This document shows, piece after piece, positions 1-64,000 of a stretch of DNA of 64,000 nucleotides. The position numbers and the translations under genes are program-made. The notes under the pieces are model-generated. The model made no database searches. It was not told the origin of the DNA and saw only the letters and a list, made by a program, of their open reading frames with translations. Position 1 is the first letter of the stretch; every line of letters starts with the position of its first letter. Source of the stretch: Blautia sp. An249. Its GTDB lineage: Bacteria > Bacillota > Clostridia > Lachnospirales > Lachnospiraceae. Location of the stretch: contig NZ_NFJL01000001.1 in the NCBI RefSeq assembly GCF_002159835.1, forward strand, positions 186,001 to 250,000, in the 5' to 3' direction.

Positions 1-65
1 GCAGAATACGGGAGAACAGATTTTCCGTCTGATTTGTGCATGCAGAGGAAAAGAAGCGTAAATAC

Positions 66-1331
66 ATGAAGAAAGTCATTTTTCATATTGATGTGAACTC
101 CGCCTTTCTTTCCTGGGAAGCGGCAAACCGTCTGAAAGAAAACCCACAGGGGGAAGATCTGCGGCTGCTTACGGCGGCCGTGGGAGGGGATCAGCAGAAA
201 CGCCATGGAATCATTCTGGCAAAGTCCATTTCTGCAAAGAAGTTCGGGGTGCGTACCGGAGAGAGCATTCTGGAGGCACGGAAAAAATGTCCTCACCTGC
301 TTCTGGTACCGGCCAACTATCCCCTGTACCGGGAATATTCTCAGGCATTTCAGAAGATTCTGAGAGAATATACGCCGGATGTGGAACCTTTTTCCATTGA
401 CGAGGCGTTCATGGATATGACAGGCACCCAGCTTCTGTTCGGAGAACCCCTGCAGGCGGCAGAGACGATCCGCAGACGAATGAAAAAAGAACTGGGCTTT
501 ACCGTAAATATCGGAATATCCAGCAACAAACTATTGGCAAAAATGGCTTCGGATTTTGAGAAACCGGATAAAATACATACCCTTTTTCCAGAGGAAATCC
601 AGGAAAAAATGTGGCACCTTCCTGTAGATCAGCTATTCTTTGTGGGCAGGGCCACCGCCGGAAAACTCCATCAAATGGGAATTGAAACTATCGGAGATCT
701 GGCGAAGACCGAGAAAAGCCTGTTAAAGAAACTTCTGAAAAAGCAGGGAGAGACGATCTGGAATTTTGCCAATGGAATTGATTTTTCTGTGGTTCAGTCT
801 CAGCCGGTATCCAATAAAGGATACGGAAACAGCACTACCATGAGCTTCGACGTTACAGATGCGGACACAGCAAAAACGGTTCTTCTGGCCCTGTCGGAGA
901 CTGTGGGAACACGGCTGAGAGAGCACCAGGTTCTGGCAGAAGCCATCAGTGTGGAAATTAAGGATACCAGACTGAAAAGTCTGTCTCATCAGTGCACCCT
1001 GGACTGCCCCACAGATATAACCAACGAAATCTACCAGACCGCCGGCAGATTATTTGAGGAAGCCTGGAACGGCAGTCCCATCCGCCTGCTGGGGGTGAGC
1101 GCCATTCGTGTGACCAGCAGTCGAAACAGCCGTCAGCTTGGTCTTTTCGATACCCAGGACTATGAAAAGTGGGAGAAACTGGATGATGCCATTGATAAAA
1201 TAAGAGGCAAATACGGGAAAGATTCTATCCAGAGGGCGGCATTTTTAAATAAAAAGAATATCGATCACATGTATGGAAAGCGTCTGAAATTTCAATTTAC
1301 CGACGGAGAAAAAGAAGATTCAGACAAGTAG
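66..1331 (+). CDS. dinB: DNA polymerase IV (Y-family)
   Basis: This is a Y-family translesion DNA polymerase that copies past damaged bases and is usually low-fidelity and damage-inducible. From the ATG at 66 it has 421 residues. The N-terminal catalytic aspartate sits in HIDVNSAF (D9), and the second acidic pair in FSIDEAFMD (D112, E113). Helix-hairpin-helix and little-finger regions follow. An upstream in-frame ATG at 36 would add ten residues, but family alignment favours the MKKVIFHIDVN start. It is the first gene in the window, so its upstream control is not visible. The assignment is firm. Confidence 0.95.
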   Translation: MKKVIFHIDVNSAFLSWEAANRLKENPQGEDLRLLTAAVGGDQQKRHGIILAKSISAKKFGVRTGESILEARKKCPHLLLVPANYPLYREYSQAFQKILREYTPDVEPFSIDEAFMDMTGTQLLFGEPLQAAETIRRRMKKELGFTVNIGISSNKLLAKMASDFEKPDKIHTLFPEEIQEKMWHLPVDQLFFVGRATAGKLHQMGIETIGDLAKTEKSLLKKLLKKQGETIWNFANGIDFSVVQSQPVSNKGYGNSTTMSFDVTDADTAKTVLLALSETVGTRLREHQVLAEAISVEIKDTRLKSLSHQCTLDCPTDITNEIYQTAGRLFEEAWNGSPIRLLGVSAIRVTSSRNSRQLGLFDTQDYEKWEKLDDAIDKIRGKYGKDSIQRAAFLNKKNIDHMYGKRLKFQFTDGEKEDSDK

Positions 1332-1391
1332 AAAACTCCGGTATAGAAAGGGAATTTCTGGGACATGCTAAGAAAAAAGGAGTTGGGGCAT

Positions 1392-1823
1392 ATGAACGGC
1401 AACGCAGAACTTTTAAACTTTGTATACCAGAATTCCCAGATGGGAATTGAGACTCTGCCGAAATTGCTGGAAACAGTAGAAGGGGGAGAGGAACTGAAAA
1501 CCCATATGAAAAAGCAGTTAGAAGGCTATGAGAAATTTCATGAAGAAGCGAAAAACATGCTCAATGAAAACGGATATGACGAAAAGGGGATCGGGGCCTT
1601 TGAGAAGCTTCGGACCTATCTGATGATGAATCTTCAGACGCTGACAGACAAGACGGCTTCCCACATTGCAGAGATGCTTTTTATCGGCAGCAATATGGGG
1701 ATTGTAGACGCCATAAAGAATACGCGGAAATATCAGGGAGCGGAGAAACAGATACTGAATCTGATGGATCGGCTGCGTATTTTCGAGGAAGAAAATGCCA
1801 GGAAACTGAAAGCCTTTATATAA
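1392..1823 (+). CDS. small helical protein of unknown function
   Basis: This 143-residue protein is predicted to be almost wholly alpha-helical, with no signal peptide or membrane segment. I chose the ATG at 1392 because an AAGGAG lies about nine bases upstream; an in-frame ATG at 1365 lacks this. The pattern of long amphipathic helices with His and Glu residues recalls small ferritin-like four-helix bundles, but I see no clear metal-ligand motif and do not assign a function. It follows dinB by 60 bases, may be co-transcribed with it, and is closed by a terminator. Confidence 0.7.
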   Translation: MNGNAELLNFVYQNSQMGIETLPKLLETVEGGEELKTHMKKQLEGYEKFHEEAKNMLNENGYDEKGIGAFEKLRTYLMMNLQTLTDKTASHIAEMLFIGSNMGIVDAIKNTRKYQGAEKQILNLMDRLRIFEEENARKLKAFI

Positions 1824-1833
1824 ACAACAGCAG

Positions 1834-1870
1834 GAGACTGTTTCAGAGAATTCTGATGCAGTCTCTTTTT
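1834..1870 (+). terminator. Rho-independent terminator
   Basis: Arms GAGACTG (1834-1840) and CAGTCTC (1859-1865) are followed by a run of T. It ends the dinB and small-protein transcript. Confidence 0.75.
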
Positions 1871-1871
1871 C

Positions 1872-1896
1872 ATGTAATAGGATTAAGGTGTCAAAA
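1872..1896 (+). repeat. 25-bp interspersed repeat, copy 1
   Basis: A 25-base sequence beginning ATGTAATAGGATTAAGG recurs exactly, in the opposite orientation, at 61375-61399. A shorter relative of its first 11 bases occurs at 62969. Both full copies are intergenic. It may be a dispersed host repeat. The rest of this gap, up to 2039, shows no gene. Confidence 0.7.
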
Positions 1897-2039
1897 GTCC
1901 CTCTTTTTTCTATACTTGGCAAAATACACAAAATATCCTTCCGCGCGAAGCGCACAAAAACACTCATTCCAGAAGGAAAACGCTCTGCTGTGAATGCGGC
2001 CAGATGTGTATGGAATTTGACTGCCTGTGGCAGTATCCG

Positions 2040-2447
2040 TTACTTTTTCAAAAAATCAGTTGGCGTGACCGCCAAAACTGTGGAACCGGCAAAATCCTTA
2101 ATATTTCTTGTAAGTATATAACTTGCGCCATTCCGTTCCGCCACGGCATCCACAACGGCATCTTCAAAGTCTGGCATGGAGCGCATGAGCGCGGTATGGA
2201 TATCCACACTCTGTACGTCCGCAAAAGTGACGATCTGGGAAAGCTGTTCGATCCGTTCCTTTGCCTTTTGCGCGGACTGGAATGCCTTGCGGAGCATATA
2301 GAAAATATCCGTAGCGGCAGAGGCGGAGATCAGACATTCCGTATCCGCTTCAATGGCCTTGCGGAGTGCCTGGTAGGAGTCTGCGAAAAATGGTTCCCGT
2401 TTCTGGACAATATCCAGAATGACATTGGTATCAATCAGTATTCTCAT
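2040..2447 (-). CDS. PIN-domain toxin (VapC-like ribonuclease)
   Basis: This 135-residue single-domain PIN protein is the expected toxin of a type II toxin-antitoxin pair; PIN domains are Mg-dependent ribonucleases. Conserved acidic positions are visible in ILIDTNVILD near the N-terminus, in ATDIFYML in the middle, and in the DFEDAVVDAVAE segment. Its start overlaps the antitoxin stop by four bases (ATGA), which implies translational coupling. The pair is antisense to the flanking operons. The RNA target cannot be told from the sequence. Confidence 0.88.
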   Translation of the reverse strand: MRILIDTNVILDIVQKREPFFADSYQALRKAIEADTECLISASAATDIFYMLRKAFQSAQKAKERIEQLSQIVTFADVQSVDIHTALMRSMPDFEDAVVDAVAERNGASYILTRNIKDFAGSTVLAVTPTDFLKK

Positions 2448-2665
2448 TGTCTGGACAACCGCTCCTCTCGTATGGTATTTTCATCTATTGCCTTCTCCTG
2501 AGGAACACTCCCTACGAGGTCGTCCAGAAGCGCCAGCTTATTGACAGCGGGGCTTGTAAGGCGGGCAATGTTTTTTCCGTTCTTGGTAATAAAAATATCC
2601 TGGGATGCTGCCATTTCCAGATATTTTCCGAGATTGGTTTTAAATTCCGTTGCAGTAACGATCAT
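2444..2665 (-). CDS. Phd/YefM-type antitoxin
   Basis: This 73-residue protein begins MIVTATEFKTNLGKYL, the usual N-terminal DNA-binding fold of Phd/YefM antitoxins, and has an acidic, probably flexible C-terminus for toxin binding. The ATG at 2665 is chosen because AGGAGG lies just upstream; a longer in-frame extension has no ribosome site and is AT-rich. It is first in the two-gene operon with the PIN toxin and probably represses its own promoter through the inverted repeat at 2693-2715. Confidence 0.88.
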   Translation of the reverse strand: MIVTATEFKTNLGKYLEMAASQDIFITKNGKNIARLTSPAVNKLALLDDLVGSVPQEKAIDENTIREERLSRQ

Positions 2666-2692
2666 ATGAATCCCTCCTTGTTCGGGGTGTGC

Positions 2693-2734
2693 TTTGTATA
2701 TTATTATTATACAAAAATTGGACGAAAATATCAA
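2693..2734 (-). promoter_or_regulatory. toxin-antitoxin promoter with operator
   Basis: On the minus strand TTGATA (2729-2734) and TATAAT (2706-2711) are separated by 17 bases, a near-consensus SigA promoter. A perfect inverted repeat TTTGTATA/TATACAAA (2693-2700 and 2708-2715) overlaps the -10 box and is the likely antitoxin operator. Confidence 0.75.
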
Positions 2735-2811
2735 TATAAAATCGTGCGATATAAAACGTTCGATAAAGATAGAGGCATGTTTGAAAGAAAAGTAAAAATA
2801 CACAAAAAATC

Positions 2812-2840
2812 TTTACGTTTTTCATGCATCATGGTATAGT
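2812..2840 (+). promoter_or_regulatory. SigA-type promoter for the CoA ligase operon
   Basis: TTTACG (2812-2817), a 17-base spacer and TATAGT (2835-2840) lie about 75 bases before the ligase start. Confidence 0.55.
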
Positions 2841-2917
2841 ATAACTAAATAAATCCCAAAAAGGAAATTGGCCTTTAGTTATTGGGGAGAGGAAACAGGA
2901 GAAAGGAACGAGAGAAA

Positions 2918-4222
2918 ATGGAGAATTATTATCAACCGGAGATTGAATGCGCATCTGCAGAGCAGATTCGCGCATGGCAGAACGAGCGTCTGGTAAAACA
3001 GGTGAAACATGTCTATGACAACGTGCCTTATTACAGGAAGAAAATGGTGGAAAAAGGAGTAGAGCCAGGGGATGTGAAATCCATTGATGATTTATACAAA
3101 CTTCCTTTTTTAACCAAAGATGATTTAAGAGAAGCCTATCCTTACGGACTGCTGGCGAAACCATTGGAAGACTGTGTAAGAATCCAGTCCACCAGTGGAA
3201 CCACAGGCAGACGTGTGGTTGCTTTCTATACCCAAAACGACATTGATTTGTGGGACGAGTGCTGTGCCAGAGCTATTGTGGCAGCGGGAGGCACCAACAA
3301 AGATGTGGTTCATGTATGCTACGGCTATGGATTATTTACAGGAGGACCTGGATTAAATGGAGGTTCCCATAAGGTGGGCTCCCTGACACTTCCCATGTCA
3401 TCCGGAAATACAGAAAGACAGATTCAGTTCATGACGGATCTGGGTTCTACAATTTTATGCTGTACTCCTTCTTATGCGGCTTATCTGGCAGAAAGCATTA
3501 TTGAGCGGGGATTGCAGGGAAGTATTAAGCTGAAAGCCGGAATCTTCGGCGCAGAGGCGTGGACAGAAGAGATGCGTCATGATATAGAAGAAAAACTGGG
3601 AATTAAGGCTTATGACATCTACGGACTGACGGAGATTTCCGGTCCGGGAGTTTCCTTCGAGTGCAGTGAACAGACAGGTATGCACATTAATGAGGATCAT
3701 TTCATCGCTGAAATTATTGACCCGGTTACAGAAGAGGTTCTTCCGGAAGGTTCAAAAGGCGAACTGGTATTTACCAGTATTACAAAAGAGGCATTCCCTC
3801 TGCTGAGATACCGTACCAGAGACATCACCGTTCTTTCCAGAGAAAAATGTTCCTGCGGACGTACCCATGTAAAAATGAAAAAACCAATGGGAAGAAGCGA
3901 CGATATGCTGATTGTGAAAGGTGTCAACGTATTCCCGTCTCAGATTGAAATGGTACTGATGAATAAAGGCTATCCGGCAAATTACCAGATCATCGTGGAT
4001 CGTGTTCACAACAGCGATACCATCGAAGTACAGGTAGAAATGACTCCGGAAATGTTCTCCGATAACGTGGGCGAGATTACCGGACGTGAGAAAGAACTGG
4101 TAGGAGCTTTAAAGGCAATGCTTGGTATCTATGCGAAGGTAAAATTAGTAGCGCCTAAGACAATCCAGAGAAGTGAAGGAAAGGCCGTACGAGTAATCGA
4201 CAAACGTAATTTATATAAATAA
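2918..4222 (+). CDS. paaK: phenylacetate-CoA ligase family protein
   Basis: This 434-residue adenylate-forming enzyme of the PaaK family activates an aryl-acetate with ATP and couples it to coenzyme A. The AMP/phosphate-binding loop STSGTTGR is at residues 91-98, and a YGLTEISGPG motif and a C-terminal PaaK domain with an RYRTRD motif follow. The start at 2918 (MENYYQPEIE) fits the family better than the upstream ATG at 2882. It is followed 13 bases later by an ACT-domain protein, a pairing seen in clostridia that degrade or make aryl-acetates from aromatic amino acids. The exact substrate is not determined. Confidence 0.9.
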   Translation: MENYYQPEIECASAEQIRAWQNERLVKQVKHVYDNVPYYRKKMVEKGVEPGDVKSIDDLYKLPFLTKDDLREAYPYGLLAKPLEDCVRIQSTSGTTGRRVVAFYTQNDIDLWDECCARAIVAAGGTNKDVVHVCYGYGLFTGGPGLNGGSHKVGSLTLPMSSGNTERQIQFMTDLGSTILCCTPSYAAYLAESIIERGLQGSIKLKAGIFGAEAWTEEMRHDIEEKLGIKAYDIYGLTEISGPGVSFECSEQTGMHINEDHFIAEIIDPVTEEVLPEGSKGELVFTSITKEAFPLLRYRTRDITVLSREKCSCGRTHVKMKKPMGRSDDMLIVKGVNVFPSQIEMVLMNKGYPANYQIIVDRVHNSDTIEVQVEMTPEMFSDNVGEITGREKELVGALKAMLGIYAKVKLVAPKTIQRSEGKAVRVIDKRNLYK

Positions 4223-4235
4223 GGAGATGAGAAAA

Positions 4236-4667
4236 ATGACAGTAAAGCAGATTTCCGTATTCCTGGAGAATAAACCGGGAAAACTGGCAGAATTTACCGA
4301 TATTCTTACTGATAACCAGATCGATATGAGAGCCTTGTCTTTAGCAGAAACAGAGGACTTCGGAATTCTGAGAATCATTGTGGATGATGTATACAAAACC
4401 TCCACCGTATTAAAAGAAGCCGGATATGTATTTTCCATTACGAAAGTTCTGGCAGTAGAGATTCCGGATACTCCGGGCGGACTTGGAAATGTTATTCATA
4501 TTATCGGTGACAGCGGTGTAAATATTGAATATATGTATGCCTTTACAACGAAGAAACAGGGAATCGCCTTTATGATTTTCCGTGTTCACAATAATGAAAA
4601 GGCATTGGAAGTACTGCTGAAGAACGGATACCATACCGTATGTCAGGAAGAATTAAAAGAACTGTAA
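4236..4667 (+). CDS. tandem ACT-domain amino-acid-binding protein
   Basis: This 143-residue protein consists of two ACT domains (about residues 1-68 and 70-143), small folds that sense amino acids. The ATG at 4236 has AAGGAG nine bases upstream; an ATG at 4227 directly abuts that site and is unlikely. It forms an operon with the phenylacetate-CoA ligase and probably regulates aromatic amino-acid metabolism, which is an inference from context. Confidence 0.85.
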   Translation: MTVKQISVFLENKPGKLAEFTDILTDNQIDMRALSLAETEDFGILRIIVDDVYKTSTVLKEAGYVFSITKVLAVEIPDTPGGLGNVIHIIGDSGVNIEYMYAFTTKKQGIAFMIFRVHNNEKALEVLLKNGYHTVCQEELKEL

Positions 4668-4721
4668 AAGGAAAACTTGACAAAGTCTGTAAACAAGAGT
4701 AAATTAAAGTCATAATTTAAT

Positions 4722-4822
4722 AGGAACAGGGGGGCTGGCGAAGGCCGGCTGAGATTAAACCCGTAATTCGGTTTTGACCCTTTAAACCTGATCTGGGTAA
4801 TGCCAGCGTAGGGATGAACACA
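4722..4822 (+). promoter_or_regulatory. TPP riboswitch (THI element)
   Basis: The conserved TPP aptamer segments are all present in order: GGGGG, CTGAGAT (4749-4755), ACCC, ACCTGATCTGGGTAATGCC and GCGTAGGGA. It precedes the thiC operon and an intrinsic terminator, so high thiamine pyrophosphate should cause premature termination. Confidence 0.95.
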
Positions 4823-4857
4823 GGATTTTTATAGAAATTTATAAGAAGATTAAAAAG

Positions 4858-4888
4858 CTCCTGCAGGGATTCCCTGCAGGAGTTTTTT
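4858..4888 (+). terminator. riboswitch-controlled terminator
   Basis: A perfect stem CTCCTGCAGGG/CCCTGCAGGAG is followed by six T. It lies between the TPP aptamer and thiC and is the likely expression platform. A second inverted repeat (TTTTGTATCATA at 4885-4896, TATGATACAAAA at 4911-4922) follows directly; its role is unknown. Confidence 0.85.
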
Positions 4889-4975
4889 GTATCATAAGAA
4901 TGCTGTTTCCTATGATACAAAAACGCTTTGCGCACAATGCGCCTGATTCATTCTATGGGAAGGAGAAATTAAAAA

Positions 4976-6289
4976 GTGAGAGAATACTGTACACAGATGG
5001 AGGCGGCGAAAAAAGGAATTATAACACCGGAGATGGAAACGGTTGCCGCAAAAGAGAACATGGAAGTGGAAATTTTAAGGGAAAAGGTGGCTAAGGGAGA
5101 AGTAGTAATTCCCTGCAATATTATGCATACTTCCATTTCACCGGAAGGAGTCGGCTCTGGTCTGCGGACGAAAATCAATGTAAATCTGGGAATTTCCGGA
5201 GACTGCAAAGATTATGAAGTGGAAATGCAGAAAGTGGATATGGCCATTCGTTTCGGGGCGGAATCCATTATGGATTTAAGTAATTACGGAAAGACCAATG
5301 TCTTTCGTACAGAGTTAATCAAACGTTCCCCGGCCATGATAGGAACCGTGCCTATGTATGATGCCATCGGCTATCTGGAGAAAGATCTGCTGGAAATTTC
5401 CGCCCAGGATTTCCTGAAAGTAGTAGAAGCCCATGCCAAAGAGGGCGTAGATTTTATGACCATCCATGCGGGAATTAACCGCAGAACCATTGAAGCTTTC
5501 AAAAGAGATAAGAGAACCATGAATATTGTTTCCAGAGGAGGCTCTCTGTTATTTGCCTGGATGGAAATGACAGGAAATGAGAATCCCTTCTATGAGTACT
5601 TTGATGACGTACTGGAAATTTTAAGAAAATATGATGTAACCATCAGTATCGGAGATGCTCTGCGTCCGGGATGTATTGACGACAGTTCCGATGCAGGACA
5701 GATTTGTGAATTAATTGAAATCGGCGCTCTTACCAAAAGAGCCTGGGAGAAAGATGTTCAGGTCATGGTAGAAGGCCCGGGACATATGGCTATGAACGAG
5801 ATTGAAGCCAATATGAAAATGGAGAAACGCCTCTGCCATAACGCTCCCTTCTATGTATTAGGACCCATTGTAACAGATATTGCACCAGGGTATGACCACA
5901 TTACTTCTGCAATCGGAGGCGCCATCGCAGCCGCCAGCGGAGCCGACTTCCTGTGTTATGTAACGCCTGCAGAACATCTGCGTCTGCCGGACGTAAATGA
6001 TGTAAAAGAGGGAATTATCGCTACGAAAATAGCCGCCCATGCAGCAGATATTGCCAAAGGAATCAAAGGGGCAAGAGACGTGGATAACCGGATGGCCAAG
6101 GCCCGTCATAAAGTGGAGTGGGATGAGATGTTCGCCATTGCCATGGACGAGGAAAAAGCCCGCCGCTATTATGAGAGCACACCGCCAAAGGATCGCCATA
6201 CCTGCTCCATGTGCGGAAAAATGTGCGCAGTACGTACAACAAATATGATTCTGGAAGGAAAGAAAGTAGAATTCTGTACAGAAAAATAG
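4976..6289 (+). CDS. thiC: phosphomethylpyrimidine synthase
   Basis: ThiC is a radical SAM enzyme that rearranges aminoimidazole ribotide to hydroxymethylpyrimidine phosphate, the pyrimidine half of thiamine. The protein has 437 residues, the short form usual in Firmicutes. Its C-terminal iron-sulfur motif CSMCGKMC is at about residues 410-417, with a further Cys near the end. The start is a GTG with AAGGAG upstream. It opens a six-gene thiamine operon under the TPP riboswitch. The assignment is firm. Confidence 0.97.
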
Positions 6290-6307
6290 AAATAAGGAGA
6301 CTCGAAA

Positions 6308-6502
6308 ATGAGAGTAAACGGAAAAGAAGAAACACAGGGCGCCGGGCTGACACTGGAGGAGTATTTAAAGACAAAAGGTTATGAATCCAACCGGGTGGCA
6401 GTGGAATTAAACGGGGAAATCGTTCCCCGCAGCCATTTTTCCGAAACCGTTTTACGTCAGGAAGATGCCCTGGAGATTGTAAGCTTCGTGGGCGGAGGCT
6501 GA
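6308..6502 (+). CDS. thiS: sulfur carrier protein ThiS
   Basis: This 64-residue ubiquitin-fold sulfur carrier ends in GGG. The C-terminal Gly-Gly is adenylated by ThiF and converted to the thiocarboxylate that donates sulfur to the thiazole ring. It lies 18 bases after thiC with an AAGGAG ribosome site and three bases before thiF. Confidence 0.93.
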   Translation: MRVNGKEETQGAGLTLEEYLKTKGYESNRVAVELNGEIVPRSHFSETVLRQEDALEIVSFVGGG

Positions 6503-6505
6503 GAA

Positions 6506-7141
6506 ATGAAGATTACAGAAGAGATGTACCGGCAGGCTTTGGAACAAAGGCACGGAAAAGAGCAGCAGAAGATTCTGGAGGGCAGCACGGTGGGAGTGGC
6601 AGGCCTGGGCGGCCTGGGCTCTCATATTGCAGTCATGCTGGCCCGGATGGGCGTGGGAAACTTAGTGCTGGCGGATTTTGATACCGTGGATTTGACCAAC
6701 ATTCACAGACAGCAGTATACCCTGGATGATGTGGGAAAGAAAAAGACAGAGGCTATTCTGGGGTATTTAAAAAAGGTAAACCCTTACATAAATTACCGGA
6801 TCTTTGACGGAAAAATCACCGGAGAAAACGCCGGAGAAATTTATGCAGACTGTCAGATCGTATGCGAAGCCTTTGATCAGCCCCAGGCCAAAGCCATGCT
6901 GATAGAAACGTTACTGGAACGAATGCCGAAGCTGTATCTGGTTACCGGAAGCGGAATGGCGGGAATCGGTTCCGCCAATACCATGGAAACTTCCCGCCCT
7001 TTTCAGAGACTTTATGTGTGCGGGGATAAGGTATCCGAGGTGGGGGAAGAGGAAGGATTATTTTCCCCGCGGGTAACTCTGTGCGCCGCCCAGGAAGCTT
7101 TAATGACTGTTCGTTTAATTTTAGGAATTACAGAGCCGTAA
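6506..7141 (+). CDS. thiF: ThiS adenylyltransferase ThiF
   Basis: This 211-residue E1-like enzyme activates the C-terminus of ThiS with ATP. The nucleotide-binding GLGGLGS is at about residues 33-39, followed by a conserved acidic [13 protein letters not shown] segment. It is the short clostridial form and lacks the paired CxxC zinc motifs of MoeB. It sits between thiS and thiG, which supports a role in thiazole synthesis rather than molybdopterin synthesis. Confidence 0.92.
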
Positions 7142-7164
7142 AAGACAAGATAGGAGATGCAGAC

Positions 7165-7929
7165 ATGAAAGATACATGGAAACTTGGAGAACATGAATTT
7201 ACATCCAGATTTATATTAGGTTCCGGGAAGTATTCCCTTCCGCTGATTCAGGCGGCAGTGGAAGATGCCGGAGCGCAGATGGTGACCCTGGCTCTTCGCA
7301 GGGCCCAGGCCAATACGGAAAATATTTTAGACTATATCCCGGAGGGGGTAACGCTGCTTCCTAATACTTCCGGCGCCAGAAATGCAGAAGAAGCCGTGAG
7401 AATCGCCCGTCTTTCCAGAGCATGCGGATGCGGGGATTTCGTAAAGGTAGAGATTATGCGGGATACCAAATATCTTCTTCCGGATAACTATGAAACGGCA
7501 AAAGCTACGGAAATTCTGGCGAAAGAAGGCTTCCTGGTAATGCCGTATATGTTCCCGGATTTAAATGCGGCAAGAGATTTACAGAATGCAGGCGCAGTTT
7601 CTGTGATGCCTCTGGGAGCGCCCATCGGATCCAACAAAGGACTGTGCAGCAAAGAATTTATTCAGATTTTAATCGATGAAATTGATCTGCCCATTATTGT
7701 AGATGCAGGGATCGGAAAACCCTCCCAGGCATGTGAGGCTATGGAAATGGGAGCCGCCGCAGTAATGGCAAATACAGCAATTGCCACAGCCGGAGATATT
7801 CCTGCCATGGCAAGAGCTTTTAAACAGGCAATTGAAGCAGGACGTACCGCCTATTTATCAGGACTGGGACGGGTAATGGAGAAAGGAGCTTCTGCCTCTT
7901 CTCCGTTGACGGGATTTCTGGAAGCGTAG
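7165..7929 (+). CDS. thiG: thiazole synthase ThiG
   Basis: ThiG condenses deoxyxylulose phosphate, dehydroglycine and ThiS thiocarboxylate into the thiazole phosphate. The protein has 254 residues, forms a TIM barrel, and has the Schiff-base lysine in FVKVEIM. I chose the ATG at 7165, which has a TAGGAG upstream; a longer in-frame reading back to 7081 lies inside thiF. The C-terminal half contains the phosphate-binding GIGKPSQA and ANTAIA segments. Confidence 0.95.
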
Positions 7930-7941
7930 GAGGACGGTCAG

Positions 7942-9099
7942 ATGATTACACAAAAAACAAATCACATGGAATATCAGGAGAACATGGAAATCGTGGATTC
8001 CGCCATTATGGATCAGGTCTTAAGCGCCAGAGAAAGCTTTGATCCGGAGGCTTATACAGAAGAAGATGTAAAAAGAGCCCTTCAAAAAGATGTTCTCCAC
8101 CCGGAAGATTTCGCCGCTCTCCTTTCTGTGGCAGCCTCTTCCCATTTAGAAGAAATGGCCAGAAGGGCACAGGAAGAAACCAGAAAACATTTCGGCAACT
8201 CCGTGGCGATGTTTACTCCCCTTTATATTGCCAACTATTGTGAAAATTACTGTATTTACTGTGGCTTTAACTGCCATAATAAGATCCACAGAGCGAAATT
8301 AAACGCAGAGGAAATCGAAAGAGAGATGCAGGCCATTGCGGCTACCGGTCTGGAGGAAATCCTCCTTCTGACCGGGGAAAGCCCGAAAATGTCAGATGTC
8401 AGCTACATCGGAGAGGCCTGTAAAATTGCAAAGAAGTACTTCAAGGTAATCGGACTGGAAGTCTATCCTATGGACAGTAAAGATTATGCTTACCTTCATT
8501 CCTGCGGGGCAGACTTCGTGACGGTATTCCAGGAAACCTACAATCCGGATAAATATAAAGACCTGCATCTGGGAGGAAGAAAACGGATTTTCCCCTATCG
8601 TCTGAATACCCAGGAAAGAGCTCTGAAAGGAGGAATTCGCGGCGTGGGATTTGCCGCCCTGCTGGGTCTGGATGATTTCCGCAGAGATGCCTTTGCCACA
8701 GGTATGCATGCATATCTGGTGCAGAGAAAGTATCCCCAGGGAGAGATTGCGTTTTCCTGTCCAAGGCTCCGTCCTATAATTAACAACGAGGAAATCAATC
8801 CCAGAGATGTCCACGAACCACAGCTTCTGCAGGTTATCTGTGCGTACCGGCTCTTTATGCCTTATGCGGGAATTACCATTTCCAGCCGGGAAGGAAGCCG
8901 TTTTAGGGATCAGATTATTACCATTGCAGCTACCAAGATTTCAGCAGGCGTAGATGTGGGAATCGGCGGTCATTCCGAAAAAGAGGCCAAAGGAGACGAG
9001 CAGTTCGAGATCGAAGACGGCCGTACCGTAGAAGAAATCCGGGAAATGATTGTCCGTCAGGGTATGCAGCCGGTCATGAGTGATTATATCTATGTATAG
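7942..9099 (+). CDS. thiH: 2-iminoacetate synthase ThiH
   Basis: ThiH is a radical SAM tyrosine lyase that supplies dehydroglycine to ThiG in anaerobes. The 385-residue protein carries the cluster motif CENYCIYCGF, with cysteines at 100, 104 and 107. An AGGAGG site precedes the ATG at 7942. It sits between thiG and the TenI-like gene, whose start it overlaps. Use of ThiH rather than the oxygen-dependent ThiO agrees with an anaerobic host. Confidence 0.95.
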   Translation: MITQKTNHMEYQENMEIVDSAIMDQVLSARESFDPEAYTEEDVKRALQKDVLHPEDFAALLSVAASSHLEEMARRAQEETRKHFGNSVAMFTPLYIANYCENYCIYCGFNCHNKIHRAKLNAEEIEREMQAIAATGLEEILLLTGESPKMSDVSYIGEACKIAKKYFKVIGLEVYPMDSKDYAYLHSCGADFVTVFQETYNPDKYKDLHLGGRKRIFPYRLNTQERALKGGIRGVGFAALLGLDDFRRDAFATGMHAYLVQRKYPQGEIAFSCPRLRPIINNEEINPRDVHEPQLLQVICAYRLFMPYAGITISSREGSRFRDQIITIAATKISAGVDVGIGGHSEKEAKGDEQFEIEDGRTVEEIREMIVRQGMQPVMSDYIYV

Positions 9100-9712
9100 A
9101 GAAAAGAAATTTCAGATTCTCTGTGTGACCAGCCGCAGGCTGTGCAGAGGCTCCTTCCCGGAGCAGATTCGCCGTGTGGCCCGAAGCGGTGTGGATGGGA
9201 TCATCCTGCGGGAGAAAGATCTCACAGAAGAGGAATACGCCTCCATGGCAAAAGAGGTGTCCGAAATCTGTATGCAGGAGCAGGTTCCCTGTATTTACCA
9301 CCATTTCACAGAGACAGCGAAAGAGCAGAAGGCCGGGTACCTGCAGTTGTCCATGCCGGATTTCCGGAAAAATTTCCGTCTGAAAGAGGCGTTTCCCTGC
9401 CTGAAAAAGATGGGCGTATCCATACACAGCCTTGAGGAAGCAAAAGAGGCCGAGAGCCTGGGGGCAGATTATCTGGTTGCCGGGCATATCTTTCAGACAG
9501 ACTGCAAACGGGGTCTTCCGGGAAGGGGAACCGGATTTCTAAAAGAGATTTGTAAAGAAGTAAAAATCCCGGTGTATGGAATCGGCGGAATTACTCCGGA
9601 AAATGTTTCTCTCATAAGAGAAAGCGGGGCCAAAGGCGCCTGCATTATGAGCGGATTTATGAAAGAAAGTTTCTGTCCTCCTCAGGATTATTTGTCTGCT
9701 TCGCTTGTATGA
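9080..9712 (+). CDS. tenI: TenI-like thiazole tautomerase / ThiE-family protein
   Basis: This protein of about 210 residues has the thiamine phosphate synthase (ThiE/TenI) barrel. The segment GHIFQTDCKRGLPGRG matches my recollection of TenI (thiazole tautomerase) better than ThiE, where a GPIFPTxTK motif is expected; annotation pipelines may call it ThiE. Closing position in the thiC operon fits tautomerisation of the ThiG product. The start is either the GTG at 9080 or the ATG at 9092; both overlap thiH. No gene for hydroxymethylpyrimidine kinase is in the window. Confidence 0.8.
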   Translation: MIISMYREKKFQILCVTSRRLCRGSFPEQIRRVARSGVDGIILREKDLTEEEYASMAKEVSEICMQEQVPCIYHHFTETAKEQKAGYLQLSMPDFRKNFRLKEAFPCLKKMGVSIHSLEEAKEAESLGADYLVAGHIFQTDCKRGLPGRGTGFLKEICKEVKIPVYGIGGITPENVSLIRESGAKGACIMSGFMKESFCPPQDYLSASLV

Positions 9713-9734
9713 AAACACGGGCATGTGTTAAGAT
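9705..9734 (+). promoter_or_regulatory. possible promoter for the alcohol dehydrogenase
   Basis: TTGTAT (9705-9710) and TAAGAT (9729-9734) are separated by 18 bases and lie about 50 bases before the dehydrogenase start. The match is moderate. Confidence 0.4.
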
Positions 9735-9781
9735 AGAGACAGAGAAAAATATGGTCGAAAACAGGCAAAAGGAGGAGCAGC

Positions 9782-10855
9782 ATGGGGCAGGAAAAGAAAC
9801 AGACAGAACGTAAGATGTGGGCTGCAGTCTATCGGGGGAAAGGGAAGATTTCCCTGGAAGAACGGAAGATGCCGAAACTGTTAAAGCCCACAGACGCCAT
9901 TATTAATGTAACATTAACCACCATTTGTTCCAGTGATATCCACATTCTGAAGGGAGCTGTGCCAAAAGCCAGAGAAGGTGTGATACTGGGTCATGAATTT
10001 GTGGGAAAAGTAATAGAGACCGGATCCCAGGTGAAGAAATTCAAACCTGGGGATCGGGTGGCAGTAAATGTGGAGACTTTTTGCGGAGAATGCGAATTCT
10101 GCAAAGAGGGCCATGTGAATAACTGTACGGACAGCGAAGGAGGCTGGGCGCTGGGATGTCGGATTGACGGAGGTCAGGCAGAATTTGTACGAATTCCCTA
10201 TGCAGATCAGGGCTTAACGAAAATACCGGATACCGTTACCGATGAACAGGCCCTTTTTACCGGAGATCTGCTCTCTACCGGATATTGGGCCGCTCAGCTT
10301 GGAGAACTGAAACCGGCGGATACGGTTCTTGTCATAGGAGCGGGGCCTGCGGGGATCTGTACCATGCTGGCAGCCAGACTTTACAGTCCTTATAAAATCA
10401 TAGCGGTGGATCTGGACGAAGAACGCCTGGAGCTGGTAAAGGAACAGGGGCTTGCAGACGTGACATTTTCAGCCAGAACCCAGGAACTGGAAAAAAAGAT
10501 TCTGGAAGAAACCGGCGGATATGGGGCAGACGTGGTCTTTGAGGCGGCAGGAAGCAGCGATACTTTCCGGCTGGCCTATGAAACGGCCCGTCCCAATGGG
10601 ATTGTCTGTATCATTGCCATGTACGAAGAAGATCAGGTACTGCCCCTTCCGCAGATGTATGGAAAGAATCTGATCTTTAAAACCGGAGGAGTGGATGCCT
10701 GCTGCTGCGGGGAAATTATGAAGCTGATTGAAGCAGGTAAATTAAATGCAGAATTTATGATTACCCACCGGACAACCTTAAGCCAGATTGAGGGCGCCTA
10801 CGAAATCTTCGGGAAAAAACAGGATAACATTCTGAAATGGGCAATTAAAGTATAA
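9782..10855 (+). CDS. zinc-dependent alcohol dehydrogenase (MDR family)
   Basis: This 357-residue medium-chain dehydrogenase oxidises an alcohol or polyol with NAD(P). Catalytic zinc ligands are C50 or neighbours in TTICSSD and H71-E72 in LGHEF. Structural zinc cysteines are C101, C104, C107 and C115. A nucleotide-binding VIGAGPAG follows. A GGAGG lies just before the ATG. It resembles secondary-alcohol dehydrogenases of anaerobes, but the substrate is not settled by the sequence. It stands alone, closed by a strong terminator. Confidence 0.9.
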   Translation: MGQEKKQTERKMWAAVYRGKGKISLEERKMPKLLKPTDAIINVTLTTICSSDIHILKGAVPKAREGVILGHEFVGKVIETGSQVKKFKPGDRVAVNVETFCGECEFCKEGHVNNCTDSEGGWALGCRIDGGQAEFVRIPYADQGLTKIPDTVTDEQALFTGDLLSTGYWAAQLGELKPADTVLVIGAGPAGICTMLAARLYSPYKIIAVDLDEERLELVKEQGLADVTFSARTQELEKKILEETGGYGADVVFEAAGSSDTFRLAYETARPNGIVCIIAMYEEDQVLPLPQMYGKNLIFKTGGVDACCCGEIMKLIEAGKLNAEFMITHRTTLSQIEGAYEIFGKKQDNILKWAIKV

Positions 10856-10860
10856 AAAAG

Positions 10861-10904
10861 AAGCACCGGGAAGGAATTCAGAAGAAAACCTTCCCGGTGC
10901 TTTT
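10861..10904 (+). terminator. bidirectional terminator
   Basis: The stem AAGCACCGGGAAGG/CCTTCCCGGTGCTT lies between the convergent dehydrogenase and mscL genes, with A and T runs on either side, so it can serve both. Confidence 0.8.
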
Positions 10905-10919
10905 ATGTAATGAAATTTA

Positions 10920-11357
10920 TTAGTTTTCCGCAGCGGCTACTGCCTGGTTTTCTGCTTCCTCTGTTTCCAGCTGAGATGTACAGTGAGGACAGCGGGTTGC
11001 TTCAATTGCAATTTCACTTTTGCAGAAAGGACATACCTTTGTGGTAGGAGCAGCGGGTTCTTCTTTCTTGCGTCCCAGATCCATCAGCTTATTGACTGCT
11101 TTTAACAGGCAGAACAGAACAAGCGCCATAATGAAGAAATTAAATAAAGAAGAGACGAAGGAAGACGCGAAACCTGCCACATCCTGAAGAGTGTAGGTCT
11201 TTCCGCCGGTTACAAAATTCAGAATCGGGTTAATAAAGTTATCGGTCAGAGAGGTGACAATTCCGGAGAAAGCGCCTCCAATAAGAACACCGACGGCCAT
11301 ATCCATCATGTTTCCACGCAGGGCAAATGCCTTAAATTCTTCAATAAACTTTTTCAT
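10920..11357 (-). CDS. mscL: large-conductance mechanosensitive channel MscL with C-terminal zinc ribbon
   Basis: MscL is a homopentameric membrane safety valve that opens under osmotic downshock. The 145-residue protein has the usual N-terminal amphipathic helix and first membrane helix (FKAFALRGNMMDMAVGVLIG) and a second membrane helix (FNFFIMALVLFCLL). The C-terminus adds a small zinc-ribbon-like motif, CPFC-x12-CPHC, instead of ending in the plain helical bundle. The ATG at 11357 has an AAAGGAAAAG upstream; a longer start at 11387 lacks one. Confidence 0.92.
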   Translation of the reverse strand: MKKFIEEFKAFALRGNMMDMAVGVLIGGAFSGIVTSLTDNFINPILNFVTGGKTYTLQDVAGFASSFVSSLFNFFIMALVLFCLLKAVNKLMDLGRKKEEPAAPTTKVCPFCKSEIAIEATRCPHCTSQLETEEAENQAVAAAEN

Positions 11358-11440
11358 TTTCTCTTTTCCTTTCGTAAAATACTCCAAGGACTAAAATAAC
11401 ACAATTTTTTCAAAAAGAAAAGCAAAAATTACATTTTCTG

Positions 11441-12880
11441 CTAAAATTTCTGCCAGGTATCTTTCCGGAAAAGCAGAAGCAGAGGGAAGATTTCCAGTCG
11501 GCCGGCCAGCATATCAAAGGTAAGAACCAGAGTAGACCAGTCAGAGAAACCGGAAAAGTTTGAAGAAGGTCCCACAAGTTCCAGTCCGGGCCCGATATTA
11601 TTGAACGTAGCCGCCACAGCCGTAAAGTTGGTAATCAAATCCAGTTCATCCGGAGACAATGCCAGGATGGAAAAGGAAAAGATTAACAGATAGCTGATAA
11701 TAAATACGTTGGTGGAACGCACCACTTCATGTTCCACCATCTTTCCATCCATTTTAATCTTCTTTATACTTTTGGGATGGAGATACTGCTTCAGTTCCTT
11801 ATTAACTGTTTTTAATAAAATTACAAAACGGGAGACTTTAATTCCTCCGCCGGTACTTCCGGCACAGGCTCCCACAAACATCAGCATAACCAGAATCGTC
11901 CGGGAACATTCCGGCCACAGATTAAAGTCAGTAGTCGCATAACCGGTAGTGGTTATAATCGAAGCCACCTGGAAAGCGGACTGCTGAAGGGCGGTGAAGA
12001 AACTGCCGAACAAATGAGTGATATTGAAAGCAATAATGAGTATCGCTGCTCCAATAATACCCAGATACGCACGAAGCTCTGTACTTTTCAGAGCCTGCAG
12101 CGGTTTTTTCATCAGAATCAGGAAATAAACATTAAAGTTTACTCCGAATAAAATCATAAATACAGTAACTACCACCTGGAGATAGGTGGAATATCCAGCC
12201 ATACTGTCATTCTTAATTCCGAAACCTCCGGTACCGGCAGTGCCGAACATGGTAGTCAGGGAATCAAATAAAGGCATTCCTCCCGCCAGCAGGAGAATCA
12301 GCTCCACAATACTCATGCCAAGGTAAATCAGATAGAGAATCTTAGCGGTGGATTTTACTTTGGGAACCAGCCGGCTTACGGAAGGGCCGGGGCTTTCCGC
12401 CTTCATGAGGCTCATGTGAGAGCCGCCGCTCATGGGAAGTAAGGTAAGGAGAAAGACAATAACTCCCATACCTCCAATCCAGTGTGTAAAACTTCTCCAG
12501 AATAAAATACTCTTGGGAACCGTCTCCACTTCAGTCAGAATACTGGCGCCTGTGGTGGTAAAGCCGGAAACGGTTTCAAATAAAGCATCTACAGGGTTGG
12601 TAATAACGCCGCTGAACAGGAAAGGAAGACCTCCCATAATACTCATAATTATCCAGCACAGCGCTACCGTTATAAAACCGTCTCTGGTGAAAAACGTTTT
12701 ATTTTCGGGCTTCTTCCGAGTCAGCGGAAGACCAATCAGAAGACACACGCCCATAGTAATAAGGAAAGCTTTAACAGATGACTCCCTGTAAATAAGTCCT
12801 GTAATGCAGGGAAGGATCATAAAAGCAGCCTCTATATTTAAAAGCCATCCGATAATATAAGCAATCATGGAATAATTCAT
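11441..12880 (-). CDS. trkH: TrkH/KtrB-family potassium transporter
   Basis: This 479-residue polytopic membrane protein is the ion-conducting subunit of a Trk/Ktr potassium uptake system. Pore-lining glycine motifs such as TTTGAS, GTAGTGGFG, TTTGYAT and AGSTGGG are visible, one per repeat. It lies downstream of trkA with a 15-base gap, so both are co-expressed. A TTG two codons upstream (12886) is an alternative start; the ATG at 12880 lies 11 bases from AGGAGG. Confidence 0.93.
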   Translation of the reverse strand: MNYSMIAYIIGWLLNIEAAFMILPCITGLIYRESSVKAFLITMGVCLLIGLPLTRKKPENKTFFTRDGFITVALCWIIMSIMGGLPFLFSGVITNPVDALFETVSGFTTTGASILTEVETVPKSILFWRSFTHWIGGMGVIVFLLTLLPMSGGSHMSLMKAESPGPSVSRLVPKVKSTAKILYLIYLGMSIVELILLLAGGMPLFDSLTTMFGTAGTGGFGIKNDSMAGYSTYLQVVVTVFMILFGVNFNVYFLILMKKPLQALKSTELRAYLGIIGAAILIIAFNITHLFGSFFTALQQSAFQVASIITTTGYATTDFNLWPECSRTILVMLMFVGACAGSTGGGIKVSRFVILLKTVNKELKQYLHPKSIKKIKMDGKMVEHEVVRSTNVFIISYLLIFSFSILALSPDELDLITNFTAVAATFNNIGPGLELVGPSSNFSGFSDWSTLVLTFDMLAGRLEIFPLLLLFRKDTWQKF

Positions 12881-12895
12881 AATCAATCATTCCTC

Positions 12896-14254
12896 CTACT
12901 TTTCCAGAATATCCCGAATATCATGAAGCCCTTTCCGGGTAGTGACAACAATTACCGTGTCCCCTATCTGAATGGTATCATGGCCTCTGGGAATTGAAAA
13001 TTTTCCGTGGCGTGTAATGCCGCCAATCAGAAGATTTTTCTTCAGATGCATCTCCATCAGAGGAACATTTACCACTGGAGATTCCTCACGGATGGAGAAT
13101 TCCAGGGCCTCGGCCTGGTTATCCAGAATGTGATACAGAGTCTCCACATTACAGCCGATGGTATTCTGCATGGCGCGGGCGTAGCTGACAATGTAGTCTG
13201 CCATAATGTATTTGGGATAAATCACACTTCCAATATCCAGTTTCTCAATAATATGATCAAAAGAAATTTTTGTGACTTTGGTAATGAGTTTTCCTTTTGT
13301 ATGTTCTTTAGCAAACAATGACAGCAGGATATTTTCCTCGTCCAGATTCGTCAGGGTAATAAAGGATTCTGTACAGGGCAGTCCTTCCTCCATTAAAAGG
13401 TCCCGGTTGGTTCCGTCTCCATTTATGATGGTGGCAGAGGGGAGAAGTTCGCTGAGCTGTTCGCAGCGTTCCACATTCTGCTCCACAATCCGTACCTTAA
13501 TCTTCATGGCAATTAAAATCTTCGCCAGATAATAGGCAATCGTACCGCCTCCCACAATCATCGCATTATGTACCTGGTGGGTTTCAAATCCGATTTTGCG
13601 GAAAAATTCTGACGCATTTCTGGGAGAACCCAGGATGGTAATATAATCATTGTCCTGTAAAATAAAGTCGCCGTCCGGAATGGAAATCGTCTCACCTCTT
13701 TCCACCGCACAGACCAGAATATCGCATTTTACCTTTTCCAGAAGAGACGAAATGGAAATACCGTCTAATGCAAATTCCGAAGAAAGACGGAACCGTAAAA
13801 GTTCCACACGGCCCTTGGAAAACGTATCAATATTAATAGCAGAAGGAAAGCGGAGAAGCCGTGAGATTTCCACTGCAGCAGTAAGCTCCGGATTAATAAT
13901 CATAGAGATTCCCAGCCGTTCCTTTATAAAATCAATTTCATTGTTGTAAATCGGATTTCTCACTCTGGCGATGGTATTGCAGTCTCCTGCTTTCTTGGCA
14001 ATTACACAGCAAAGGAGATTCAGTTCATCTGATTCTGTCACAGCAATTAAAAGATCCGTATCTTTGATTCCGCCCTCCAGTAAAGTACTGATGCTGGCTC
14101 CGTTCCCCCAGAGTTTAATGGCATCCAGATCGTCAGGAATTTCCTGAATCTTTTTCAGAGAGGAATCAATCAGCACCAGATCATGTTGTTCAGAACCAAG
14201 ACGTTCGGCCAGGGTAAGTCCTACTTTACCGCAGCCAACAATAATGATTTTCAT
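12896..14254 (-). CDS. trkA: potassium transport regulator TrkA
   Basis: This 452-residue cytosolic protein has two RCK repeats. The first begins MKIIIVGCGKVGLTLAE with the NAD-binding glycine pattern, and the second contains AMIVGGGTIAYYLAK near residue 230. Each repeat is followed by a TrkA-C domain. It binds nucleotides and gates the TrkH channel next to it. The ATG at 14254 has TTGGAGG upstream. It diverges from the cotJ operon across about 200 bases. Confidence 0.93.
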   Translation of the reverse strand: MKIIIVGCGKVGLTLAERLGSEQHDLVLIDSSLKKIQEIPDDLDAIKLWGNGASISTLLEGGIKDTDLLIAVTESDELNLLCCVIAKKAGDCNTIARVRNPIYNNEIDFIKERLGISMIINPELTAAVEISRLLRFPSAINIDTFSKGRVELLRFRLSSEFALDGISISSLLEKVKCDILVCAVERGETISIPDGDFILQDNDYITILGSPRNASEFFRKIGFETHQVHNAMIVGGGTIAYYLAKILIAMKIKVRIVEQNVERCEQLSELLPSATIINGDGTNRDLLMEEGLPCTESFITLTNLDEENILLSLFAKEHTKGKLITKVTKISFDHIIEKLDIGSVIYPKYIMADYIVSYARAMQNTIGCNVETLYHILDNQAEALEFSIREESPVVNVPLMEMHLKKNLLIGGITRHGKFSIPRGHDTIQIGDTVIVVTTRKGLHDIRDILEK

Positions 14255-14380
14255 AGTTGCCTCCAATATTCTATTAAGATTATAGCGTCAGTACACACTG
14301 ACGCTAAGGCCATTATAGCACCACTGGATTGAATTGCAATCGAAAAATGGAAATTTTTCAGAAAACTTATTCTTATGCAC

Positions 14381-14407
14381 ACACCCGGAGATTTATGACA
14401 TAAAATA
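14381..14407 (+). promoter_or_regulatory. candidate SigK-type mother-cell promoter of the cotJ operon
   Basis: AC (14381-14382), a 16-base spacer and CATAAAATA (14399-14407) fit the Bacillus SigK pattern AC-16/17-CATAnnnTA. The -10 also matches seven of eight SigE positions, but no good SigE -35 box is seen. In Bacillus subtilis cotJ is SigE-dependent, so this remains tentative. Confidence 0.4.
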
Positions 14408-14460
14408 AAATGAAACTGATGCCTGAACAGGCAGGAGCGTTTGTAGAAAGGAATTGTTTT

Positions 14461-14706
14461 ATGGACAGATGTCAGATGAATCGAATGGGCAGCTATTCTA
14501 ATAGAAATAATGTCTGTACCAATCAGGGGCAGACAGGAAGGAGCCGGGATAAGACCATATATCATCACGTGGACCAGATGCCTCCGGCAATGGCATATGT
14601 GCCGTTTCAGAACATGACAGAGACCTTTGATTTATGTTATGCCCTGAAAGTAGGAACCATATTCCCGCAGCTTTGCAAGCCGTTTTGCGGAAGGAGGTGC
14701 CGGTAA
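14461..14706 (+). CDS. cotJA: spore coat associated protein CotJA
   Basis: This 81-residue protein carries the CotJA family signature: a PPAMAYVPFQ segment, then ETFDLCYALKVGTIFPQLCKPF. In Bacillus the CotJ proteins join the inner coat as a complex with CotJC. I chose the ATG at 14461, preceded by an AAAGGA; the upstream ATG at 14410 has none. It is the first gene of the cotJABC operon, transcribed away from trkA. Confidence 0.9.
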   Translation: MDRCQMNRMGSYSNRNNVCTNQGQTGRSRDKTIYHHVDQMPPAMAYVPFQNMTETFDLCYALKVGTIFPQLCKPFCGRRCR

Positions 14707-14707
14707 T

Positions 14708-14998
14708 ATGATGAGGGGGAACTTTACTCCTGTTACGGGAAAAGACAGAATGATGCAGAAAATCAATGAGGTGAGTTTCGCAGTAAACGATATTCATCTC
14801 TATCTGGATACCCATCCCTGTGATGAAAAGGCGATGGAATTTTTCCGGGAAAATGTAAGAATGCGAAAAGAAGCTCTTTCAGAATATGCACGGATGTACG
14901 GCCCGCTGACCATTGACACAGCAGACGACTGTGCAAGCAGAAGCTGGCAGTGGATACAGCAGCCGTTTCCATGGGAAAAAGAAGGGGGATGTCGTTAA
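14708..14998 (+). CDS. cotJB: spore coat protein CotJB
   Basis: This 96-residue protein has the CotJB family pattern: FAVNDIHLYLDTHP, a central helix with FRENVRMRKEALSEYARMYGPLTI, and a C-terminal tryptophan-rich segment. It begins one base after cotJA and its stop codon overlaps the ATG of cotJC, so the three are translationally linked. An internal ATG at 14711 is equally possible as the start. Assignment follows family and operon context. Confidence 0.9.
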   Translation: MMRGNFTPVTGKDRMMQKINEVSFAVNDIHLYLDTHPCDEKAMEFFRENVRMRKEALSEYARMYGPLTIDTADDCASRSWQWIQQPFPWEKEGGCR

Positions 14999-15201
14999 TG
15001 TGGAATTATGAAAAAAGATTACAGTATCCGGTGAATATTAAAACCCCGAATGCTAAACTGGCCCAGTTCATCATGAGCCAGTATGGCGGTCCGGACGGAG
15101 AGATTGGAGCTTCCATGCGCTACCTGTCCCAGCGGTTTACCATGCCCAACCGTACGGCAATGGGGGTATTAAACGATATAGGAAGATTTTTTACAATATG
15201 A
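14998..15201 (+). CDS. cotJC: CotJC N-terminal piece (gene split by element 1)
   Basis: The first 62 codons are an intact CotJC N-terminus, beginning MWNYEKRLQYPVNIKTPNAK and running to LNDIG. CotJC is a manganese-catalase-like ferritin-fold protein of the spore coat. At 15181-15182 the conserved reading is lost at the core TAGG, and six foreign codons (RFFTI) lead to a stop. The natural next codons, ggt-aca-gag-gaa, are found at 27178-27189. Joined to the pieces at 27180 and 56328 it gives a 211-residue protein. As it stands the product lacks the later metal ligands and should be inactive. Confidence 0.93.
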   Translation: MWNYEKRLQYPVNIKTPNAKLAQFIMSQYGGPDGEIGASMRYLSQRFTMPNRTAMGVLNDIGRFFTI

Positions 15202-15202
15202 C
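15179..15202 (+). other. attL of element 1A
   Basis: cotJC sequence AAACGATA meets the core TAGG (15179-15182) and then foreign sequence AAGATTTTTTACAATATGAC. The distal half of the original site, TAGG followed by TACAGAGGAAC, is at 27176. Confidence 0.75.
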
Positions 15203-15270
15203 GATTTTACCATAAAGGGACAAAGAATCTACATATATATTAAAAAAGAATACCGCCGGAGAGTATGAAA

Positions 15271-15414
15271 ATGGAAGAAAAAAAAGAAAAAATAAAAGAA
15301 GAGAACAGGGAAGAGTTTTACAGACATCTGAAAAAAGGAATCTGCAGGGAGCTTTATGCCGGAGGGTTCCTGACGAAAGAACAGATTTTTGAAATCCTGG
15401 GGGAATCCCTGTGA
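15271..15414 (+). CDS. small charged protein upstream of recombinase (SHOCT-like)
   Basis: This 47-residue, very charged protein (MEEKKEKIKEENREEFYR...) ends with YAGGFLTKEQIFEILGES, which resembles the SHOCT short C-terminal motif. A GGAGAG lies nine bases before the ATG at 15271; an ATG at 15265 is too close to it. Its stop overlaps the GTG of the recombinase (GTGA), so the two are coupled. Small partners next to large serine recombinases can be directionality factors; that role here is only a suggestion. Confidence 0.6.
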   Translation: MEEKKEKIKEENREEFYRHLKKGICRELYAGGFLTKEQIFEILGESL

Positions 15415-17042
15415 AAGTAGCCGCCTATTGCAGAGTTTCGACGGATCAGGAGGATCAGAAGAATTCTCTGAAAAATCAGAAAAAGTATTTTCAGGAATAT
15501 ATTTCCCGGGAAACAGGGTGGGAATTCACCCGGATTTACTATGATGAGGGAATCAGCGGAACGCAGACCCGCAGGAGAAAAGGCTTTTTAGAGATGATAA
15601 AAGAGGGGCAGGAGGGAACGTTCCAATTGGTATTAACCAAGGAGGTAAGCCGTTTTGCCAGAAATACGGTGGACGCTCTGTTTTATACCAGGAAACTGAA
15701 AGAGTGGGGAATCGGAGTGCTTTTTACTCTGGATCATATTGATACCAGAGAACAGGATGGGGAACTTCGCCTGACTCTTATGGCAGGAATCGCTCAGGAA
15801 GAGAGCCGGAAAATATCCCAGAGAGTGAAATGGGGACAGAAAAGGAGTATGGAACAGGGAGTTGTTTTCGGGAGGGAACTGCTGGGGTATGAGCTGGAAA
15901 AGGGACGCCTGCGGATAAAAGAAGAGGAGGCAGAGATTGTCCGGGAGATTTTCTGCAAATACACCATAGAGGGAAAAGGAACGGGACGGATTGCCCGGGA
16001 GCTGGAGGAGGAAGGGTATTCCTCCAAAAGAGGAGCAGGATGGTCAGCAGGCGTCATTGCCAGAATATTGGATAATGAAAAATATGTAGGGGACTTATGT
16101 CAGGGAAAAACCATGACTCCCGATTACCTGACTCATGTAAAAAAGAAGAATCAGGGAGAAGAACCCCTGGTATACCTGAAAGAGCACCATCCCGGAATTA
16201 TCAGCCGCAGTCTGTGGGAACAGACCGGTCAGGAACGGGAAAGACGACGCAGAAACAGCGCCCGGGGAGAAAAGTACAGCGCCCGCTACTGGTGCAGTGG
16301 GAAAATTTACTGTGGAAACTGCGGAAACAGTTATGTGAGCCGGAAAAAGAAGTATGCAAACGGAACCGTCTATCACGGATGGCGGTGTGGATGTCAGGTT
16401 ACAGGGGCGTCTTCCTGTAAAAACCCTTCTGTGAATGAAAAGACATTAAAAGAGGCAGTGTGGTACTGTCTGCATGAACTTGCCCCGCCCAAAGAAAAAC
16501 TGACAAAAGACATCCTGGAACCAATAGAGGGGACCAGGGAAGGACAGAGGAAACAGAGCCAGGGAAACCATCGGAAGGAAACGATACGGGTTTTGCAGGA
16601 GAAAAAACGAAGAACCATTGATTTGGCTCTGGAGGGGATTATCTCTGCAGAAGAGTTAAGGCAGCAGCGCCAGTGGTATGAACAGCAGATAGAGCAGGTT
16701 TACAGGCAGGAAAGGAGCAGGAACCAGGAAACGAAAAAAGAAATACGGGAAGAAAAGCTGAAGGAGATCCTTGATTTCCGGAAGGAGTATGAGTTGCTTT
16801 ACGGAGAGATTCTGGAGAAAGTCACCGTATTCCCCGACCGGATATTACAGATTCAGTTTTGGGGGTTGGAAGCCAGGACGCTGAAAATAGGGCCTCCTAA
16901 GAGAAACGGAGAAACAAAGGTGGAAATACAGGAGAATTTTTGTTATAGTGGAAAGAAAGATGCGGACAGGAAAGTGGAAAGAACCTATGAATCCAAAAGA
17001 GAAAAATCCGGGGCGGGAAGAGCTGGAACTGATTTTAGATAA
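15411..17042 (+). CDS. large serine recombinase of element 1A
   Basis: This 543-residue site-specific recombinase has an N-terminal resolvase domain with catalytic serine S10 in YCRVSTD and the SRFARN and QEESRKISQRVKWGQ helices. A recombinase domain follows, then a zinc ribbon with CGNC and CGC...C near residues 300-340, and a coiled-coil tail. The same layout is found in SpoIVCA, which excises skin from sigK. It starts with GTG (GGGGGA upstream), about 230 bases inside the left att site. Its last 56 bases overlap the next gene. It is the likely enzyme for element 1A. Confidence 0.93.
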   Translation: MKVAAYCRVSTDQEDQKNSLKNQKKYFQEYISRETGWEFTRIYYDEGISGTQTRRRKGFLEMIKEGQEGTFQLVLTKEVSRFARNTVDALFYTRKLKEWGIGVLFTLDHIDTREQDGELRLTLMAGIAQEESRKISQRVKWGQKRSMEQGVVFGRELLGYELEKGRLRIKEEEAEIVREIFCKYTIEGKGTGRIARELEEEGYSSKRGAGWSAGVIARILDNEKYVGDLCQGKTMTPDYLTHVKKKNQGEEPLVYLKEHHPGIISRSLWEQTGQERERRRRNSARGEKYSARYWCSGKIYCGNCGNSYVSRKKKYANGTVYHGWRCGCQVTGASSCKNPSVNEKTLKEAVWYCLHELAPPKEKLTKDILEPIEGTREGQRKQSQGNHRKETIRVLQEKKRRTIDLALEGIISAEELRQQRQWYEQQIEQVYRQERSRNQETKKEIREEKLKEILDFRKEYELLYGEILEKVTVFPDRILQIQFWGLEARTLKIGPPKRNGETKVEIQENFCYSGKKDADRKVERTYESKREKSGAGRAGTDFR

Positions 17043-18252
17043 TTTTTCCCGGGCGACCAAACTCAGCCTTGCAGCAGTCAACACCTATGGAGAACCCTTT
17101 CTTACCAGTACCAGCTATCAGGAGAATTCGTTCTGTCGGTATGTGAAGAAGACCGAAAACGGCAGAGCCAAATGTGAGAAAAGTTACTGCAAAGCATGTA
17201 AGCAGGCTTTGCAGTGGAAGGAACCCTATTATTTCATGTGCCATGCAGGTCTGATTATGTGGGCTCTTCCCCTTGTGGTGGAAGAGACGCTGATCGGAGC
17301 GGTGATGTGCGGTCAGGTTTTATTCTGGGAACCGGATGAGATGTTTTTCAGGCAGCTTGAACGCAGCTTTACAGCGGAGGAAATTCAGAAACTGAGGACG
17401 CTGGCCAAAGATATAAAAGTAATATCTCCATCCGAAAGCGATTCGGCGGCGAAACTTCTGTTTATGGCCGTTCATTATCTCAGCAAGAATGCAGACGCCT
17501 CCCTGAAAGAGCAGAAAAAGCGGATGGAATGGAGAAATGCTTTAATCAGCCGTATCCAAATGAGAAAGGAAAAATTTCAGGATGCGGAATTTGATTTGTC
17601 CGTTTATATTAAAAGAGAACGGCGGTATCTTCAGTATGTCCGGATGGGGAATAAAGAGAAAATTCAGGAAATGCTGCCGCTGCTTTTTACTGATATGGAG
17701 ATTCTAAGCGACTATGAAAGAGAAAAAATCCGGTTCTGGCTGTCAGATTTTGCCGCTTTATCTTCCAGGGCCATTATAGAAGCAGGCGCAGACTGTGAAA
17801 TGGTATTCCGGATTATGGATCAGTATAAGACAGAGCTGAAACGGATGAATACCATCGAAGAGCTGATTGAATACACCTATAAAACCCTTTGCCGCCTTTT
17901 TGAGTATATTTATCTGACAAACAAAGACGATTACATCAGCGTATTGAAAGAAGTGCGAAAATATATAGACATTCATTACAGTGAAAAGCTTTCCATAGAG
18001 GAAATTGCAAAAGAGGTTTATCTGAGCCCCTCTTATTTATGTACGCTGTTTAAAAAGAACGCGGGAAATACGATCCACGATTATATTCTGCGGGTACGGA
18101 TTGAAAAATCTATTGAGTTTATGCAGGATCGGAGTCTGAGTTTGAAGGACATAATGAAAAAGTGCGGGTTCAAAAGCCAGAGCTATTATACCAAAGCCTT
18201 TCGGGAGATGATAGGAGTCACCCCGGGGCAATACCGCAATAAATTTTTGTAG
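16987..18252 (+). CDS. AraC-family regulator with PocR sensory domain
   Basis: This 421-residue regulator has an N-terminal PocR domain (about residues 15-170), recognised by CRYVKKTENGRAKCEKSYCKAC and YYFMCHAGL. Two AraC helix-turn-helix motifs lie at the C-terminus (about 320-420, ending GVTPGQYRNKFL). PocR domains sense small ligands and control cobalamin-linked pathways. Here it sits directly before a corrinoid protein and its methyltransferase and is the likely activator. The start overlaps the recombinase gene; the ATG at 16987 is one choice, with a weak ribosome site. Confidence 0.88.
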   Translation: MNPKEKNPGREELELILDNFSRATKLSLAAVNTYGEPFLTSTSYQENSFCRYVKKTENGRAKCEKSYCKACKQALQWKEPYYFMCHAGLIMWALPLVVEETLIGAVMCGQVLFWEPDEMFFRQLERSFTAEEIQKLRTLAKDIKVISPSESDSAAKLLFMAVHYLSKNADASLKEQKKRMEWRNALISRIQMRKEKFQDAEFDLSVYIKRERRYLQYVRMGNKEKIQEMLPLLFTDMEILSDYEREKIRFWLSDFAALSSRAIIEAGADCEMVFRIMDQYKTELKRMNTIEELIEYTYKTLCRLFEYIYLTNKDDYISVLKEVRKYIDIHYSEKLSIEEIAKEVYLSPSYLCTLFKKNAGNTIHDYILRVRIEKSIEFMQDRSLSLKDIMKKCGFKSQSYYTKAFREMIGVTPGQYRNKFL

Positions 18253-18264
18253 GGATGAACGCGT

Positions 18265-18924
18265 ATGGATATATATGAAGAAATCAGAAGAAATTTATTA
18301 AGAGGAGATACGCAGTACGTTGTGAAACTGGTACAGAAAGCAGTGGCGCTGAGGTATCCTCCAGAGTCAATTTTAAAGGACGGACTGATCCTGGGAGTAG
18401 ATACCCTGGCTTATAAATTCCGAAACTGTGAAGTGTCTGTTCCGGAATCCCTTATGGTAGCCAGAACGCTGAACGCAGGGATTGAAACGCTGAAACCTTA
18501 TCTGGAAAAAGCCGGGAAGAAACAGCATGTGGCAGTTCTGGGCACAGTAGAGGGAGACTTTCACGATATTGGAAAAAACCTGGTACGTATCTATTTATCT
18601 ACTTTGAATATCCAGGTTGTGGATCTGGGAATGGATGTGGGAAAGGAAGAGTTCATTGAGGCTGTGAAAAAGTATGATGCAGAGCTTCTTATGATGTCGG
18701 CACTTCTGCCTACCACCATCGGGGAAATGAAAACAGTAATCGAAGAACTGAAGGACCAGGGTCTCAGAAATAAAGTAGTGGTTTTCGTGGGAGGTATGCC
18801 GGTAACCAAAGAATACGCCCAGGAAATTGGGGCGGATTATTATACCCGGGATGCGATTGAGCTTCGTGACTTGTTAAATACCAGCCTGAATAAAATTCTG
18901 AGAGAAAAATTGAACAAAAAATAG
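18265..18924 (+). CDS. corrinoid (B12-binding) methyltransfer protein
   Basis: This 219-residue protein of the MtbC/MttC type has an N-terminal helical cap (about 1-88) and a C-terminal cobalamin domain. The lower-ligand motif DFHDIG is in VEGDFHDIGKNLV, followed by the GG of VFVGGMP. It carries the methyl group between the substrate-specific MttB-type methyltransferase downstream and a tetrahydrofolate methyltransferase not in this window. It begins 12 bases after the regulator. Confidence 0.93.
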   Translation: MDIYEEIRRNLLRGDTQYVVKLVQKAVALRYPPESILKDGLILGVDTLAYKFRNCEVSVPESLMVARTLNAGIETLKPYLEKAGKKQHVAVLGTVEGDFHDIGKNLVRIYLSTLNIQVVDLGMDVGKEEFIEAVKKYDAELLMMSALLPTTIGEMKTVIEELKDQGLRNKVVVFVGGMPVTKEYAQEIGADYYTRDAIELRDLLNTSLNKILREKLNKK

Positions 18925-18943
18925 AAATATACAGCAATCATGA

Positions 18944-19012
18944 AAAAACCTGTTTTATGCTAGAATGACAGTATCAAAGAAAGATACGTATCAAAAGCAG
19001 AAACGGGTTTTT
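18944..19012 (+). terminator. terminator or attenuator between corrinoid and methyltransferase genes
   Basis: Arms AAAAACCTGTTT (18944-18955) and AAACGGGTTTTT (19001-19012) pair with one G-U, enclosing a smaller GTATC/GATAC hairpin. The T-rich 3' end suggests a partial terminator that could lower expression of the downstream gene. Confidence 0.5.
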
Positions 19013-19046
19013 ACTATTTTAAAAGATAAAAAAGGGAGGTATTTTC

Positions 19047-20486
19047 ATGAGACCAAGTCTGAAATATTTAAGCGATCAGGAAGTAAAAAGAGTACATGAG
19101 AAAGCTTTGGAAATGCTGGAAGATCTGGGGATGAAATTTGAGGGGCAGGAAGCAAGAGATTACTTTGAAAAAGCGGGTGCAAACGTAGAGGGAGATATTG
19201 TAAAGATTCCAAGAAAGATTATCGAAGACGGGCTGAAGACTGTGCCCAAAAGAGAGGAATTTACGTTATACGGAAGAACTCCAGACAAAGATATTCACTT
19301 AAAAGACAGTGTTCCCACTCTGGCGGCTATGACCATGGCAACTAATGTGCTGGATCCCTGGAGCGGAGAGAGACGCAAAGCTACAGATCGGGATCTGGAA
19401 CTGCTTACAAGAGTGATGGAAAGACTGGATACCGTTTCCATGGCAAGCGCACTGATTACTCCTCAGGACGTTCCCATGCAGTCTTCGGACTGGTATACCT
19501 GGGCCACTTCCATCAAGAATACAACGAAACACATCACAGGAGGTGCTGTGGGAAAAGAGGGCGTCCGGGACGCTATCCGGATGGCCAGCCTTGCCATAGG
19601 AAGCGAAGAAGAATTTTACAAACGTCCCTTTATATCCTTCTGGGTACTGACCATGCCGCCCCTTCGTGTGGATGAGAACACATCCAATGTCCTAATGGAA
19701 GCAGCAGTGCATAAAGTGCCGTCAGTAATCAGTTCCGGAGGAATCCTGGGAATGACTTCACCCATGTCAGTGGAAAGCGCGCTGGTACATACCCATGCGG
19801 AAACTCTGGCGTGTATTGCACTGTCACAGCTGGTAAATCCGGGAGCTCCGGTTATCTACTCCAGTTATGTAAGAAGTATGGATATGAAGACGATGTGTAT
19901 TAATATGTCCTCTCCGGAAAGTATTATTATGAAATGCGGCATGGCTCAGTTAGGAGATTATATAGGACTTCCAACCAAGATGCCGGCGAACTTAAGAGAC
20001 GGTAAACTGCTGGATGCCCAGGCCGGATTTGAAACAGGAATGGGAGGACTGGCAGGAGCCTATACCTGTGATTTCATCGTGGCCATGCAGTTGGATATGG
20101 ACATTATGGTAGATTATGCAGATCTGATTTATTCAGATGAATGTATGAAGATTCTCCAGAGAATGGTAAGACCTCTGGATTTCAGCGATGAGACACTGGC
20201 TTATGACAATATGGAAGAAGTAGGACCGGGAAATACTTTCCTGGAGACAGATCATACTTTTGATCATTATCGGGATGAAATCTGGATGCCGCAGGTGATG
20301 GAGAGAGGAACTTACGAAAACTGGGAGGCAAAAGGAAAGAAAGATATTCGCCAGGTATGTCTGGAAAAAGTACAGAAAATTCTTAAAGAAGTGGAAAATG
20401 AGGAACTTTTGCCAAAAGAGGTACGGGACGCTATTGATGAAATTGCGGCAGGATCAGAAGAAAAAGCGAAAAATATCAAACGGTAA
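19047..20486 (+). CDS. MttB-family methylamine/betaine:corrinoid methyltransferase (non-pyrrolysine)
   Basis: This 479-residue TIM-barrel enzyme belongs to the trimethylamine methyltransferase (MttB) superfamily. It reads through without any in-frame amber codon, so it is not the pyrrolysine form. Non-pyrrolysine members known from the family (MtgB, MtpB, MtcB) demethylate glycine betaine, proline betaine or carnitine. The specific quaternary amine here cannot be read from sequence. A GGGAGG precedes the ATG. Partners are the corrinoid protein upstream and the transporter downstream. Confidence 0.9.
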   Translation: MRPSLKYLSDQEVKRVHEKALEMLEDLGMKFEGQEARDYFEKAGANVEGDIVKIPRKIIEDGLKTVPKREEFTLYGRTPDKDIHLKDSVPTLAAMTMATNVLDPWSGERRKATDRDLELLTRVMERLDTVSMASALITPQDVPMQSSDWYTWATSIKNTTKHITGGAVGKEGVRDAIRMASLAIGSEEEFYKRPFISFWVLTMPPLRVDENTSNVLMEAAVHKVPSVISSGGILGMTSPMSVESALVHTHAETLACIALSQLVNPGAPVIYSSYVRSMDMKTMCINMSSPESIIMKCGMAQLGDYIGLPTKMPANLRDGKLLDAQAGFETGMGGLAGAYTCDFIVAMQLDMDIMVDYADLIYSDECMKILQRMVRPLDFSDETLAYDNMEEVGPGNTFLETDHTFDHYRDEIWMPQVMERGTYENWEAKGKKDIRQVCLEKVQKILKEVENEELLPKEVRDAIDEIAAGSEEKAKNIKR

Positions 20487-20536
20487 CAGTTTGTGTGAAA
20501 ACAGATCGAACGGGAAGAAAGCGGGGGATGAATCTT

Positions 20537-21439
20537 ATGAAGGCGAAAGGAAAGACCAGCGGAATCATTGCAATGGCAGTTGTAGTAACTATTTACGGTG
20601 TTTCTTATATTTCCAGAGAAGTCATCAGCAAGTATCTGGAAACCATTGTCATTCTGGGAATCCAGATGACCATTATGGCGATTTTATTTACCGTATATAA
20701 TCTGGTGAAGGGCAACAGTATGAAACTGAAGAAAAAGGACATCCCTTACATTATAGCCTCCGGGCTTTTCGGGACAACCTTTTACCATGGACTGACGATT
20801 TTAAGTATTACCTCCATTGGAGCTACGGTATCTTCCCTTCTTTTCGGATTTGCAGCAGTTTTTGCACTGATTGTGGAGATTCTTCTGTTTCACAGGAAAA
20901 AGACGAAACTGGGGATTCTTAGTATTGTAATTTCTCTGGTAGGAGTTTATATTCTGATGGGTGTGAAATTCAGCGATTTGGCATCTACCAATTTCAAAGG
21001 ATATGCCTTATGCCTGCTTAGCATTATTTCCTGGGTGGTGTACTGTTTTCTGACCGATAAGATTTCAGAAGGATACGAAAAAACAGTGCTGTTAAATTAT
21101 CAGGCTTTTGTGGGAGCGATTACCACCCTTCCGTTTATTCTGCTGTATCCGGTACAGATCGATGTACTGGCGAAACCGGAAGTATTCATGAATTTAATTA
21201 TTCTGGGGATCTTTAACTCCACATTTGCTTATTTCCTGAATATTTATGCCATTAAAAAGATAGGAGTTACCCTGTCTAACCTTATGCTGGATTTCCTGCC
21301 GGTAGTGACCATTCTTATATCGCTGATTTTATATAGGACGATTCCTACCTGGAATCAGATTGTCGGCGGTATTATCATTCTTATCTCGGTTTTCCTTCTG
21401 GACAAAGATCAGAGAAATGTGGAGGCAGAAGCTGCATAG
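20537..21439 (+). CDS. EamA/DMT-family transporter
   Basis: This protein of about 300 residues has ten hydrophobic segments in two EamA repeats, typical of drug/metabolite transporters. Starts are possible at GTG 20495, ATG 20528 and ATG 20537; the last is spaced best from GGGGG. It ends 28 bases before the right att site of element 1A and its terminator lies inside element 1B. Position suggests uptake or efflux of the methylated substrate or its product, which is inference. Confidence 0.85.
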   Translation: MKAKGKTSGIIAMAVVVTIYGVSYISREVISKYLETIVILGIQMTIMAILFTVYNLVKGNSMKLKKKDIPYIIASGLFGTTFYHGLTILSITSIGATVSSLLFGFAAVFALIVEILLFHRKKTKLGILSIVISLVGVYILMGVKFSDLASTNFKGYALCLLSIISWVVYCFLTDKISEGYEKTVLLNYQAFVGAITTLPFILLYPVQIDVLAKPEVFMNLIILGIFNSTFAYFLNIYAIKKIGVTLSNLMLDFLPVVTILISLILYRTIPTWNQIVGGIIILISVFLLDKDQRNVEAEAA

Positions 21440-21446
21440 GAAGGTG

Positions 21447-23177
21447 TCATTTATACAGCGATACAGGTAGAGAAGCCTCAGAAATGGAGCATTCTGAGGC
21501 TTCAGCTTTTTTTCGCCCGGCGTGCAGCAAATTTGCCGGTGGCAGATTTGTCGTAGACGCTTCAATAGTCCCTTTCACACTCTTTGCCATTGCGAACTGC
21601 CATTTATATGGCAGCATATTCAGATACACATCTATATGGTTTTTATCGTTGACTACCATTTTATCAAGTAGCTGCGTGTAGTAGTCATCTTCATATTGAA
21701 CACCGCTTATAAGCTCCTCGATAGCTTTCTGTATATCCTCTGACAGCTCTCGCTGTTTGTTTATCATATCCTGTTGTTTTTCAATACCGTCCGCCATAGA
21801 TTTCAGTTGTTCAATTTCTTCATCATATTTTGCTCGCAGGGCGGTAAACTCACTTTTGTCAATATCACCGCTTGTGTAAAGCTCAATCAGCCCTGTCCGC
21901 TTTTTCTTTGCTTCTTCAATTTTGACCGCTAAAGCATTCGTGTTTGTTCCCGTTATATCCATAGAAATAACAGCTTCAATAGTCTTAGTTAAATTGGAGA
22001 TGATTTTCTGGCGGTTCATTTTAAGCTCTTTACAGACAAGATACATCAAATAAATAGCATCTTCATTTCGGATACTCTCACCAGAGCAGCCCACTTGATT
22101 TCCCGCCTTATCTATATGAGGTCTGCCGTGTTTTGCTCCCTCAAAGCAACGCCAAGCCTTATATTGGCTTCCGTCTTTTCGGGTCTTGTATCTGGCAACA
22201 TAGCTTGCTCCGCACCTGCCGCATTTGATTTTACCAGAGAAGGGATAGCGGTTTGAGTGCTTTGCTTTGCCCTCCTGCGATAAAGATTTTTCGTCTAATA
22301 TGCGGTTGGCTTTCTCAAACAATTCACGGGAAATAATCGGCTCGTGATGGTCTTTGATAATTACAAATTCCTCTTGTCCTCTGTTGTATTTCTTTTCGTG
22401 AGAAAGAAAGTCTGGTGTGTAAGTTTTCTTTTGTACCAAATCGCCGCAGTATTTTTCATTGCGGATCACTCGGAGAATAACGGTATTCTGCCATTCTTTC
22501 ACGCGCATCGGACGTATGCCTTCCTCACGAAGTTCACGGGCGATGACGTGTGTTCCTTTGCCCTCATTTACAAACTTGTGGAAGATAAGGCGTACAATCT
22601 TAGCCCCCTCCTCATTGATATACATTTTACCTCCACGGACATCATAGCCGAGCATACTCCGTCCAAATACAACGCCTTGCTCCATCTGGCGTTTCTGCCC
22701 CCACTTTACACGCTCGGAAGTCCTGCGGCTTTCTTCCTGTGCAATAGAGGACATAATGGCAAGCCGAAGCTCTGCATCGCCGTCCATTGTGTTAATGCCG
22801 TCATTCATAAAGATAACGGCGACACCGTGTTTTCTGAGGTCACGGGTATAATAAATGCTGTCAAGGGTATTTCTGGCAAAACGGGAGATTTCCTTTGTGA
22901 TAATCAAATCAAAATCGCCGTTCTTGGCACACGCAATCATACGGTTAAATTGTTTTCTCTTTTTTGTGTTCGTACCAGAGATGCCCTCGTCCGCAAATAT
23001 TTCATAAAGCTCCCAATCGGGATGATGTTCAATATATTGCTTAAAATATCGCTGCTGACTTTCAAAGGAATTGGCTTGGTCATCGCTGTCCGTGGAAACA
23101 CGGCAGTATGCAGCGACCTTTCTTTTCTTATCAAGTTTTTTTCTTTCTTGGTTTAGCATCTCGTATTTCTCTAACAT
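21447..23177 (-). CDS. large serine recombinase of element 1B
   Basis: This 576-residue serine recombinase has catalytic S28 in YCRVSTD, SRFARNTLDS, QEESRRTSERVKWGQ, a recombinase domain, a zinc ribbon (CGRCGASY...C) and a coiled coil. It is clearly related to the element 1A enzyme. The ATG at 23177 has AAAGGAG upstream. The gene runs across the left boundary of element 1B (core 21467-21470), so its last codons (PVSLYK) and stop come from flanking element 1A DNA. In a circular form the frame would continue into the other end and give a different tail. It is the likely enzyme for element 1B. Confidence 0.92.
   Translation of the reverse strand: MLEKYEMLNQERKKLDKKRKVAAYCRVSTDSDDQANSFESQQRYFKQYIEHHPDWELYEIFADEGISGTNTKKRKQFNRMIACAKNGDFDLIITKEISRFARNTLDSIYYTRDLRKHGVAVIFMNDGINTMDGDAELRLAIMSSIAQEESRRTSERVKWGQKRQMEQGVVFGRSMLGYDVRGGKMYINEEGAKIVRLIFHKFVNEGKGTHVIARELREEGIRPMRVKEWQNTVILRVIRNEKYCGDLVQKKTYTPDFLSHEKKYNRGQEEFVIIKDHHEPIISRELFEKANRILDEKSLSQEGKAKHSNRYPFSGKIKCGRCGASYVARYKTRKDGSQYKAWRCFEGAKHGRPHIDKAGNQVGCSGESIRNEDAIYLMYLVCKELKMNRQKIISNLTKTIEAVISMDITGTNTNALAVKIEEAKKKRTGLIELYTSGDIDKSEFTALRAKYDEEIEQLKSMADGIEKQQDMINKQRELSEDIQKAIEELISGVQYEDDYYTQLLDKMVVNDKNHIDVYLNMLPYKWQFAMAKSVKGTIEASTTNLPPANLLHAGRKKAEASECSISEASLPVSLYK
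21451..21486. other. attL of element 1B / right end of element 1A
   Basis: Element 1A sequence TTATACAGCGATACAG is followed by GTAG (21467-21470) and the palindromic arm of element 1B. The site overlaps the 3' end of the 1B recombinase gene and a terminator. Confidence 0.75.
21472..21513 (+). terminator. terminator overlapping attL of 1B
   Basis: The stem GAAGCCTCAGAA/TTCTGAGGCTTC (21472-21483, 21492-21503) is followed by seven T. It would end the plus-strand transcript of the transporter while lying inside the recombinase coding region and sharing an arm with the att site. Confidence 0.7.
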
Positions 23178-23266
23178 ATTCCTGCTCCTTTCCTTGTTTA
23201 TGTCGAATGTGTAAATTTTAAAATCATACATTCGGATATGTATTCGTAATCCGCTTTGCTACTTAC

Positions 23267-23461
23267 TCATGAACGCAAGTCACTCTGTGCCTTGCGTTCA
23301 AGTTCCTCTATACAGCGTCCACTTTGTGAATGGGTCAATAGTTGCCTTTTCTCCAAAGACAGAAGTATTGACTTTTGAACATTCAAGAGAAACGCTGCGT
23401 GTTCCTGCTCATTCAGTTCTGGAGCAGGTTCGCCAACATAAACAAATTCTCGATGCTTCAG
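23267..23461 (-). CDS. small conserved-looking ORF upstream of recombinase 1B, non-standard start
   Basis: The minus strand reads 64 codons from a CTG at 23461 (LKHREFVYVGEPAPEL... to LLTHSQSGRCIEELERKAQ) before a TGA. A GGGAGG lies nine bases before the CTG, the place expected for a start codon. The C-terminal LLTHSQSGRCIEEL resembles the SHOCT-like ends of small proteins next to serine recombinases. No ATG, GTG or TTG is in frame, so it either starts at CTG or has lost its start codon. Function is unknown. Confidence 0.45.
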   Translation of the reverse strand: MKHREFVYVGEPAPELNEQEHAAFLLNVQKSILLSLEKRQLLTHSQSGRCIEELERKAQSDLRS

Positions 23462-23536
23462 TAGCCAACACCTCCCTCGTTATCAATGTATGACCTACTG
23501 CCTGTACAGTATTACGAGAGGGTATCAACGGATACC

Positions 23537-23579
23537 ATAAAACGCCTGTCAAAAGTACCGATGTACTCTTGCAGGCGTT
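23537..23579 (-). terminator. terminator downstream of the MerR gene
   Basis: The stem AACGCCTG/CAGGCGTT with an inner AGTAC/GTACT is followed on the minus strand by TTTTATGG. It lies between the MerR gene and the small ORF. The remaining sequence up to 23637 shows no gene. Confidence 0.65.
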
Positions 23580-23637
23580 GTTTGTCGAGTGTTCTAATCT
23601 GCTCAAGCAATATGAGGGAATAGGATAATCTATCCAA

Positions 23638-24423
23638 TTAGCGTTCATTTCTTTCCTCTCTTTGTCGGGAACAAAAAATTTCGATAGCTTTACTGAAAAA
23701 GGCAGCTAAATCTCCATTTCCAAACCGATTTATAAAATCAGAAAATCTCAAATCCGTAACATACATTTTCCCCAAAGAAGAGAGTATCTGTTTATCACAT
23801 TGATAAAAATGTTCTGTAATATAAAGTTGCCATTCCCGTACTATATTTTGAACCTCTGGACAGTCTGGCGATTTGTTTTCATATGTCGCTAACCTTTCAA
23901 AAATATTCTGTGCCATAGAGAAAAATGCTTGCATTTGCTCATTTTGAATTTCTTGAGCTTTTGAGGAAAAGATTGCCGCATACTCTTTGAAACTTTCAGT
24001 ATCTCCCCACTTTTCCAAAACCTCTTTTTGAAATTGAGATTGCAGCTCCATTACTTTCGAGTTAGAAAATGCTGAAAACGAGATTTCTTTTGCTCCATTG
24101 ATTTCAGCCTTTACAAGTGCTATTAGACCGTCTATGCGTTCTCTCTGAACTTCTAAAATACTTAAATGCTTTTCTAATGCTTCTGTCCGATTATAATGAG
24201 GGGAATTGAGCAATTTTTTAATTTCTTTCAATGCAAAACCGACCTCACGAAAAAACAAAACTTCCTGCAACCGGCACAAATCCTTATCAGTATACAAACG
24301 ATACTTCGCTTCCGTTACAATCGAAGGTTTCAAAAGTCCAATTTCATCATAATAGTGAAGCGTCCTTGCTGTTATGCCTGTTAAATTGACTACCTCGTGA
24401 ACTGTCAACGGTTTTTCATTCAT
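23638..24423 (-). CDS. MerR-family regulator with TipAS domain
   Basis: This 261-residue protein has an N-terminal MerR winged helix (LTVHEVVNLTGITARTLHYYDEIGLLKPS), a dimerising coiled coil and a C-terminal TipAS-type ligand domain (about 130-255). TipAS domains bind antibiotics or other hydrophobic ligands and activate the regulator. The ATG at 24423 follows GGAGG by about nine bases. It overlaps the end of the upstream protease-like gene by eight bases, so both are one operon. The ligand is unknown. Confidence 0.88.
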   Translation of the reverse strand: MNEKPLTVHEVVNLTGITARTLHYYDEIGLLKPSIVTEAKYRLYTDKDLCRLQEVLFFREVGFALKEIKKLLNSPHYNRTEALEKHLSILEVQRERIDGLIALVKAEINGAKEISFSAFSNSKVMELQSQFQKEVLEKWGDTESFKEYAAIFSSKAQEIQNEQMQAFFSMAQNIFERLATYENKSPDCPEVQNIVREWQLYITEHFYQCDKQILSSLGKMYVTDLRFSDFINRFGNGDLAAFFSKAIEIFCSRQREERNER

Positions 24424-25327
24424 TCCAAAAATCCTCCACTGCACTTAATATTTCGTTTGCAGGTAATAAAGTTGCTTCTACTATACTTTTTCCTGTTTTC
24501 TGCAAATAATATTTTACTAAATGATAGCCACAAGCATATCCCGCACAATATGGCAATCCAACAGGGGAATAATTTTGTAAAGCAGCCATTTCATCGCCAT
24601 ATAAATAAGCATTGAGGTTTTCAAGCCCCTGTACGTCCAGTCCATCATAGATAATTGGTTTGATATATTTTTTCAGCGTTTCCATATCAGTTTTCTTAAT
24701 CCACGGTCCCGCCTTATCTTCTCCATACAAATATGTGGCAAAGTTTTCTGCAAGCCCCTCACTGATCATCATTTCTCCGAGCGTAATATCATTTCTCCAT
24801 TTAATAAACTGGAAACGCACATTATGATTTGTTTCATGTGCAAGCGCAACTGGAAGATGCTCTAATGTGTAATCATTAGGAATAAGCCAAGAAAAAATAT
24901 ATCCTGGAATACCGCCATCTCCGCAATAGCCCTCATTCATTGAGGTATAAGGACTTTCCTCATTTGCCAACAGGATAGTAAACAAATATTCCTGAACAGG
25001 TAACTCAATCCCTGCGTCTGAAAAACACTTCAACGATTTTTCGACTGATTGTTTACATTCATACCAAAGCCTATCTGAAGATATACGTTCAATATTATCT
25101 CGTTGAGTTTCATCCACTTTTGTTGGCGTAATATGACCAAGCATCCCACTCGCCATTATCACATCATACCCATTTGGCGTAGCTGCTTTCATCGGTACAC
25201 AATAGCAAGCCCATTTTTTCTCAAAAGGCATCATCAATTCATAACGATAAATGTCATCTTTCTTGTCTAATGGCGCTTTCATAATCTTGGCGTAAATACC
25301 GTCTGAACGAATAAAATTTACATTCAT
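24416..25327 (-). CDS. DUF2268-like putative zinc protease
   Basis: This 303-residue soluble protein carries an HExxH zinc-protease motif in ALAHETNHNVRF and a downstream glutamate helix, MISEGLAENFATYLYG, as in the DUF2268 (predicted Zn-dependent protease) family. No signal peptide is visible. The coupled MerR-TipAS gene may control it. The role in the element is unknown; a stress or antibiotic-linked accessory function is possible. Confidence 0.78.
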   Translation of the reverse strand: MNVNFIRSDGIYAKIMKAPLDKKDDIYRYELMMPFEKKWACYCVPMKAATPNGYDVIMASGMLGHITPTKVDETQRDNIERISSDRLWYECKQSVEKSLKCFSDAGIELPVQEYLFTILLANEESPYTSMNEGYCGDGGIPGYIFSWLIPNDYTLEHLPVALAHETNHNVRFQFIKWRNDITLGEMMISEGLAENFATYLYGEDKAGPWIKKTDMETLKKYIKPIIYDGLDVQGLENLNAYLYGDEMAALQNYSPVGLPYCAGYACGYHLVKYYLQKTGKSIVEATLLPANEILSAVEDFWNE

Positions 25328-25476
25328 ATTACTTCATCCTTTTTTTTCTACATCATACACTATGACGTAACGTGAAAGTCAATAGGATGAGTAAATATAT
25401 TTGAGCGATGAGCGATAAGTTTATCTCTCACAAGTTCATCGGCTCTGCTTTAGTGTCAAAATTCCATAATATCACC

Positions 25477-26373
25477 TTAACTCCATACTTGTATTGTACA
25501 ATCCCATACATTTTGCCACTCATCCTCATTCACAATCGCCTCAAATACCGGCTCAAGGAATTTTTGTATCTCATCAATCACAACAGCAAACTCAAGCGTA
25601 CCATCCTTGATATTCTTCAAGAAATACTTCCACCGTTTCTGCATATCTTCATCTTCGGCAAGTGCCACAACCCGTTTGAAACTATCTCTGTCATAGGGCG
25701 TTCCACGCCGCTCTAATGTTCTCGTGATTGCCGTCTGCAATTTCGCACCATCAAAGTCGAAAGTTCTTGCAAGATAGTAAATGTCGTAAAAGTCCTTCAT
25801 CCGTCCTGTCAGCTCAAATCGTTGCAGGATAGCATCAAACTTTTCAGCAATCGTACTTTCGAGAGAGTAGGTCATAATGACGGGAGCTTCAAAGTCTGGA
25901 AGCTGCGTATTGATTTTGCGTTCCTCGGCTCGTGGAACAATGACATCGCCGACACCAATATCTACATTAAACGGAACACGAACATTTTTTATCTGAGCGA
26001 TAATCTGGGTACTGATACCGTGGTACTTTCTCTGCGGAGAGATTTCCTCAAACCCCTTCGCTTTCATAGAAATATAATCATTGCCCGTAGGTGTATTGAG
26101 AATACGAGCGATAAGATCTTTCACATCATCAAGAGAATTGGATGCTGACCGCAGGAGAAAATCCACATCAATCGTAGCTCGGCTCTCAAAATTGGTAAGC
26201 GTGTAAATGAACAGTCCGCCTTTGAGAATAAGATTATCCTCATACCCAGACTTTGAAAGCTTCCGCAGGAATTCCTCCTGCACAAAGAGCTGTAAGCATT
26301 GCTGATAGCTGATACCAGACGCCTTTGCCTTATTTCTAAGTTTTGCAAGAACAGAAGCTGCTATATCTGCCAT
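25477..26373 (-). CDS. abiEii: AbiEii-type nucleotidyltransferase toxin
   Basis: This 298-residue toxin is of the AbiEii/AbiGii family (DUF1814), a type IV toxin-antitoxin and phage abortive-infection component. The nucleotidyltransferase signature is LILKGGLFIYTL followed by ATIDVDFLLR, with the GG and the D-x-D pair. A conserved IAEKFDAILQR and MKDFYDIYYL follow. Its ATG shares the A of the antitoxin stop codon (TAATG), so translation is coupled. It may also stabilise element 1B. Confidence 0.93.
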   Translation of the reverse strand: MADIAASVLAKLRNKAKASGISYQQCLQLFVQEEFLRKLSKSGYEDNLILKGGLFIYTLTNFESRATIDVDFLLRSASNSLDDVKDLIARILNTPTGNDYISMKAKGFEEISPQRKYHGISTQIIAQIKNVRVPFNVDIGVGDVIVPRAEERKINTQLPDFEAPVIMTYSLESTIAEKFDAILQRFELTGRMKDFYDIYYLARTFDFDGAKLQTAITRTLERRGTPYDRDSFKRVVALAEDEDMQKRWKYFLKNIKDGTLEFAVVIDEIQKFLEPVFEAIVNEDEWQNVWDCTIQVWS

Positions 26374-26981
26374 TACAACCACACTCCAATCATTTCTTTT
26401 ACTCGTTTTTGTACACGCAATACTTTTGCGTATTCCATAAGGTTTGGTATATTCTTTTTTGGGTCTTTTACATACCCTTGTATTGCCTTGTTGAAAATTT
26501 CCTTATCCATTTTGTTCATATTCCGCAGTACATCACAGATGGTACGATCACGGTCATAGATACGAACATCGACAAAATCAATTTTCCCTGTCGTCTCTCC
26601 GAGGGTAACTAAAGCAGGCTCGACCCGATATGCTTTTATAAACGGGTAATCAATATTGGTACGGTTTCTTGAAGTATTCTTATTAATTGTAATATTCCAT
26701 TCGGCAGGGTTGCGGTCACTGTAACCGTAGTAAAACAGCGCCGTTTCCATACAAAGGACAGCATCGGGAAAAAGGCGATTGATTAAAATTACTTCTGAAT
26801 CGCCGTAACCCTCTACCCAATGATAGTAGCCTCGTTTTACTTTTTCTACCACACCTGCTTCAAGCATTCTTTGAATATCTCTATAAAACAGCTTTTCGGC
26901 GTTAAGCTGTGCAGTTGTCATAATATAATTGTAACTAGAAAAAACTTTACGCAAAAAACGAATGTCTTTTTCATCAAGCAT
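26373..26981 (-). CDS. abiEi: AbiEi-type antitoxin / transcriptional regulator
   Basis: This 202-residue antitoxin has an N-terminal winged helix (YIMTTAQLNAEKLFYRDIQRMLEAGVVEKVKRGYY) and the C-terminal AbiEi domain that antagonises the toxin. Family members repress their own promoter at inverted repeats, and a large inverted repeat lies just upstream at 27071-27117. It is the first gene of the AbiE operon and the closest gene to the right end of element 1B. Confidence 0.93.
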   Translation of the reverse strand: MLDEKDIRFLRKVFSSYNYIMTTAQLNAEKLFYRDIQRMLEAGVVEKVKRGYYHWVEGYGDSEVILINRLFPDAVLCMETALFYYGYSDRNPAEWNITINKNTSRNRTNIDYPFIKAYRVEPALVTLGETTGKIDFVDVRIYDRDRTICDVLRNMNKMDKEIFNKAIQGYVKDPKKNIPNLMEYAKVLRVQKRVKEMIGVWL

Positions 26982-27039
26982 AATTCCACTCCTGTACTAA
27001 ACTGAGCACAAATCGTTCAACGATTGTGTGCTTTACTGC

Positions 27040-27117
27040 ATTATACGCAATTACCAATAAAAAATCAACCGTAGTAAACCAAACAACTTTAAATGTTTCG
27101 GTTGTGTGGTTTACTAC
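27040..27117 (-). promoter_or_regulatory. AbiE promoter and operator
   Basis: On the minus strand TTGATT (27063-27068), a 17-base spacer and TATAAT (27040-27045) form a strong promoter. Directly upstream is a 17-base inverted repeat (27071-27087 and 27101-27117, 16 of 17 matching, GTAGTAAACC core). A second smaller inverted repeat TCGTT/AACGA lies at 27013-27023. They fit AbiEi autoregulation. Confidence 0.7.
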
Positions 27118-27158
27118 AAAATTTTAGCCTGCCTGTCCGCATATTCCTCAATATGGCA

Positions 27159-27195
27159 CATTTCTGAGGCTTCTGTAGGTACAGAGGAACTTGCA
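27159..27195 (+). other. shared attR of elements 1B and 1A
   Basis: The 1B arm (27159-27174) is followed by GTAGG (27175-27179) and then the cotJC half-site TACAGAGGAACTTGCA. The core GTAG belongs to 1B and TAGG to 1A; they overlap by three bases. Confidence 0.75.
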
Positions 27196-27417
27196 CATCT
27201 GGAGATGGTATCCACGATTGTGCATCAGCTTACCAGGGATTTAAGTATGGAAGAGATTGAAAAATCCGGATTCGGCAATTATTATATTGACCATACAGTG
27301 GCAATCTGGCCCCAGGCAGCAGGAGGCGTTCCTTTTAACGCCTGTGAATTCCAGTCAAAGGGAGATCCTATTACGGATTTGCATGAGGATCTGGCTGCAG
27401 ATGGTGCAATCATATAA
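27180..27417 (+). CDS. cotJC: CotJC middle piece
   Basis: Codons from 27178 (shared glycine) to 27399 encode TEELAHLEMVSTIVHQLTRD through DPITDLHEDLAA, the middle of CotJC with the metal-ligand motif EELAHLE. There is no start codon or ribosome site of its own. After the GCAGA core at 27397-27401 the reading continues only into foreign codons (DGAII) and a stop. In frame with both other pieces once the elements are removed. Confidence 0.92.
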
Positions 27418-27424
27418 GAACAAC
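27385..27424. other. attL of element 2
   Basis: cotJC codons GAT-CTG-GCT-GCA-G meet the core GCAGA at 27397-27401, then element sequence with AAGAACAAC at 27416-27424. Confidence 0.75.
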
Positions 27425-27430
27425 TTTTGA

Positions 27431-28984
27431 TTAAAAGTTCCAGTGAATTTCAATCGGAACGTCCCTTGTTCCCGGAATACGCTTGCCGACAGATATATAG
27501 TCAATCAGTATTTCCACGATTTCACGGGTAAGGTGTTCCAAGTTGGAATATTGTTCGATAATTTGACGGCGGTTATCGCCCACCGCGATTTTTTCTTCGA
27601 TTTCGGCTAACTGCTTTTCTCCGTCAGCAATCACACGTTCCAGTCTGTCGCGCTCCGTGGTAAAGTCTTTTGACATTTCCACATAATCGCTTTCAGATAT
27701 TAAGCCCTTGACCTTATCCATGTAAAGCTCCCGGATACCTTTTGAAAACTCTGCAACCTTTTTCTCATAGACGGCTATATCAGAGAGCAGGCGTTTTTTC
27801 TGTCCCTGCAAGTTATCGCAAAATTCGATATTCTGTTCTAACTCGTCCTTATCAAGATACTCGGCTGCCAGTTTGTTAATCTCGTCGATAACCATTCTTT
27901 CCAGTTTATCAACAGAGATAAAGGAACCGATACAAGCGTCCTTTGCCACATGGCGGTTAGAGCATTGTAGATAGTGCTTATCATGGTTTTTAGAAGAACG
28001 CATAGTGTAACCGCAGTTTGCACAACGGGCTTTTCTTGCAAATAAACCGATTGTACCTACATCAAAGGGCTTTGCCCTCTGTGCGATTAACGCCTGCACC
28101 TTATCCCATAACTCCCTGTCAATAATCGGCTCATGCGTTCCCTCAACGATATACCACTCACTTTTTGGACGGGGCTTATTCTGCTTTGTTTTATAAGAAA
28201 TGCTTCCATACTTGCCCTGTACCATGTTGCCGATATAGATTTCATTTATCAGCATATCGGAAATAGCAAAGTATTTCCAGAGGGTACTGTTTTTCGTTTT
28301 CGGCTGTTTATAGCGCAAGCCGTGTAGACGCTTATATTCTGTTGGATTTGGTATGCCCCTGTCATTGAGCATACGGGCGATTGCAGTTTTTCCGTAACCT
28401 TGTGAAAATAAGGTAAAAACTTCACGGACAACGGCTGCAGCTTCTTCGTCGATTATCAAATGTCCTTTTTGGTCTGGGTCTTTCTTGTACCCGTAAAGAG
28501 CAAATGCACCGATATGAAAACCGTTTTTCCGTCTGTTCGTCAAGACGCTGCGGATATTTTCAGACATATCCTCCAGGTACCATTCATTGACAAGCCCGTT
28601 AATCTGTCGGGACTTCTTATTTCCCTTGTTCGCAGTATCCGCGTTGTCAACAATACTGATGAAACGAATACCCCATATTGGAAATAAACCGTGAATGTAT
28701 TTTTCCACTAATTCAAGTTCACGGGTAAACCGTGATTGCGTCTTGCAGAGGATAATATCAAATCTGTGTTGTTCCGCGTCTTTCAGCAGGCGGTTAAATT
28801 CCGGTCTCCGTCTATCAGAACCGGTATAGTCGTCGTCGCTGTAAATGTTGTAAAGTTCCCACCCCTGTTCCATAGCGTATTGCAGCAGCATAGCCTTTTG
28901 ATTCTGAATGCTGTTGCTGTCGTCGGTTTCAAATTGCTTGTTTCTATCTTCTTCGGATAAGCGGCAATAGATAGCTACTTTCAT
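27431..28984 (-). CDS. TndX/TnpX-like large serine recombinase of element 2
   Basis: This 517-residue recombinase has catalytic S10 in YCRLSEED, an SRFTRELELVE helix, a recombinase domain (about 180-290), a zinc ribbon with CANCGY...C near 335-375 and a long coiled coil, ending IEIHWNF. It is of the conjugative-transposon type and differs from the 1A and 1B enzymes. The ATG at 28984 lies eight bases from AAGGAG; an ATG at 28990 is too close. Its stop is about 30 bases from the left att core. It should integrate and excise element 2. Confidence 0.93.
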   Translation of the reverse strand: MKVAIYCRLSEEDRNKQFETDDSNSIQNQKAMLLQYAMEQGWELYNIYSDDDYTGSDRRRPEFNRLLKDAEQHRFDIILCKTQSRFTRELELVEKYIHGLFPIWGIRFISIVDNADTANKGNKKSRQINGLVNEWYLEDMSENIRSVLTNRRKNGFHIGAFALYGYKKDPDQKGHLIIDEEAAAVVREVFTLFSQGYGKTAIARMLNDRGIPNPTEYKRLHGLRYKQPKTKNSTLWKYFAISDMLINEIYIGNMVQGKYGSISYKTKQNKPRPKSEWYIVEGTHEPIIDRELWDKVQALIAQRAKPFDVGTIGLFARKARCANCGYTMRSSKNHDKHYLQCSNRHVAKDACIGSFISVDKLERMVIDEINKLAAEYLDKDELEQNIEFCDNLQGQKKRLLSDIAVYEKKVAEFSKGIRELYMDKVKGLISESDYVEMSKDFTTERDRLERVIADGEKQLAEIEEKIAVGDNRRQIIEQYSNLEHLTREIVEILIDYISVGKRIPGTRDVPIEIHWNF

Positions 28985-29008
28985 ATTCATATCTCCTTAG
29001 AGATAGTA

Positions 29009-29057
29009 ACAAGCTGCTTTCTACATAGATTATACCATGCAGAAAACAGCTTGTCAT
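29009..29057 (-). promoter_or_regulatory. recombinase promoter with large inverted repeat
   Basis: On the minus strand ATGACA (29052-29057), 17 bases and TATAAT (29029-29034). An inverted repeat ACAAGCTG/CAGCTTGT (29009-29016, 29047-29054) with partly matching inner sequence spans -35 to the transcript start and could be an operator or 5' hairpin controlling recombinase expression. Confidence 0.6.
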
Positions 29058-29059
29058 TG

Positions 29060-29206
29060 CTATTTCGTAAGGCGTACCGCCTTATTTTTTTCTATTCTAT
29101 TTATCATTTCAATCCACTTTTTTGTGAATTGAGCTTTTGAAGTCGTGCTTTCGCCGCTTTTGAAAACACTCCTGCAAAGTATCTGGTTTTTATCAGTATT
29201 TGCCAT
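29060..29206 (-). CDS. small conserved-looking protein before the recombinase
   Basis: This 48-residue basic protein, MANTDKNQILCRSVFKSGES... ending NKAVRLTK, has an AAGGGGG ribosome site nine bases before its ATG. Similar tiny proteins occur next to TnpX/TndX-type recombinases (TnpV/TnpW-like), but I cannot place it in a family with certainty. It could act as an excision factor or be structural; no function is claimed. The 450 bases upstream, to 29657, are GC-rich and hold no gene I can support. Confidence 0.55.
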   Translation of the reverse strand: MANTDKNQILCRSVFKSGESTTSKAQFTKKWIEMINRIEKNKAVRLTK

Positions 29207-29657
29207 GATTAGCCCCCTTTCCAAGATTGGCTAATACACTATATGAATAGCGGCAAGTCCACTATTACAACATACAAAAGGGGCTTATCGGACGGCTGTT
29301 AGCATAGCTCCACGGGACTTGCACCCCTCCGGCGGTCTGCCGAAGCTCTACCCGTTGCCTGCGACGCTTTGAACGCTCGGACTACGGCGGTAAAGGAGTA
29401 TCATTGTACCGATATATGGATTACGGCGGCAGAGTTGCTACGTCTGCTTTGGAACGCTGATATTTCCCGCTCGGTTTGTCCCTCCTTTCGTCGTCGCGTA
29501 TCAGCCCAACGGCTCCCCATATATCGAATGTATCCGATTTGCCCTATACTGCGCCGCCGTTATCTTGCGCCGCTTTCTTTGTCAAGGAACAAGGGGCTGT
29601 CCTTAAGTGCCGTAAAACGGAAAAGGGGGTTAAAAGACGCTTTACAGCAAGACCTAA

Positions 29658-29915
29658 TTATTCAGCCCGGAATGTGAGGATAGCCCTCATAAGCCTTGCT
29701 TGTAGCCGTTCCCGAATATCCTCATCAACGCCGTAATAGATGTTGCCGCGCTCATCGTAGAGTTTCCGCATGGAAAGGCTCGCTATGTATCCGCTGAAAT
29801 GCTGCAAGACCATTTTCATTGCGTCTGGGTCGCCTTTGCTCGCCGCAACAATGACGGGATAGGGAACAAGGGCGATTTCCGGGTAGTCGGGTTGTTTACC
29901 ATTCGTTCCATTCAT
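29658..29915 (-). CDS. helix-turn-helix protein of conjugative element (Tn916 Orf-like)
   Basis: This 85-residue protein resembles the small HTH_16-type regulators of Tn916/Tn1549 elements, with PVIVAASKGDPDAMKMVLQHF and a C-terminal DEDIRERLQARLMRAIL. It overlaps the upstream sigma-factor gene. The ATG at 29915 lies about nine bases from GGAGG; an ATG at 29921 is too close. In Tn916 the matching pair takes part in control of transfer and excision genes. Confidence 0.8.
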   Translation of the reverse strand: MNGTNGKQPDYPEIALVPYPVIVAASKGDPDAMKMVLQHFSGYIASLSMRKLYDERGNIYYGVDEDIRERLQARLMRAILTFRAE

Positions 29916-30336
29916 CAGCATGTTCCTCCAAATATTTCTTTAACAGTTCAAAAGAAGTTGCCCGTCTGTACTGTATTGTGCTACGCGACGTATTGAACAT
30001 TTTTCCGATTTCAACGTCGCTCATACCCTCGAAATAGTACAGCAGGATAGCGGTTCTCTTTTCCTCCGGCAAAGTACGGATTGCTTCAAGCAGCAGCTTA
30101 GGAGTTATCTCTTTACCTGCCATTTGATAACGCGGCTCGGCTTCGTCCTCTTGAAAATACTTGTCAAAAGTGTAAAGCTGCCGTTCCTCATGTAAGGCTA
30201 GGTCACAAAAAGAAACTTCCCGTTTTCTGCGTCGCCGGATTTCGTCGTGGGCGTTGCACGCTTCATTGTGCAGTACCCGTTTACAGAATTTTTGAAAGGC
30301 ACATTGCTTTTGAAATTCTACGCGATTAGGTTCCAT
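29896..30336 (-). CDS. sigma-70-like factor of conjugative element
   Basis: This 146-residue protein has a sigma region 4 helix-turn-helix at its C-terminus (LPEEKRTAILLYYFEGMSDVEIGKMFNTSRSTIQYRRATSFELLKKYL). A basic N-terminal half carries FQKFCKRVLHNEACNAHDE. It is the usual RNA polymerase sigma-type regulator of Tn916/Tn1549 elements and is coupled to the HTH protein downstream. It probably controls recombination or transfer genes of element 2. Confidence 0.85.
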   Translation of the reverse strand: MEPNRVEFQKQCAFQKFCKRVLHNEACNAHDEIRRRRKREVSFCDLALHEERQLYTFDKYFQEDEAEPRYQMAGKEITPKLLLEAIRTLPEEKRTAILLYYFEGMSDVEIGKMFNTSRSTIQYRRATSFELLKKYLEEHADEWNEW

Positions 30337-30511
30337 GTTCTCACCCCCTTTCTGCCGAAAGGCGGTAGTACCTCCCCTTTTCGCGTGATAATACAGACGA
30401 CTTTTTCAAACGCCGGACGGAAGCAAAAATTTCTTTGAAAAAATCTCTGAAAAATGCAAAATGCGCCTATCTGCAAGACGCAGATAGACGCAAGGGAAAC
30501 ATAAGAGGTAT

Positions 30512-30622
30512 TCAGATGATGTGATTGTTCATCTTTATAGCCGGAATACCCCGTTGTAGGGGATAGGCTTTTTTTGATAATTGTGGAAATGTCGATTTAT
30601 GTCGGAAAGTTGTTAAGTGCAT
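30512..30622 (-). CDS. possible 36-residue peptide
   Basis: A minus-strand ATG at 30622 follows TAGGAGG by eight bases and opens a 36-codon frame (MHLTTFRHKSTFPQLSKK... IKMNNHII). The very good ribosome site is the main support; I know no family. It may be a leader peptide for the sigma-factor operon. The rest of 30337-30810 holds short hairpins but no other gene. Confidence 0.4.
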   Translation of the reverse strand: MHLTTFRHKSTFPQLSKKAYPLQRGIPAIKMNNHII

Positions 30623-30691
30623 GGCGACTACCTCCTAAACCGCCATGTCCTTACATGGTAGAGGGTCGTCGCAGATTATAGACAAAAAGAA

Positions 30692-30720
30692 ACGGCGGCT
30701 CTGATAATCAAAGCCGCCGT
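30692..30720. terminator. hairpin, probable terminator
   Basis: The perfect stem ACGGCGGCT/AGCCGCCGT has an 11-base loop. It separates the regulatory genes from the ABC transporter genes. Confidence 0.5.
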
Positions 30721-30810
30721 AATAGGATAGACGCGTGAAAATATCTCTGCTCTGCGACGGCTTTTTTTCTTTTGCCGTCGTCGGCAGATAGTTCATATCT
30801 TATTTGTTTT

Positions 30811-31608
30811 TTAAAGGGATAAATCTTTTTTTCTAAATTCCAATAACCCAATTAGCAAACAGATGATAGATAATACCCATAATATTATCATATTGAAAAT
30901 AGACATCATATTTCCATTTACAAGCTGCTGTGGATTAAATAAACTTAACGGGTTACAATACACTAAAATTTTTGCATTGTCATATACCTGTGATAACATT
31001 TGCATAATTATAAATATTGTAATCAATCCGCCGCCTAACCCTATGGAATATTTTATTTCGCTAAAAATGCAAGTGAACATAAAACAAAATGCTGCAATAA
31101 ATATCTGTAATGCCAATAACCCAAAATTCAAGAGTAAGAATTTAGGAATATCCAATTCTCCGCTGAATAAAACAGCACAACACAAAATCATCAGAATTGT
31201 GTTAAATAAAATTAGAACAACCAAGCCTAACATTAGATTTAACCATTGTGTCATTGCAATTTTTATTCGGCTATGTTTCGTGTTTAAAAGATAAGATAAT
31301 GAACCATTTTCTACATATTTTGCAAGAAGCCGATAACACATGGTAATGCTGAAAATAAATGGTGTAACTATAAGAACAAATTTATACAGATATGTAATAA
31401 TAAAATCTATTAAAGTTGTTCCTATATTTTGCATACCAAAAGCCGCGAAAACTGTTGGCATGCTTGCTTCTAATGTTTTTAGACTATCTTTTAATGTAGG
31501 GTCGTACATTGCAACTAAAGTAATAGCATACATGGCGATAATACTAAAAAACACAACATGAAGTTTTACATTAGACTTAAGCTCTTTCTTCATCAATGAA
31601 TATATCAT
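30811..31608 (-). CDS. ABC-2 type transporter permease
   Basis: This 265-residue integral membrane protein with six predicted helices is the permease of an exporter whose ATPase gene precedes and overlaps it. No substrate-specific motif is visible. The strongly AT-rich sequence differs from the GC-richer transfer genes, which suggests a separately acquired cargo module. The ATG at 31608 is preferred over a GTG at 31617. Such pairs often export peptides or antibiotics. Confidence 0.88.
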   Translation of the reverse strand: MIYSLMKKELKSNVKLHVVFFSIIAMYAITLVAMYDPTLKDSLKTLEASMPTVFAAFGMQNIGTTLIDFIITYLYKFVLIVTPFIFSITMCYRLLAKYVENGSLSYLLNTKHSRIKIAMTQWLNLMLGLVVLILFNTILMILCCAVLFSGELDIPKFLLLNFGLLALQIFIAAFCFMFTCIFSEIKYSIGLGGGLITIFIIMQMLSQVYDNAKILVYCNPLSLFNPQQLVNGNMMSIFNMIILWVLSIICLLIGLLEFRKKDLSL

Positions 31609-32491
31609 TTTTATCACCCCTATAATATTGTTGGAAAATTTCTTCTATGGTCTGATTTCTAACTAATATATCTTTCACATTATATTGACCTAACTCACCC
31701 AATAATTTATTTACGTTTCCACATAACAGAAAAGAAACTTTATTCTGTGTGCATATACTATCAGGATACAATCTCGCAAAGGCAGACGCATATTCTGTGT
31801 TTGAAAATGTAATCGTATAATGTTTCTGACGGTTGTTCCTCAAATCTTCAATATTTTGGCTTGTAACTAAACGCCCGCCTTTAATCATCAAAACTCTATC
31901 ACATACGTTCTCTATTTCCTCAAATATATGAGAGGACATGAATATAGTTTTGCCTTTGAGCTTTTCTTTTTTCAGAAGCTCAATAAATTTATTTTGCATG
32001 ATTGGGTCAAGTCCGCTTGTTGGTTCATCTAATATCAATACAGACGGATTTTGCATAAAAGCAATAATCAGTCCTAATTTTTGTTTTGTTCCTTTAGACA
32101 TTTTCTTTATTTTTATGCTTGTATCAAGTTCAAAATAATCTACAAGATAGTTAAGTCTGTCTTTTGGGACATTTCCCTTTATTTGTGCCATAAATTGAAT
32201 AAAAGCATTACCGGTCATATTATTGTCCAAGAAAGAAATTTCTCCTGGTAAATAGCCTACATTTTCTTGAATATAAGCTGCGTCATAAAAACTGTTTCGA
32301 TTAAAAATTTTTGATATTCCCTGTTGTGGGCGGATAAACCCCATTAAGTGTCTTATGGTAGTTGTTTTTCCTGCACCATTTGAGCCTAAAAAACCAACAA
32401 CCTCGCCTTGCAGGACTTCAAAATTCAAATTAAAAATTCCTCTGTGATTGCCATATTCTTTGGTTAAATTTTGAACTTCTATTATATTCAT
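31577..32491 (-). CDS. ABC transporter ATP-binding protein
   Basis: This 304-residue ATPase has Walker A GSNGAGKTTT near residue 37, signature MSKGTKQKLGL and Walker B VLILDEPTSGLDP, followed by the H-loop MSSHIFEE. It pairs with the permease whose start it overlaps by 32 bases. It resembles bacitracin and lantibiotic exporter ATPases in general form. It is probably regulated by the TetR gene just upstream. Confidence 0.92.
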   Translation of the reverse strand: MNIIEVQNLTKEYGNHRGIFNLNFEVLQGEVVGFLGSNGAGKTTTIRHLMGFIRPQQGISKIFNRNSFYDAAYIQENVGYLPGEISFLDNNMTGNAFIQFMAQIKGNVPKDRLNYLVDYFELDTSIKIKKMSKGTKQKLGLIIAFMQNPSVLILDEPTSGLDPIMQNKFIELLKKEKLKGKTIFMSSHIFEEIENVCDRVLMIKGGRLVTSQNIEDLRNNRQKHYTITFSNTEYASAFARLYPDSICTQNKVSFLLCGNVNKLLGELGQYNVKDILVRNQTIEEIFQQYYRGDKNDIFIDEERA

Positions 32492-33114
32492 AGATATTCC
32501 TCCTTGTAGCTGATTTTCTTAAACATGGTTTTCCATTTTTCAAATTCAACAATTATCTCGTCGAATATAATAGGTTGATTATAGCGTCGCTTTTCGGATA
32601 AAAACCCCTCAGATAGCCAAATGAACATTTTATAAATGTATTTAGGGTCTATATCTTCCTTAAAACATGAGAAGTCAATATTTTTAAAATATGTATTGAA
32701 ACTGTCATTGAAAGTCTTTTCCATATAGTCATTTATAGTATCTGCTATTGTTTCATCTTGAAAAAGGACAGCTCGTAATAAGAAATCATACATATATGGA
32801 TATTCTTCCATTATTTTTAATTTTTCTTTTATTCCAAAATCTAACATATCAAAAAAATCTGTTATGCTTTCTATTTCGTTTATATCAACTGACTGAACGG
32901 ACACTTTGTTACAGAAATCATATAAATAAAGATAAAAATTCTTTTTATTTTTAAAATAGTAAAAAAGCAATCCTTTTGATATTCCTGCTTTCAACGCAAT
33001 TTCATCTGTATTTGCCTTTTTATATCCATGTTGTCCAAAACATTCTAAGCCCGCATTTATAATTCGCAGCTTTTTTTCTGATGAAAGTGTATTAAATTTT
33101 TCATCTATTTCCAT
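32488..33114 (-). CDS. TetR/AcrR-family regulator
   Basis: This 208-residue regulator has an N-terminal TetR helix-turn-helix (IINAGLECFGQHGYKKANTDEIALKAGISKGLLFYYFKNKKNFY) and a helical ligand domain. Its stop overlaps the ATPase start by four bases, making a three-gene operon with the exporter. A GGAGG site precedes the ATG. It likely represses the operon until an inducer binds; the inducer is unknown. Confidence 0.9.
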   Translation of the reverse strand: MEIDEKFNTLSSEKKLRIINAGLECFGQHGYKKANTDEIALKAGISKGLLFYYFKNKKNFYLYLYDFCNKVSVQSVDINEIESITDFFDMLDFGIKEKLKIMEEYPYMYDFLLRAVLFQDETIADTINDYMEKTFNDSFNTYFKNIDFSCFKEDIDPKYIYKMFIWLSEGFLSEKRRYNQPIIFDEIIVEFEKWKTMFKKISYKEEYL

Positions 33115-33307
33115 GTCATATCCTCCTTTTGACTATTTTAGTCAATTTTCATTGTACTACGTTGACTATTTTTTACAACCCCCTCTATACAAAAAATTAT
33201 TTGCGCCTATGCAGAACGTATATGCTCTATTTATGTCCATACTATGATGTGTGTAATCATATCTCGAAAGAGAGATGAAATATACAATGTAGTTGGGTGA
33301 AATAATT

Positions 33308-33667
33308 ATGAAGCAGAACAAAGAAAAGTTTGATTTCAAGGCTTTCGGACAGGCTATCAAAGCGGCAAGAAAAGCAAAGGGAATATCCCGCAATCAGTTA
33401 GCGGATAAACTGAACATTGCGCCGCGATATATTGCGTCCATTGAGAATAGCGGGCAACACCCAAGTTTGCAGATTTTGTATGAGCTTGTAACCCTACTTG
33501 ACGTATCGGTAGACCAGTTCTTTTTCCCAGAACGGGAACAGGAAAAATCTACCCGCCGCCGTCAGCTCGATACCATGCTCGACGGTATGAGCGAAAAGGA
33601 TTTAAAAATCCTGTCTGCTACTGCAAAAGGGATTGAGGAAGCCAACAATGAAACAACGGGGGAATAA
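33308..33667 (+). CDS. XRE-family transcriptional regulator
   Basis: This 119-residue protein has a Cro/C1-type helix-turn-helix (FGQAIKAARKAKGISRNQLADKLNIAPRYIASIENSGQHPSLQILYELVTLLDVSVDQFF) and a short C-terminal tail. It is a common regulator in Tn1549-like elements and diverges from the TetR operon. The ATG at 33308 is preferred to a TTG at 33293. It is followed by the putative oriT region and mobC, so it may control mobilisation genes. Confidence 0.88.
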   Translation: MKQNKEKFDFKAFGQAIKAARKAKGISRNQLADKLNIAPRYIASIENSGQHPSLQILYELVTLLDVSVDQFFFPEREQEKSTRRRQLDTMLDGMSEKDLKILSATAKGIEEANNETTGE

Positions 33668-33790
33668 AGTTCCCTCGTTTCTTCATAGAAAAAGTATTTT
33701 GTAACGTCGCAGTTTGCGGCGTTTTTCTTTTGTCCTGCTTTGGCAAAATCAGATTTTCCATGTAGTAGGGATAAAGGGAGAAAGTTTCTT

Positions 33791-33885
33791 AGCAAGCATA
33801 GGAAAGGGGTACCCTTTCCGTATTTTCGCCCTCCTGCGTTGCCGCGCGTAGGTCAAAAATTGCTTGTTGGGAAGTGTCCCAAACC
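33791..33885 (+). repeat. inverted-repeat blocks, copy A (candidate oriT region)
   Basis: Two blocks, 33791-33822 (32 bases, with palindromic GAAAGGGGTACCCTTTC) and 33860-33885 (26 bases, with GGGAAGTGTCCC), recur exactly in inverted orientation at 41648-41679 and 41584-41609. They lie just upstream of mobC and the relaxase, where oriT is expected. Function is inferred from position and palindromy. Confidence 0.7.
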
Positions 33886-33914
33886 CTCTAAAAAACGGAA
33901 AGGAGCGTGAACGC

Positions 33915-34244
33915 ATGGACGGCAGGAAACGGACAGTGCAAATCAAATTCAGAGTAACAGAGGAAGAACGGGCGTTGATTGAGCAGAAAATGAAGCTCGT
34001 CCCCACCCGGAACATGGAAGCCTATCTTCGGAAAATGGCAATCGACGGGTACATCATTCAGATAGACCACGCCGACATAAAAGCCATGACAGCGGAGATA
34101 CAGAAAATCGGTGTCAACATCAACCAGATAGCGCGGCGCGTCAACGCCACGGGCAGCGTCTACCAAGAGGACATAGAGGAAATAAAGGGGGTGCTTGCGG
34201 AGATATGGCGGTTACAAAGATTAAGCCTATTAAAAGCACGTTGA
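33915..34244 (+). CDS. mobC: MobC-like relaxosome accessory protein
   Basis: This 109-residue protein of the MobC family has an N-terminal ribbon-helix-helix (RTVQIKFRVTEEERALIEQKM) and the family core EIQKIGVNINQIARRVNATGSVYQEDIEEIKG. It assists the relaxase at oriT. The ATG at 33915 follows AAAGGAG. It overlaps the relaxase start by 40 bases, so they are coupled. Confidence 0.92.
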   Translation: MDGRKRTVQIKFRVTEEERALIEQKMKLVPTRNMEAYLRKMAIDGYIIQIDHADIKAMTAEIQKIGVNINQIARRVNATGSVYQEDIEEIKGVLAEIWRLQRLSLLKAR

Positions 34245-35551
34245 AAAAAGCCCTTGACTATATCCAGAACCCGGACAAGACGGACGGGAAAATGCTTGTG
34301 TCCTCCTTTGGCTGCTCGCCGGAAACGGCAGACATTGAATTTGAATTTACCATAGCGCAGGCGTTAGAACGTGGAAATAACCTCGCCCACCATTTGATAC
34401 AGTCCTTTGAGCCGGGGGAAGTGGATTACCAGAAAGCCCATGAAATCGGGAAACAGCTTGCCGACGCGGTAACAAAAAGGAAATATGCATACGTCCTTAC
34501 TACGCATATAGACAAGGGACACGTTCATAACCACATCATTTTCTGTGCTGTTAATTTCGTAGACTACCACAAGTATAATTCCAATAAGCGCAGCTATTAC
34601 GGCATACGGAATATGAGCGACAGGCTGTGCCGGGAAAATGGCTTGTCCGTCGTCGCTCCGCAAAAGGGCAGCAAGGGAAAGAGCTATGCGGAATATATCG
34701 CAGAGAAAACCGGAAACAGTTGGAAAGGCAAGCTGAAAATCGCCGTGGACGCGCTTATCCCCCAAGTGTCCAGTTTTGAAGAATTGCTTTCCCGACTGCA
34801 AGCGGCAGGCTATGAGATAAAGCCGGGGAAATACGTTTCCTGCCGCGCTCCGGGACAGGAACGGTTTACCCGCTTGAAAACCCTCGGCGCAGATTATACA
34901 GAGGAAGCCATAAGGGAACGGATAGAGGGCAGGCGTACCAAAGCCGCCAAAGCTCCAAAGCGGGAAACAGGCGTGTCCCTGCTTATCGACATTGAGAACA
35001 GTATCAAGGCGGCGCAGAGCCGGGGCTATGAACAGTGGGCGAAAATCCACAATCTGAAGCAGGCGGCAAAGACGCTCAATTTCCTTACGGAACACCAGAT
35101 AAGCCAGTATGAGGATTTAACCGCAAAGATAGAGGAAGTCCAGACAGAAAGTGAAAAGGCAGGCGACGCGCTAAAGGAAATGGAAAAGCGGCTTGCAGAT
35201 ATGGCGGTGCTTATCAAGAATGTTTTCACGTTCCAAAAGACAAAGCCTGCCTATGATACCTACCGGAAAGCAAGGAACAAAGACCGATACCGGGCAGCCC
35301 ATGAGGGGACTGTCATTCTCCATGAAGCAGCGGCAAAGGCATTAAAGGCGACGGGCATTTCCAAGCTGCCGAACCTTGCAGCCCTGCAAGCGGAATATGA
35401 AAAGCTGCAAGAGCAGAAAGAAGCCCTCCGCGCCGACTATGGGAAGCTGAAAAAACAGGTCAAGGAATACGACGTTATCAGGCAGAACATAGACACCATT
35501 TTGCGGCAGCCAAAGGAGCCGGAACGGGACAGGGAAACAGAGCGCGGATAG
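34205..35551 (+). CDS. relaxase / mobilisation nuclease
   Basis: This 448-residue relaxase nicks oriT and leads the DNA strand into the recipient. The metal-binding histidine triad is in HIDKGHVHNHIIF (H101, H106, H108/H110). The N-terminal AVTKIKPIKSTLKKALDYI is typical of Tn1549-type relaxases. The C-terminal third is coiled coil. The likely catalytic tyrosine is among Y19 or nearby residues. It works with MobC upstream and the VirD4 coupling protein. Confidence 0.93.
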   Translation: MAVTKIKPIKSTLKKALDYIQNPDKTDGKMLVSSFGCSPETADIEFEFTIAQALERGNNLAHHLIQSFEPGEVDYQKAHEIGKQLADAVTKRKYAYVLTTHIDKGHVHNHIIFCAVNFVDYHKYNSNKRSYYGIRNMSDRLCRENGLSVVAPQKGSKGKSYAEYIAEKTGNSWKGKLKIAVDALIPQVSSFEELLSRLQAAGYEIKPGKYVSCRAPGQERFTRLKTLGADYTEEAIRERIEGRRTKAAKAPKRETGVSLLIDIENSIKAAQSRGYEQWAKIHNLKQAAKTLNFLTEHQISQYEDLTAKIEEVQTESEKAGDALKEMEKRLADMAVLIKNVFTFQKTKPAYDTYRKARNKDRYRAAHEGTVILHEAAAKALKATGISKLPNLAALQAEYEKLQEQKEALRADYGKLKKQVKEYDVIRQNIDTILRQPKEPERDRETERG

Positions 35552-35642
35552 GCAGTAGATTTGTTCATGGAAATATGATATAGTAATTCCACCAGATATG
35601 AATTAAAAGTACAGTTTTTGAAATATTGATTGAGGTAGAAAT

Positions 35643-36134
35643 ATGTTGAGAGAAACGAAAAAAGTGGATATTGATATGATTTCTGAAATAGTAAATGATA
35701 ACTGGAAAAGAATATATAAAGGCTATGTCAATCCACAATTATTAAACGATAGAGGGTGTGAAAAGCGGACTTGCGAATTAAAAGCAGATTTCATTTCGGG
35801 GCGATTAGCGGAATATGTTTGGGAAGAACAAAATCAAGTAGTCGCAATGCTTTCTTTTGGAGATACGGAAGATACTGATAAAAAAGGGGCATTTGAAATC
35901 TGGCGTATTTATGTCGCACTGGATTTTCAAGGGAAAGGGATAGGCGATTCATTACTCACTTTTGCAGAACAGAAAGCAAAGGAACTGGGTTACAAAGAAA
36001 TCATTATTTGGGCGTTTAAGGAGAATGTTCACGCATTATCATTTTATCAGAAGCATGGTTATATTCTGGACAAAGAAGAATATTTATCAGAACCATATTT
36101 AGCTATGGGTGTGCGTCTTTGTAAAAAAGTATGA
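35643..36134 (+). CDS. GNAT-family N-acetyltransferase
   Basis: This 163-residue acetyltransferase has the acetyl-CoA loop in VALDFQGKGIGDSLL (Q/R-x-x-G-x-G) and the FYQKHGY motif near the C-terminus. The substrate is unknown. Its AT-rich sequence differs from the relaxase and later transfer genes, which suggests cargo acquired within element 2. An intergenic stretch follows before the next HTH gene. Confidence 0.88.
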   Translation: MLRETKKVDIDMISEIVNDNWKRIYKGYVNPQLLNDRGCEKRTCELKADFISGRLAEYVWEEQNQVVAMLSFGDTEDTDKKGAFEIWRIYVALDFQGKGIGDSLLTFAEQKAKELGYKEIIIWAFKENVHALSFYQKHGYILDKEEYLSEPYLAMGVRLCKKV

Positions 36135-36270
36135 ATTTGTTAGGGGAAAATAAAATGATGATGTTCCTCTGATGAAGTAGTCGCTTTGAAATTTTAATTT
36201 TTTGCGGGGATTTAGCAGAATTGCAGTCAGATAAGGACAGACAATCAGAATAAAGACAGGAGCGTTGAAT

Positions 36271-36522
36271 ATGACAAATCAGAAAATGCCCGATTATTAT
36301 ACCATACACGCCGCCGTTGCCGGGGAAGCGTGGGCGGTCGCAAAGGTCGTAGAGTGTTATCAAGAGGAAATCGACAGACAAGCGACGGTAAGGAAACGTC
36401 AGCCGGACGGAACGGTAAAAGAGGTAATCGACGAAGATATGCGCCAGCATATCGCAATGAAGCTGATAGAAGCCCTCCCCACATTCCCACTTGAAGAATT
36501 AGAGAAGCAAGGCCGGAAATAG
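36271..36522 (+). CDS. small HTH-type conjugative element protein
   Basis: This 83-residue protein is related to the Tn916-type HTH_16 regulators, with YYTIHAAVAGEAWAVAKVVECYQEEI and a DEDMRQHIAMKLIEAL helix like that of the gene at 29658. The ATG at 36271 follows AGGAG by eight bases. It may be a second regulator of the element. Confidence 0.78.
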   Translation: MTNQKMPDYYTIHAAVAGEAWAVAKVVECYQEEIDRQATVRKRQPDGTVKEVIDEDMRQHIAMKLIEALPTFPLEELEKQGRK

Positions 36523-36600
36523 GCAAAAAAAGAACGGAGCGCGGAAAGCCAGTATAAGGCTAACCGCGCCTCGCGTCTGTGTGGGTGCTGCTATGGTTTT

Positions 36601-36712
36601 GTTACGCAGTAGAAACCCATTTTTGAGGAAAAAGGTAATCGGTATCGGCTGCGCTGTTTTCCTGCCCAGAGAGCCGCATAAATCAAAGCTATTTTTGCCC
36701 TTACTGCGTAAC
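36601..36712 (+). repeat. 112-bp repeat, copy 1
   Basis: It starts GTTACGCAGTAGAA and ends TTACTGCGTAAC, so it has 11-base terminal inverted repeats. A diverged copy of exactly the same length lies in the same orientation at 56067-56178. It lies between convergent genes and may form a structured RNA or a protein-binding site. Confidence 0.65.
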
Positions 36713-37066
36713 AAGGGCGCGGCGTTTCCTCATGCGCTCCGCTGCCTGCCGGTTCGTGATACGCTTCCGGCAGTCCGGGCAGTATTTGACGTTATTTGAC
36801 TTTGAAGCAAAGAACGCGCCGCACTCGGTACACTTCTTCCTGTCCTCGGTCTGGTAAAGCTCCGCATAGAGCAGCTTGTCGCCGGGAAGTACGGCGATAC
36901 GGAACCACTTGCAGAGCAGGGAATAGGAAATGAGCTGCGGGCAGACACATTCCTCCCCGTCGTCAAGCAAGATACAGTGTCCGTTATCGAAGTTGCAGCA
37001 CTCCCGTTTTACAAGGGCATTGACTTTCCGGCTTTGCGGCGGCGTGAGCCGCTTGACCGCGCTCAT
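36701..37066 (-). CDS. cysteine-rich VLP-domain protein
   Basis: This 121-residue protein has the Cys_rich_VLP family pattern: LTPPQSRKVNALVKRECCNF, GHCILLDDGEECVCPQ and CKWFRIAVLPGD. A C-terminal zinc-ribbon-like CTECGAFF...YCPDC follows, with a basic tail. It is a regular member of Tn1549-like elements, with unknown role and probable metal binding. Its stop lies inside copy 1 of the 112-base repeat. It overlaps the upstream small gene by four bases. Confidence 0.85.
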   Translation of the reverse strand: MSAVKRLTPPQSRKVNALVKRECCNFDNGHCILLDDGEECVCPQLISYSLLCKWFRIAVLPGDKLLYAELYQTEDRKKCTECGAFFASKSNNVKYCPDCRKRITNRQAAERMRKRRALVTQ

Positions 37067-37269
37067 GCTTCATCAGCGGCATAGACGGCAAGCTCCGCAT
37101 ATTCCGTTTCCGTCAGCGCGTCCACTTTGGAAAGGGTGCGCTTTGCAAGCTCCCGCATATCCGCGTCCATGTAGGGCAGCGCAGCGTTCATGTTCTCCCT
37201 AAGCTGCTCCCGGCTCCCCTCATGGTAAATGCTCAAAAGGTTCATTTCTTCCACGGTAAACTGTGTCAT
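37063..37269 (-). CDS. small acidic conjugative-element protein
   Basis: This 68-residue protein begins MTQFTVEEMNLLSIYHEG and ends in an acidic helix. It is a familiar small companion of the cysteine-rich protein in Tn1549-like elements, without known function. The ATG at 37269 is eight bases from GGAGG; an ATG at 37275 is too close. It overlaps the next gene by four bases. Confidence 0.75.
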   Translation of the reverse strand: MTQFTVEEMNLLSIYHEGSREQLRENMNAALPYMDADMRELAKRTLSKVDALTETEYAELAVYAADEA

Positions 37270-37271
37270 GC

Positions 37272-38213
37272 TCATACCTCCATTTCTTTCTGTCTGGTCT
37301 TTGCTGTCTTTTTCGGGGCGGTTTTCTCTTTGCCTGCGGCAAGCTGCGCCCGGACAGAGGGGCGTATCTTGCGAACATCTTTGCTCCTGTCCTCGCCTTT
37401 GTCAATCAGCGCATAGGTTCCGAAACGGTCTTTGCTTTTGGAAAAGGCAAGGGTCTTATAGGGCAGCATGGAAAACAGGCGGTCAGCGTCCTTTTCTGTG
37501 GCAAGCCGGACAAAATACGGGGACAGCTCCACCATGAAATGGGTCTTATCCGGGCTGTTCGGCTCCTGCAAAGACTTCATTTTCTCCACCACGCGGCGGG
37601 CTTCCCGTTCTATCCGGTTATCGTGCAGCATGGTTATATGGGCTTTGAAATCCCCCGGACGCAGCTTTTCCCGGCTGCGCTGTTCCTCCATGAGTACGCC
37701 CCGCAGGGCTTCCGGGTCGTTTGGCTGCGCTTCAAAGCATTCAAACTTCCCAAGCTGCGGGTCGGGGTTGCCGTCAAAATACTGTCCGGCGGGCTGTTTC
37801 CGTTCCCCATGCTCATAAATCAGCGCGTAATTGTCGGCGGGGACAGACTTTTCTACCACGCGCCGGAAGTGCTGCCCGTAATCAAGCTCGTAAAGGTTCC
37901 CTTTGAGCTTCCCGTCCTCTTTCCCGGTCAGCTCCACCAGATAGGCAAGGACAATATCGCGGGTCTGCTCCCCGTAAAACCGCCATGTGTTGTGCTGCCT
38001 TGTGTCCTTTAGGAACACGTCGCGCTCCCGGACGCAGCAAGTCCCGGACGGGCGGGAAAACCAGAGGATTTTCCTGTCCTCTGCGCCGGGTCTTGCCGCC
38101 GCTTCCTGCAAAATCCGTTTGTCTATGTCAAAATCGTCTTGATAAAATGCGGTGTTCTGCCGCATGATAGCGTCAAGGGACGCGATAACGTCCACGTTCT
38201 CAAACTTATTCAA
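37272..38213 (-). CDS. conserved protein of conjugative element, unknown function
   Basis: This 313-residue protein begins at a TTG (38213) eight bases after AAAGGAG, giving MNKFENVDVIASLDAIMRQN; an upstream in-frame stretch lies inside the previous gene. It ends in a basic tail with IRPSVRAQLAAGKEKTAPKK, a motif also seen at the end of the ArdA/ArdC-like protein and PcfB. It belongs to the minus-strand operon of the element. I do not recognise a catalytic motif. Confidence 0.75.
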   Translation of the reverse strand: MNKFENVDVIASLDAIMRQNTAFYQDDFDIDKRILQEAAARPGAEDRKILWFSRPSGTCCVRERDVFLKDTRQHNTWRFYGEQTRDIVLAYLVELTGKEDGKLKGNLYELDYGQHFRRVVEKSVPADNYALIYEHGERKQPAGQYFDGNPDPQLGKFECFEAQPNDPEALRGVLMEEQRSREKLRPGDFKAHITMLHDNRIEREARRVVEKMKSLQEPNSPDKTHFMVELSPYFVRLATEKDADRLFSMLPYKTLAFSKSKDRFGTYALIDKGEDRSKDVRKIRPSVRAQLAAGKEKTAPKKTAKTRQKEMEV

Positions 38214-38217
38214 TGGT

Positions 38218-41200
38218 TCAGCTCCTTTCCAATTCCTGTGACTTCTGCTTTGCGGGTTTCTTCTGCGCCGCCCGTTCCTTATCAGCTTTGAGCTGCGCCC
38301 GGATAGAGGGTTTCTTTTCCGGCTTCGCCGCCTTGCCGCGCTCCTTATCCGCTTTGACCGCATTAGCCAGGTCAACAAGGGAAATGGTTTCCCCTGCTTT
38401 AACTTTCGCTTCCAGTTCGTCAACGGTAGGGGTATTGTTTATCCGTCCGTCAATCATGTTATAGTTTTGCTCGGTGGTCTGCTCGGCAGCTTTTAAAGGG
38501 TTTTCCCGTTGTGCCTGTTCAGCGGCAACGGCAAACGCCCGCGTCCCGTTCCCCATAATCAGATATTTCCCGTCGTCCGATTGATGATGAACGCCATAAC
38601 CCACCGCTTCCATTTGCTCCCGGCTCATGCCCGTTACATAGAAAGTTCCGCGCGGTGTCCGGATTTTCTCGCCTGTTTCCAATTCGTCCGGGGTAAGCTG
38701 CGGCTGCTTCTCCTGCAAAAACTCCGGTACCTGCTTAAAGTCCCCTCGGTCTACATAGTGGGCGGTGTCCTTCCCGTCCTGATGAAGTACGACGACATCA
38801 GAAATAGAAAGGCTGTGTCCTTTGAAATCTTTCGGGTGGTCGATATTGAACCGGGTAAAAATGTCGTCAAGGGACGTTCCCGGCGTAAGGGGCGCGGTAT
38901 AGACAAGCTCATAATTCGCTCGGTCAACAACAAGCCCCGCCGCCTGCAGGCGGTCGTAAGGCTCAAAGCGGTAGTCCCGTGTTTCGTCCCCGTCCTTTAA
39001 CTGGTAAATGGAAAATGTGTCGTCCCGCCCGTTTTCCGGCTGCTCCTGTGCCTTTGCGTACAGTTCCTTTACCTGTCCCTCGGTCAGCTCCCCGGCATTT
39101 AACTGTCCCAGAAGCTCCCGGCATTTCTCCGGTGTCCCCCGGAAAAGCACTTCGCCCATTTTTGCCCGCCCGTTCTCCTGTGTGACATAGGCTTGCAGCA
39201 GGTAGGCGTTTTCCTCCCTGTCGCTGTATGGGTTGCGGCGTACCCGGTAAATGGTTTCGGGGGCAAAGGCGGCTTTCTCCTGCGCGGCAGCTTCCGGCTG
39301 CTCAGGGGTGCTTCCTTCATGCTGCGGCTGTGCCTTTTCTTTCTCCTGTGCCTTTTGAAGCTCTGCAAAATGCCCGTCAATGGCGTTTATCATTTCGGCG
39401 GCAGTATTGCGGATTGTTTCAAGGGAACCCCTAAGCTCTGCAAGCTCCTTCCCGCCGCTCCACCCGGCGACATACCCAAAAGAATAGTCCGACGTATCAA
39501 GCCCGTAGTGTTGACAGACGGTATAGGCGACGCTTTCCGCTTCCACCTCACGGGTGCGGCGGTCAACACGGGGCTTTTGTTCCTCTTTCGGGGCGTTAAG
39601 GTCTATGTCGTGGAGTTTCGCATGGGCGATTTCATGGATAGCGGTTTTAAGGGTCTGCAAGTCGCTCATGCCCTCGTCAATGGCAATCCGCTTTTCCTCC
39701 AAGTGGTAATAGCCGTGTGCGCCGCCCTCGATTTTCTCAAAGCCGACAGGGACAGGGGAAGCCTGTTCCAGTGCTGCGAAAAAGTCCTTGAAGCGGTCAA
39801 CGTCCCCGGTCAGCTCGTCCACGGCTATATCCGGCAGCTCCCGCCCCTCGGTCTGGGACACATCAAAGACGGATACCACCTTGTAGGCGGGTACCTTGAT
39901 TTCCTTTTCTTCGGTAACGGGCTTCCCGTCCTTCCCGATAACAGGCTTCCCGGTCTGCGGGTCGGTTTTCTCTACTTCCTGCTTTACTGTAAACGGCGAC
40001 GGGGCTATGATTTTGATTCCCTTTTCGCCTTTCATCACGTTCCGTCCAAAGTTATTTTTCCATGAGGAAAAGCCTGCCACAAGGGAAGCGTCGGGCTTCT
40101 GCATGGCGATAAGCAGCGTATTGTTAAAGCTGTAATTGTGGAATTTCGACATGACGCGCAGATATTCTTTGTAACGCTCGCTTTCAAACAGTTCCGTTAT
40201 TCCCTGCTCCAGACGGTCGGTAATCTCTTTGAGCTTGTCGGCGGGTTTCTCGGACGTAAGGACAATGGGGATAACCGGGCGCGGCTCCTGCGCCTGCTCT
40301 TTTGGCTGCGCTGTGGTCTGCCCTGCGGGGGCAGCGTCCATTTCCACCTTTTCCGGGTCTGGGCGTTCCGGCTCCGGCGGGGCAGGCGTTACCCGGTATT
40401 CCTCCGGTACGTCCCGCCCGTCATACCACCTTGTAAACGTGTTCTGGTTGTTGTAGATATAGCCCTGCTCGGTAAACCTTCCCCCGTCATTGATAGCCGC
40501 GTCCCGCCCGTATTCCTCATACATGAAATATTTTTTGGCTTCCTCCGGCAGCTCCGGTTCTTCCAGTTCATCAACAAGGTAATGCCCGTAATCTTCTTCA
40601 TTGTGGACGGACGGGTAAATCCAGTAGCAGTCAAGGTTCTGTGCAAGGTTGATAAGTTCCTCTACACTGGAAGCGTGGTCGTCAAGGGCGATAGCCGCCG
40701 CAAATTTCTCCCGGTCGTCGTCAAACTGCATTTCTAAGAGCTTTCCTAAATAGTTCAGCTCGTCCGGGTGTTCGTGTTCGCCTAACTTCGCCGCCAGTCC
40801 AGGGATAGGGGACTGAAATTCGGTAAAGTGCCATTCCTCATAATTCTTAAAATCAATGCCGATACGGTCAAAGACTTCCTTCATGTGTCCGGCAGTAGTG
40901 GGGAATGTTACCCATTCCCCGGCGGGTCTGCCCTCGGTGTATGCGCCAAGGTTGGAGAGGTACCCGCTTAAAATCGGTTCGTCCATTCGTTCACTCCTTT
41001 CGTTCTCAATCATGCGGTGCATAAGCTCGTAGTCCTCAACGCTCATGCTGCCGTCATATACATAAGGGTCAAAATCTTCCCCGTCCCGGAACGGCTTTTC
41101 GGAAAAGGGAAGCCCTGCGGCGCGGGCGGCTGCCCGTCCTTTCTCGATTTCCTCCGGGGATAGGCGGTCGCTGTACTCCGTGATAAACCCGGTAATGCCG

Positions 41201-41472
41201 TTCATGCGGTGTTCGTAGTGGTAACGGATAGAGGTCGTCAGCTCGTCAAGGGTCATGTCCTCGCTCAAATATCCGTTCAGCACGATAGCGGCGGGGTCCG
41301 CCGCTTCAATTTCCCGCAGCCGCCATTCGTCCTCCGGGGAGAGGGTTGCGCCCATATCAAGGTAGAACGCTTCGCTGTGCCATGACCGCCCCTCTTTCCA
41401 GAACGCCACCCATGCGTTACCGCCTTGTAATTCTTCCTGCTGTTCTTTTATCGCGTCGCGCAAACTTGCCAT
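38218..41472 (-). CDS. ArdA / ArdC-like / YodL multidomain protein (LtrC-type)
   Basis: This 1084-residue protein has an ArdA-like antirestriction region at about 160-345 (ILSGYLSNLGAYTEG, acidic DNA-mimic character). An ArdC/LtrC-type single-strand DNA-binding and metallopeptidase part follows at about 395-640, with NNTLLIAMQKPDASLVAGFSSW and zinc motif HEIAH near residue 612. A YodL-like domain lies at about 815-920, with a basic IRAQL tail. It should protect entering DNA from restriction. The ATG at 41472 follows AAAGGAGG. Confidence 0.87.
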   Translation of the reverse strand: MASLRDAIKEQQEELQGGNAWVAFWKEGRSWHSEAFYLDMGATLSPEDEWRLREIEAADPAAIVLNGYLSEDMTLDELTTSIRYHYEHRMNGITGFITEYSDRLSPEEIEKGRAAARAAGLPFSEKPFRDGEDFDPYVYDGSMSVEDYELMHRMIENERSERMDEPILSGYLSNLGAYTEGRPAGEWVTFPTTAGHMKEVFDRIGIDFKNYEEWHFTEFQSPIPGLAAKLGEHEHPDELNYLGKLLEMQFDDDREKFAAAIALDDHASSVEELINLAQNLDCYWIYPSVHNEEDYGHYLVDELEEPELPEEAKKYFMYEEYGRDAAINDGGRFTEQGYIYNNQNTFTRWYDGRDVPEEYRVTPAPPEPERPDPEKVEMDAAPAGQTTAQPKEQAQEPRPVIPIVLTSEKPADKLKEITDRLEQGITELFESERYKEYLRVMSKFHNYSFNNTLLIAMQKPDASLVAGFSSWKNNFGRNVMKGEKGIKIIAPSPFTVKQEVEKTDPQTGKPVIGKDGKPVTEEKEIKVPAYKVVSVFDVSQTEGRELPDIAVDELTGDVDRFKDFFAALEQASPVPVGFEKIEGGAHGYYHLEEKRIAIDEGMSDLQTLKTAIHEIAHAKLHDIDLNAPKEEQKPRVDRRTREVEAESVAYTVCQHYGLDTSDYSFGYVAGWSGGKELAELRGSLETIRNTAAEMINAIDGHFAELQKAQEKEKAQPQHEGSTPEQPEAAAQEKAAFAPETIYRVRRNPYSDREENAYLLQAYVTQENGRAKMGEVLFRGTPEKCRELLGQLNAGELTEGQVKELYAKAQEQPENGRDDTFSIYQLKDGDETRDYRFEPYDRLQAAGLVVDRANYELVYTAPLTPGTSLDDIFTRFNIDHPKDFKGHSLSISDVVVLHQDGKDTAHYVDRGDFKQVPEFLQEKQPQLTPDELETGEKIRTPRGTFYVTGMSREQMEAVGYGVHHQSDDGKYLIMGNGTRAFAVAAEQAQRENPLKAAEQTTEQNYNMIDGRINNTPTVDELEAKVKAGETISLVDLANAVKADKERGKAAKPEKKPSIRAQLKADKERAAQKKPAKQKSQELERS

Positions 41473-41583
41473 GTATAACCTCCTTTCGCAAGTGGCAGCG
41501 CGGAAGCTGCCGTTTTCCGGTTTCACTCCCTACTACTACGGAGCTGCCGCGCTTTTTGCCAAAGTATTTTTATTTTTTCAGAA

Positions 41584-41679
41584 GGTTTGGGACACTTCCC
41601 AACAAGCAAAAATCCCCGTCGTTCCCGGTAAGGGACAGCGGGGATTTTACGGAAAGGGTACCCCTTTCCTATGCTTGCT
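41584..41679 (-). repeat. inverted-repeat blocks, copy B
   Basis: Exact inverted copies of the 26- and 32-base blocks at 33860 and 33791 lie between topB and the ArdA/ArdC-like gene. The two copies flank a 7.7-kb segment in opposite orientation. Confidence 0.7.
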
Positions 41680-41682
41680 GCG

Positions 41683-43779
41683 TTACTTTCGTTTCTTCGG
41701 AAGCTCCACCCGGTAATTGACATACTTCCCGCCCGTATCAGCCAAAAGGACGGTTCCCTCATAGGTCTTGCCTGTTTTCGGGGAATAGAGCTTTTTCACG
41801 GCTGCCTTGCCGTCCTTTAAGAGCGCGGCGGCGATTTTCGGGGAAAAGGTTACTTTCCTTTCCTCAAAGAAACGGTCGTTCTTCCACATGGTAAAGGCAC
41901 ATTCCCGGCTGCTGCAATAATAGTTCTTTTTCCCCTCGTAAACCGGGGAGCCGCAGCGGGGGCATTTGCCAAGCTCGGCGCGTTCCGGCTTGAACAGGTC
42001 TTTTTTCTCGTCGGAAAGGAAGGGATAGGATTTCACAAGCCCCTTTGCCATTTCCTCGATACCGCCCATAAATGCGTCCGGGTCTGCTTTTCCCTTTGCT
42101 ATCTGGGTCAGGTTGTTTTCCCATTCTGCGGTCAGCTTCGGGGAAGTGAGGGCTTCCGGCAGGACGCATACAAGGTTGATACCGTCCTTTGTGGGGATAA
42201 GCTGCTTTCCCTTGCGCTCCACAAAACCGCCCTTGACTAACTTTTCAATGACGGCAGCGCGGGTCGCAGGCGTTCCAAGCCCCCGGCGTTCCGCGTCCGG
42301 GTCGATTTCCTCATTCCCGGCGCGTTCCATAGCGGAGAGCAGGGACGCTTCATTGTGTGGCTTCGGCGGCGTGGTGTCATGCTCCGTTACCTTTGCCGTG
42401 GGGCTGTCAAAGGTCTGCCCCTCGCTAAAGGTGAGCGTACCGGGGAGAAGCCCGCTTTCCTCGCCGTCCTCCGGGTCTGGTTTTGTTTTGAGGGTTGCCC
42501 GGTAGCTTCGTTCCAAGCCTTTCCACCCGTCGGAAAGTACCGTCCTTGCCTTTGCGGTAAAGGTCTGTCCGGCACATTCAAAAACCGCCGTGACCGCTTC
42601 AAAGGTGTGCGGTTCGGCGGCAGCCATGAAAAGCCTTGCCCCGGCAAGGGTAAGGATATTCCGTTCCGTTTCCGGCAGCCCGGAAAGTTCGGTTTTTGCA
42701 AGCTCCATAGTGGGAATGATTGCGTGGTGGTCGGACACTTTTTTGCTGTTTAAGAGCCGGGACACTTCCGGCGTGAGGGCAACGCCCTCCATAAAGGGGA
42801 GCTTCCCGCATAACATTGTGAGGATACCCACCGCCGTGTCGCCCATATCGTCGGTCAGAAATGCGCTGTCCGTCCTCGGATATGTAAGGAGCCGTTTTTC
42901 ATAGAGGGCTTGTGCAAGGTCAAGGGTCTGCTTTGCGGTATATCCGAAAATCCGGTTCGCTTCCCGCTGTAAGGAAGTGAGGTCAAAGAGCTTCGGCGGG
43001 GCTGCGGTTTTCTGTTCTTTCACGACAGAAGCGCACACGGCCTGCGAAGCTTCGCAGGCTGTTTTCAGTTCCCGCGCTTCATCAGCGGCGGGGAGCCGAA
43101 CGCTCACGGCTTCCGCGCCGGGGAGCATAAGTCGCACATGGTAGTATTTTTCTTTCTTGAAGGTGGTAATGGCAGCGTCCCGGTCAACAAGCATTTTTAA
43201 GGTCGGGGTCTGGACGCGCCCCACGTTCAAGGTGTGGTTATAAAGGCAGGAGAAAAGGCGGGTGGCGTTGATACCGATAATCCAGTCAGCCTTTGCCCTG
43301 CAAAGGGCAGAAGCAAAGAGGGGGTCATAGTCCCGCCCGTCCTTCAAGTGGGAAAAGCCGTCCCGGATAGCTTCGTCCTCCATTGAGGAAATCCAAAGGC
43401 GGCGCATGGGCTTTTTACACCCGGCAACTTCATAGACGAAACGGAAAATCAATTCCCCCTCGCGCCCTGCGTCGCAGGCGTTGACGACTTCGGAAACGTC
43501 CTCCCGGTGCATAAGGTCTTTGAGGGTGTCAAACTGCGTTTTCTTATCGGCGGCAACAGTATATTTCCATTCCTGCGGCAGAATGGGTAAGCTGTCATAG
43601 CTCCATTTTTGGTACTGTTCCCCGTAAGCGGCAGCTTCCGCAAGCCCTACCAAATGACCGACACACCATGAAACAAGGTAGCTGTTCCCCTCGATAAAGC
43701 CGTCCTTTTTCTCCTTTGCGCCAAGGACAGCGGCGATAGACTGCGCCACACTGGGCTTTTCAGCGATTACTAACTTCAT
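41683..43779 (-). CDS. topB: DNA topoisomerase III
   Basis: This 698-residue type IA topoisomerase has an N-terminal Toprim domain (MKLVIAEKPSVAQSIAAVLG; acidic DAGREGELI), the catalytic tyrosine in RLLTYPRTDS near residue 300, and a C-terminal zinc-binding CPRCGSPVY...CSSREC. An AAAGGAGG site lies before the ATG. Tn1549-type elements regularly carry such a TopB, which probably helps DNA processing in transfer. Confidence 0.95.
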   Translation of the reverse strand: MKLVIAEKPSVAQSIAAVLGAKEKKDGFIEGNSYLVSWCVGHLVGLAEAAAYGEQYQKWSYDSLPILPQEWKYTVAADKKTQFDTLKDLMHREDVSEVVNACDAGREGELIFRFVYEVAGCKKPMRRLWISSMEDEAIRDGFSHLKDGRDYDPLFASALCRAKADWIIGINATRLFSCLYNHTLNVGRVQTPTLKMLVDRDAAITTFKKEKYYHVRLMLPGAEAVSVRLPAADEARELKTACEASQAVCASVVKEQKTAAPPKLFDLTSLQREANRIFGYTAKQTLDLAQALYEKRLLTYPRTDSAFLTDDMGDTAVGILTMLCGKLPFMEGVALTPEVSRLLNSKKVSDHHAIIPTMELAKTELSGLPETERNILTLAGARLFMAAAEPHTFEAVTAVFECAGQTFTAKARTVLSDGWKGLERSYRATLKTKPDPEDGEESGLLPGTLTFSEGQTFDSPTAKVTEHDTTPPKPHNEASLLSAMERAGNEEIDPDAERRGLGTPATRAAVIEKLVKGGFVERKGKQLIPTKDGINLVCVLPEALTSPKLTAEWENNLTQIAKGKADPDAFMGGIEEMAKGLVKSYPFLSDEKKDLFKPERAELGKCPRCGSPVYEGKKNYYCSSRECAFTMWKNDRFFEERKVTFSPKIAAALLKDGKAAVKKLYSPKTGKTYEGTVLLADTGGKYVNYRVELPKKRK

Positions 43780-43850
43780 TAAATACCTCCTTTATTATTT
43801 TGCGATGAAATGTTAAAATTGAAATAAAAAAAATATAGGGGGAGATTCTC

Positions 43851-44438
43851 ACGAAAATAAAAAATACTTTTAATTACGCGCTCTTTTTTACTGTCCTTTT
43901 GCTTGCCTTAATCAATTCATTTCAAACAACAGAGTATATATCAAATATTGCTAAATCAGCTATTTTGCCTCTATTTTTGATAAGTGTTTTAGATTTCCTT
44001 AACAAAATTAAAGAGAAAGCAAATGGAATACTATTAGCAAAAATAAATATGGCTCATGCTGATTATAGAGAAGCAAAAGCCATTTATGATAATATTGCCC
44101 CATATGAGGAATACGATAAGGAAGGAAAGGTACAGGGGTGGCGTGGCGAAGTAGAGCGTCATTCTAATACGCTTATGCACAATCATTTGGTAGACATACA
44201 GATTGAAAAATACTTTAAATGGTTTCTACCTGTTTATACAATTTGTATCTTCTTTTTATTTCTTTCTGTAATTTTTGCTCAATATCCAGAGTGGATTTCA
44301 TTTAATCAAAAAATAAATGATGACGCACTAACTCTTTGGACTTTTGTTTTGCTATTAAGCGATATTACATATACGGATTTTCTTGCAAACAAACTTATTG
44401 CACTTGTTGAATACCAAAAGAAAGAACGAACACAATAG
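43851..44438 (+). CDS. membrane protein of unknown function, non-standard start
   Basis: This protein of 179-195 residues has an N-terminal membrane segment, a soluble stretch and two C-terminal membrane segments (WFLPVYTICIFFLFLSVIFA; LTLWTFVLLLSDI). The frame is open upstream of a TTG at 43899 to an ACG at 43851. GGGGGAG lies six bases before that ACG, just where a start codon is expected (ACG-AAA-ATA-AAA). The sequence is AT-rich and on the opposite strand to its neighbours, so it looks like inserted cargo. Function is unknown. Confidence 0.55.
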   Translation, partial: TKIKNTFNYALFFTVLLLALINSFQTTEYISNIAKSAILPLFLISVLDFLNKIKEKANGILLAKINMAHADYREAKAIYDNIAPYEEYDKEGKVQGWRGEVERHSNTLMHNHLVDIQIEKYFKWFLPVYTICIFFLFLSVIFAQYPEWISFNQKINDDALTLWTFVLLLSDITYTDFLANKLIALVEYQKKERTQ

Positions 44439-44607
44439 ATTCATTCTTTCAAAATTTTACTGATACAATACCCGATACAAGGGGACTGCCCCCGATAGGG
44501 GCAGCCCGCGCAGCGCAGGGGAAAGGAAGCGGGCGGGGATTTGTCCCGCTTCCCGTCCTCTGGTTTCTGTATCATCATCTTTTCATAGGGGCTGTCTGTG
44601 AACAAGG

Positions 44608-45351
44608 TCATACGTCCTTATCCTCCTGTCCCTCGTCGATTTCCTCCCCGCCGTTTGCTTCCTCCGGCTGTTCTTCCTCGGTTTTTTCGTCCTCGTCGTA
44701 GTCGTCAAAGTCGTAATCGCTAAGGTCGTCGCTTCCCTTTGCCGCGTCCTTCTTCGGTTTCAGCACTTTGAAATAATAGAACGCTGCGCCGCCTGCCCCG
44801 GCAAGCACAAGGACGATAAGCAGTACCCCCATGCTGCCGCTGCTTTCTTCCTCCTGCGGTTCTTCCGGTTCCTCCGGCTCCGGTTCGGCTTCCGCGCCCG
44901 CACACTGGGTACGGTCAGTAGAGCATACGGGGCAGTTTATATTGACGGCTCCGGCTTCGCATTTCTCCGTACAGGTGCAGGCGGCAGGCGTTTCCTCTGT
45001 GGCTTCCCCGTCCTCCAAAAGAGCGGAAAGGTCTGCGTCGTCTACTTGATTGAGGAAATGGACGGTGTTTTCCCCCTCGTCGTCCCGGTCAATGAGGATA
45101 TAGAAGTAGTTCCCGGCTTTGGTCGTCACTGTGATAAGCTGCTTGTTCCCGCCGAAATCATCTACAAGGGTGGCGTTCCCCTCCGGTGTGAGGGGTTCGG
45201 CTTCCTGCGTTTCCTCCACGACAACGCCGCTGTCGTTGGTTGCGTCGGGTGTTTCCTCCGGGGTCTGTGCAAAAGCGGTAACAGAAAAGCCACCCATAAG
45301 AAGCAGGGCGGCGCAAAAGGCAGTCAGTGTCCGTGTGATTTTATTCTTCAT
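44608..45351 (-). CDS. CD1107-like exported mobile element protein (DUF4366)
   Basis: This 247-residue protein has a signal peptide (residues 1-28, ending TAFAQ), an extracellular domain, a cysteine-rich CTCTEKC...CPVC, an acidic Pro/Glu stretch, one membrane helix (MGVLLIVLVLAGAGGAAFYYF) and a very acidic cytoplasmic tail. This is the DUF4366 family of conjugative elements. It probably belongs to the cell-surface part of the transfer apparatus. The 170 bases after it hold GC-rich hairpins only. Confidence 0.85.
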   Translation of the reverse strand: MKNKITRTLTAFCAALLLMGGFSVTAFAQTPEETPDATNDSGVVVEETQEAEPLTPEGNATLVDDFGGNKQLITVTTKAGNYFYILIDRDDEGENTVHFLNQVDDADLSALLEDGEATEETPAACTCTEKCEAGAVNINCPVCSTDRTQCAGAEAEPEPEEPEEPQEEESSGSMGVLLIVLVLAGAGGAAFYYFKVLKPKKDAAKGSDDLSDYDFDDYDEDEKTEEEQPEEANGGEEIDEGQEDKDV

Positions 45352-45598
45352 GTTTCGTGTCCTCCTGTCCCTCGTTATAGTCCGGCGCGGGTTCCATGCC
45401 CGGAATACCGCCGTCTTTCAGCATAGCGTTAAGCTCCTGCGGGGTCAGCTTCATAGCCCGTACAAGCTGTACGATTTGCAGGTTTTCCGCTTCGGTTTTC
45501 TGTGCTTCCAAGCCTTTCAGCTTATTCTGGTACTCTGTGATTTTCTCGCGGGTTTTCTGGATTTCCCGGTCGATACGTTCAATCTTGTTCATAGCCAT
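45341..45598 (-). CDS. DUF4315-family protein
   Basis: This 85-residue protein is mostly a coiled coil (NKIERIDREIQKTREKITEYQNKLKGLEAQK) with a short acidic tail. DUF4315 genes always accompany the CHAP and DUF4366 genes in such elements. The ATG at 45598 follows AAAGGAG by seven bases. It overlaps the next gene's start by 11 bases. Probably a structural part of the transfer machine. Confidence 0.85.
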   Translation of the reverse strand: MAMNKIERIDREIQKTREKITEYQNKLKGLEAQKTEAENLQIVQLVRAMKLTPQELNAMLKDGGIPGMEPAPDYNEGQEDTKHEE

Positions 45599-45627
45599 AA
45601 AAAAATCTCCTTTCATTTTTGGTCGGT

Positions 45628-47832
45628 TTACCAGTTCATCAGCCCGTACCCTTTGATACACTGATAGTTAAGGTCGTAGCTTTTTATCTTGCAGGCGTCG
45701 CCGGAATTGCCCTCCACGGTGTAGACGCGGCTCCCGTCTGTGCCTATGACAATGCCTACATGGTCTGCGCTGCCGTCTAAGTCCCAGTCAAAAAAGATAG
45801 CGTCGCCGGGGGCGATATTCTCATAGCCCCTCGCGCCCCATTGCCCGCGCGACTGGAACCACGGGACACCCTGCGACTGGCAGGCGGCAAACTTCGGTTC
45901 GCTCACGCCTGCCCGGTTATAGCACCATGACACAAAGCAGGCACACCACTCGACGCGGGAATTGAAGCCGTACCAGCTCCAATAGGGATAGCCGCCCACG
46001 TTCCCGACTTGCTGCTTCGCAAGGTCTACAAGGGCGGTGTTTCCGGGGCGTGTGCCGTTTACAAACTGTACGCCGCTTAAATCCTCCGACGCAGAAGTGT
46101 CCGGGGAACCGCCACCGAAAATCAACGGCTTGTTGCCGCTTGTTTCCATGTAGACATGGAACATTTCAAGCTGCTCCGGGGTCAGGAGTTCTTCTGCAAG
46201 TGAGGATATGGGCTTGTTCGTCAGCTCCACGTTGAGGATATGGTACTCATACGGCACTTGAACCGTATAGGTTTCCTCATGCTCGTTGCCGTCCTCGTCC
46301 GTCCATGTGTCGGTGCGTTCTTCCTCCCGGTAGCGGATTTCCACTTCTTCGGTCAGCGTCAAGGTGTACTGCAAGCCAAAAATGCGCTCGATTTCTGCCT
46401 GTGCGCTTTCCGGGGTGTAGCTTTGAAGTAAGGCAGTCAGATAGGACGCTAATTCATGGGGGTTATGCCCGATTGTGTCAAGGTCGTAGCGGTATTCATC
46501 ATAGCCGGGGTGGGTGCGCTCGATATTGTCTATCTCGCTTTGCAGCTCATTTTCCATAGCGGCATAATTGTTTTCCACTGCCACAAGGTCGCTGTCCTCT
46601 GATGTGTAGGAAGTCCCGACAACGCCGTTTATTGTCCCGGAAAACATAGCCGAACAGGACGACAGCCCCGCAAAGACAAAGATAACAAGGAGCAGCGCGG
46701 CTATGGCGATACAAACGCCTGCCGGGTGCCTTGCCACAAACGCTATGGTCTGCCTTGTTTTCTCGGCAGCTTTGGCTGCCGCTTTCCGGGTGTTCTCCGC
46801 TGCGGCTTTGATACCCTTTGCGCTGCCTGCCCTTGCCGCTTTCGCATACTGCTTTTTTATCTGCTGTTTCTGCCAGAAGCGGGAAAGGGGGTTGCTCGTA
46901 AGCTGCGGGTTGTCGTGCAGCGTCTTGTGATACTGGAAGTTGACATTCGCCTTGAACGCCGCTTTCTCTGCCTTTGCCGCTTTCCGGTAGGGCTTGAGCT
47001 TGTGGCTGCGGTAGCCCTGTTTCACTTTCCGCGCCCCGTACTTCACGCCTTTTTCTGCCAGTTCTTCGGATTTGTGTGCGCCCTCCACGCCGGAATTGTC
47101 CTTTTCTACGGAATGTACCTTGTTGTGGACGAAAACACCCGCTTCCTGCGCGGGGCGGGACAGCGGGTTTCTGTGAGCTTTGCTTCCGGGCATGGGCTTT
47201 TCCCGTTCCTCAAAGTGTAAGCGGGTCTTTGCCTTTCCGGTGGCTTCGTCAAAGGTACGCTCCTTCACAAGTTTTTTCTGCTTCGGGATAGCTGCCTTTG
47301 CCGCGTCCAGACGGTCGGCTGCCCGGTTGGATTTCTCAATGTACTTTTCCAGTTCCGGGGCAGAAAGTTCTTCTTCGGTAAACTGCAAGCGGGACGACTT
47401 CGTTTGTGCCGCCGCTTCCTCCTGTGCTTTCCTTGCCGCCTTTTTGCTTGCCTTGCGGGTATGGGCTGCGTCGATACGCTCCATGACGCGCTCGGCGGTT
47501 CCGGTGTCCTGTTTCGGGGCAGCTCCCGGCGTATGTGGCAGCGGGGAAGCATCGGGGGAAGCGGGAAACGGCTGCGCCGCTTCCTGCGCCGTCTGGTTGT
47601 CCGGCTCCGGCGGCTTCTGCGATTCTGCCTGCGGCTGCTCCCGTGGGTCGTGCCGGATTTTCTGGTTGTGGGTTTTCCCCTGCGGGGCTTCCGGCTCGTT
47701 CTTCCCAGAAAAATCTGCTTCCCGTTCCCGGCTGCTTACCCGTTCGGCGGTCTGCCGGGTTTCATTCACTTCCACAAGACCGTCACGGGTCATTTTCTGC
47801 GTGATTTTATCGCGGGGCTTATACTGCTTCAA
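45628..47832 (-). CDS. CD1108-like cell-wall hydrolase with CHAP domain
   Basis: This 734-residue protein has a long basic N-terminal region, one membrane helix (VCIAIAALLLVIFVFAGLSSCSAMF) near residue 375, and a C-terminal CHAP amidase domain with catalytic cysteine in VEWCACFVSWCYN and histidine in DHVGIV. It matches the VirB1-like peptidoglycan hydrolase of Tn916/Tn1549 transfer systems, which opens the wall for the channel. It starts with TTG ten bases after AAAGGAGG. Confidence 0.92.
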   Translation of the reverse strand: MKQYKPRDKITQKMTRDGLVEVNETRQTAERVSSREREADFSGKNEPEAPQGKTHNQKIRHDPREQPQAESQKPPEPDNQTAQEAAQPFPASPDASPLPHTPGAAPKQDTGTAERVMERIDAAHTRKASKKAARKAQEEAAAQTKSSRLQFTEEELSAPELEKYIEKSNRAADRLDAAKAAIPKQKKLVKERTFDEATGKAKTRLHFEEREKPMPGSKAHRNPLSRPAQEAGVFVHNKVHSVEKDNSGVEGAHKSEELAEKGVKYGARKVKQGYRSHKLKPYRKAAKAEKAAFKANVNFQYHKTLHDNPQLTSNPLSRFWQKQQIKKQYAKAARAGSAKGIKAAAENTRKAAAKAAEKTRQTIAFVARHPAGVCIAIAALLLVIFVFAGLSSCSAMFSGTINGVVGTSYTSEDSDLVAVENNYAAMENELQSEIDNIERTHPGYDEYRYDLDTIGHNPHELASYLTALLQSYTPESAQAEIERIFGLQYTLTLTEEVEIRYREEERTDTWTDEDGNEHEETYTVQVPYEYHILNVELTNKPISSLAEELLTPEQLEMFHVYMETSGNKPLIFGGGSPDTSASEDLSGVQFVNGTRPGNTALVDLAKQQVGNVGGYPYWSWYGFNSRVEWCACFVSWCYNRAGVSEPKFAACQSQGVPWFQSRGQWGARGYENIAPGDAIFFDWDLDGSADHVGIVIGTDGSRVYTVEGNSGDACKIKSYDLNYQCIKGYGLMNW

Positions 47833-47854
47833 AAGCCTGCACCTCCTTTCCGGT

Positions 47855-50290
47855 TCATGCTTCGCCCACTTCCTCCGGCTTCGTCGTCATTACACGGTAA
47901 AGCTCCGTGTCCTTCGGGAAGCGGTCTACAAAGGGCAGCACCACGTTCCCATAGAAGATAAGCCCCTCGCCCGCTTCGGTGTGGGTAACGTACTTCATCT
48001 GCTGCGGGGAAATGCCTAGCTGCCTTGCAAGGATAGCCCGGTCGCCCTGCGCCTGATTGAGCATGAGGACAAAATCGCTGTTTTCAAAGATGTTCTCCAC
48101 TTCCCGGCTTGCCAGAAGGTCTTTCACGTTCTGCGTGATAGCTGTCGGTATGCCGCCCCATTTCCGAAAACGCTTCCAGATTTCTACGGAATAGGCGGCG
48201 GTCTGTTCCTCTTTCAAAAGCAAGTGAAATTCGTCCATGTAGTAGCGCGTCGCTTTTTTCTCTGCCCGGTTTACGGTCACGCGGTTCCATACCTGGTCTT
48301 GCACAATGAGCATACCTAACTTTTTGAGCTGCTTCCCAAGCTGCTTAATGTCAAAGCAGACAAGGCGGTTGTTCAGCTCCACGTTCGTCCTGTGGTTGAA
48401 CACGTTAAGACTGCCGGAAACATAAAGCTCCAATGCCGCCGCAATCCGCGCCGCTTCCGGCTCCGGCTGCTTCAAAAGTTCGTCGTAAAGGTCGCCAAGG
48501 ATAGGCATTTTCGCCGGGTCGGGGTCAGCAAGAAACGGTCGGTACACATTCCTTACAGCCCGGTCAATGACGGTCTTATCGACAGGCTGCAATCCCTCCT
48601 TGCCGCCAATGACAAGCTCGCAGAGGGAAAGGATAAAGTCGCTTTTCAGTGCAAGGGGGTTGTCGTCCTCGCTGTAATTGAGGTTTATATCCATAGGGTT
48701 TACATACTGGGGCTTGCCGTCCATGCCTTTCCCCGCCGGGGAGAGCCGCACTACCTGTCCGTTGAGCCGCTGCACAAGGGAGAAGTATTCCGCTTCCGGG
48801 TCGCAGATGATAATGTCGTCGTCGGTAATGAGGAACGCATTTGTCATTTCCCGTTTTGCCGCAAAGGATTTCCCGCTCCCCGGCGTTCCCAAGATAAGCC
48901 CGTTCGGGTTTTTGAGCTGCTTCCGGTCGCAGAGTATCATGTTATTGGAAAGTGCGTTCAGTCCGTAGTACAGTGCTTCCCCGGTCTGGAAAAGCTCCTG
49001 CGTGATAAAGGGAATGAAAATCGCAGTGCTGCTCGTCGTCAAGCCCCTATGGATAGGGACAAGGTTCTCGCCCAGTGGGACGCTGCTCATCAAGCCTGCT
49101 TCCTGCTGATAGTCAAGCCGGGTAAGGGCGCAGTTATATTTCTGTGCGATACCCGCCGCCGCGAAAATGTCATTTTCCAGTTTCCGCTTCGTGTCTGCCA
49201 TGTTTACCACAAGGAACGTCAAGAGGAACATTCTTTCATTCCTGCTCTGTAAATCCTGCAAGAGATTTTTCGCTTCGCTGCCGAACGTGGCAAGGTCGGA
49301 CGGGATTATATCCATGTCATACCCGGAACGGACGGCTTTTTTCTGTTCCTCAATCTTCATCTTGTCAAGGTCTGTGATTTTCCGCTTAATGGTCTTTATG
49401 GCTTCCGTCTGGTCGATACTGTGGATATGTAAGTTTACAATCACGCCCGTTTCCAAGTCCAGAATGTCGGCAAGCATACGGTCGTTCAGTTCCGGCGCAA
49501 GGATTTCAAGGAAGCTAACCGCACCGATTTTACGCCCCATGCGGAAATACCTGCCCTCCCCGAACCGGAAAGAGGACGGGGCGATAAAGTCCTTTGTGGT
49601 AAGCCCTGCCGGGGCAAGCCAGTCAAAAGAGAAGGAAAACGGCTCCCCGTCCGGGTGGAATACCCCATGCAGCACCTTTAACCGTTCCTGCCCGTTTAGG
49701 GGGTGTGCCGATACCCCAAGCACTTTGAAATTGTTGAGTATGTCGGTTTCAATACGGGCAAGGCGGGATTTTGCCGCCGCCGGATTGTCAGCTTCAATAG
49801 AAAATGTGATGTATTTGTGCTTCACAAGCCCGTTGTTCCCTTTGGAGAGCTGCTTTTTCAGCATACCCGCATACTCGCTGCGGATAGAATTGAAAGCGTC
49901 GTCCTGCGGTGGTATGTCAATGGCTTTTTCCGCTTCCTCCCGCTGTGTGCCTTGATTGATAAAGGAAAGCTGCACGCTTACGCTTGCGTCAAAGTAGTTG
50001 AGGAAATCGCACCAGTTTTCAAAAATGGCGGTCTTGTCGTCGCTGCCTGCAAGCTGATAGTTTATATCCTCAAACGCCACGCTTTTTGAATACTTCTTAT
50101 CCGTTACCCGGCAGATACCGTCCGGGTACATCTGCAAGTAGGGAATGGTCTGCTGCGCGGTGTGGGCTTTTCCGTCGCCCTTTGCCTGTCTTATAATGCT
50201 TTCAATCTGTTTCCTTTCAGCGCGGGTCAGCTTGTGTTTTCCCTTTGTGGGGGCGGCTGCCCGCGCCTGTGCTGCCTGTTTTTTTGACAA
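47855..50290 (-). CDS. VirB4-like conjugation ATPase
   Basis: This protein of about 811 residues is the ATPase that drives the type IV secretion channel. Walker A GTPGSGKSF lies in the C-terminal half near residue 475, and a Walker B-like MDEFHLLL further on. A TTG at 50290, nine bases after AAGGAGG, is the best start; a TTG seven codons earlier (50311) precedes that ribosome site. It overlaps the PrgI gene by 74 bases. Confidence 0.94.
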   Translation of the reverse strand: MSKKQAAQARAAAPTKGKHKLTRAERKQIESIIRQAKGDGKAHTAQQTIPYLQMYPDGICRVTDKKYSKSVAFEDINYQLAGSDDKTAIFENWCDFLNYFDASVSVQLSFINQGTQREEAEKAIDIPPQDDAFNSIRSEYAGMLKKQLSKGNNGLVKHKYITFSIEADNPAAAKSRLARIETDILNNFKVLGVSAHPLNGQERLKVLHGVFHPDGEPFSFSFDWLAPAGLTTKDFIAPSSFRFGEGRYFRMGRKIGAVSFLEILAPELNDRMLADILDLETGVIVNLHIHSIDQTEAIKTIKRKITDLDKMKIEEQKKAVRSGYDMDIIPSDLATFGSEAKNLLQDLQSRNERMFLLTFLVVNMADTKRKLENDIFAAAGIAQKYNCALTRLDYQQEAGLMSSVPLGENLVPIHRGLTTSSTAIFIPFITQELFQTGEALYYGLNALSNNMILCDRKQLKNPNGLILGTPGSGKSFAAKREMTNAFLITDDDIIICDPEAEYFSLVQRLNGQVVRLSPAGKGMDGKPQYVNPMDINLNYSEDDNPLALKSDFILSLCELVIGGKEGLQPVDKTVIDRAVRNVYRPFLADPDPAKMPILGDLYDELLKQPEPEAARIAAALELYVSGSLNVFNHRTNVELNNRLVCFDIKQLGKQLKKLGMLIVQDQVWNRVTVNRAEKKATRYYMDEFHLLLKEEQTAAYSVEIWKRFRKWGGIPTAITQNVKDLLASREVENIFENSDFVLMLNQAQGDRAILARQLGISPQQMKYVTHTEAGEGLIFYGNVVLPFVDRFPKDTELYRVMTTKPEEVGEA

Positions 50291-50642
50291 TCGCTGATAC
50301 CTCCTTTTCAAGTTTTCTCTGCCGTTCCAAGACGGCGTATAGGTTTTCCGTCCGGTAGGGGCGTTCCTTTGGACGGATAAACTGGGTCTGTATGATGTTT
50401 TTTACAATCACTTCAAGGGGCTGCCCGTGTTTCTCATACATGGCAAAGAGAAAGCAGGGCAGCATGACGACAATCATAGCCATAGCTGCAAGGCTCGTCC
50501 CTGCGCTGTCCTTGAGTAAAAAGAAAAGCGGCAAGCCTACGCCCAAGGCTGCCGCAAAACAAATGAGCTGCCGCTTCGTAAGGTTGAAAGCGACTTTTGT
50601 TTTGACTTTGGATAGGTCTTTCGGTACAGGTACATACGCCAA
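50217..50642 (-). CDS. PrgI-family membrane protein (VirB3-like)
   Basis: This 141-residue protein has an N-terminal PrgI signature (AYVPVPKDLSKVKTKVAFNLTKRQ), two membrane helices (FAAALGVGLPLFFLL; SLAAMAMIVVMLPCFLFAMY) and a soluble tail. It takes the VirB3 position next to VirB4. It starts with TTG after AAAGGAGG. The 165 bases upstream contain no convincing gene. Confidence 0.9.
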   Translation of the reverse strand: MAYVPVPKDLSKVKTKVAFNLTKRQLICFAAALGVGLPLFFLLKDSAGTSLAAMAMIVVMLPCFLFAMYEKHGQPLEVIVKNIIQTQFIRPKERPYRTENLYAVLERQRKLEKEVSAIVKKTGSTGAGSRPHKGKTQADPR

Positions 50643-50806
50643 GTGAAAACCTCCTTTCGTGGTTGGTGTATGAAATTCCCATAAGGGGCAGTCAAGGCAA
50701 AGGTCAGACTATGCCCTTTGCCGACATACAGGATATGGGATATATCCGCGTCAAGGTCGGGTTGTATTTTGCTTCGCAAAATCTCCACCCTGCCCTTGAC
50801 ACGCCG

Positions 50807-51676
50807 CTAATGTGCATTAAAAATCGACTTTGCAAGTGCGCCGGATTTGAATAGGGAAAAGCAGAGAATGACCGTATAGGCTGCAATAGAGAATATCGCG
50901 CTGTGTAGGTTGTCTGCGATAATCATGTCGTTTACAAGGACGGCATAAATGCCGACGCATATCATAATGAGGAACCCTTGAAAGCCAAGGGCGAACAGCC
51001 CTTTTAGGTAGTTGTTCCCTATCTGTCCCCATTCCCGGTTTGTCATGGTTGCGAATGGGATAGGCGATACCGAACAGTAAAGGTAAATTTCAATCATTCT
51101 GCCGTAGAGGATAACCGTTATCAGTACGGACATGATTTTCATGCACAAGCTCACAAGGCTTGTTTCAAGCATGAGTAAGAGAAGTTCGGGGATTTCCATT
51201 CCTTCAAGCCCCTCCTGCATGGAAGCAAGGGCTTCGGCAGCGTCGATAGCCGTATCGCTGCCGATAACCCCCGCCGCGCCGGAAACAATATGCTGCGCCA
51301 TGTCAAAGACTGCCATAGTGATGTCAAAGGTATGCGTTACCAGAAAGACGGCAACGAACGCTTTGAAAAACCACTTGAAAAACATAAATGTGTCAACGTC
51401 ATGCAGATTGTTCTTTTCCGTTACCATGCTGATAAGCTCCACACATAGGACATAGGTAATGACAAGCCCCGCAATGGGGACGATTACATTCTCCGAAAGG
51501 TTCTGTATCATGGAGAAGATATTCGCGTTCCACCCCTGCGGGGTCTTGCCTACCTCGTTTGCGATAGTGCCTACCTTTTCGTTTACGTCCCCGAACATAG
51601 TTGACAGATTACCGTTAATGGCTCCGATTAAGATACCCTTTATCCATTCGTTAATCGCGTCAAGTATGCTCTGCAT
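50807..51676 (-). CDS. VirB6/TrbL-like conjugal transfer membrane protein
   Basis: This 289-residue protein has about six hydrophobic segments and the family pattern EWGQIGNNYLKGLFALGFQGFLIM near the C-terminus. It is the polytopic channel component (CD1112-type) of Gram-positive type IV systems. An AGGAG precedes the ATG. It follows the Maff2 gene by 19 bases and precedes the PrgI and VirB4 genes. Confidence 0.9.
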   Translation of the reverse strand: MQSILDAINEWIKGILIGAINGNLSTMFGDVNEKVGTIANEVGKTPQGWNANIFSMIQNLSENVIVPIAGLVITYVLCVELISMVTEKNNLHDVDTFMFFKWFFKAFVAVFLVTHTFDITMAVFDMAQHIVSGAAGVIGSDTAIDAAEALASMQEGLEGMEIPELLLLMLETSLVSLCMKIMSVLITVILYGRMIEIYLYCSVSPIPFATMTNREWGQIGNNYLKGLFALGFQGFLIMICVGIYAVLVNDMIIADNLHSAIFSIAAYTVILCFSLFKSGALAKSIFNAH

Positions 51677-51695
51677 AGGCGGCTACTCCTGCGGC

Positions 51696-51911
51696 TTATC
51701 CGAAAAGCCCGGTAAGCTGCGGTACAAGGAGCATACCGATAAGGGCAACGCCGCCGCCCGCCATGAGCTGTTTCATACCCTGTGATTTCGCGCCGGGGTT
51801 GTCGTTGCCGTAACCTTCCAAGAGGTTAATCACGCCCCAGATACCAAGTCCGGCTCCCAGTGCGATAACAAGGGTCTGCAAAACTTCTACTGCGCTGTTG
51901 AAAAATTCCAT
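51696..51911 (-). CDS. Maff2-family small membrane protein
   Basis: This 71-residue protein has two membrane helices (VLQTLVIALGAGLGIWGVINLL; QLMAGGGVALIGMLLVPQLTGLFG) joined by a short glycine/asparagine loop. Maff2 proteins have the size and topology of VirB2-like pilins and always precede the VirB6-like gene. An AAAGGAG site lies before the ATG. The 185 bases upstream hold a GC-rich inverted repeat and no gene. Confidence 0.9.
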   Translation of the reverse strand: MEFFNSAVEVLQTLVIALGAGLGIWGVINLLEGYGNDNPGAKSQGMKQLMAGGGVALIGMLLVPQLTGLFG

Positions 51912-52098
51912 AAAGTTCTCCTTTCCTGCCGCGATAGCGGCTGCCCGAAAAAGGGCATAAAAAACGGCGGTCAGTTTTGGTAACTGCCGCGGTCATAAGT
52001 CCCCGCGCCGCCTAAATGTCTGCGGCGCAGCGGTATTCAGTTGTAAGTATGGGGAACATGGGTTTTCCCGGTAGGCGCGCGTATCATGTAACCAATAT

Positions 52099-52281
52099 TT
52101 ACAGTTGCGCTAATCCCTCCTTTCCCTGTGTCCGTTCTCTGTAATAGCGGTCATAGCTTTCCAGAAAACGCTGCTTGATTTCTTCCTCTTTCTGTGCCTG
52201 TTCAAGCGCATAGTCAATCAGCCAACGTATAGCTTCTTCAAGCCTGCGCTTTGCTACTTTCTTTCTGATACGTCTGTTCAT
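52099..52281 (-). CDS. small basic helical protein
   Basis: This 60-residue, highly charged helical protein (MNRRIRKKVAKRRLEEAIRWL...) has its start overlapping the previous gene's stop by four bases. I recognise no family. Its place between VirD4 and the VirB genes suggests a minor transfer function. Confidence 0.6.
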   Translation of the reverse strand: MNRRIRKKVAKRRLEEAIRWLIDYALEQAQKEEEIKQRFLESYDRYYRERTQGKEGLAQL

Positions 52282-52415
52282 GGTTTGACCTTTCTTGCAT
52301 AAAATTGCTCAAACAGTTTAACAAGCTCCTGCATTTCCCGCCGCTTCCGTTCGTCGGCAAGGGATATGACTTTCTTTTTGTGGTCTGCGGTTTTTGTCTC
52401 GGTTCGCTTAATCAT
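52278..52415 (-). CDS. small basic protein downstream of VirD4
   Basis: This 45-residue basic protein (MIKRTETKTADHKKKVISLADERKRREM...) has AGGAGG about ten bases before the ATG at 52415. It overlaps the VirD4 stop by eight bases and the next gene by four, so translation is coupled throughout. No family is recognised. Confidence 0.6.
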   Translation of the reverse strand: MIKRTETKTADHKKKVISLADERKRREMQELVKLFEQFYARKVKP

Positions 52416-54234
52416 TTCCCTTGTCCTCCTGCAAATCTGTTTCGCTGATTTCGTAACAGTCAAAAAGCTCGTCCGGCTTTACGATTGCGGGGCGGCGTTT
52501 CATGTATCGTTCCACATCAAAGGTATTTTTCTTGTCGTAGTCGGCAAGGTATTTATAGTTCGGGTGCTTTGTAATGTCGTACTTATCCGAAAAGAACGGG
52601 CGCACACCCCGTAGCTGCAAGATACATTTCCCGCCGTCCATGACGGCGATTTCGTCCTGTGTCATAAGCTCCTTGCCTAACTTCTGGTAGTTCAGCCCGT
52701 GGGACTGCTCCCGTCCTCTGGTTTCGGAAGTGTTGAAGCTGTCAATGGTTTCTTTCCCCAAAAGCTCCGACATTTCTTTCAGCGTGGTTTTCTCCTTGCC
52801 GCCAAGGAAAAGGGTGGTGTCGCAGTTGCCGACTATGGTATCGGCGTTGTCCTTATAGATTGCCTTTAGCTGCGACTGGCTCTGCAAGATGATACAAGCG
52901 GAGATTTCCCTACTCCTTATGGTAGCGATTAACTTCTCAAACTTTGGTATCTGTCCGATATTGGCAAACTCGTCCAGTAAACAGCGCACATGGACGGGCA
53001 GCCGCCCGCTGTACTCGTCGTCGGCTTTATCGCATAACAGGTTGAAAAGCTGCGTGTAAAGGATAGATACGATAAAGTTAAAGGTGTCGTCGGTGTCGCT
53101 GATGATAACGAACAGTGCCGTCTTGCGGTCGCCCAGGGTGTCAAGCTCCATTTCGTCGGTTTCCAGAAGTTCACGCAGTTCCCGTATGTCAAAGGGGGCA
53201 AGCCGCGCCCCGCAGCTTATGAGGATTGAGGAACGTGTCTTGCCCGCGCTCAACAGGAATTTCTTGTACTGCCGGACGGCAAAATGCTCCGGGTCTTTTT
53301 CTTCCAGACGCTCAAACATGAGGTCAACCGGGGACTGAAATTCCGGGTCGTCCTCGCGGGCTTCCGACGCATTTATCATTTCAAGCAGCGTCGTGAAGTT
53401 CTTTTCGTCCTCTGGGGCTTCATACCAGATATAGCCGATAAGGGCGCAGTAAAAGAGCCGTTCGGACTTTACCCAGAAATCCTCCCCGGATTTTTCCCCG
53501 TCGCCTTTGGTATTGGCGATTATGGTATTTACCAGTTTCAGAATATCCTTTTCGTTGCGGATATAGGCGAACGGGTTATAGTGCATACTTTTCTTGAAGT
53601 TTATCGTATTCAGTACCTTTATCCGGTATCCGCTGCGCTGCAAGAGCTTCCCGCACTCTACAAGGACAGTCCCTTTCGGGTCAGTCACGATATAGCTCAC
53701 GGGGATAGCATTTTCCCCGTTTTTGGAGCCGCCTGCGGAGCATTGCATAAGGTTCGGCTTTACGAAAAACCTTGTCTTACCGGAACCGGAGCCACCGATT
53801 ACAAGGACGTTTTTATTCCTTGCGTACTTTGGCTGCTTCGGGCGGCTGTTCATGGTAAGCCGTTCCGTCTGGGTCAGAATGATGTTGTTCTGGAATACCG
53901 GGTCGATATAAGGCTTTATGTCCTCGGCTGTCCCCCAACGGGCAGAGCCGTATTCCATGCCTTTCCGGTACTTCTTCGCGTTCTTGCCTTTGAAATAGAC
54001 AATCAGCCGGATAAGAACCGCCCCCGCTGCGCCGATAAGCAAGTCCATAGGGTGTAAGCTCGGCGCGGCGTTTGAAAAGGCTGCGGAAAATCCCGTCCCA
54101 AGGGAAAGCAGCTTTTCCGACAGGTCAGCCCCCGGCGACAGCCGGAACGCCTGCGCCGCCTTGTCAAAGAGCCAGACAAAGAGTAGATAGGGAATATTCG
54201 GGATAATCAGCTTTTTCAAGTCTATGTTGTTCAA
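52408..54234 (-). CDS. VirD4/TraG-type coupling protein
   Basis: This 608-residue protein is the type IV coupling protein that feeds the relaxase-DNA complex into the channel. Two N-terminal membrane helices are followed by Walker A GGSGSGKT at 147-154 and Walker B-like VRCLLDEFANIG. It starts with TTG, and its start overlaps the PcfB gene by four bases. PcfB next to VirD4 is the standard pair in these elements. Confidence 0.95.
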   Translation of the reverse strand: MNNIDLKKLIIPNIPYLLFVWLFDKAAQAFRLSPGADLSEKLLSLGTGFSAAFSNAAPSLHPMDLLIGAAGAVLIRLIVYFKGKNAKKYRKGMEYGSARWGTAEDIKPYIDPVFQNNIILTQTERLTMNSRPKQPKYARNKNVLVIGGSGSGKTRFFVKPNLMQCSAGGSKNGENAIPVSYIVTDPKGTVLVECGKLLQRSGYRIKVLNTINFKKSMHYNPFAYIRNEKDILKLVNTIIANTKGDGEKSGEDFWVKSERLFYCALIGYIWYEAPEDEKNFTTLLEMINASEAREDDPEFQSPVDLMFERLEEKDPEHFAVRQYKKFLLSAGKTRSSILISCGARLAPFDIRELRELLETDEMELDTLGDRKTALFVIISDTDDTFNFIVSILYTQLFNLLCDKADDEYSGRLPVHVRCLLDEFANIGQIPKFEKLIATIRSREISACIILQSQSQLKAIYKDNADTIVGNCDTTLFLGGKEKTTLKEMSELLGKETIDSFNTSETRGREQSHGLNYQKLGKELMTQDEIAVMDGGKCILQLRGVRPFFSDKYDITKHPNYKYLADYDKKNTFDVERYMKRRPAIVKPDELFDCYEISETDLQEDKGND

Positions 54235-54713
54235 CGGTCAAGCCCCCTTTCTTTGTTCTTGACTTTCTCCCGGTTCGCATTAAGCTGCTTCGCCTTATCC
54301 CGGAAAACGGCTAACGTCTTTCGGATAGAGGGCTTTTGTTCCCGTGAGAGCTTCTTTGCGGAAAACTCCTTAAAGGCTGCGGTCAGCGCGTCAGCGTCCC
54401 GCGCCTTAAAGAAAACAAGGTACCGGGGCGGGTTTTCCGTCGCGTCCTTTTTCAGCGCAAAGTCAATCCCGTATTTTTTCGCGGTACTTTCAAAGGCTTT
54501 GATATTGTCCTTCGTGATTTCGATATTGGAAACGCCTGCGTTCTGCTTCATAAGCTGCTTTAGGGTCTGCCTGCCGTGGGGCATTTGCCGCTTGTTTACC
54601 TGCTTCTTTACCTGTGAGAGAAAGAATTTCATGGATTTTTGCAGCACTTCCGCAGACAGCTTCCCGGTCTTGATTGACAGGGCAATCACTTTTTCATTGA
54701 CTTCCTCCTGCAA
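54231..54713 (-). CDS. PcfB-family protein
   Basis: This 160-residue soluble protein is like PcfB of pCF10, which bridges the relaxosome to the coupling protein. The family core is KSMKFFLSQVKKQ and YGIDFALKKDATENPPRYLVFFKARDADALTAAFKEF. It starts with TTG seven bases after AAAGGAGG and has the basic IRKTLAVFRDKAKQL tail. Confidence 0.9.
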   Translation of the reverse strand: MQEEVNEKVIALSIKTGKLSAEVLQKSMKFFLSQVKKQVNKRQMPHGRQTLKQLMKQNAGVSNIEITKDNIKAFESTAKKYGIDFALKKDATENPPRYLVFFKARDADALTAAFKEFSAKKLSREQKPSIRKTLAVFRDKAKQLNANREKVKNKERGLDR

Positions 54714-54798
54714 TTATCGTCCTCCTTTCGCAAAAATCTGTTTCCGGGCAGAAAGAAAGGGCAGCCGTTTCCCGGTTGCCCTGTGTCTGCCGCTTTCC

Positions 54799-55017
54799 TT
54801 AAATCCGCACTCTAAGCCCGTTCAAGTCCTCGGCGCGTACGCCTACCAGATACCAGTTCTGTCCGTACTCCATACGGGTCGGCTTCCATTTCCCCCTTAC
54901 GAACACTTCCAGACAGTCGCTGCAATGCAAGCCCCCGTAGTAGTCGGAAAGGTCAAAGCGAATGTCGTAACGGTCGGTCAGTTCGTCAAATACCAATGCT
55001 CCGGTTCTCTGTGCCAT
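54799..55017 (-). CDS. DUF5348-family protein
   Basis: This 72-residue protein, MAQRTGALVFDELTDRYDIRFDLSDYY...YLVGVRAEDLNGLRVRI, fits the small DUF5348 family of conjugative elements. An AGGAGG precedes the ATG at 55017. It sits between the replication protein and PcfB. Function is unknown. Confidence 0.82.
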   Translation of the reverse strand: MAQRTGALVFDELTDRYDIRFDLSDYYGGLHCSDCLEVFVRGKWKPTRMEYGQNWYLVGVRAEDLNGLRVRI

Positions 55018-55039
55018 AAAAAATCCTCCTTGTGTTGTT

Positions 55040-56038
55040 CTAAAGGCTTTCGCCCTCGTTGCATGAATAATAGTCCGGGTCGCCAAACTGGGGCTTTCGC
55101 GGAGCCAGTGCGCCGCTTGCCATGTCGTGGGCGACAAGGGAAGTGTAGTAATTGCCGATAGTGGACGGTGCGTTGAACAGTGCCGCCCGTAGGTACTGCT
55201 TGATATTGCGGATTTTCGTGGTGTTCTCCCGCATACAGTCAAGGACGAACCGGATATGTTCGCTTTCCAGTTTCATAAACTTTGACTTTACAAGCTCTGC
55301 CGGGTAGTCGTCCCCGGCGATACGGATTGTCCTGCGCCTTGTGCAGACCGTTTCAAGGATAAGGTCAATGATTTCATTTATCCGGTCATGGTCGTAGGGC
55401 ATATCCTGTTTGAGAATGTCATAGCAGATATTGTCCTTGATGATTTCCTCATATACCCGGTATGCGTCGTTCGGTTCCTTTCGTTTCCGTTCCCCGGCTG
55501 CGCCTGCGCTGCCGTTGGCTCCTGCCGCGTCCTCGAAAGGAGAGGGGTTAGGGGAATGGATTGGAATGGAATGGGTACTTTGTGTATCTGTATTTGGTTT
55601 TTCTTTTTTTGATAGATTAGTCTTTTGTTCTTCTTTAATTATTTGCATTGGATTTTCCGACGTCGGATTTCCCGTTGTCGGATTTTCCAATACCGGATTA
55701 CCCGCTGTTGGATTTTCCAATATCGGCTTTTCCAACTCCGGGGGCTGCGGCTGCTCGTAAATGGTGTACTCAATGGCGGTCATTTTGCCTTTCTCATCGC
55801 GTCCCTGCCGCCTTGTGATATATCCGGCTTTTTCAAGCTCCCAGACGGCGGTACGGATAGCGTCGATACTTTCCCGGTTGATATGGGACAGCCCCGCAAG
55901 GGTATAGTCCCAATCTTCGGGAAGTGAGAGCATTTGCGACAACAAGCCCTTTGCTTTCAAGGTCAGCTCCTTGTTGCGTAAGTGGTGGTTGCTCATTACG
56001 GTATATCCTGTGTTCCGTTCCACTCTGAAAACTGCCAT
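55040..56038 (-). CDS. replication initiator-like winged-helix protein (DUF6017)
   Basis: This 332-residue protein has an N-terminal RepA_N/DnaD-like winged helix (MAVFRVERNTGYTVMSNHHLRN...), a low-complexity linker with tandem ENPTxGNP repeats (about 108-135) and a C-terminal DUF6017 domain with WxxxK-like helices. It probably starts replication of the excised circle. It is the first gene of the minus-strand transfer operon and its promoter region holds copy 2 of the 112-base repeat. Confidence 0.87.
   Translation of the reverse strand: MAVFRVERNTGYTVMSNHHLRNKELTLKAKGLLSQMLSLPEDWDYTLAGLSHINRESIDAIRTAVWELEKAGYITRRQGRDEKGKMTAIEYTIYEQPQPPELEKPILENPTAGNPVLENPTTGNPTSENPMQIIKEEQKTNLSKKEKPNTDTQSTHSIPIHSPNPSPFEDAAGANGSAGAAGERKRKEPNDAYRVYEEIIKDNICYDILKQDMPYDHDRINEIIDLILETVCTRRRTIRIAGDDYPAELVKSKFMKLESEHIRFVLDCMRENTTKIRNIKQYLRAALFNAPSTIGNYYTSLVAHDMASGALAPRKPQFGDPDYYSCNEGESL
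55648..55740 (-). repeat. tandem degenerate 24-base repeats
   Basis: About four copies of a unit coding ENPTxGNP, seen on the plus strand as GGATTT(T)CC spaced by about 12 bases, form the linker of the replication protein. Copy number could vary between strains. Confidence 0.6.
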
Positions 56039-56066
56039 AGCTTATCAGCTCCTTTGCTGTGGATTT

Positions 56067-56178
56067 GTTACGCAGTAGAACGCGGATTTTAAGGGGAAAG
56101 GTATCTTTCCTTTGCTTCCCCGGTTTCGCGCTCTGGAAGCCTTATATATCAAAGCTCTTTCTGCCCCTACCGCGTAAC
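56067..56178 (+). repeat. 112-bp repeat, copy 2
   Basis: It starts GTTACGCAGTAGAA and ends CTACCGCGTAAC. The ends match copy 1 at 36601-36712 while the middle has diverged. It lies upstream of the replication gene and 147 bases from attR. Confidence 0.65.
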
Positions 56179-56304
56179 ATGAGGGCATTAAAAAAGCGGC
56201 GTTCCTGTTCTTCCGGGTGGGAAGTGGGAAACGCCGTCTTTGCGGTTCAATATTCAGTTTTAGTGTGTGTGAAAGCAGCTTGTCCTATCTGTTCTACATG
56301 ATAT

Positions 56305-56345
56305 GTTGTTCTTTCACAGTTGCAGCAGAACAAAAAGCCAGATCC
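56305..56345. other. attR of element 2
   Basis: Element sequence with GTTGTTCTT (56305-56313) meets the core GCAGA (56325-56329), then cotJC codons ACAAAAAGCC. Counting the core here rather than at 56322 gives the canonical LAAEQKAR reading and centres the inverted motifs. Confidence 0.75.
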
Positions 56346-56558
56346 ACCTACGACAATATTCTGCGTGTGGTAAAAGATATTCCGGAAATCGCAGATCCCA
56401 TTAAATTTTTACGGGCAAGGGAAATCGTCCATTTCCAGAGATTCGGTGAAGCCCTCAGAACCGTACAGGAACAGTTGGATGCAAAGAACTTCTATGCCTT
56501 TAACCCAAGCTTTGACAATCCCTGTATGGCAAGCTGCAGTCCGGGAAATAAAAATTAA
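56328..56558 (+). CDS. cotJC: CotJC C-terminal piece
   Basis: The 76 codons from GAA at 56328 encode EQKARSTYDNILRVVKDI through REIVHFQRFGEALRTVQEQL to the natural stop. They include the last two metal-ligand sites, the glutamate of EQKAR and the histidine of REIVH. There is no own start or ribosome site. It completes the 211-residue CotJC when joined to 14998-15182 and 27180-27399. Confidence 0.93.
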   Translation, partial: EQKARSTYDNILRVVKDIPEIADPIKFLRAREIVHFQRFGEALRTVQEQLDAKNFYAFNPSFDNPCMASCSPGNKN

Positions 56559-56576
56559 AGAAAAGTAGAGTAGAGA

Positions 56577-56625
56577 GAAAGGATGCCTTAAAGTCATAAA
56601 AGACCAGGGGCACCCTTTCTTAATT
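56577..56625 (+). terminator. terminator of the cotJ operon
   Basis: The stem GAAAGGATGCC/GGCACCCTTTC with one mismatch, followed by TTAATTTT. It lies 19 bases after the cotJC stop. Confidence 0.6.
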
Positions 56626-56639
56626 TTGGGAAAATCATA

Positions 56640-57935
56640 TTAGATACAGAATGCGGCATAAAGGGGAACAATCTTTTTATTGTCCTCAAACCCGAAGTTT
56701 TTAGCCGAGAGCTTAATGGCATAGGCAGGCTTGTAGGTTTCCATATAAACCTTCAGGCTCTTTGCCCGTGTGTTGTCAGCGGACTTGACCTCAATGGGTA
56801 TCAGCTTTTCTTCACGCTGAATGACAAAATCAATCTCAGCGCTGCGTTCGGACTCCCAATAGTAGGTTCGATATCCGTTTATGGTAAGCTGCACATTTAC
56901 ATAATTTTCTGCCATACCGCCTTTGAAGTCGCCTATTTCCTCAACCATATAGAGAATGTCATTCGCCGCTAAATCCTTTTTGGCGCAAAGCAGGCCTGAA
57001 TCAGATACATAAATTTTAAAAGCGTCAATATCACGGTAGTTCTCAAGGGGCTTTTTTATCTGCTCTACTTTGTAAACCTGTGACACGATACCTGAAAGGC
57101 AAAGCCATTCGATTGCGTTTTCAAACTCAGAAGCCCTGCCGCCTTTCTTTATCAGCTTATACTGAAAACGGGTATTTTTCCTGGAAAGCTGCACAGTGAT
57201 ATTATCATAAGCAAGCCTTGTTTTTTTGATTTCATTCAAATTGTTATATTTGCTCATATCATTGAGATAGCTCGCTAAAATCGTATCCTGTGTGTGTCGC
57301 ACAAGGATATAATCCTTTGTTTCCACGAACTGCATAACACATTCGGGCATACCGCCGACAATAAGATATTGGCGATAGAGCTGCATTGCTGTATCATGCA
57401 GGGCAGACGGAAGGGGTGTATCGGTCTGAAAACTTTTTTTGATTTGTTCCACCAGAGCGTCCTCGCCTAAAGCTACCATAAATTCTTCCATATCCATAGG
57501 GTAAAGGGTTTTCATATCCACCTTGCCTACGGGGAAAGAGAACTTTGCTCTGTTGACCGCAACACCGAGCAGACTTCCCGCCACGATGATGTGATAATCG
57601 GGTGCGTCTTCACAAAAGTATTTCAACGAAGTCAACGCCCTTTCGCATAGCTGTACCTCGTCAAAGACAATCAGCGTCTTTTCCCGAACAATGGTTTGTC
57701 CTGCGATATGGGACAAAATTGGTATCAGATAATCGGGGCTGATAGTTTCCTCAAAGGTTTCATTCAGCTTTGGATGGGTTTCAAAATTGAAATATGCCAC
57801 ATTTTCATAATGGGTACGACCGAACTCAAGAATAGAGTAGGTCTTGCCGACCTGCCTTGCTCCCTGTAAAATAAGAGGTTTACGGTGTTTGCTTTCTTTC
57901 CACGCTTCTAAAAAGCTCATAATTTTTCGATACAT
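56640..57935 (-). CDS. AAA ATPase with DUF4143 domain
   Basis: This 431-residue protein has an N-terminal AAA_14 ATPase (Walker A GARQVGKTYS near residue 25; Walker B LIVFDEVQL) and a C-terminal DUF4143 nuclease-like domain (FVIQREEKLIPIEVKSADN). The family is common in anaerobes, and its role is not settled. It faces the cotJ terminator and is monocistronic with an AGGAGG ribosome site. Confidence 0.9.
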   Translation of the reverse strand: MYRKIMSFLEAWKESKHRKPLILQGARQVGKTYSILEFGRTHYENVAYFNFETHPKLNETFEETISPDYLIPILSHIAGQTIVREKTLIVFDEVQLCERALTSLKYFCEDAPDYHIIVAGSLLGVAVNRAKFSFPVGKVDMKTLYPMDMEEFMVALGEDALVEQIKKSFQTDTPLPSALHDTAMQLYRQYLIVGGMPECVMQFVETKDYILVRHTQDTILASYLNDMSKYNNLNEIKKTRLAYDNITVQLSRKNTRFQYKLIKKGGRASEFENAIEWLCLSGIVSQVYKVEQIKKPLENYRDIDAFKIYVSDSGLLCAKKDLAANDILYMVEEIGDFKGGMAENYVNVQLTINGYRTYYWESERSAEIDFVIQREEKLIPIEVKSADNTRAKSLKVYMETYKPAYAIKLSAKNFGFEDNKKIVPLYAAFCI

Positions 57936-58116
57936 TATCAGACCTCCTTCAAGGTATTAATTATAGTATATTGCATATTCGTGTAAATATCAATGAAATT
58001 TTATTGTAAAATCACATTAAAATACATGAATATTTCTTGATCTTTGGAAAGTTTTGTGTTATTCTAAAGTCAAAAAATAGACAGTCAAATATTGGATAAA
58101 ATGAGGAGGAACAGGA

Positions 58117-59055
58117 ATGATTATTAATACAGGAGGACGGACAGATACGGTCCAGTATTATACCAAATGGCTGCTGCGCCGCTTTTCGGAGGGGTATGTA
58201 CTGACTCGGAACCCCATGTTTCCAAATAAAGTCAGCCGTTATGAACTGACTCCCGATAAAGTGGACTGCGTGGTTTTCTGTTCGAAAAATTATAAACCCA
58301 TATTGCCCCATTTACATGATATTACCGATCGTTTTCACACATATTTTCACTATACCATTACAGCTTACGGGAAGGACATAGAACCGGGAGTTCCCTCCAT
58401 TGAAGAAAGTATGGAAACTCTGAAAGAACTTTCTGATCTTGTGGGAAAGCAGCGTATAGCATGGCGTTATGATCCGGTTCTTCTGACTGGCAAATACACC
58501 ATTTCCCGCCATCTGGAAACCTTTGAACGAATGGCAGAAGTTCTTGCCCCCTATATTGACCGCTGCATTTTCAGTTTTGTGGAAATGTATAAAAAGCTGG
58601 AAGTCAATATGCCGGAGATACACCCCTTCTCTGTGGAGGAGATGAATCTTCTGGCGCAGGGACTGGGATCCACTGCAAATAAATATGGGATCCGGATTCA
58701 GACCTGCGGAACAAACGGAGATTATACCCGGTATGGAATTCACGCATCCGGATGCATGACTCTCGATATATTAGGAAAAGCAAATGGAATTGAATTTAGA
58801 AATCTGAAGCATAAGGGAATGCGCCAGGGCTGTCATTGTATAGAAAGCCGGGACATCGGGGCCTATGATACTTGTATGAACGGATGCAAATACTGTTATG
58901 CCAATAAAAATCCACAGAAGGCCTTTGAAAATTTCCGGTATCACGATCCGGATTCCCCCCTGCTGTTGGGACAGGTAAGACCCGAGGATACTGTGACCCA
59001 GGGAGTGCAGAAGTCATTCTTGAAAGGAGCAGGAAATGGAAAAACCAGTCATTAA
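58117..59055 (+). CDS. DUF1848 iron-sulfur protein
   Basis: This 312-residue protein of the DUF1848 family has an N-terminal NTGGRTDTVQYYTKW and a C-terminal cysteine cluster CMNGCKYCYAN (CxxxCxxC), suggesting a radical SAM-like cluster at the C-terminal end. It overlaps the next radical SAM gene by 20 bases. GAGGAGG precedes the ATG. Context with an SPL-type enzyme and a mutM remnant hints at DNA repair, which is inference. Confidence 0.88.
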   Translation: MIINTGGRTDTVQYYTKWLLRRFSEGYVLTRNPMFPNKVSRYELTPDKVDCVVFCSKNYKPILPHLHDITDRFHTYFHYTITAYGKDIEPGVPSIEESMETLKELSDLVGKQRIAWRYDPVLLTGKYTISRHLETFERMAEVLAPYIDRCIFSFVEMYKKLEVNMPEIHPFSVEEMNLLAQGLGSTANKYGIRIQTCGTNGDYTRYGIHASGCMTLDILGKANGIEFRNLKHKGMRQGCHCIESRDIGAYDTCMNGCKYCYANKNPQKAFENFRYHDPDSPLLLGQVRPEDTVTQGVQKSFLKGAGNGKTSH

Positions 59056-59971
59056 CACAACAGAAGTAAGAAGTATATTGTCAAAATCCAATCTGCCGGT
59101 ATGTGACTATTCGGTTAATCCATACACCGGCTGTACCCACAGGTGTCGTTATTGCTATGCATCTTTTATGAAACGCTTCACAGGACATAAAGAACCCTGG
59201 GGAACCTTCCTGGATGTGAAGATATGGCCGGAAATTAAGAATCCGGGAAAATATGCGGGTAAGGAGCTGTTTATCGGCTCGGTTACAGATCCCTATCTTC
59301 CGGAGGAAGAGACTTACGGACGGACAAGAGAGCTGCTTCTTCAGCTAAAAGGCAGCGGTGTCAAACTATCCATTGCCACAAAAAGCGATTTCATACTGCG
59401 GGATTTGGAACTGATAAAAACCTTTCCCGATGCCCGTGTGTCCTGGTCCATTAACACCCTGGATGAAAATTTCAAAAACGATATGGACAAGGCAGTATCC
59501 ATTGAACGACGGCTTGCAGCCATGGAAGCTTTTTACCGGGCCGGAGTGCGTACCACCTGCTTTATTTCGCCGATTTTTCCGGAAATTACCGATGTGAAGG
59601 CCATTATTGAACGGACGAAAGGGCAGTGCAATCTGATCTGGCTGGAGAATCTGAATCTGCGGGGAAACTATAAAACGGAAATTCTGAATTACATAAAGGA
59701 GAAATATCCGGAACTGATGTCCCTGTACCGGGATATTTACATCAAAGGAAACCGCAGTTACTGGGAGATGCTGGATGCAGAGCTGAAAGCCTTTACAGAG
59801 AAAAACGGACTGGAGTACAAAACCAACGATGACAGTATGAAGCGTCCTTTTGAAGCGCCGCCGGTGGTTGTAAATTATTTCTACCATGAGAAGATTAAAA
59901 AATCTGCCCGAAAAGGAGGGAAATCCCATGCCGGAATTACCGGAAGTAGAAACAGTAAAGCGGATACTTGA
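59036..59971 (+). CDS. SPL-family radical SAM protein
   Basis: This 311-residue radical SAM enzyme has the cluster motif CTHRCRYCYA (CxxxCxxC) near residue 33 and the SPL/Rv2578c-like GSVTDPYLPEEE. Spore photoproduct lyase relatives repair DNA, but this short subgroup is uncharacterised as far as I know. It overlaps DUF1848 at its start and the mutM remnant at its end. Confidence 0.88.
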   Translation: MEKPVINTTEVRSILSKSNLPVCDYSVNPYTGCTHRCRYCYASFMKRFTGHKEPWGTFLDVKIWPEIKNPGKYAGKELFIGSVTDPYLPEEETYGRTRELLLQLKGSGVKLSIATKSDFILRDLELIKTFPDARVSWSINTLDENFKNDMDKAVSIERRLAAMEAFYRAGVRTTCFISPIFPEITDVKAIIERTKGQCNLIWLENLNLRGNYKTEILNYIKEKYPELMSLYRDIYIKGNRSYWEMLDAELKAFTEKNGLEYKTNDDSMKRPFEAPPVVVNYFYHEKIKKSARKGGKSHAGITGSRNSKADT

Positions 59972-60026
59972 AACCTGGATACAGGAAAGAAATGTAAAAG
60001 TCTCAGAAATCATGTCAGATTTCTGA
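59928..60026 (+). pseudogene. mutM: remnant of formamidopyrimidine-DNA glycosylase (mutM)
   Basis: An AAGGAGG ribosome site and ATG at 59928 open MPELPEVETVKRILETWI, the catalytic N-terminus of MutM/Fpg with the active proline P2 and E3. After 32 codons the frame ends at a TGA inside a terminator hairpin, and nothing further of MutM follows. It overlaps the radical SAM gene by 44 bases, the normal spacing for an operon partner. It is a deletion remnant. Confidence 0.85.
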
Positions 60027-60035
60027 GACCTTTCT
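60000..60035. terminator. terminator between mutM remnant and MATE gene
   Basis: The perfect 12-base stem GTCTCAGAAATC/GATTTCTGAGAC is followed by CTTTCT. It lies between convergent genes and may serve both. Confidence 0.75.
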
Positions 60036-60038
60036 ATG

Positions 60039-61349
60039 TCAGCTATAACGTTTCATGGAAAATACCACGTAGGCGAAAACAAGCAGTTCCGTAATCGGCA
60101 TGGCAAACCATAAGGATCCCACCCCGGCCAGAACGGGGAGGACATAAATGAGAATCCCGCTGATGACCAGGCCTCTGGATACGGAAACCAGGAAAGAAAC
60201 CTTCGGTTTCATCAAAGCCTGGAAGTAATAAGTGGAAAAAATATTAAAAGGCAGAAGGAGGAAAGAAATCCCGTAACTTCGGATAATAGGAGGAGCCATC
60301 TTCAGCACTTCTGCAGTGGGATTCATGAAAATCCGGGTGAAACCATTGGGGAATACCAGTATGGCCAGTGTCCAGGCGAGACTGAAAAATCCGGCTGTCC
60401 AGAGGGCATATTTTAAAGTCTGACGTACCCGGTCCCGTTTTTCCGCCCCGTAATTTATGGAGAGTATGGGCTGGGCAGCCTGTCCCACGCTGTAAGCGCA
60501 GCACTGAACAACCGTACTGACATTTACAATAATACCGTAGACGGAAAGAGCCGCGGAACCGGAATATTTCATTATCTGCCGGTTGAAAAACATGGTCAGA
60601 ATGCCCATTGCCACATCAATAAAGAAAGTGGAAAAGCCCATGACCAGAATCCGGTTTAATTTCTGAGGAAACGCGGATACTTTCACAATCCTGAGAGAAT
60701 TCCGGGAGGTGAAAAAGTGGCTCAGTAACACTATAAAAGTCAGGGCTGCACCCAGGGCAGTGGCAAGTCCGGCGCCCATGATCCCCATTCCCAGAGGAAA
60801 GACGAAGAGATAATCTCCGATAATATTTAAGATTCCTCCGGAAAGAACAGCGGCAGTGGCAAGTCCCGGATTTCTGTCGTTTCGCAGGAAAGCGGCCAGC
60901 ATCTGATTAAAAACAAAGAACGGAATCACAAACTTAATGGGCAGCAGATATTCCTGGGCCAGAGGCAGCAGCGCCTCATCAGCGCCGAAAAGGCGAAGCA
61001 GAGGAGCGTCCAGAAACAGAATCAGCAGCCAGCTAATCAGGGCAAAGGCGGCTGTCCCCGTAAGAGAAGCGGTAAAGTATTCGTTCTCCGAGTTTCCGCC
61101 TTTTTGCTGTTGTCCCTTCAGAGTACTGAAAAGAACAGAGCCGCCGATTCCGGTAAGAAGTCCCAGGCTGTAAATCAGATTCCAGATAGGAGCCACCACT
61201 GCCAGCGCTGCAGTACCGTCAGGCCCCTGGTATTGTCCTACCATGGCCATATCCACAATAGCATAAATAGAACTGATCATGGCGCTTCCAAAGGCGGCGG
61301 AAAGATATTTAAAATAAAGGGATTTTATATCCTGACGTAAAAGATCCAT
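60039..61349 (-). CDS. MATE-family efflux transporter
   Basis: This 436-residue protein has twelve predicted membrane helices in two MATE repeats (e.g. MVGQYQGPDGTAALAVVAP and GQAAQPILSINYGA). It exports organic cations or drugs in exchange for sodium or protons; the substrate is unknown. AAAGGAGG precedes the ATG. It diverges from a second MATE gene across 200 bases that hold the inverted copy of the 25-base repeat. Confidence 0.92.
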   Translation of the reverse strand: MDLLRQDIKSLYFKYLSAAFGSAMISSIYAIVDMAMVGQYQGPDGTAALAVVAPIWNLIYSLGLLTGIGGSVLFSTLKGQQQKGGNSENEYFTASLTGTAAFALISWLLILFLDAPLLRLFGADEALLPLAQEYLLPIKFVIPFFVFNQMLAAFLRNDRNPGLATAAVLSGGILNIIGDYLFVFPLGMGIMGAGLATALGAALTFIVLLSHFFTSRNSLRIVKVSAFPQKLNRILVMGFSTFFIDVAMGILTMFFNRQIMKYSGSAALSVYGIIVNVSTVVQCCAYSVGQAAQPILSINYGAEKRDRVRQTLKYALWTAGFFSLAWTLAILVFPNGFTRIFMNPTAEVLKMAPPIIRSYGISFLLLPFNIFSTYYFQALMKPKVSFLVSVSRGLVISGILIYVLPVLAGVGSLWFAMPITELLVFAYVVFSMKRYS

Positions 61350-61374
61350 AAAATTATCCTCCTTTACGATTAGG

Positions 61375-61399
61375 TTTTGACACCTTAATCCTATTACAT
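61375..61399 (-). repeat. 25-bp interspersed repeat, copy 2 (inverted)
   Basis: It is the exact reverse complement of 1872-1896, lying between the divergent MATE genes. The rest of the 61350-61549 gap is promoter-like AT-rich DNA. Confidence 0.7.
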
Positions 61400-61549
61400 A
61401 AGAAAGGCAGATAAACTATACCATAAAGGGCAAAAAGAAGCAAGAACTATCTTTCTTTCCAATTCTTGACAAAAACGGAAAAGCTTCTTATTATTTACAA
61501 TAAATAGCGTCAGCATACCTGTTTTGGGAATTGAAGGAGGGAGAAATAG

Positions 61550-62926
61550 ATGAAGGAAGAAGATTTTCTGGGCACAGAACCTGTGGGAAAACTGCTTCGC
61601 AAACTGGCGCTTCCTACGGTAGTGGCCCAGCTTATCAATATGCTGTATAACATTGTGGATCGGATTTACATAGGACATATTCCCGGGGAAGGGGCTCTGG
61701 CTCTGACGGGAGTAGGGGTGTGTATGCCGGTGATTATGATCGTCTCGGCCTTTGCCGCTCTGGTCAGCACCGGAGGAGCGCCCAGAGCTTCCATCTCCAT
61801 GGGAAAAGGCGAGCGTGGGGAAGCAGAGAACATACTGGGAAACTGTTTTACCACACAAATGATAGTGTCATTGCTTTTAACGGCTGTGCTGCTTCTCTGG
61901 AACCGGGATTTTCTGATGGTTTTCGGAGCCAGCGGCAATACCATTGAATATGCCACAGATTATATGCAGATTTACGCAGTGGGAACGATTTTCGTGCAGC
62001 TTACCCTGGGAATGAATGCCTTTATCACTGCCCAGGGATTTGCAAAGACAGGGATGTATTCCGTACTAATCGGGGCTGTCTGCAATATTATTCTGGATCC
62101 CATATTTATTTTCGGATTCGGATGGGGCGTCCGGGGAGCGGCTCTGGCAACCATTCTCTCCCAGGCTGTCTCCTGCATCTGGGTTCTGGCTTTCCTTTGC
62201 GGACAAAAGACTTTCCTGAAAATCCGCAGGAAGAGTCTTCGTCTGAAAGCCAAAGTCATACTTCCCTGTCTGGCTCTGGGACTGGCTACCTTTATTATGC
62301 AGGCCAGTGAAAGTGTGATTTCCGTCTGCTTTAATTCCTCCCTCTTAAAATACGGCGGCGACATTGCCGTGGGAGCAATGACCATTCTTACCAGCGTTAT
62401 GCAGTTTGCCATGCTTCCCCTTCAGGGACTTGGCCAGGGAGCGCAGCCGATTATCAGTTATAATTACGGAGCCAGAAATACGAAACGTGTCAAAGGGGCT
62501 TACTGGCTCTTTTTGAAAGTAAACCTTTGCTATTCGGTCCTTCTCTGGGCGGCGGTTATGCTGTTTCCCCAGGGATTTGCAGGACTTTTTACTTCCGATC
62601 AGGAGCTGATGGAATTTACAAAGACAGCCCTGAGAATCTATATGGCGGCTATGCTGCTGTTTGGAATTCAGATAGCCTGCCAGATGACGTTTACCTCTAT
62701 CGGACACGCCAAAGAATCCATTGTAGTAGCTGTTGTGAGGAAATTTGTTCTGTTAATTCCTCTTATCTATATCATGCCTCAGATACTTCCGGAGACAAAG
62801 ACCATGGCGGTTTATCTGGCGGAACCTATCGCGGATACCATAGCGGTGACCTTTACGGCTGTTTTATTTAGCATTCAGTTCAGAAAAGTATTAAGAAGGC
62901 TGGAAAGTGTTCCGCAGAATGAATGA
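61550..62926 (+). CDS. MATE-family efflux transporter (second)
   Basis: This 458-residue, twelve-helix MATE exporter has LPTVVAQLINMLYNIVDRIYIGHIPG at the N-terminus and LQGLGQGAQPIISYNYGA in the second half. GGAGGGAG precedes the ATG. It is only distantly like its divergent neighbour. Substrate is unknown. It ends before a double terminator. Confidence 0.92.
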   Translation: MKEEDFLGTEPVGKLLRKLALPTVVAQLINMLYNIVDRIYIGHIPGEGALALTGVGVCMPVIMIVSAFAALVSTGGAPRASISMGKGERGEAENILGNCFTTQMIVSLLLTAVLLLWNRDFLMVFGASGNTIEYATDYMQIYAVGTIFVQLTLGMNAFITAQGFAKTGMYSVLIGAVCNIILDPIFIFGFGWGVRGAALATILSQAVSCIWVLAFLCGQKTFLKIRRKSLRLKAKVILPCLALGLATFIMQASESVISVCFNSSLLKYGGDIAVGAMTILTSVMQFAMLPLQGLGQGAQPIISYNYGARNTKRVKGAYWLFLKVNLCYSVLLWAAVMLFPQGFAGLFTSDQELMEFTKTALRIYMAAMLLFGIQIACQMTFTSIGHAKESIVVAVVRKFVLLIPLIYIMPQILPETKTMAVYLAEPIADTIAVTFTAVLFSIQFRKVLRRLESVPQNE

Positions 62927-62964
62927 GAACAGAGACAATATGGTCGCATCCACAGCGGAGCGAT

Positions 62965-63059
62965 TTTTATGTAATAGGAAATCCGACGGAATTTCCTATT
63001 GCATAAAAAAACGTATCGGTTATTCAGAGACGGATTTCTCTGAAACCGATACGTTTTTT
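62965..63059 (+). terminator. tandem terminators
   Basis: The first stem (about 62965-63008) pairs TTATGTAATAGGAAAT-like sequence with AATTTCCTATTGCATAA. The second (63011-63053) pairs ACGTATCGGTT/AACCGATACGT with an inner TCAGAG/CTCTGA and ends in TTTTTTA. Both lie between convergent genes. Confidence 0.75.
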
Positions 63060-63100
63060 AGATCACACGGAAATGATTTAAGGCTCCTCAGAAAGTCTGA

Positions 63101-63568
63101 TTATACCATCAAGAGAAAGAAAAACCACAATATATCGAACAGGAATCCTGCTATAGTGCCTATGATGCACAGCATTACAGCCGTCTGCAGCTTTTTCTCC
63201 TGCTGTTCACGGGTAGGCTGCTTTTTAGCGGTTACGGAGAAAACCAGTCCCGCAATTCCCAGAGGCGGACAACAGCAGATTAAATTGACAATGGACCAGA
63301 TCAACAGATGGGTTTCTGTAAGACGGGTCCCGCCCAGAGACGCAGTAGGCTCATCCTGTCCGTTATTTCCGGTGTTATTATAATTGGGGTTATATCCGTT
63401 GGGATTGTAGCCCTGATTCTGTTGATAATTCTGCTGGTAGTTCTGCTGATAATTAGGCGGAGTCTGGCCTCCGGGATTTTGATTTGTGTTTTGGAACACA
63501 AAGCCGCATTTTTGACAATAATTCATGTTGTCGGGCAATTGTGTACCGCAGTTGGGACAATTTTTCAT
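63101..63568 (-). CDS. zinc-ribbon membrane protein with CD225/dispanin-like domain
   Basis: This 155-residue protein has an N-terminal zinc ribbon (CPNCGTQL...CQKCGF), a Gln/Asn/Tyr-rich linker with three QNYQQ-type repeats, and a C-terminal two-helix membrane domain, LLIWSIVNLICCCPPLGIAGLVFSVTAKK, typical of the CD225/dispanin group. Function is unknown. It lies next to the DUF2752 gene. Confidence 0.8.
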   Translation of the reverse strand: MKNCPNCGTQLPDNMNYCQKCGFVFQNTNQNPGGQTPPNYQQNYQQNYQQNQGYNPNGYNPNYNNTGNNGQDEPTASLGGTRLTETHLLIWSIVNLICCCPPLGIAGLVFSVTAKKQPTREQQEKKLQTAVMLCIIGTIAGFLFDILWFFFLLMV

Positions 63569-63618
63569 GTTGTGTACCTGTCCATACAGTCTGTATGGGT
63601 CCTTTCTTTAAAAATTTT

Positions 63619-64000
63619 TATGAAATGGGTGCCAGAAGGGTAAAAGGAAACCAGGGAAGATTTCGCAAAACCCAGTACCCTAAAATAATCAGCATGATGA
63701 GGTAATAAGTTCTCAGGGAAACTTTAGGCATCCAAATATAGTCTTTATGAAATACCAGATACAGATACTGCTGAAAAAAATACCATCCTACGATAGGGAT
63801 GGCGGGAAGGAGCAGGACATTATTCCGAAAAGCCCTGAAGACGTCGCCGTGAATCAGAGCAGAAAGGGCTCTCCCCGTACCGCATCCGGGACAGTAAAAT
63901 CCTGTCAGGGAATGAAAAAAACAGGGAAAAGGACTGCCGTATCGATATAGAAAAAAGAATCCCCCCGCCAGAATACATGGAACTGCAATTCCGAATAATA
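63619..64000 (-). CDS. DUF2752 membrane protein, 5' end beyond window
   Basis: The minus strand is open from the window end to a TAA at 63619. It encodes ...GFYCPGCGTGRALSALIHGDVFRAFRNN and two later membrane segments, the DUF2752 signature (CPGCGxTRA-like). The start lies outside the window, so no start codon is seen. It sits 50 bases downstream-side of the zinc-ribbon gene, and the two families are often neighbours. Confidence 0.8.

Follow-up and report, generated by a model that had tools for sequence, protein, structure and literature searches.

Three recombinase elements interrupt the sporulation gene cotJC of Blautia sp. An249 and are probably excised in the mother cell

In Blautia sp. 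An249 the sporulation gene cotJC, for a catalase of the spore coat, is interrupted by three elements, each carrying its own large serine recombinase (LSR). Joining the three resulting gene pieces at short shared cores, TAGG (copies at 15179-15182 and 27176-27179) and GCAGA (27397-27401 and 56325-56329), gives an open frame of 211 codons, as a first-pass annotation of this DNA had claimed. Programmed excision of the elements in the mother cell, rebuilding cotJC, is probably the best explanation of this arrangement. The sporulation genes named as rebuilt by excision in the portions of the literature consulted are sigK, spsM, spoVFB, spoVR, gerE and yabG, with one element each, and cotJC is absent among the targets named in the available parts of the work on SP-beta, vfbin, vrin and yin. 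In cotJC, several elements cut one gene at once.

Were excision programmed, multi-step DNA splicing would be routine in the mother cells of common gut bacteria, and spore-coat annotation would be systematically wrong in such genomes. It would also offer a ready panel of recombinase/att pairs that differ in specificity, together with candidate directionality factors. Furthermore, the reason why mobile elements and sporulation genes meet repeatedly would become testable, the dying cell perhaps being a safe place for excision.

Anatomy of the split gene and its elements

The window, the whole stretch of 64,000 nucleotides that we analysed, contains the features listed in Table 1. The three cotJC pieces lie where the first-pass annotation had placed them, with cotJA and cotJB directly 5′ of piece 1 to form a cotJABC operon. 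The pieces match ranges 1-63, 61-150 and 147-198 of the Pfam Mn_catalase profile (E 7.0e-15, 3.2e-11 and 1.2e-6) and are its only matches in the genome (3.94 Mb, 99.91 % complete). A second intact cotJC, a finding that would have spoken against the earlier reading, is rejected by this search, which returned no further copy.

The two predicted empty sites align without gaps to the uninterrupted gene in all six intact Blautia-type loci examined (37-45 and 44-50 of 60 bases identical), in agreement with the predicted attB sequences. No empty site of Blautia sp. An249 itself was found in a search where clustering at 90 % could hide one. Neither an excised junction nor a circle was seen, the best database protein being 92 % identical to the joined product. 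A circular 23.9-kb Subdoligranulum record was considered as an excised circle and rejected, since a cotJC 3′ piece is present on it.

The first-pass annotation had placed an LSR gene within about 250 bases of a junction at each cut, and the distances are 228 bases (start at 15411) and 31 bases (27431). The annotation had implied two elements; in fact the first insert is two elements in tandem. A single 12-kb first element was rejected on the evidence of three LSRs, an inner inverted repeat and a hybrid att. The arms of element 1b (21468-21499 and 27146-27177) form an inverted repeat of 81 %, a GTCAT motif equally far from the core marks both the right arm of element 1a and the hybrid att, and the 3′ end of w2 crosses the 1a/1b boundary by about 20 bases. 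The multi-element, skin-like reading is supported in part: its element count was wrong, but open frames in split genes, purifying selection in interrupted pairs that inherited the cut together, site-specific LSR clades and the σE-like boxes of all three elements favour it, with excision and its timing as predicted steps.

As in known gene-intervening elements, the three lie inside a sporulation gene, with recombinases of predicted activity at precise att sites and a frame restored on joining. Element 2 combines an integrase, a relaxase, a coupling protein and a VirB4-type ATPase, the gene set of an integrative conjugative element. Among the larger ORFs, scanned with Pfam, no phage structural match occurs. 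The 49-aa and 48-aa small ORFs match neither Pfam nor NCBIfam; by sequence comparison, small ORFs are conserved 5′ of LSRs.

Table 1. Features of the cotJABC locus and its elements (window coordinates)
Feature	Position	Strand	Basis or remark
σK-like box, AC-N16/18-CATAAAATA, 5′ of cotJA	14379..14407	+	pattern match only; putative function
cotJA	14410..14706	+	Pfam CotJA, E 8e-18
cotJB	14708..14998	+	Pfam CotJB, E 8.2e-30
cotJC piece 1, residues 1 to ~61	14998..15182	+	3′ end is core TAGG, site B
Element 1a, ~6.3 kb	15183..21467		left junction seen; right boundary predicted from arm and hybrid att
σE-like box of element 1a, ATA-N17-CATA	15212..15240	+	sequence match
49-aa ORF, candidate directionality factor	15265..15414	+	overlaps LSR w1 start
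LSR w1	15411..17042	+	Resolvase, Recombinase, Zn_ribbon_recom domains
Element 1a cargo: PocR/AraC regulator, B12-binding protein, MTTB-family methyltransferase, EamA transporter	16948..21439	+	
Hybrid att-like sequence between elements 1a and 1b	21446..21470		
LSR w2	21447..23231	-	
Element 1b, ~5.7 kb	21468..27179		inverted-repeat arms
39-aa ORF, candidate directionality factor	23267..23386	-	upstream of w2
σE-like box of element 1b, ATA-N17-CATACATT	23485..23512	-	sequence match
cotJC piece 2, residues ~62-134	27180..27399	+	spans site B to site C
Element 2, ~28.9 kb, integrative conjugative element at site C	27400..56327		junctions and gene content
LSR w3	27431..28990	-	orthologues at site C
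48-aa ORF, candidate directionality factor	29060..29206	-	conserved upstream of site-C LSRs
σE-like box of element 2, ATA-N17-CATATAGT	29238..29265	-	sequence match
Relaxase in element 2	34205-35551		
TraG-type ATPase in element 2	47855-50311		
Coupling protein in element 2	52408-54234		
cotJC piece 3, residues ~135-211 and stop codon	56328..56558	+	

Cuts and selection in relatives

Among the matches listed, at least 77 of the 250 sampled genomes of the family that bear cotJC hold no full-length copy. These come from the 80 genomes without a strong cotJC match, which were re-listed: at least 77 of the 80 were without full-length cotJC, and in at least 76 of those 77 the cut is at site A, B or C (again among the matches listed; G109, G171, G208, G254 and G319 were left out of the survey as weak). 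Other Clostridia families carry the same cuts, in one genome at all three sites, and a fourth cut site, D, is present in relatives, Blautia sp. XA-2221 among them. Because identical cut positions recur in many genera, the cuts are not due to chance. For w3-type LSR matches in the 396 family genomes, 21 of 24 fetched flanks hold a cotJC site-C piece, and the LSR tree consists of site-specific clades (4 label changes versus 26.2 in shuffles).

Decay of the cotJC pieces in relatives, which would have weakened the earlier reading, is not the rule. A stop was found in one cotJC 5′ piece examined (G165), while some recombinases are truncated or broken (L036, L054, L060, L065) or contain stop codons (L305, L313, L319).

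Judged from their sequences, the cotJC genes of interrupted relatives keep open frames and are under purifying selection. The gene part is free of stop codons in 44 split genes, and dN/dS is 0.00-0.05 for pairs cut at the same site, with homologous and comparably diverged elements in three of four such pairs. Counting against programmed excision, median ω is 0.196 for 19 split-intact pairs, nine of which involve the single genome G160, versus 0.132 for 39 intact pairs, and one split gene (G008) has an ω of about 0.12 against 0.02 in its intact neighbours. In G354 the LSR is truncated and cotJC is still constrained (ω 0.020). In a second ω table, 9 of 19 split-intact rows and 5 of 10 intact rows say little, their dS being saturated. 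The mate genome in that table, G169, is itself cut at site D.

A conserved promoter-like box before the recombinase operons

A σE-like ATA-N16/17-CATA box lies 5′ of the small-ORF/LSR operon at all 23 site-C loci tested, which are not independent because near copies remain (L075 and the window; L081 and L082; L085, L087 and L086). An unbiased scan, from which L075 was excluded because it nearly duplicates the window, ranked the same box first among dyads (14 of 15 loci), and at site C it is retained while neighbouring sequence diverges. All three elements in the window carry it, and its N17 form precedes each of the three cotJC LSRs, against 1 of the 19 remaining LSR rows in the same genome. 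Chance was rejected as the origin of the site-C box on the unbiased scan, hold-out loci and this own-genome control. Four further w3-type loci fall outside the 23: L069 has ATA-N17-CATA, L095 (48 % identical) only the N15 form, and L096 and L097 are partial. L074, L078 and L092-L094 duplicate other loci.

Outside site C the distribution of the box counts against the proposal: it is found at 3 of 5 site-B1 loci, 8 of 13 site-B2 loci and, in inconsistent position, 3 of 7 site-B3 loci, and site-A LSRs have it at none of 11. In site-A elements a conserved small ORF lies at another place, with a clear box only in L064. No ATA-N16-18-CATA occurs within 200 nt of cotJA. Genome-wide, an extended form of the box gave eight matches versus six in a reversed control, hence no enrichment, and no sporulation gene was established downstream of the seven other matches. 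The spoIVA gene of the same genome bears ATA-N16-CATA.

In C. difficile, according to the parts of the sources consulted, the -35 of σE is ATA (PMC3789822) and the skin directionality factor is controlled by σE and SpoIIID (PMC5025042). We propose that σE reads the box and that the small ORF encodes a directionality factor sharing one σE-like promoter with the LSR. Active σE would then lead to excision of the elements, presumably in the mother cell only, after which the σK-like promoter would transcribe the rebuilt cotJABC. The accessible part of PMC3416734 assigns cotJC of B. subtilis to σE, which does not agree with a later, σK-driven step. cotJC may be a safe harbour for elements, because its DNA is conserved at metal-ligand codons and it would be needed only in a dying cell. 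Chances seem about even that cotJC is developmentally spliced throughout Clostridia, with unrelated recombinase lineages each settled in one metal-ligand stretch, up to three sites, σE-type excision and a catalase that exists only in somatic form.

Alternative explanations and known systems

A plain integration hot spot, where LSR elements target conserved motifs of a dispensable cotJC so that the gene is lost and the insertions are recent, seems unlikely to us. Element 2 agrees with it, its w3 being 99.6 % identical to an LSR from another genus and the element therefore a recent arrival, as do the broken LSRs of several relatives, the 146 of 396 family genomes without any PF05067 match and the little coat defect of C. 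difficile mutants in two cotJC-type genes (PMC11222575, in the portion available). A lost gene, however, is hard to reconcile with the low dN/dS of same-cut pairs whose elements have diverged, with stop-free gene parts, or with a mother-cell-like box 5′ of the LSR operon.

Excision might instead be real and non-developmental, with some cells losing the elements at random or when they conjugate, which by itself would keep the gene functional in the population. We regard this as distinctly improbable: the site-C box is retained amid diverging sequence, and the small elements of L034, L037, L041 and L073 show no conjugation gene in the small number of ORFs examined, even though element 2 has conjugation genes, site-A LSRs are without the σE-like box and, in the accessible text of PMC10747680, C. 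botulinum yin is excised in some cells at all times. An assembly artefact or mis-binning of unrelated pieces has a negligible probability; the genome is a draft of 68 contigs with a contamination estimate of 3.2 %, but one contig holds all pieces with precise att-like arms, and similar cuts occur in single-contig genomes (such as G062, G297, G329, G388, G485, G563 and G604).

Developmental excision by a serine recombinase, XisF, in a terminal cell is known for the heterocyst fdxN element. Against the NCBIfam XisF model w1, w2 and w3 score 112, 117 and 93 bits, far below the cut-off of 375, and they were rejected as members. Programmed mother-cell excision of the cotJC elements would resemble skin in sigK (SpoIVCA in B. 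subtilis; CD1231 with directionality factor CD1234 in C. difficile), likewise a serine-recombinase element in a mother-cell gene. Both have precise cores, with σE-type control of the directionality factor in skin (PMC5025042, as far as consulted) and a predicted σE-like box in the cotJC elements. However, skin is one element in sigK whereas cotJC, another gene, holds several at once; CD1231 is constitutive (same source) whereas the cotJC LSR and small ORF appear to be under one σE-like promoter; and, unlike in skin, no prophage genes were seen among the annotated ORFs of the cotJC elements. SP-beta in spsM, vfbin in spoVFB, vrin in spoVR and yin in yabG are also mobile elements excised precisely from sporulation genes, but are described in the available parts of PMC4191935 and PMC10747680 as prophages or prophage-like, one per gene. 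The gin element in gerE of B. cereus ATCC10987 likewise interrupts a sporulation gene, is not a prophage and encodes several serine recombinases (PMC5595907, in part); all three gin recombinases belong to one element, whereas cotJC has three elements, two of them in tandem, at two sites in one gene.

Three elements within one cotJC gene

The first-pass annotation had placed three cotJC pieces in the window, meeting at the common cores TAGG and GCAGA. Joining them there, as computed on the window, indeed yields a single open frame of 211 codons. The gene is immediately preceded by cotJA and cotJB, and its best identity among intact named cotJC loci is 92 %, the closest being from Blautia. A second intact copy had been named as a finding that would speak against programmed repair of the gene; a profile search of the whole genome (3.94 Mb in 68 contigs, 99.91 % complete, the window being bases 186001-250000 of contig 1) gave no further Mn_catalase matches beyond the three pieces. 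Directly after cotJC lies an ATPase gene with AAA_14 and DUF4143 domains.

The proposal that recombinase elements cut the gene stands, with three elements in place of two. The first insert holds two large serine recombinase (LSR) genes, w1 and w2, whose products are ~45 % identical, and an inverted repeat together with a hybrid att-like sequence indicates that two elements, 1a and 1b, lie in tandem at one position, site B. An AbiEi_4 match in the AbiEii gene of element 1b is sub-threshold. Element 2, at site C, is a conjugative element. Its recombinase, w3, has a 99.6 % identical relative in a different genus (G175), hence the element has moved recently. The genome has 22 PF07508 matches and ~20 large serine recombinase genes, by impression an exceptionally high number for elements of this kind.

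Features of the interrupted cotJC region (window positions)
Feature	Position	Strand	Length	Site	Content
cotJC piece 1	14998-15182
w1 LSR	15411-17042	+
w2 LSR	21447-23231	-
Hybrid att-like sequence	21446-21470
Inverted repeat	21468-21499 / 27146-27177
cotJC piece 2	27180-27399
cotJC piece 3	56328-56558
ATPase	56640-57935	opposite to cotJC			AAA_14, DUF4143
Element 1a			~6.3 kb	B	PocR, B12-binding, MTTB-family, EamA genes
Element 1b			~5.7 kb	B	TipAS-type regulator, DUF2268 gene, AbiEii gene
Element 2			~28.9 kb	C	w3 LSR, relaxase, TraG-type ATPase, coupling protein

Recurrent cut sites and their recombinases

The cotJC family occurs in 43 of 64 genomes of the genus, many of them with the gene in pieces, and in 250 of 396 genomes sampled from the bacterial family. 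Among these 250, we chose by eye 85 in which no full-length match was strong (best E above ~1e-41); 80 were re-listed, and 77 of the 80 have no full-length match. All but one of the 77 (G091) have a piece boundary at site A (GGP/DGE, the slash marking the cut; 31 genomes), site B (DIG/TEELAHLE; 41) or site C (DLAA/EQKAR; 15). In the family set, boundaries fall at more than one site in ten genomes, and in 59 at least one cut is visible from both sides; one-sided cuts may in part be due to contig ends. A sample of the class gave the family in 193 of 293 genomes. We chose by eye 32 of these outside the bacterial family, with partial matches only, in at least two places; 23 have a cut with both sides at A, B or C, as read by eye, six (G510, G542, G643, G658, G693, G704) are frameshift-like or do not fit, and three (G509, G575, G700) were placed in neither group. 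In G580 all three sites are cut, leaving cotJC in four pieces.

There is also a fourth cut site, D (REIVHFQRFGEA/L), whose left side is visible in loci of G010, G034, G169, G282, G292, G353 and G365. Both sides are visible in Blautia sp. XA-2221, where the core is TTCGGTGAAGC and the ~8.7 kb insert has an LSR ending ~90 bases from the left core. Because genomes cut only at D were entered as full length, the cut counts are too low. Sites A to D coincide with the metal-ligand motifs of Mn catalases, with positions from alignment to solved catalases.

A w3-type LSR, 65-92 % identical, is present in all seven site-C loci compared at first. Across the family sample, w3-like LSRs occur in 23 of 396 genomes (24 matches), and 21 of the 24 loci fetched contain a cotJC piece ending at site C; the others lie at a contig start (L075), within the element of G283 (L078), or belong to a 48 % relative (L095). 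For w2, a cotJC piece falls within the ~1.5 kb of fetched flank at 12 of 21 matches. A 47-member LSR tree groups the LSRs of site A (11) and of site C (8) each in a single clade and those of site B (14) in two; 14 other LSRs of this genome fall outside these clades, and the site label changes 4 times against a shuffled mean of 26.2. Judged from this tree, LSR lineages are specific to their cotJC site. The site-D LSR, ~24 % identical to the others, was left out. The arms of the elements resemble inverted repeats flanking the core, and LSR positions place site-C elements in both orientations.

The cargo of small cotJC elements in relatives (L034, L041, L056, L064) is metabolic or related to the cell wall and comprises serine dehydratase subunits, a Na/Pi cotransporter, LrgB and LD-carboxypeptidase. 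Six public viral contigs from IMG/VR (L322-L327) combine a w3-type LSR with a cotJC piece, and prophages may be among the site-C elements. OY725852.1 (L332), deposited as a circular plasmid of Subdoligranulum variabile, holds a cotJC 3′ piece, an LSR and the promoter-like box described below, and may therefore be a chromosome fragment.

Selection on the cut gene

Decay of the pieces in relatives had likewise been named as evidence against the proposal. The 44 split cotJC genes mapped residue by residue have no stop codon in the gene part (three flagged stops are junction overhang or the natural end). Outside these 44, the 5′ piece of G165 has a stop within the aligned part; that genome also holds an intact copy. 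The early end of cotJC in G282 and G292 is due to site D.

Pairs cut at the same site gave dS 0.15 and dN 0 (G072/G344), 0.95 and 0.015 (G160/G398), 0.98 and 0.025 (G051/G031), and 1.12 and 0.050 (G152/G393). In three of the four the elements are homologous and comparably diverged (LSR dS 0.08, 1.45 and saturated), so the cut most simply predates the species split. No element ORF common to G160 and G398 was found within the stretches taken. Same-genus comparisons of split with intact genes, several with dS near saturation, gave ω of 0.005-0.094 in nine of ten rows with usable dS, the tenth (0.23) being a paralogue; five intact pairs with usable dS gave a similar 0.028-0.072. Counting against constraint are G008, with ω ~0.12 versus ~0.02 in intact neighbours, and a median ω that is higher for split-intact pairs (0.196; 19 pairs, 9 with G160) than for intact ones (0.132; 39 pairs). 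In G354 cotJC is constrained (ω 0.020) in spite of a truncated LSR. Overall, the substitution patterns argue that cotJC is kept under selection while cut. The 1.57-kb site-B insert of G354, with its truncated LSR, has apparently lost the right att sequence and encodes a stand-alone Spo0A_C-domain protein of 111 aa (L054:887-1222; E 4.7e-31).

A candidate mother-cell promoter and the proposed excision

Developmental excision from a sporulation gene is already known, the targets named in the literature consulted being sigK, spsM, spoVFB, spoVR, gerE and yabG. Searches of the open PMC literature turned up no title or abstract describing an interrupted cotJC. What is new is that the target is cotJC, that a single gene holds several elements and sites, and that such cuts range widely across Clostridia.

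Excision driven by σE, followed by transcription of the rebuilt cotJABC, is the most probable reading. σE would drive expression of a small protein and the LSR, each element would be cut out by its own LSR, cotJABC would then be transcribed, and the spore would inherit the elements uncut. In C. difficile, cotJC-type operons are σK-dependent (PMC3789822); with the σK-like box upstream of cotJA in this genome, this would leave time for excision to finish. Contrary to such an order, B. subtilis cotJC is listed under σE (PMC3416734).

A small ORF (42-75 aa as called), a candidate directionality factor, is conserved directly upstream of the LSR in 16 of 17 site-C loci. In 16 of 16, ATA-N17-CATA (N16 in one) stands 44-60 nt before it in otherwise diverged sequence. 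A scan of all 3-mer/4-mer pairs with gaps of 10-25 returned this box as the top dyad, present in 14 of 15, and it recurs in seven of seven additional site-C loci, four of six IMG/VR loci flanking a cotJC piece and one Oscillospiraceae record. Within this genome the N17 box lies within 450 nt upstream of all three cotJC LSRs versus one of 19 other LSR rows, a further one of which has an N16 box. In C. difficile, the -35 element is ATA for σE and AC for σK (PMC3789822), and the directionality factor of the skin element requires σE and SpoIIID (PMC5025042). The spoIVA gene of this genome has ATA-N16-CATA at -50. We regard the box as a candidate mother-cell-like promoter.

The scanned element loci contain 13 copies of a longer version of the box, ATAnnRnACAR...CATA, always adjoining such an LSR or small ORF; this extended form shows no genome-wide enrichment (8 versus 6 in a reversed control). 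Its RNACAR core resembles a SpoIIID site (B. subtilis consensus), a similarity that serves as a lead only. In L070 (G283), a site-C element, a broken second w3-type LSR adjoins the intact one and has its own σE-like box.

Among site-B groups the basic box is found in 8 of 13 B2 loci (over 420 nt), three of five B1 loci and, at inconsistent positions, three of seven B3 loci; at site A it was found in none of 11. Site-A elements L038, L040, L043, L046, L049, L064 and L067 have in common a small ORF, called at ~46-59 aa and set apart from the LSR, a candidate for another directionality factor.
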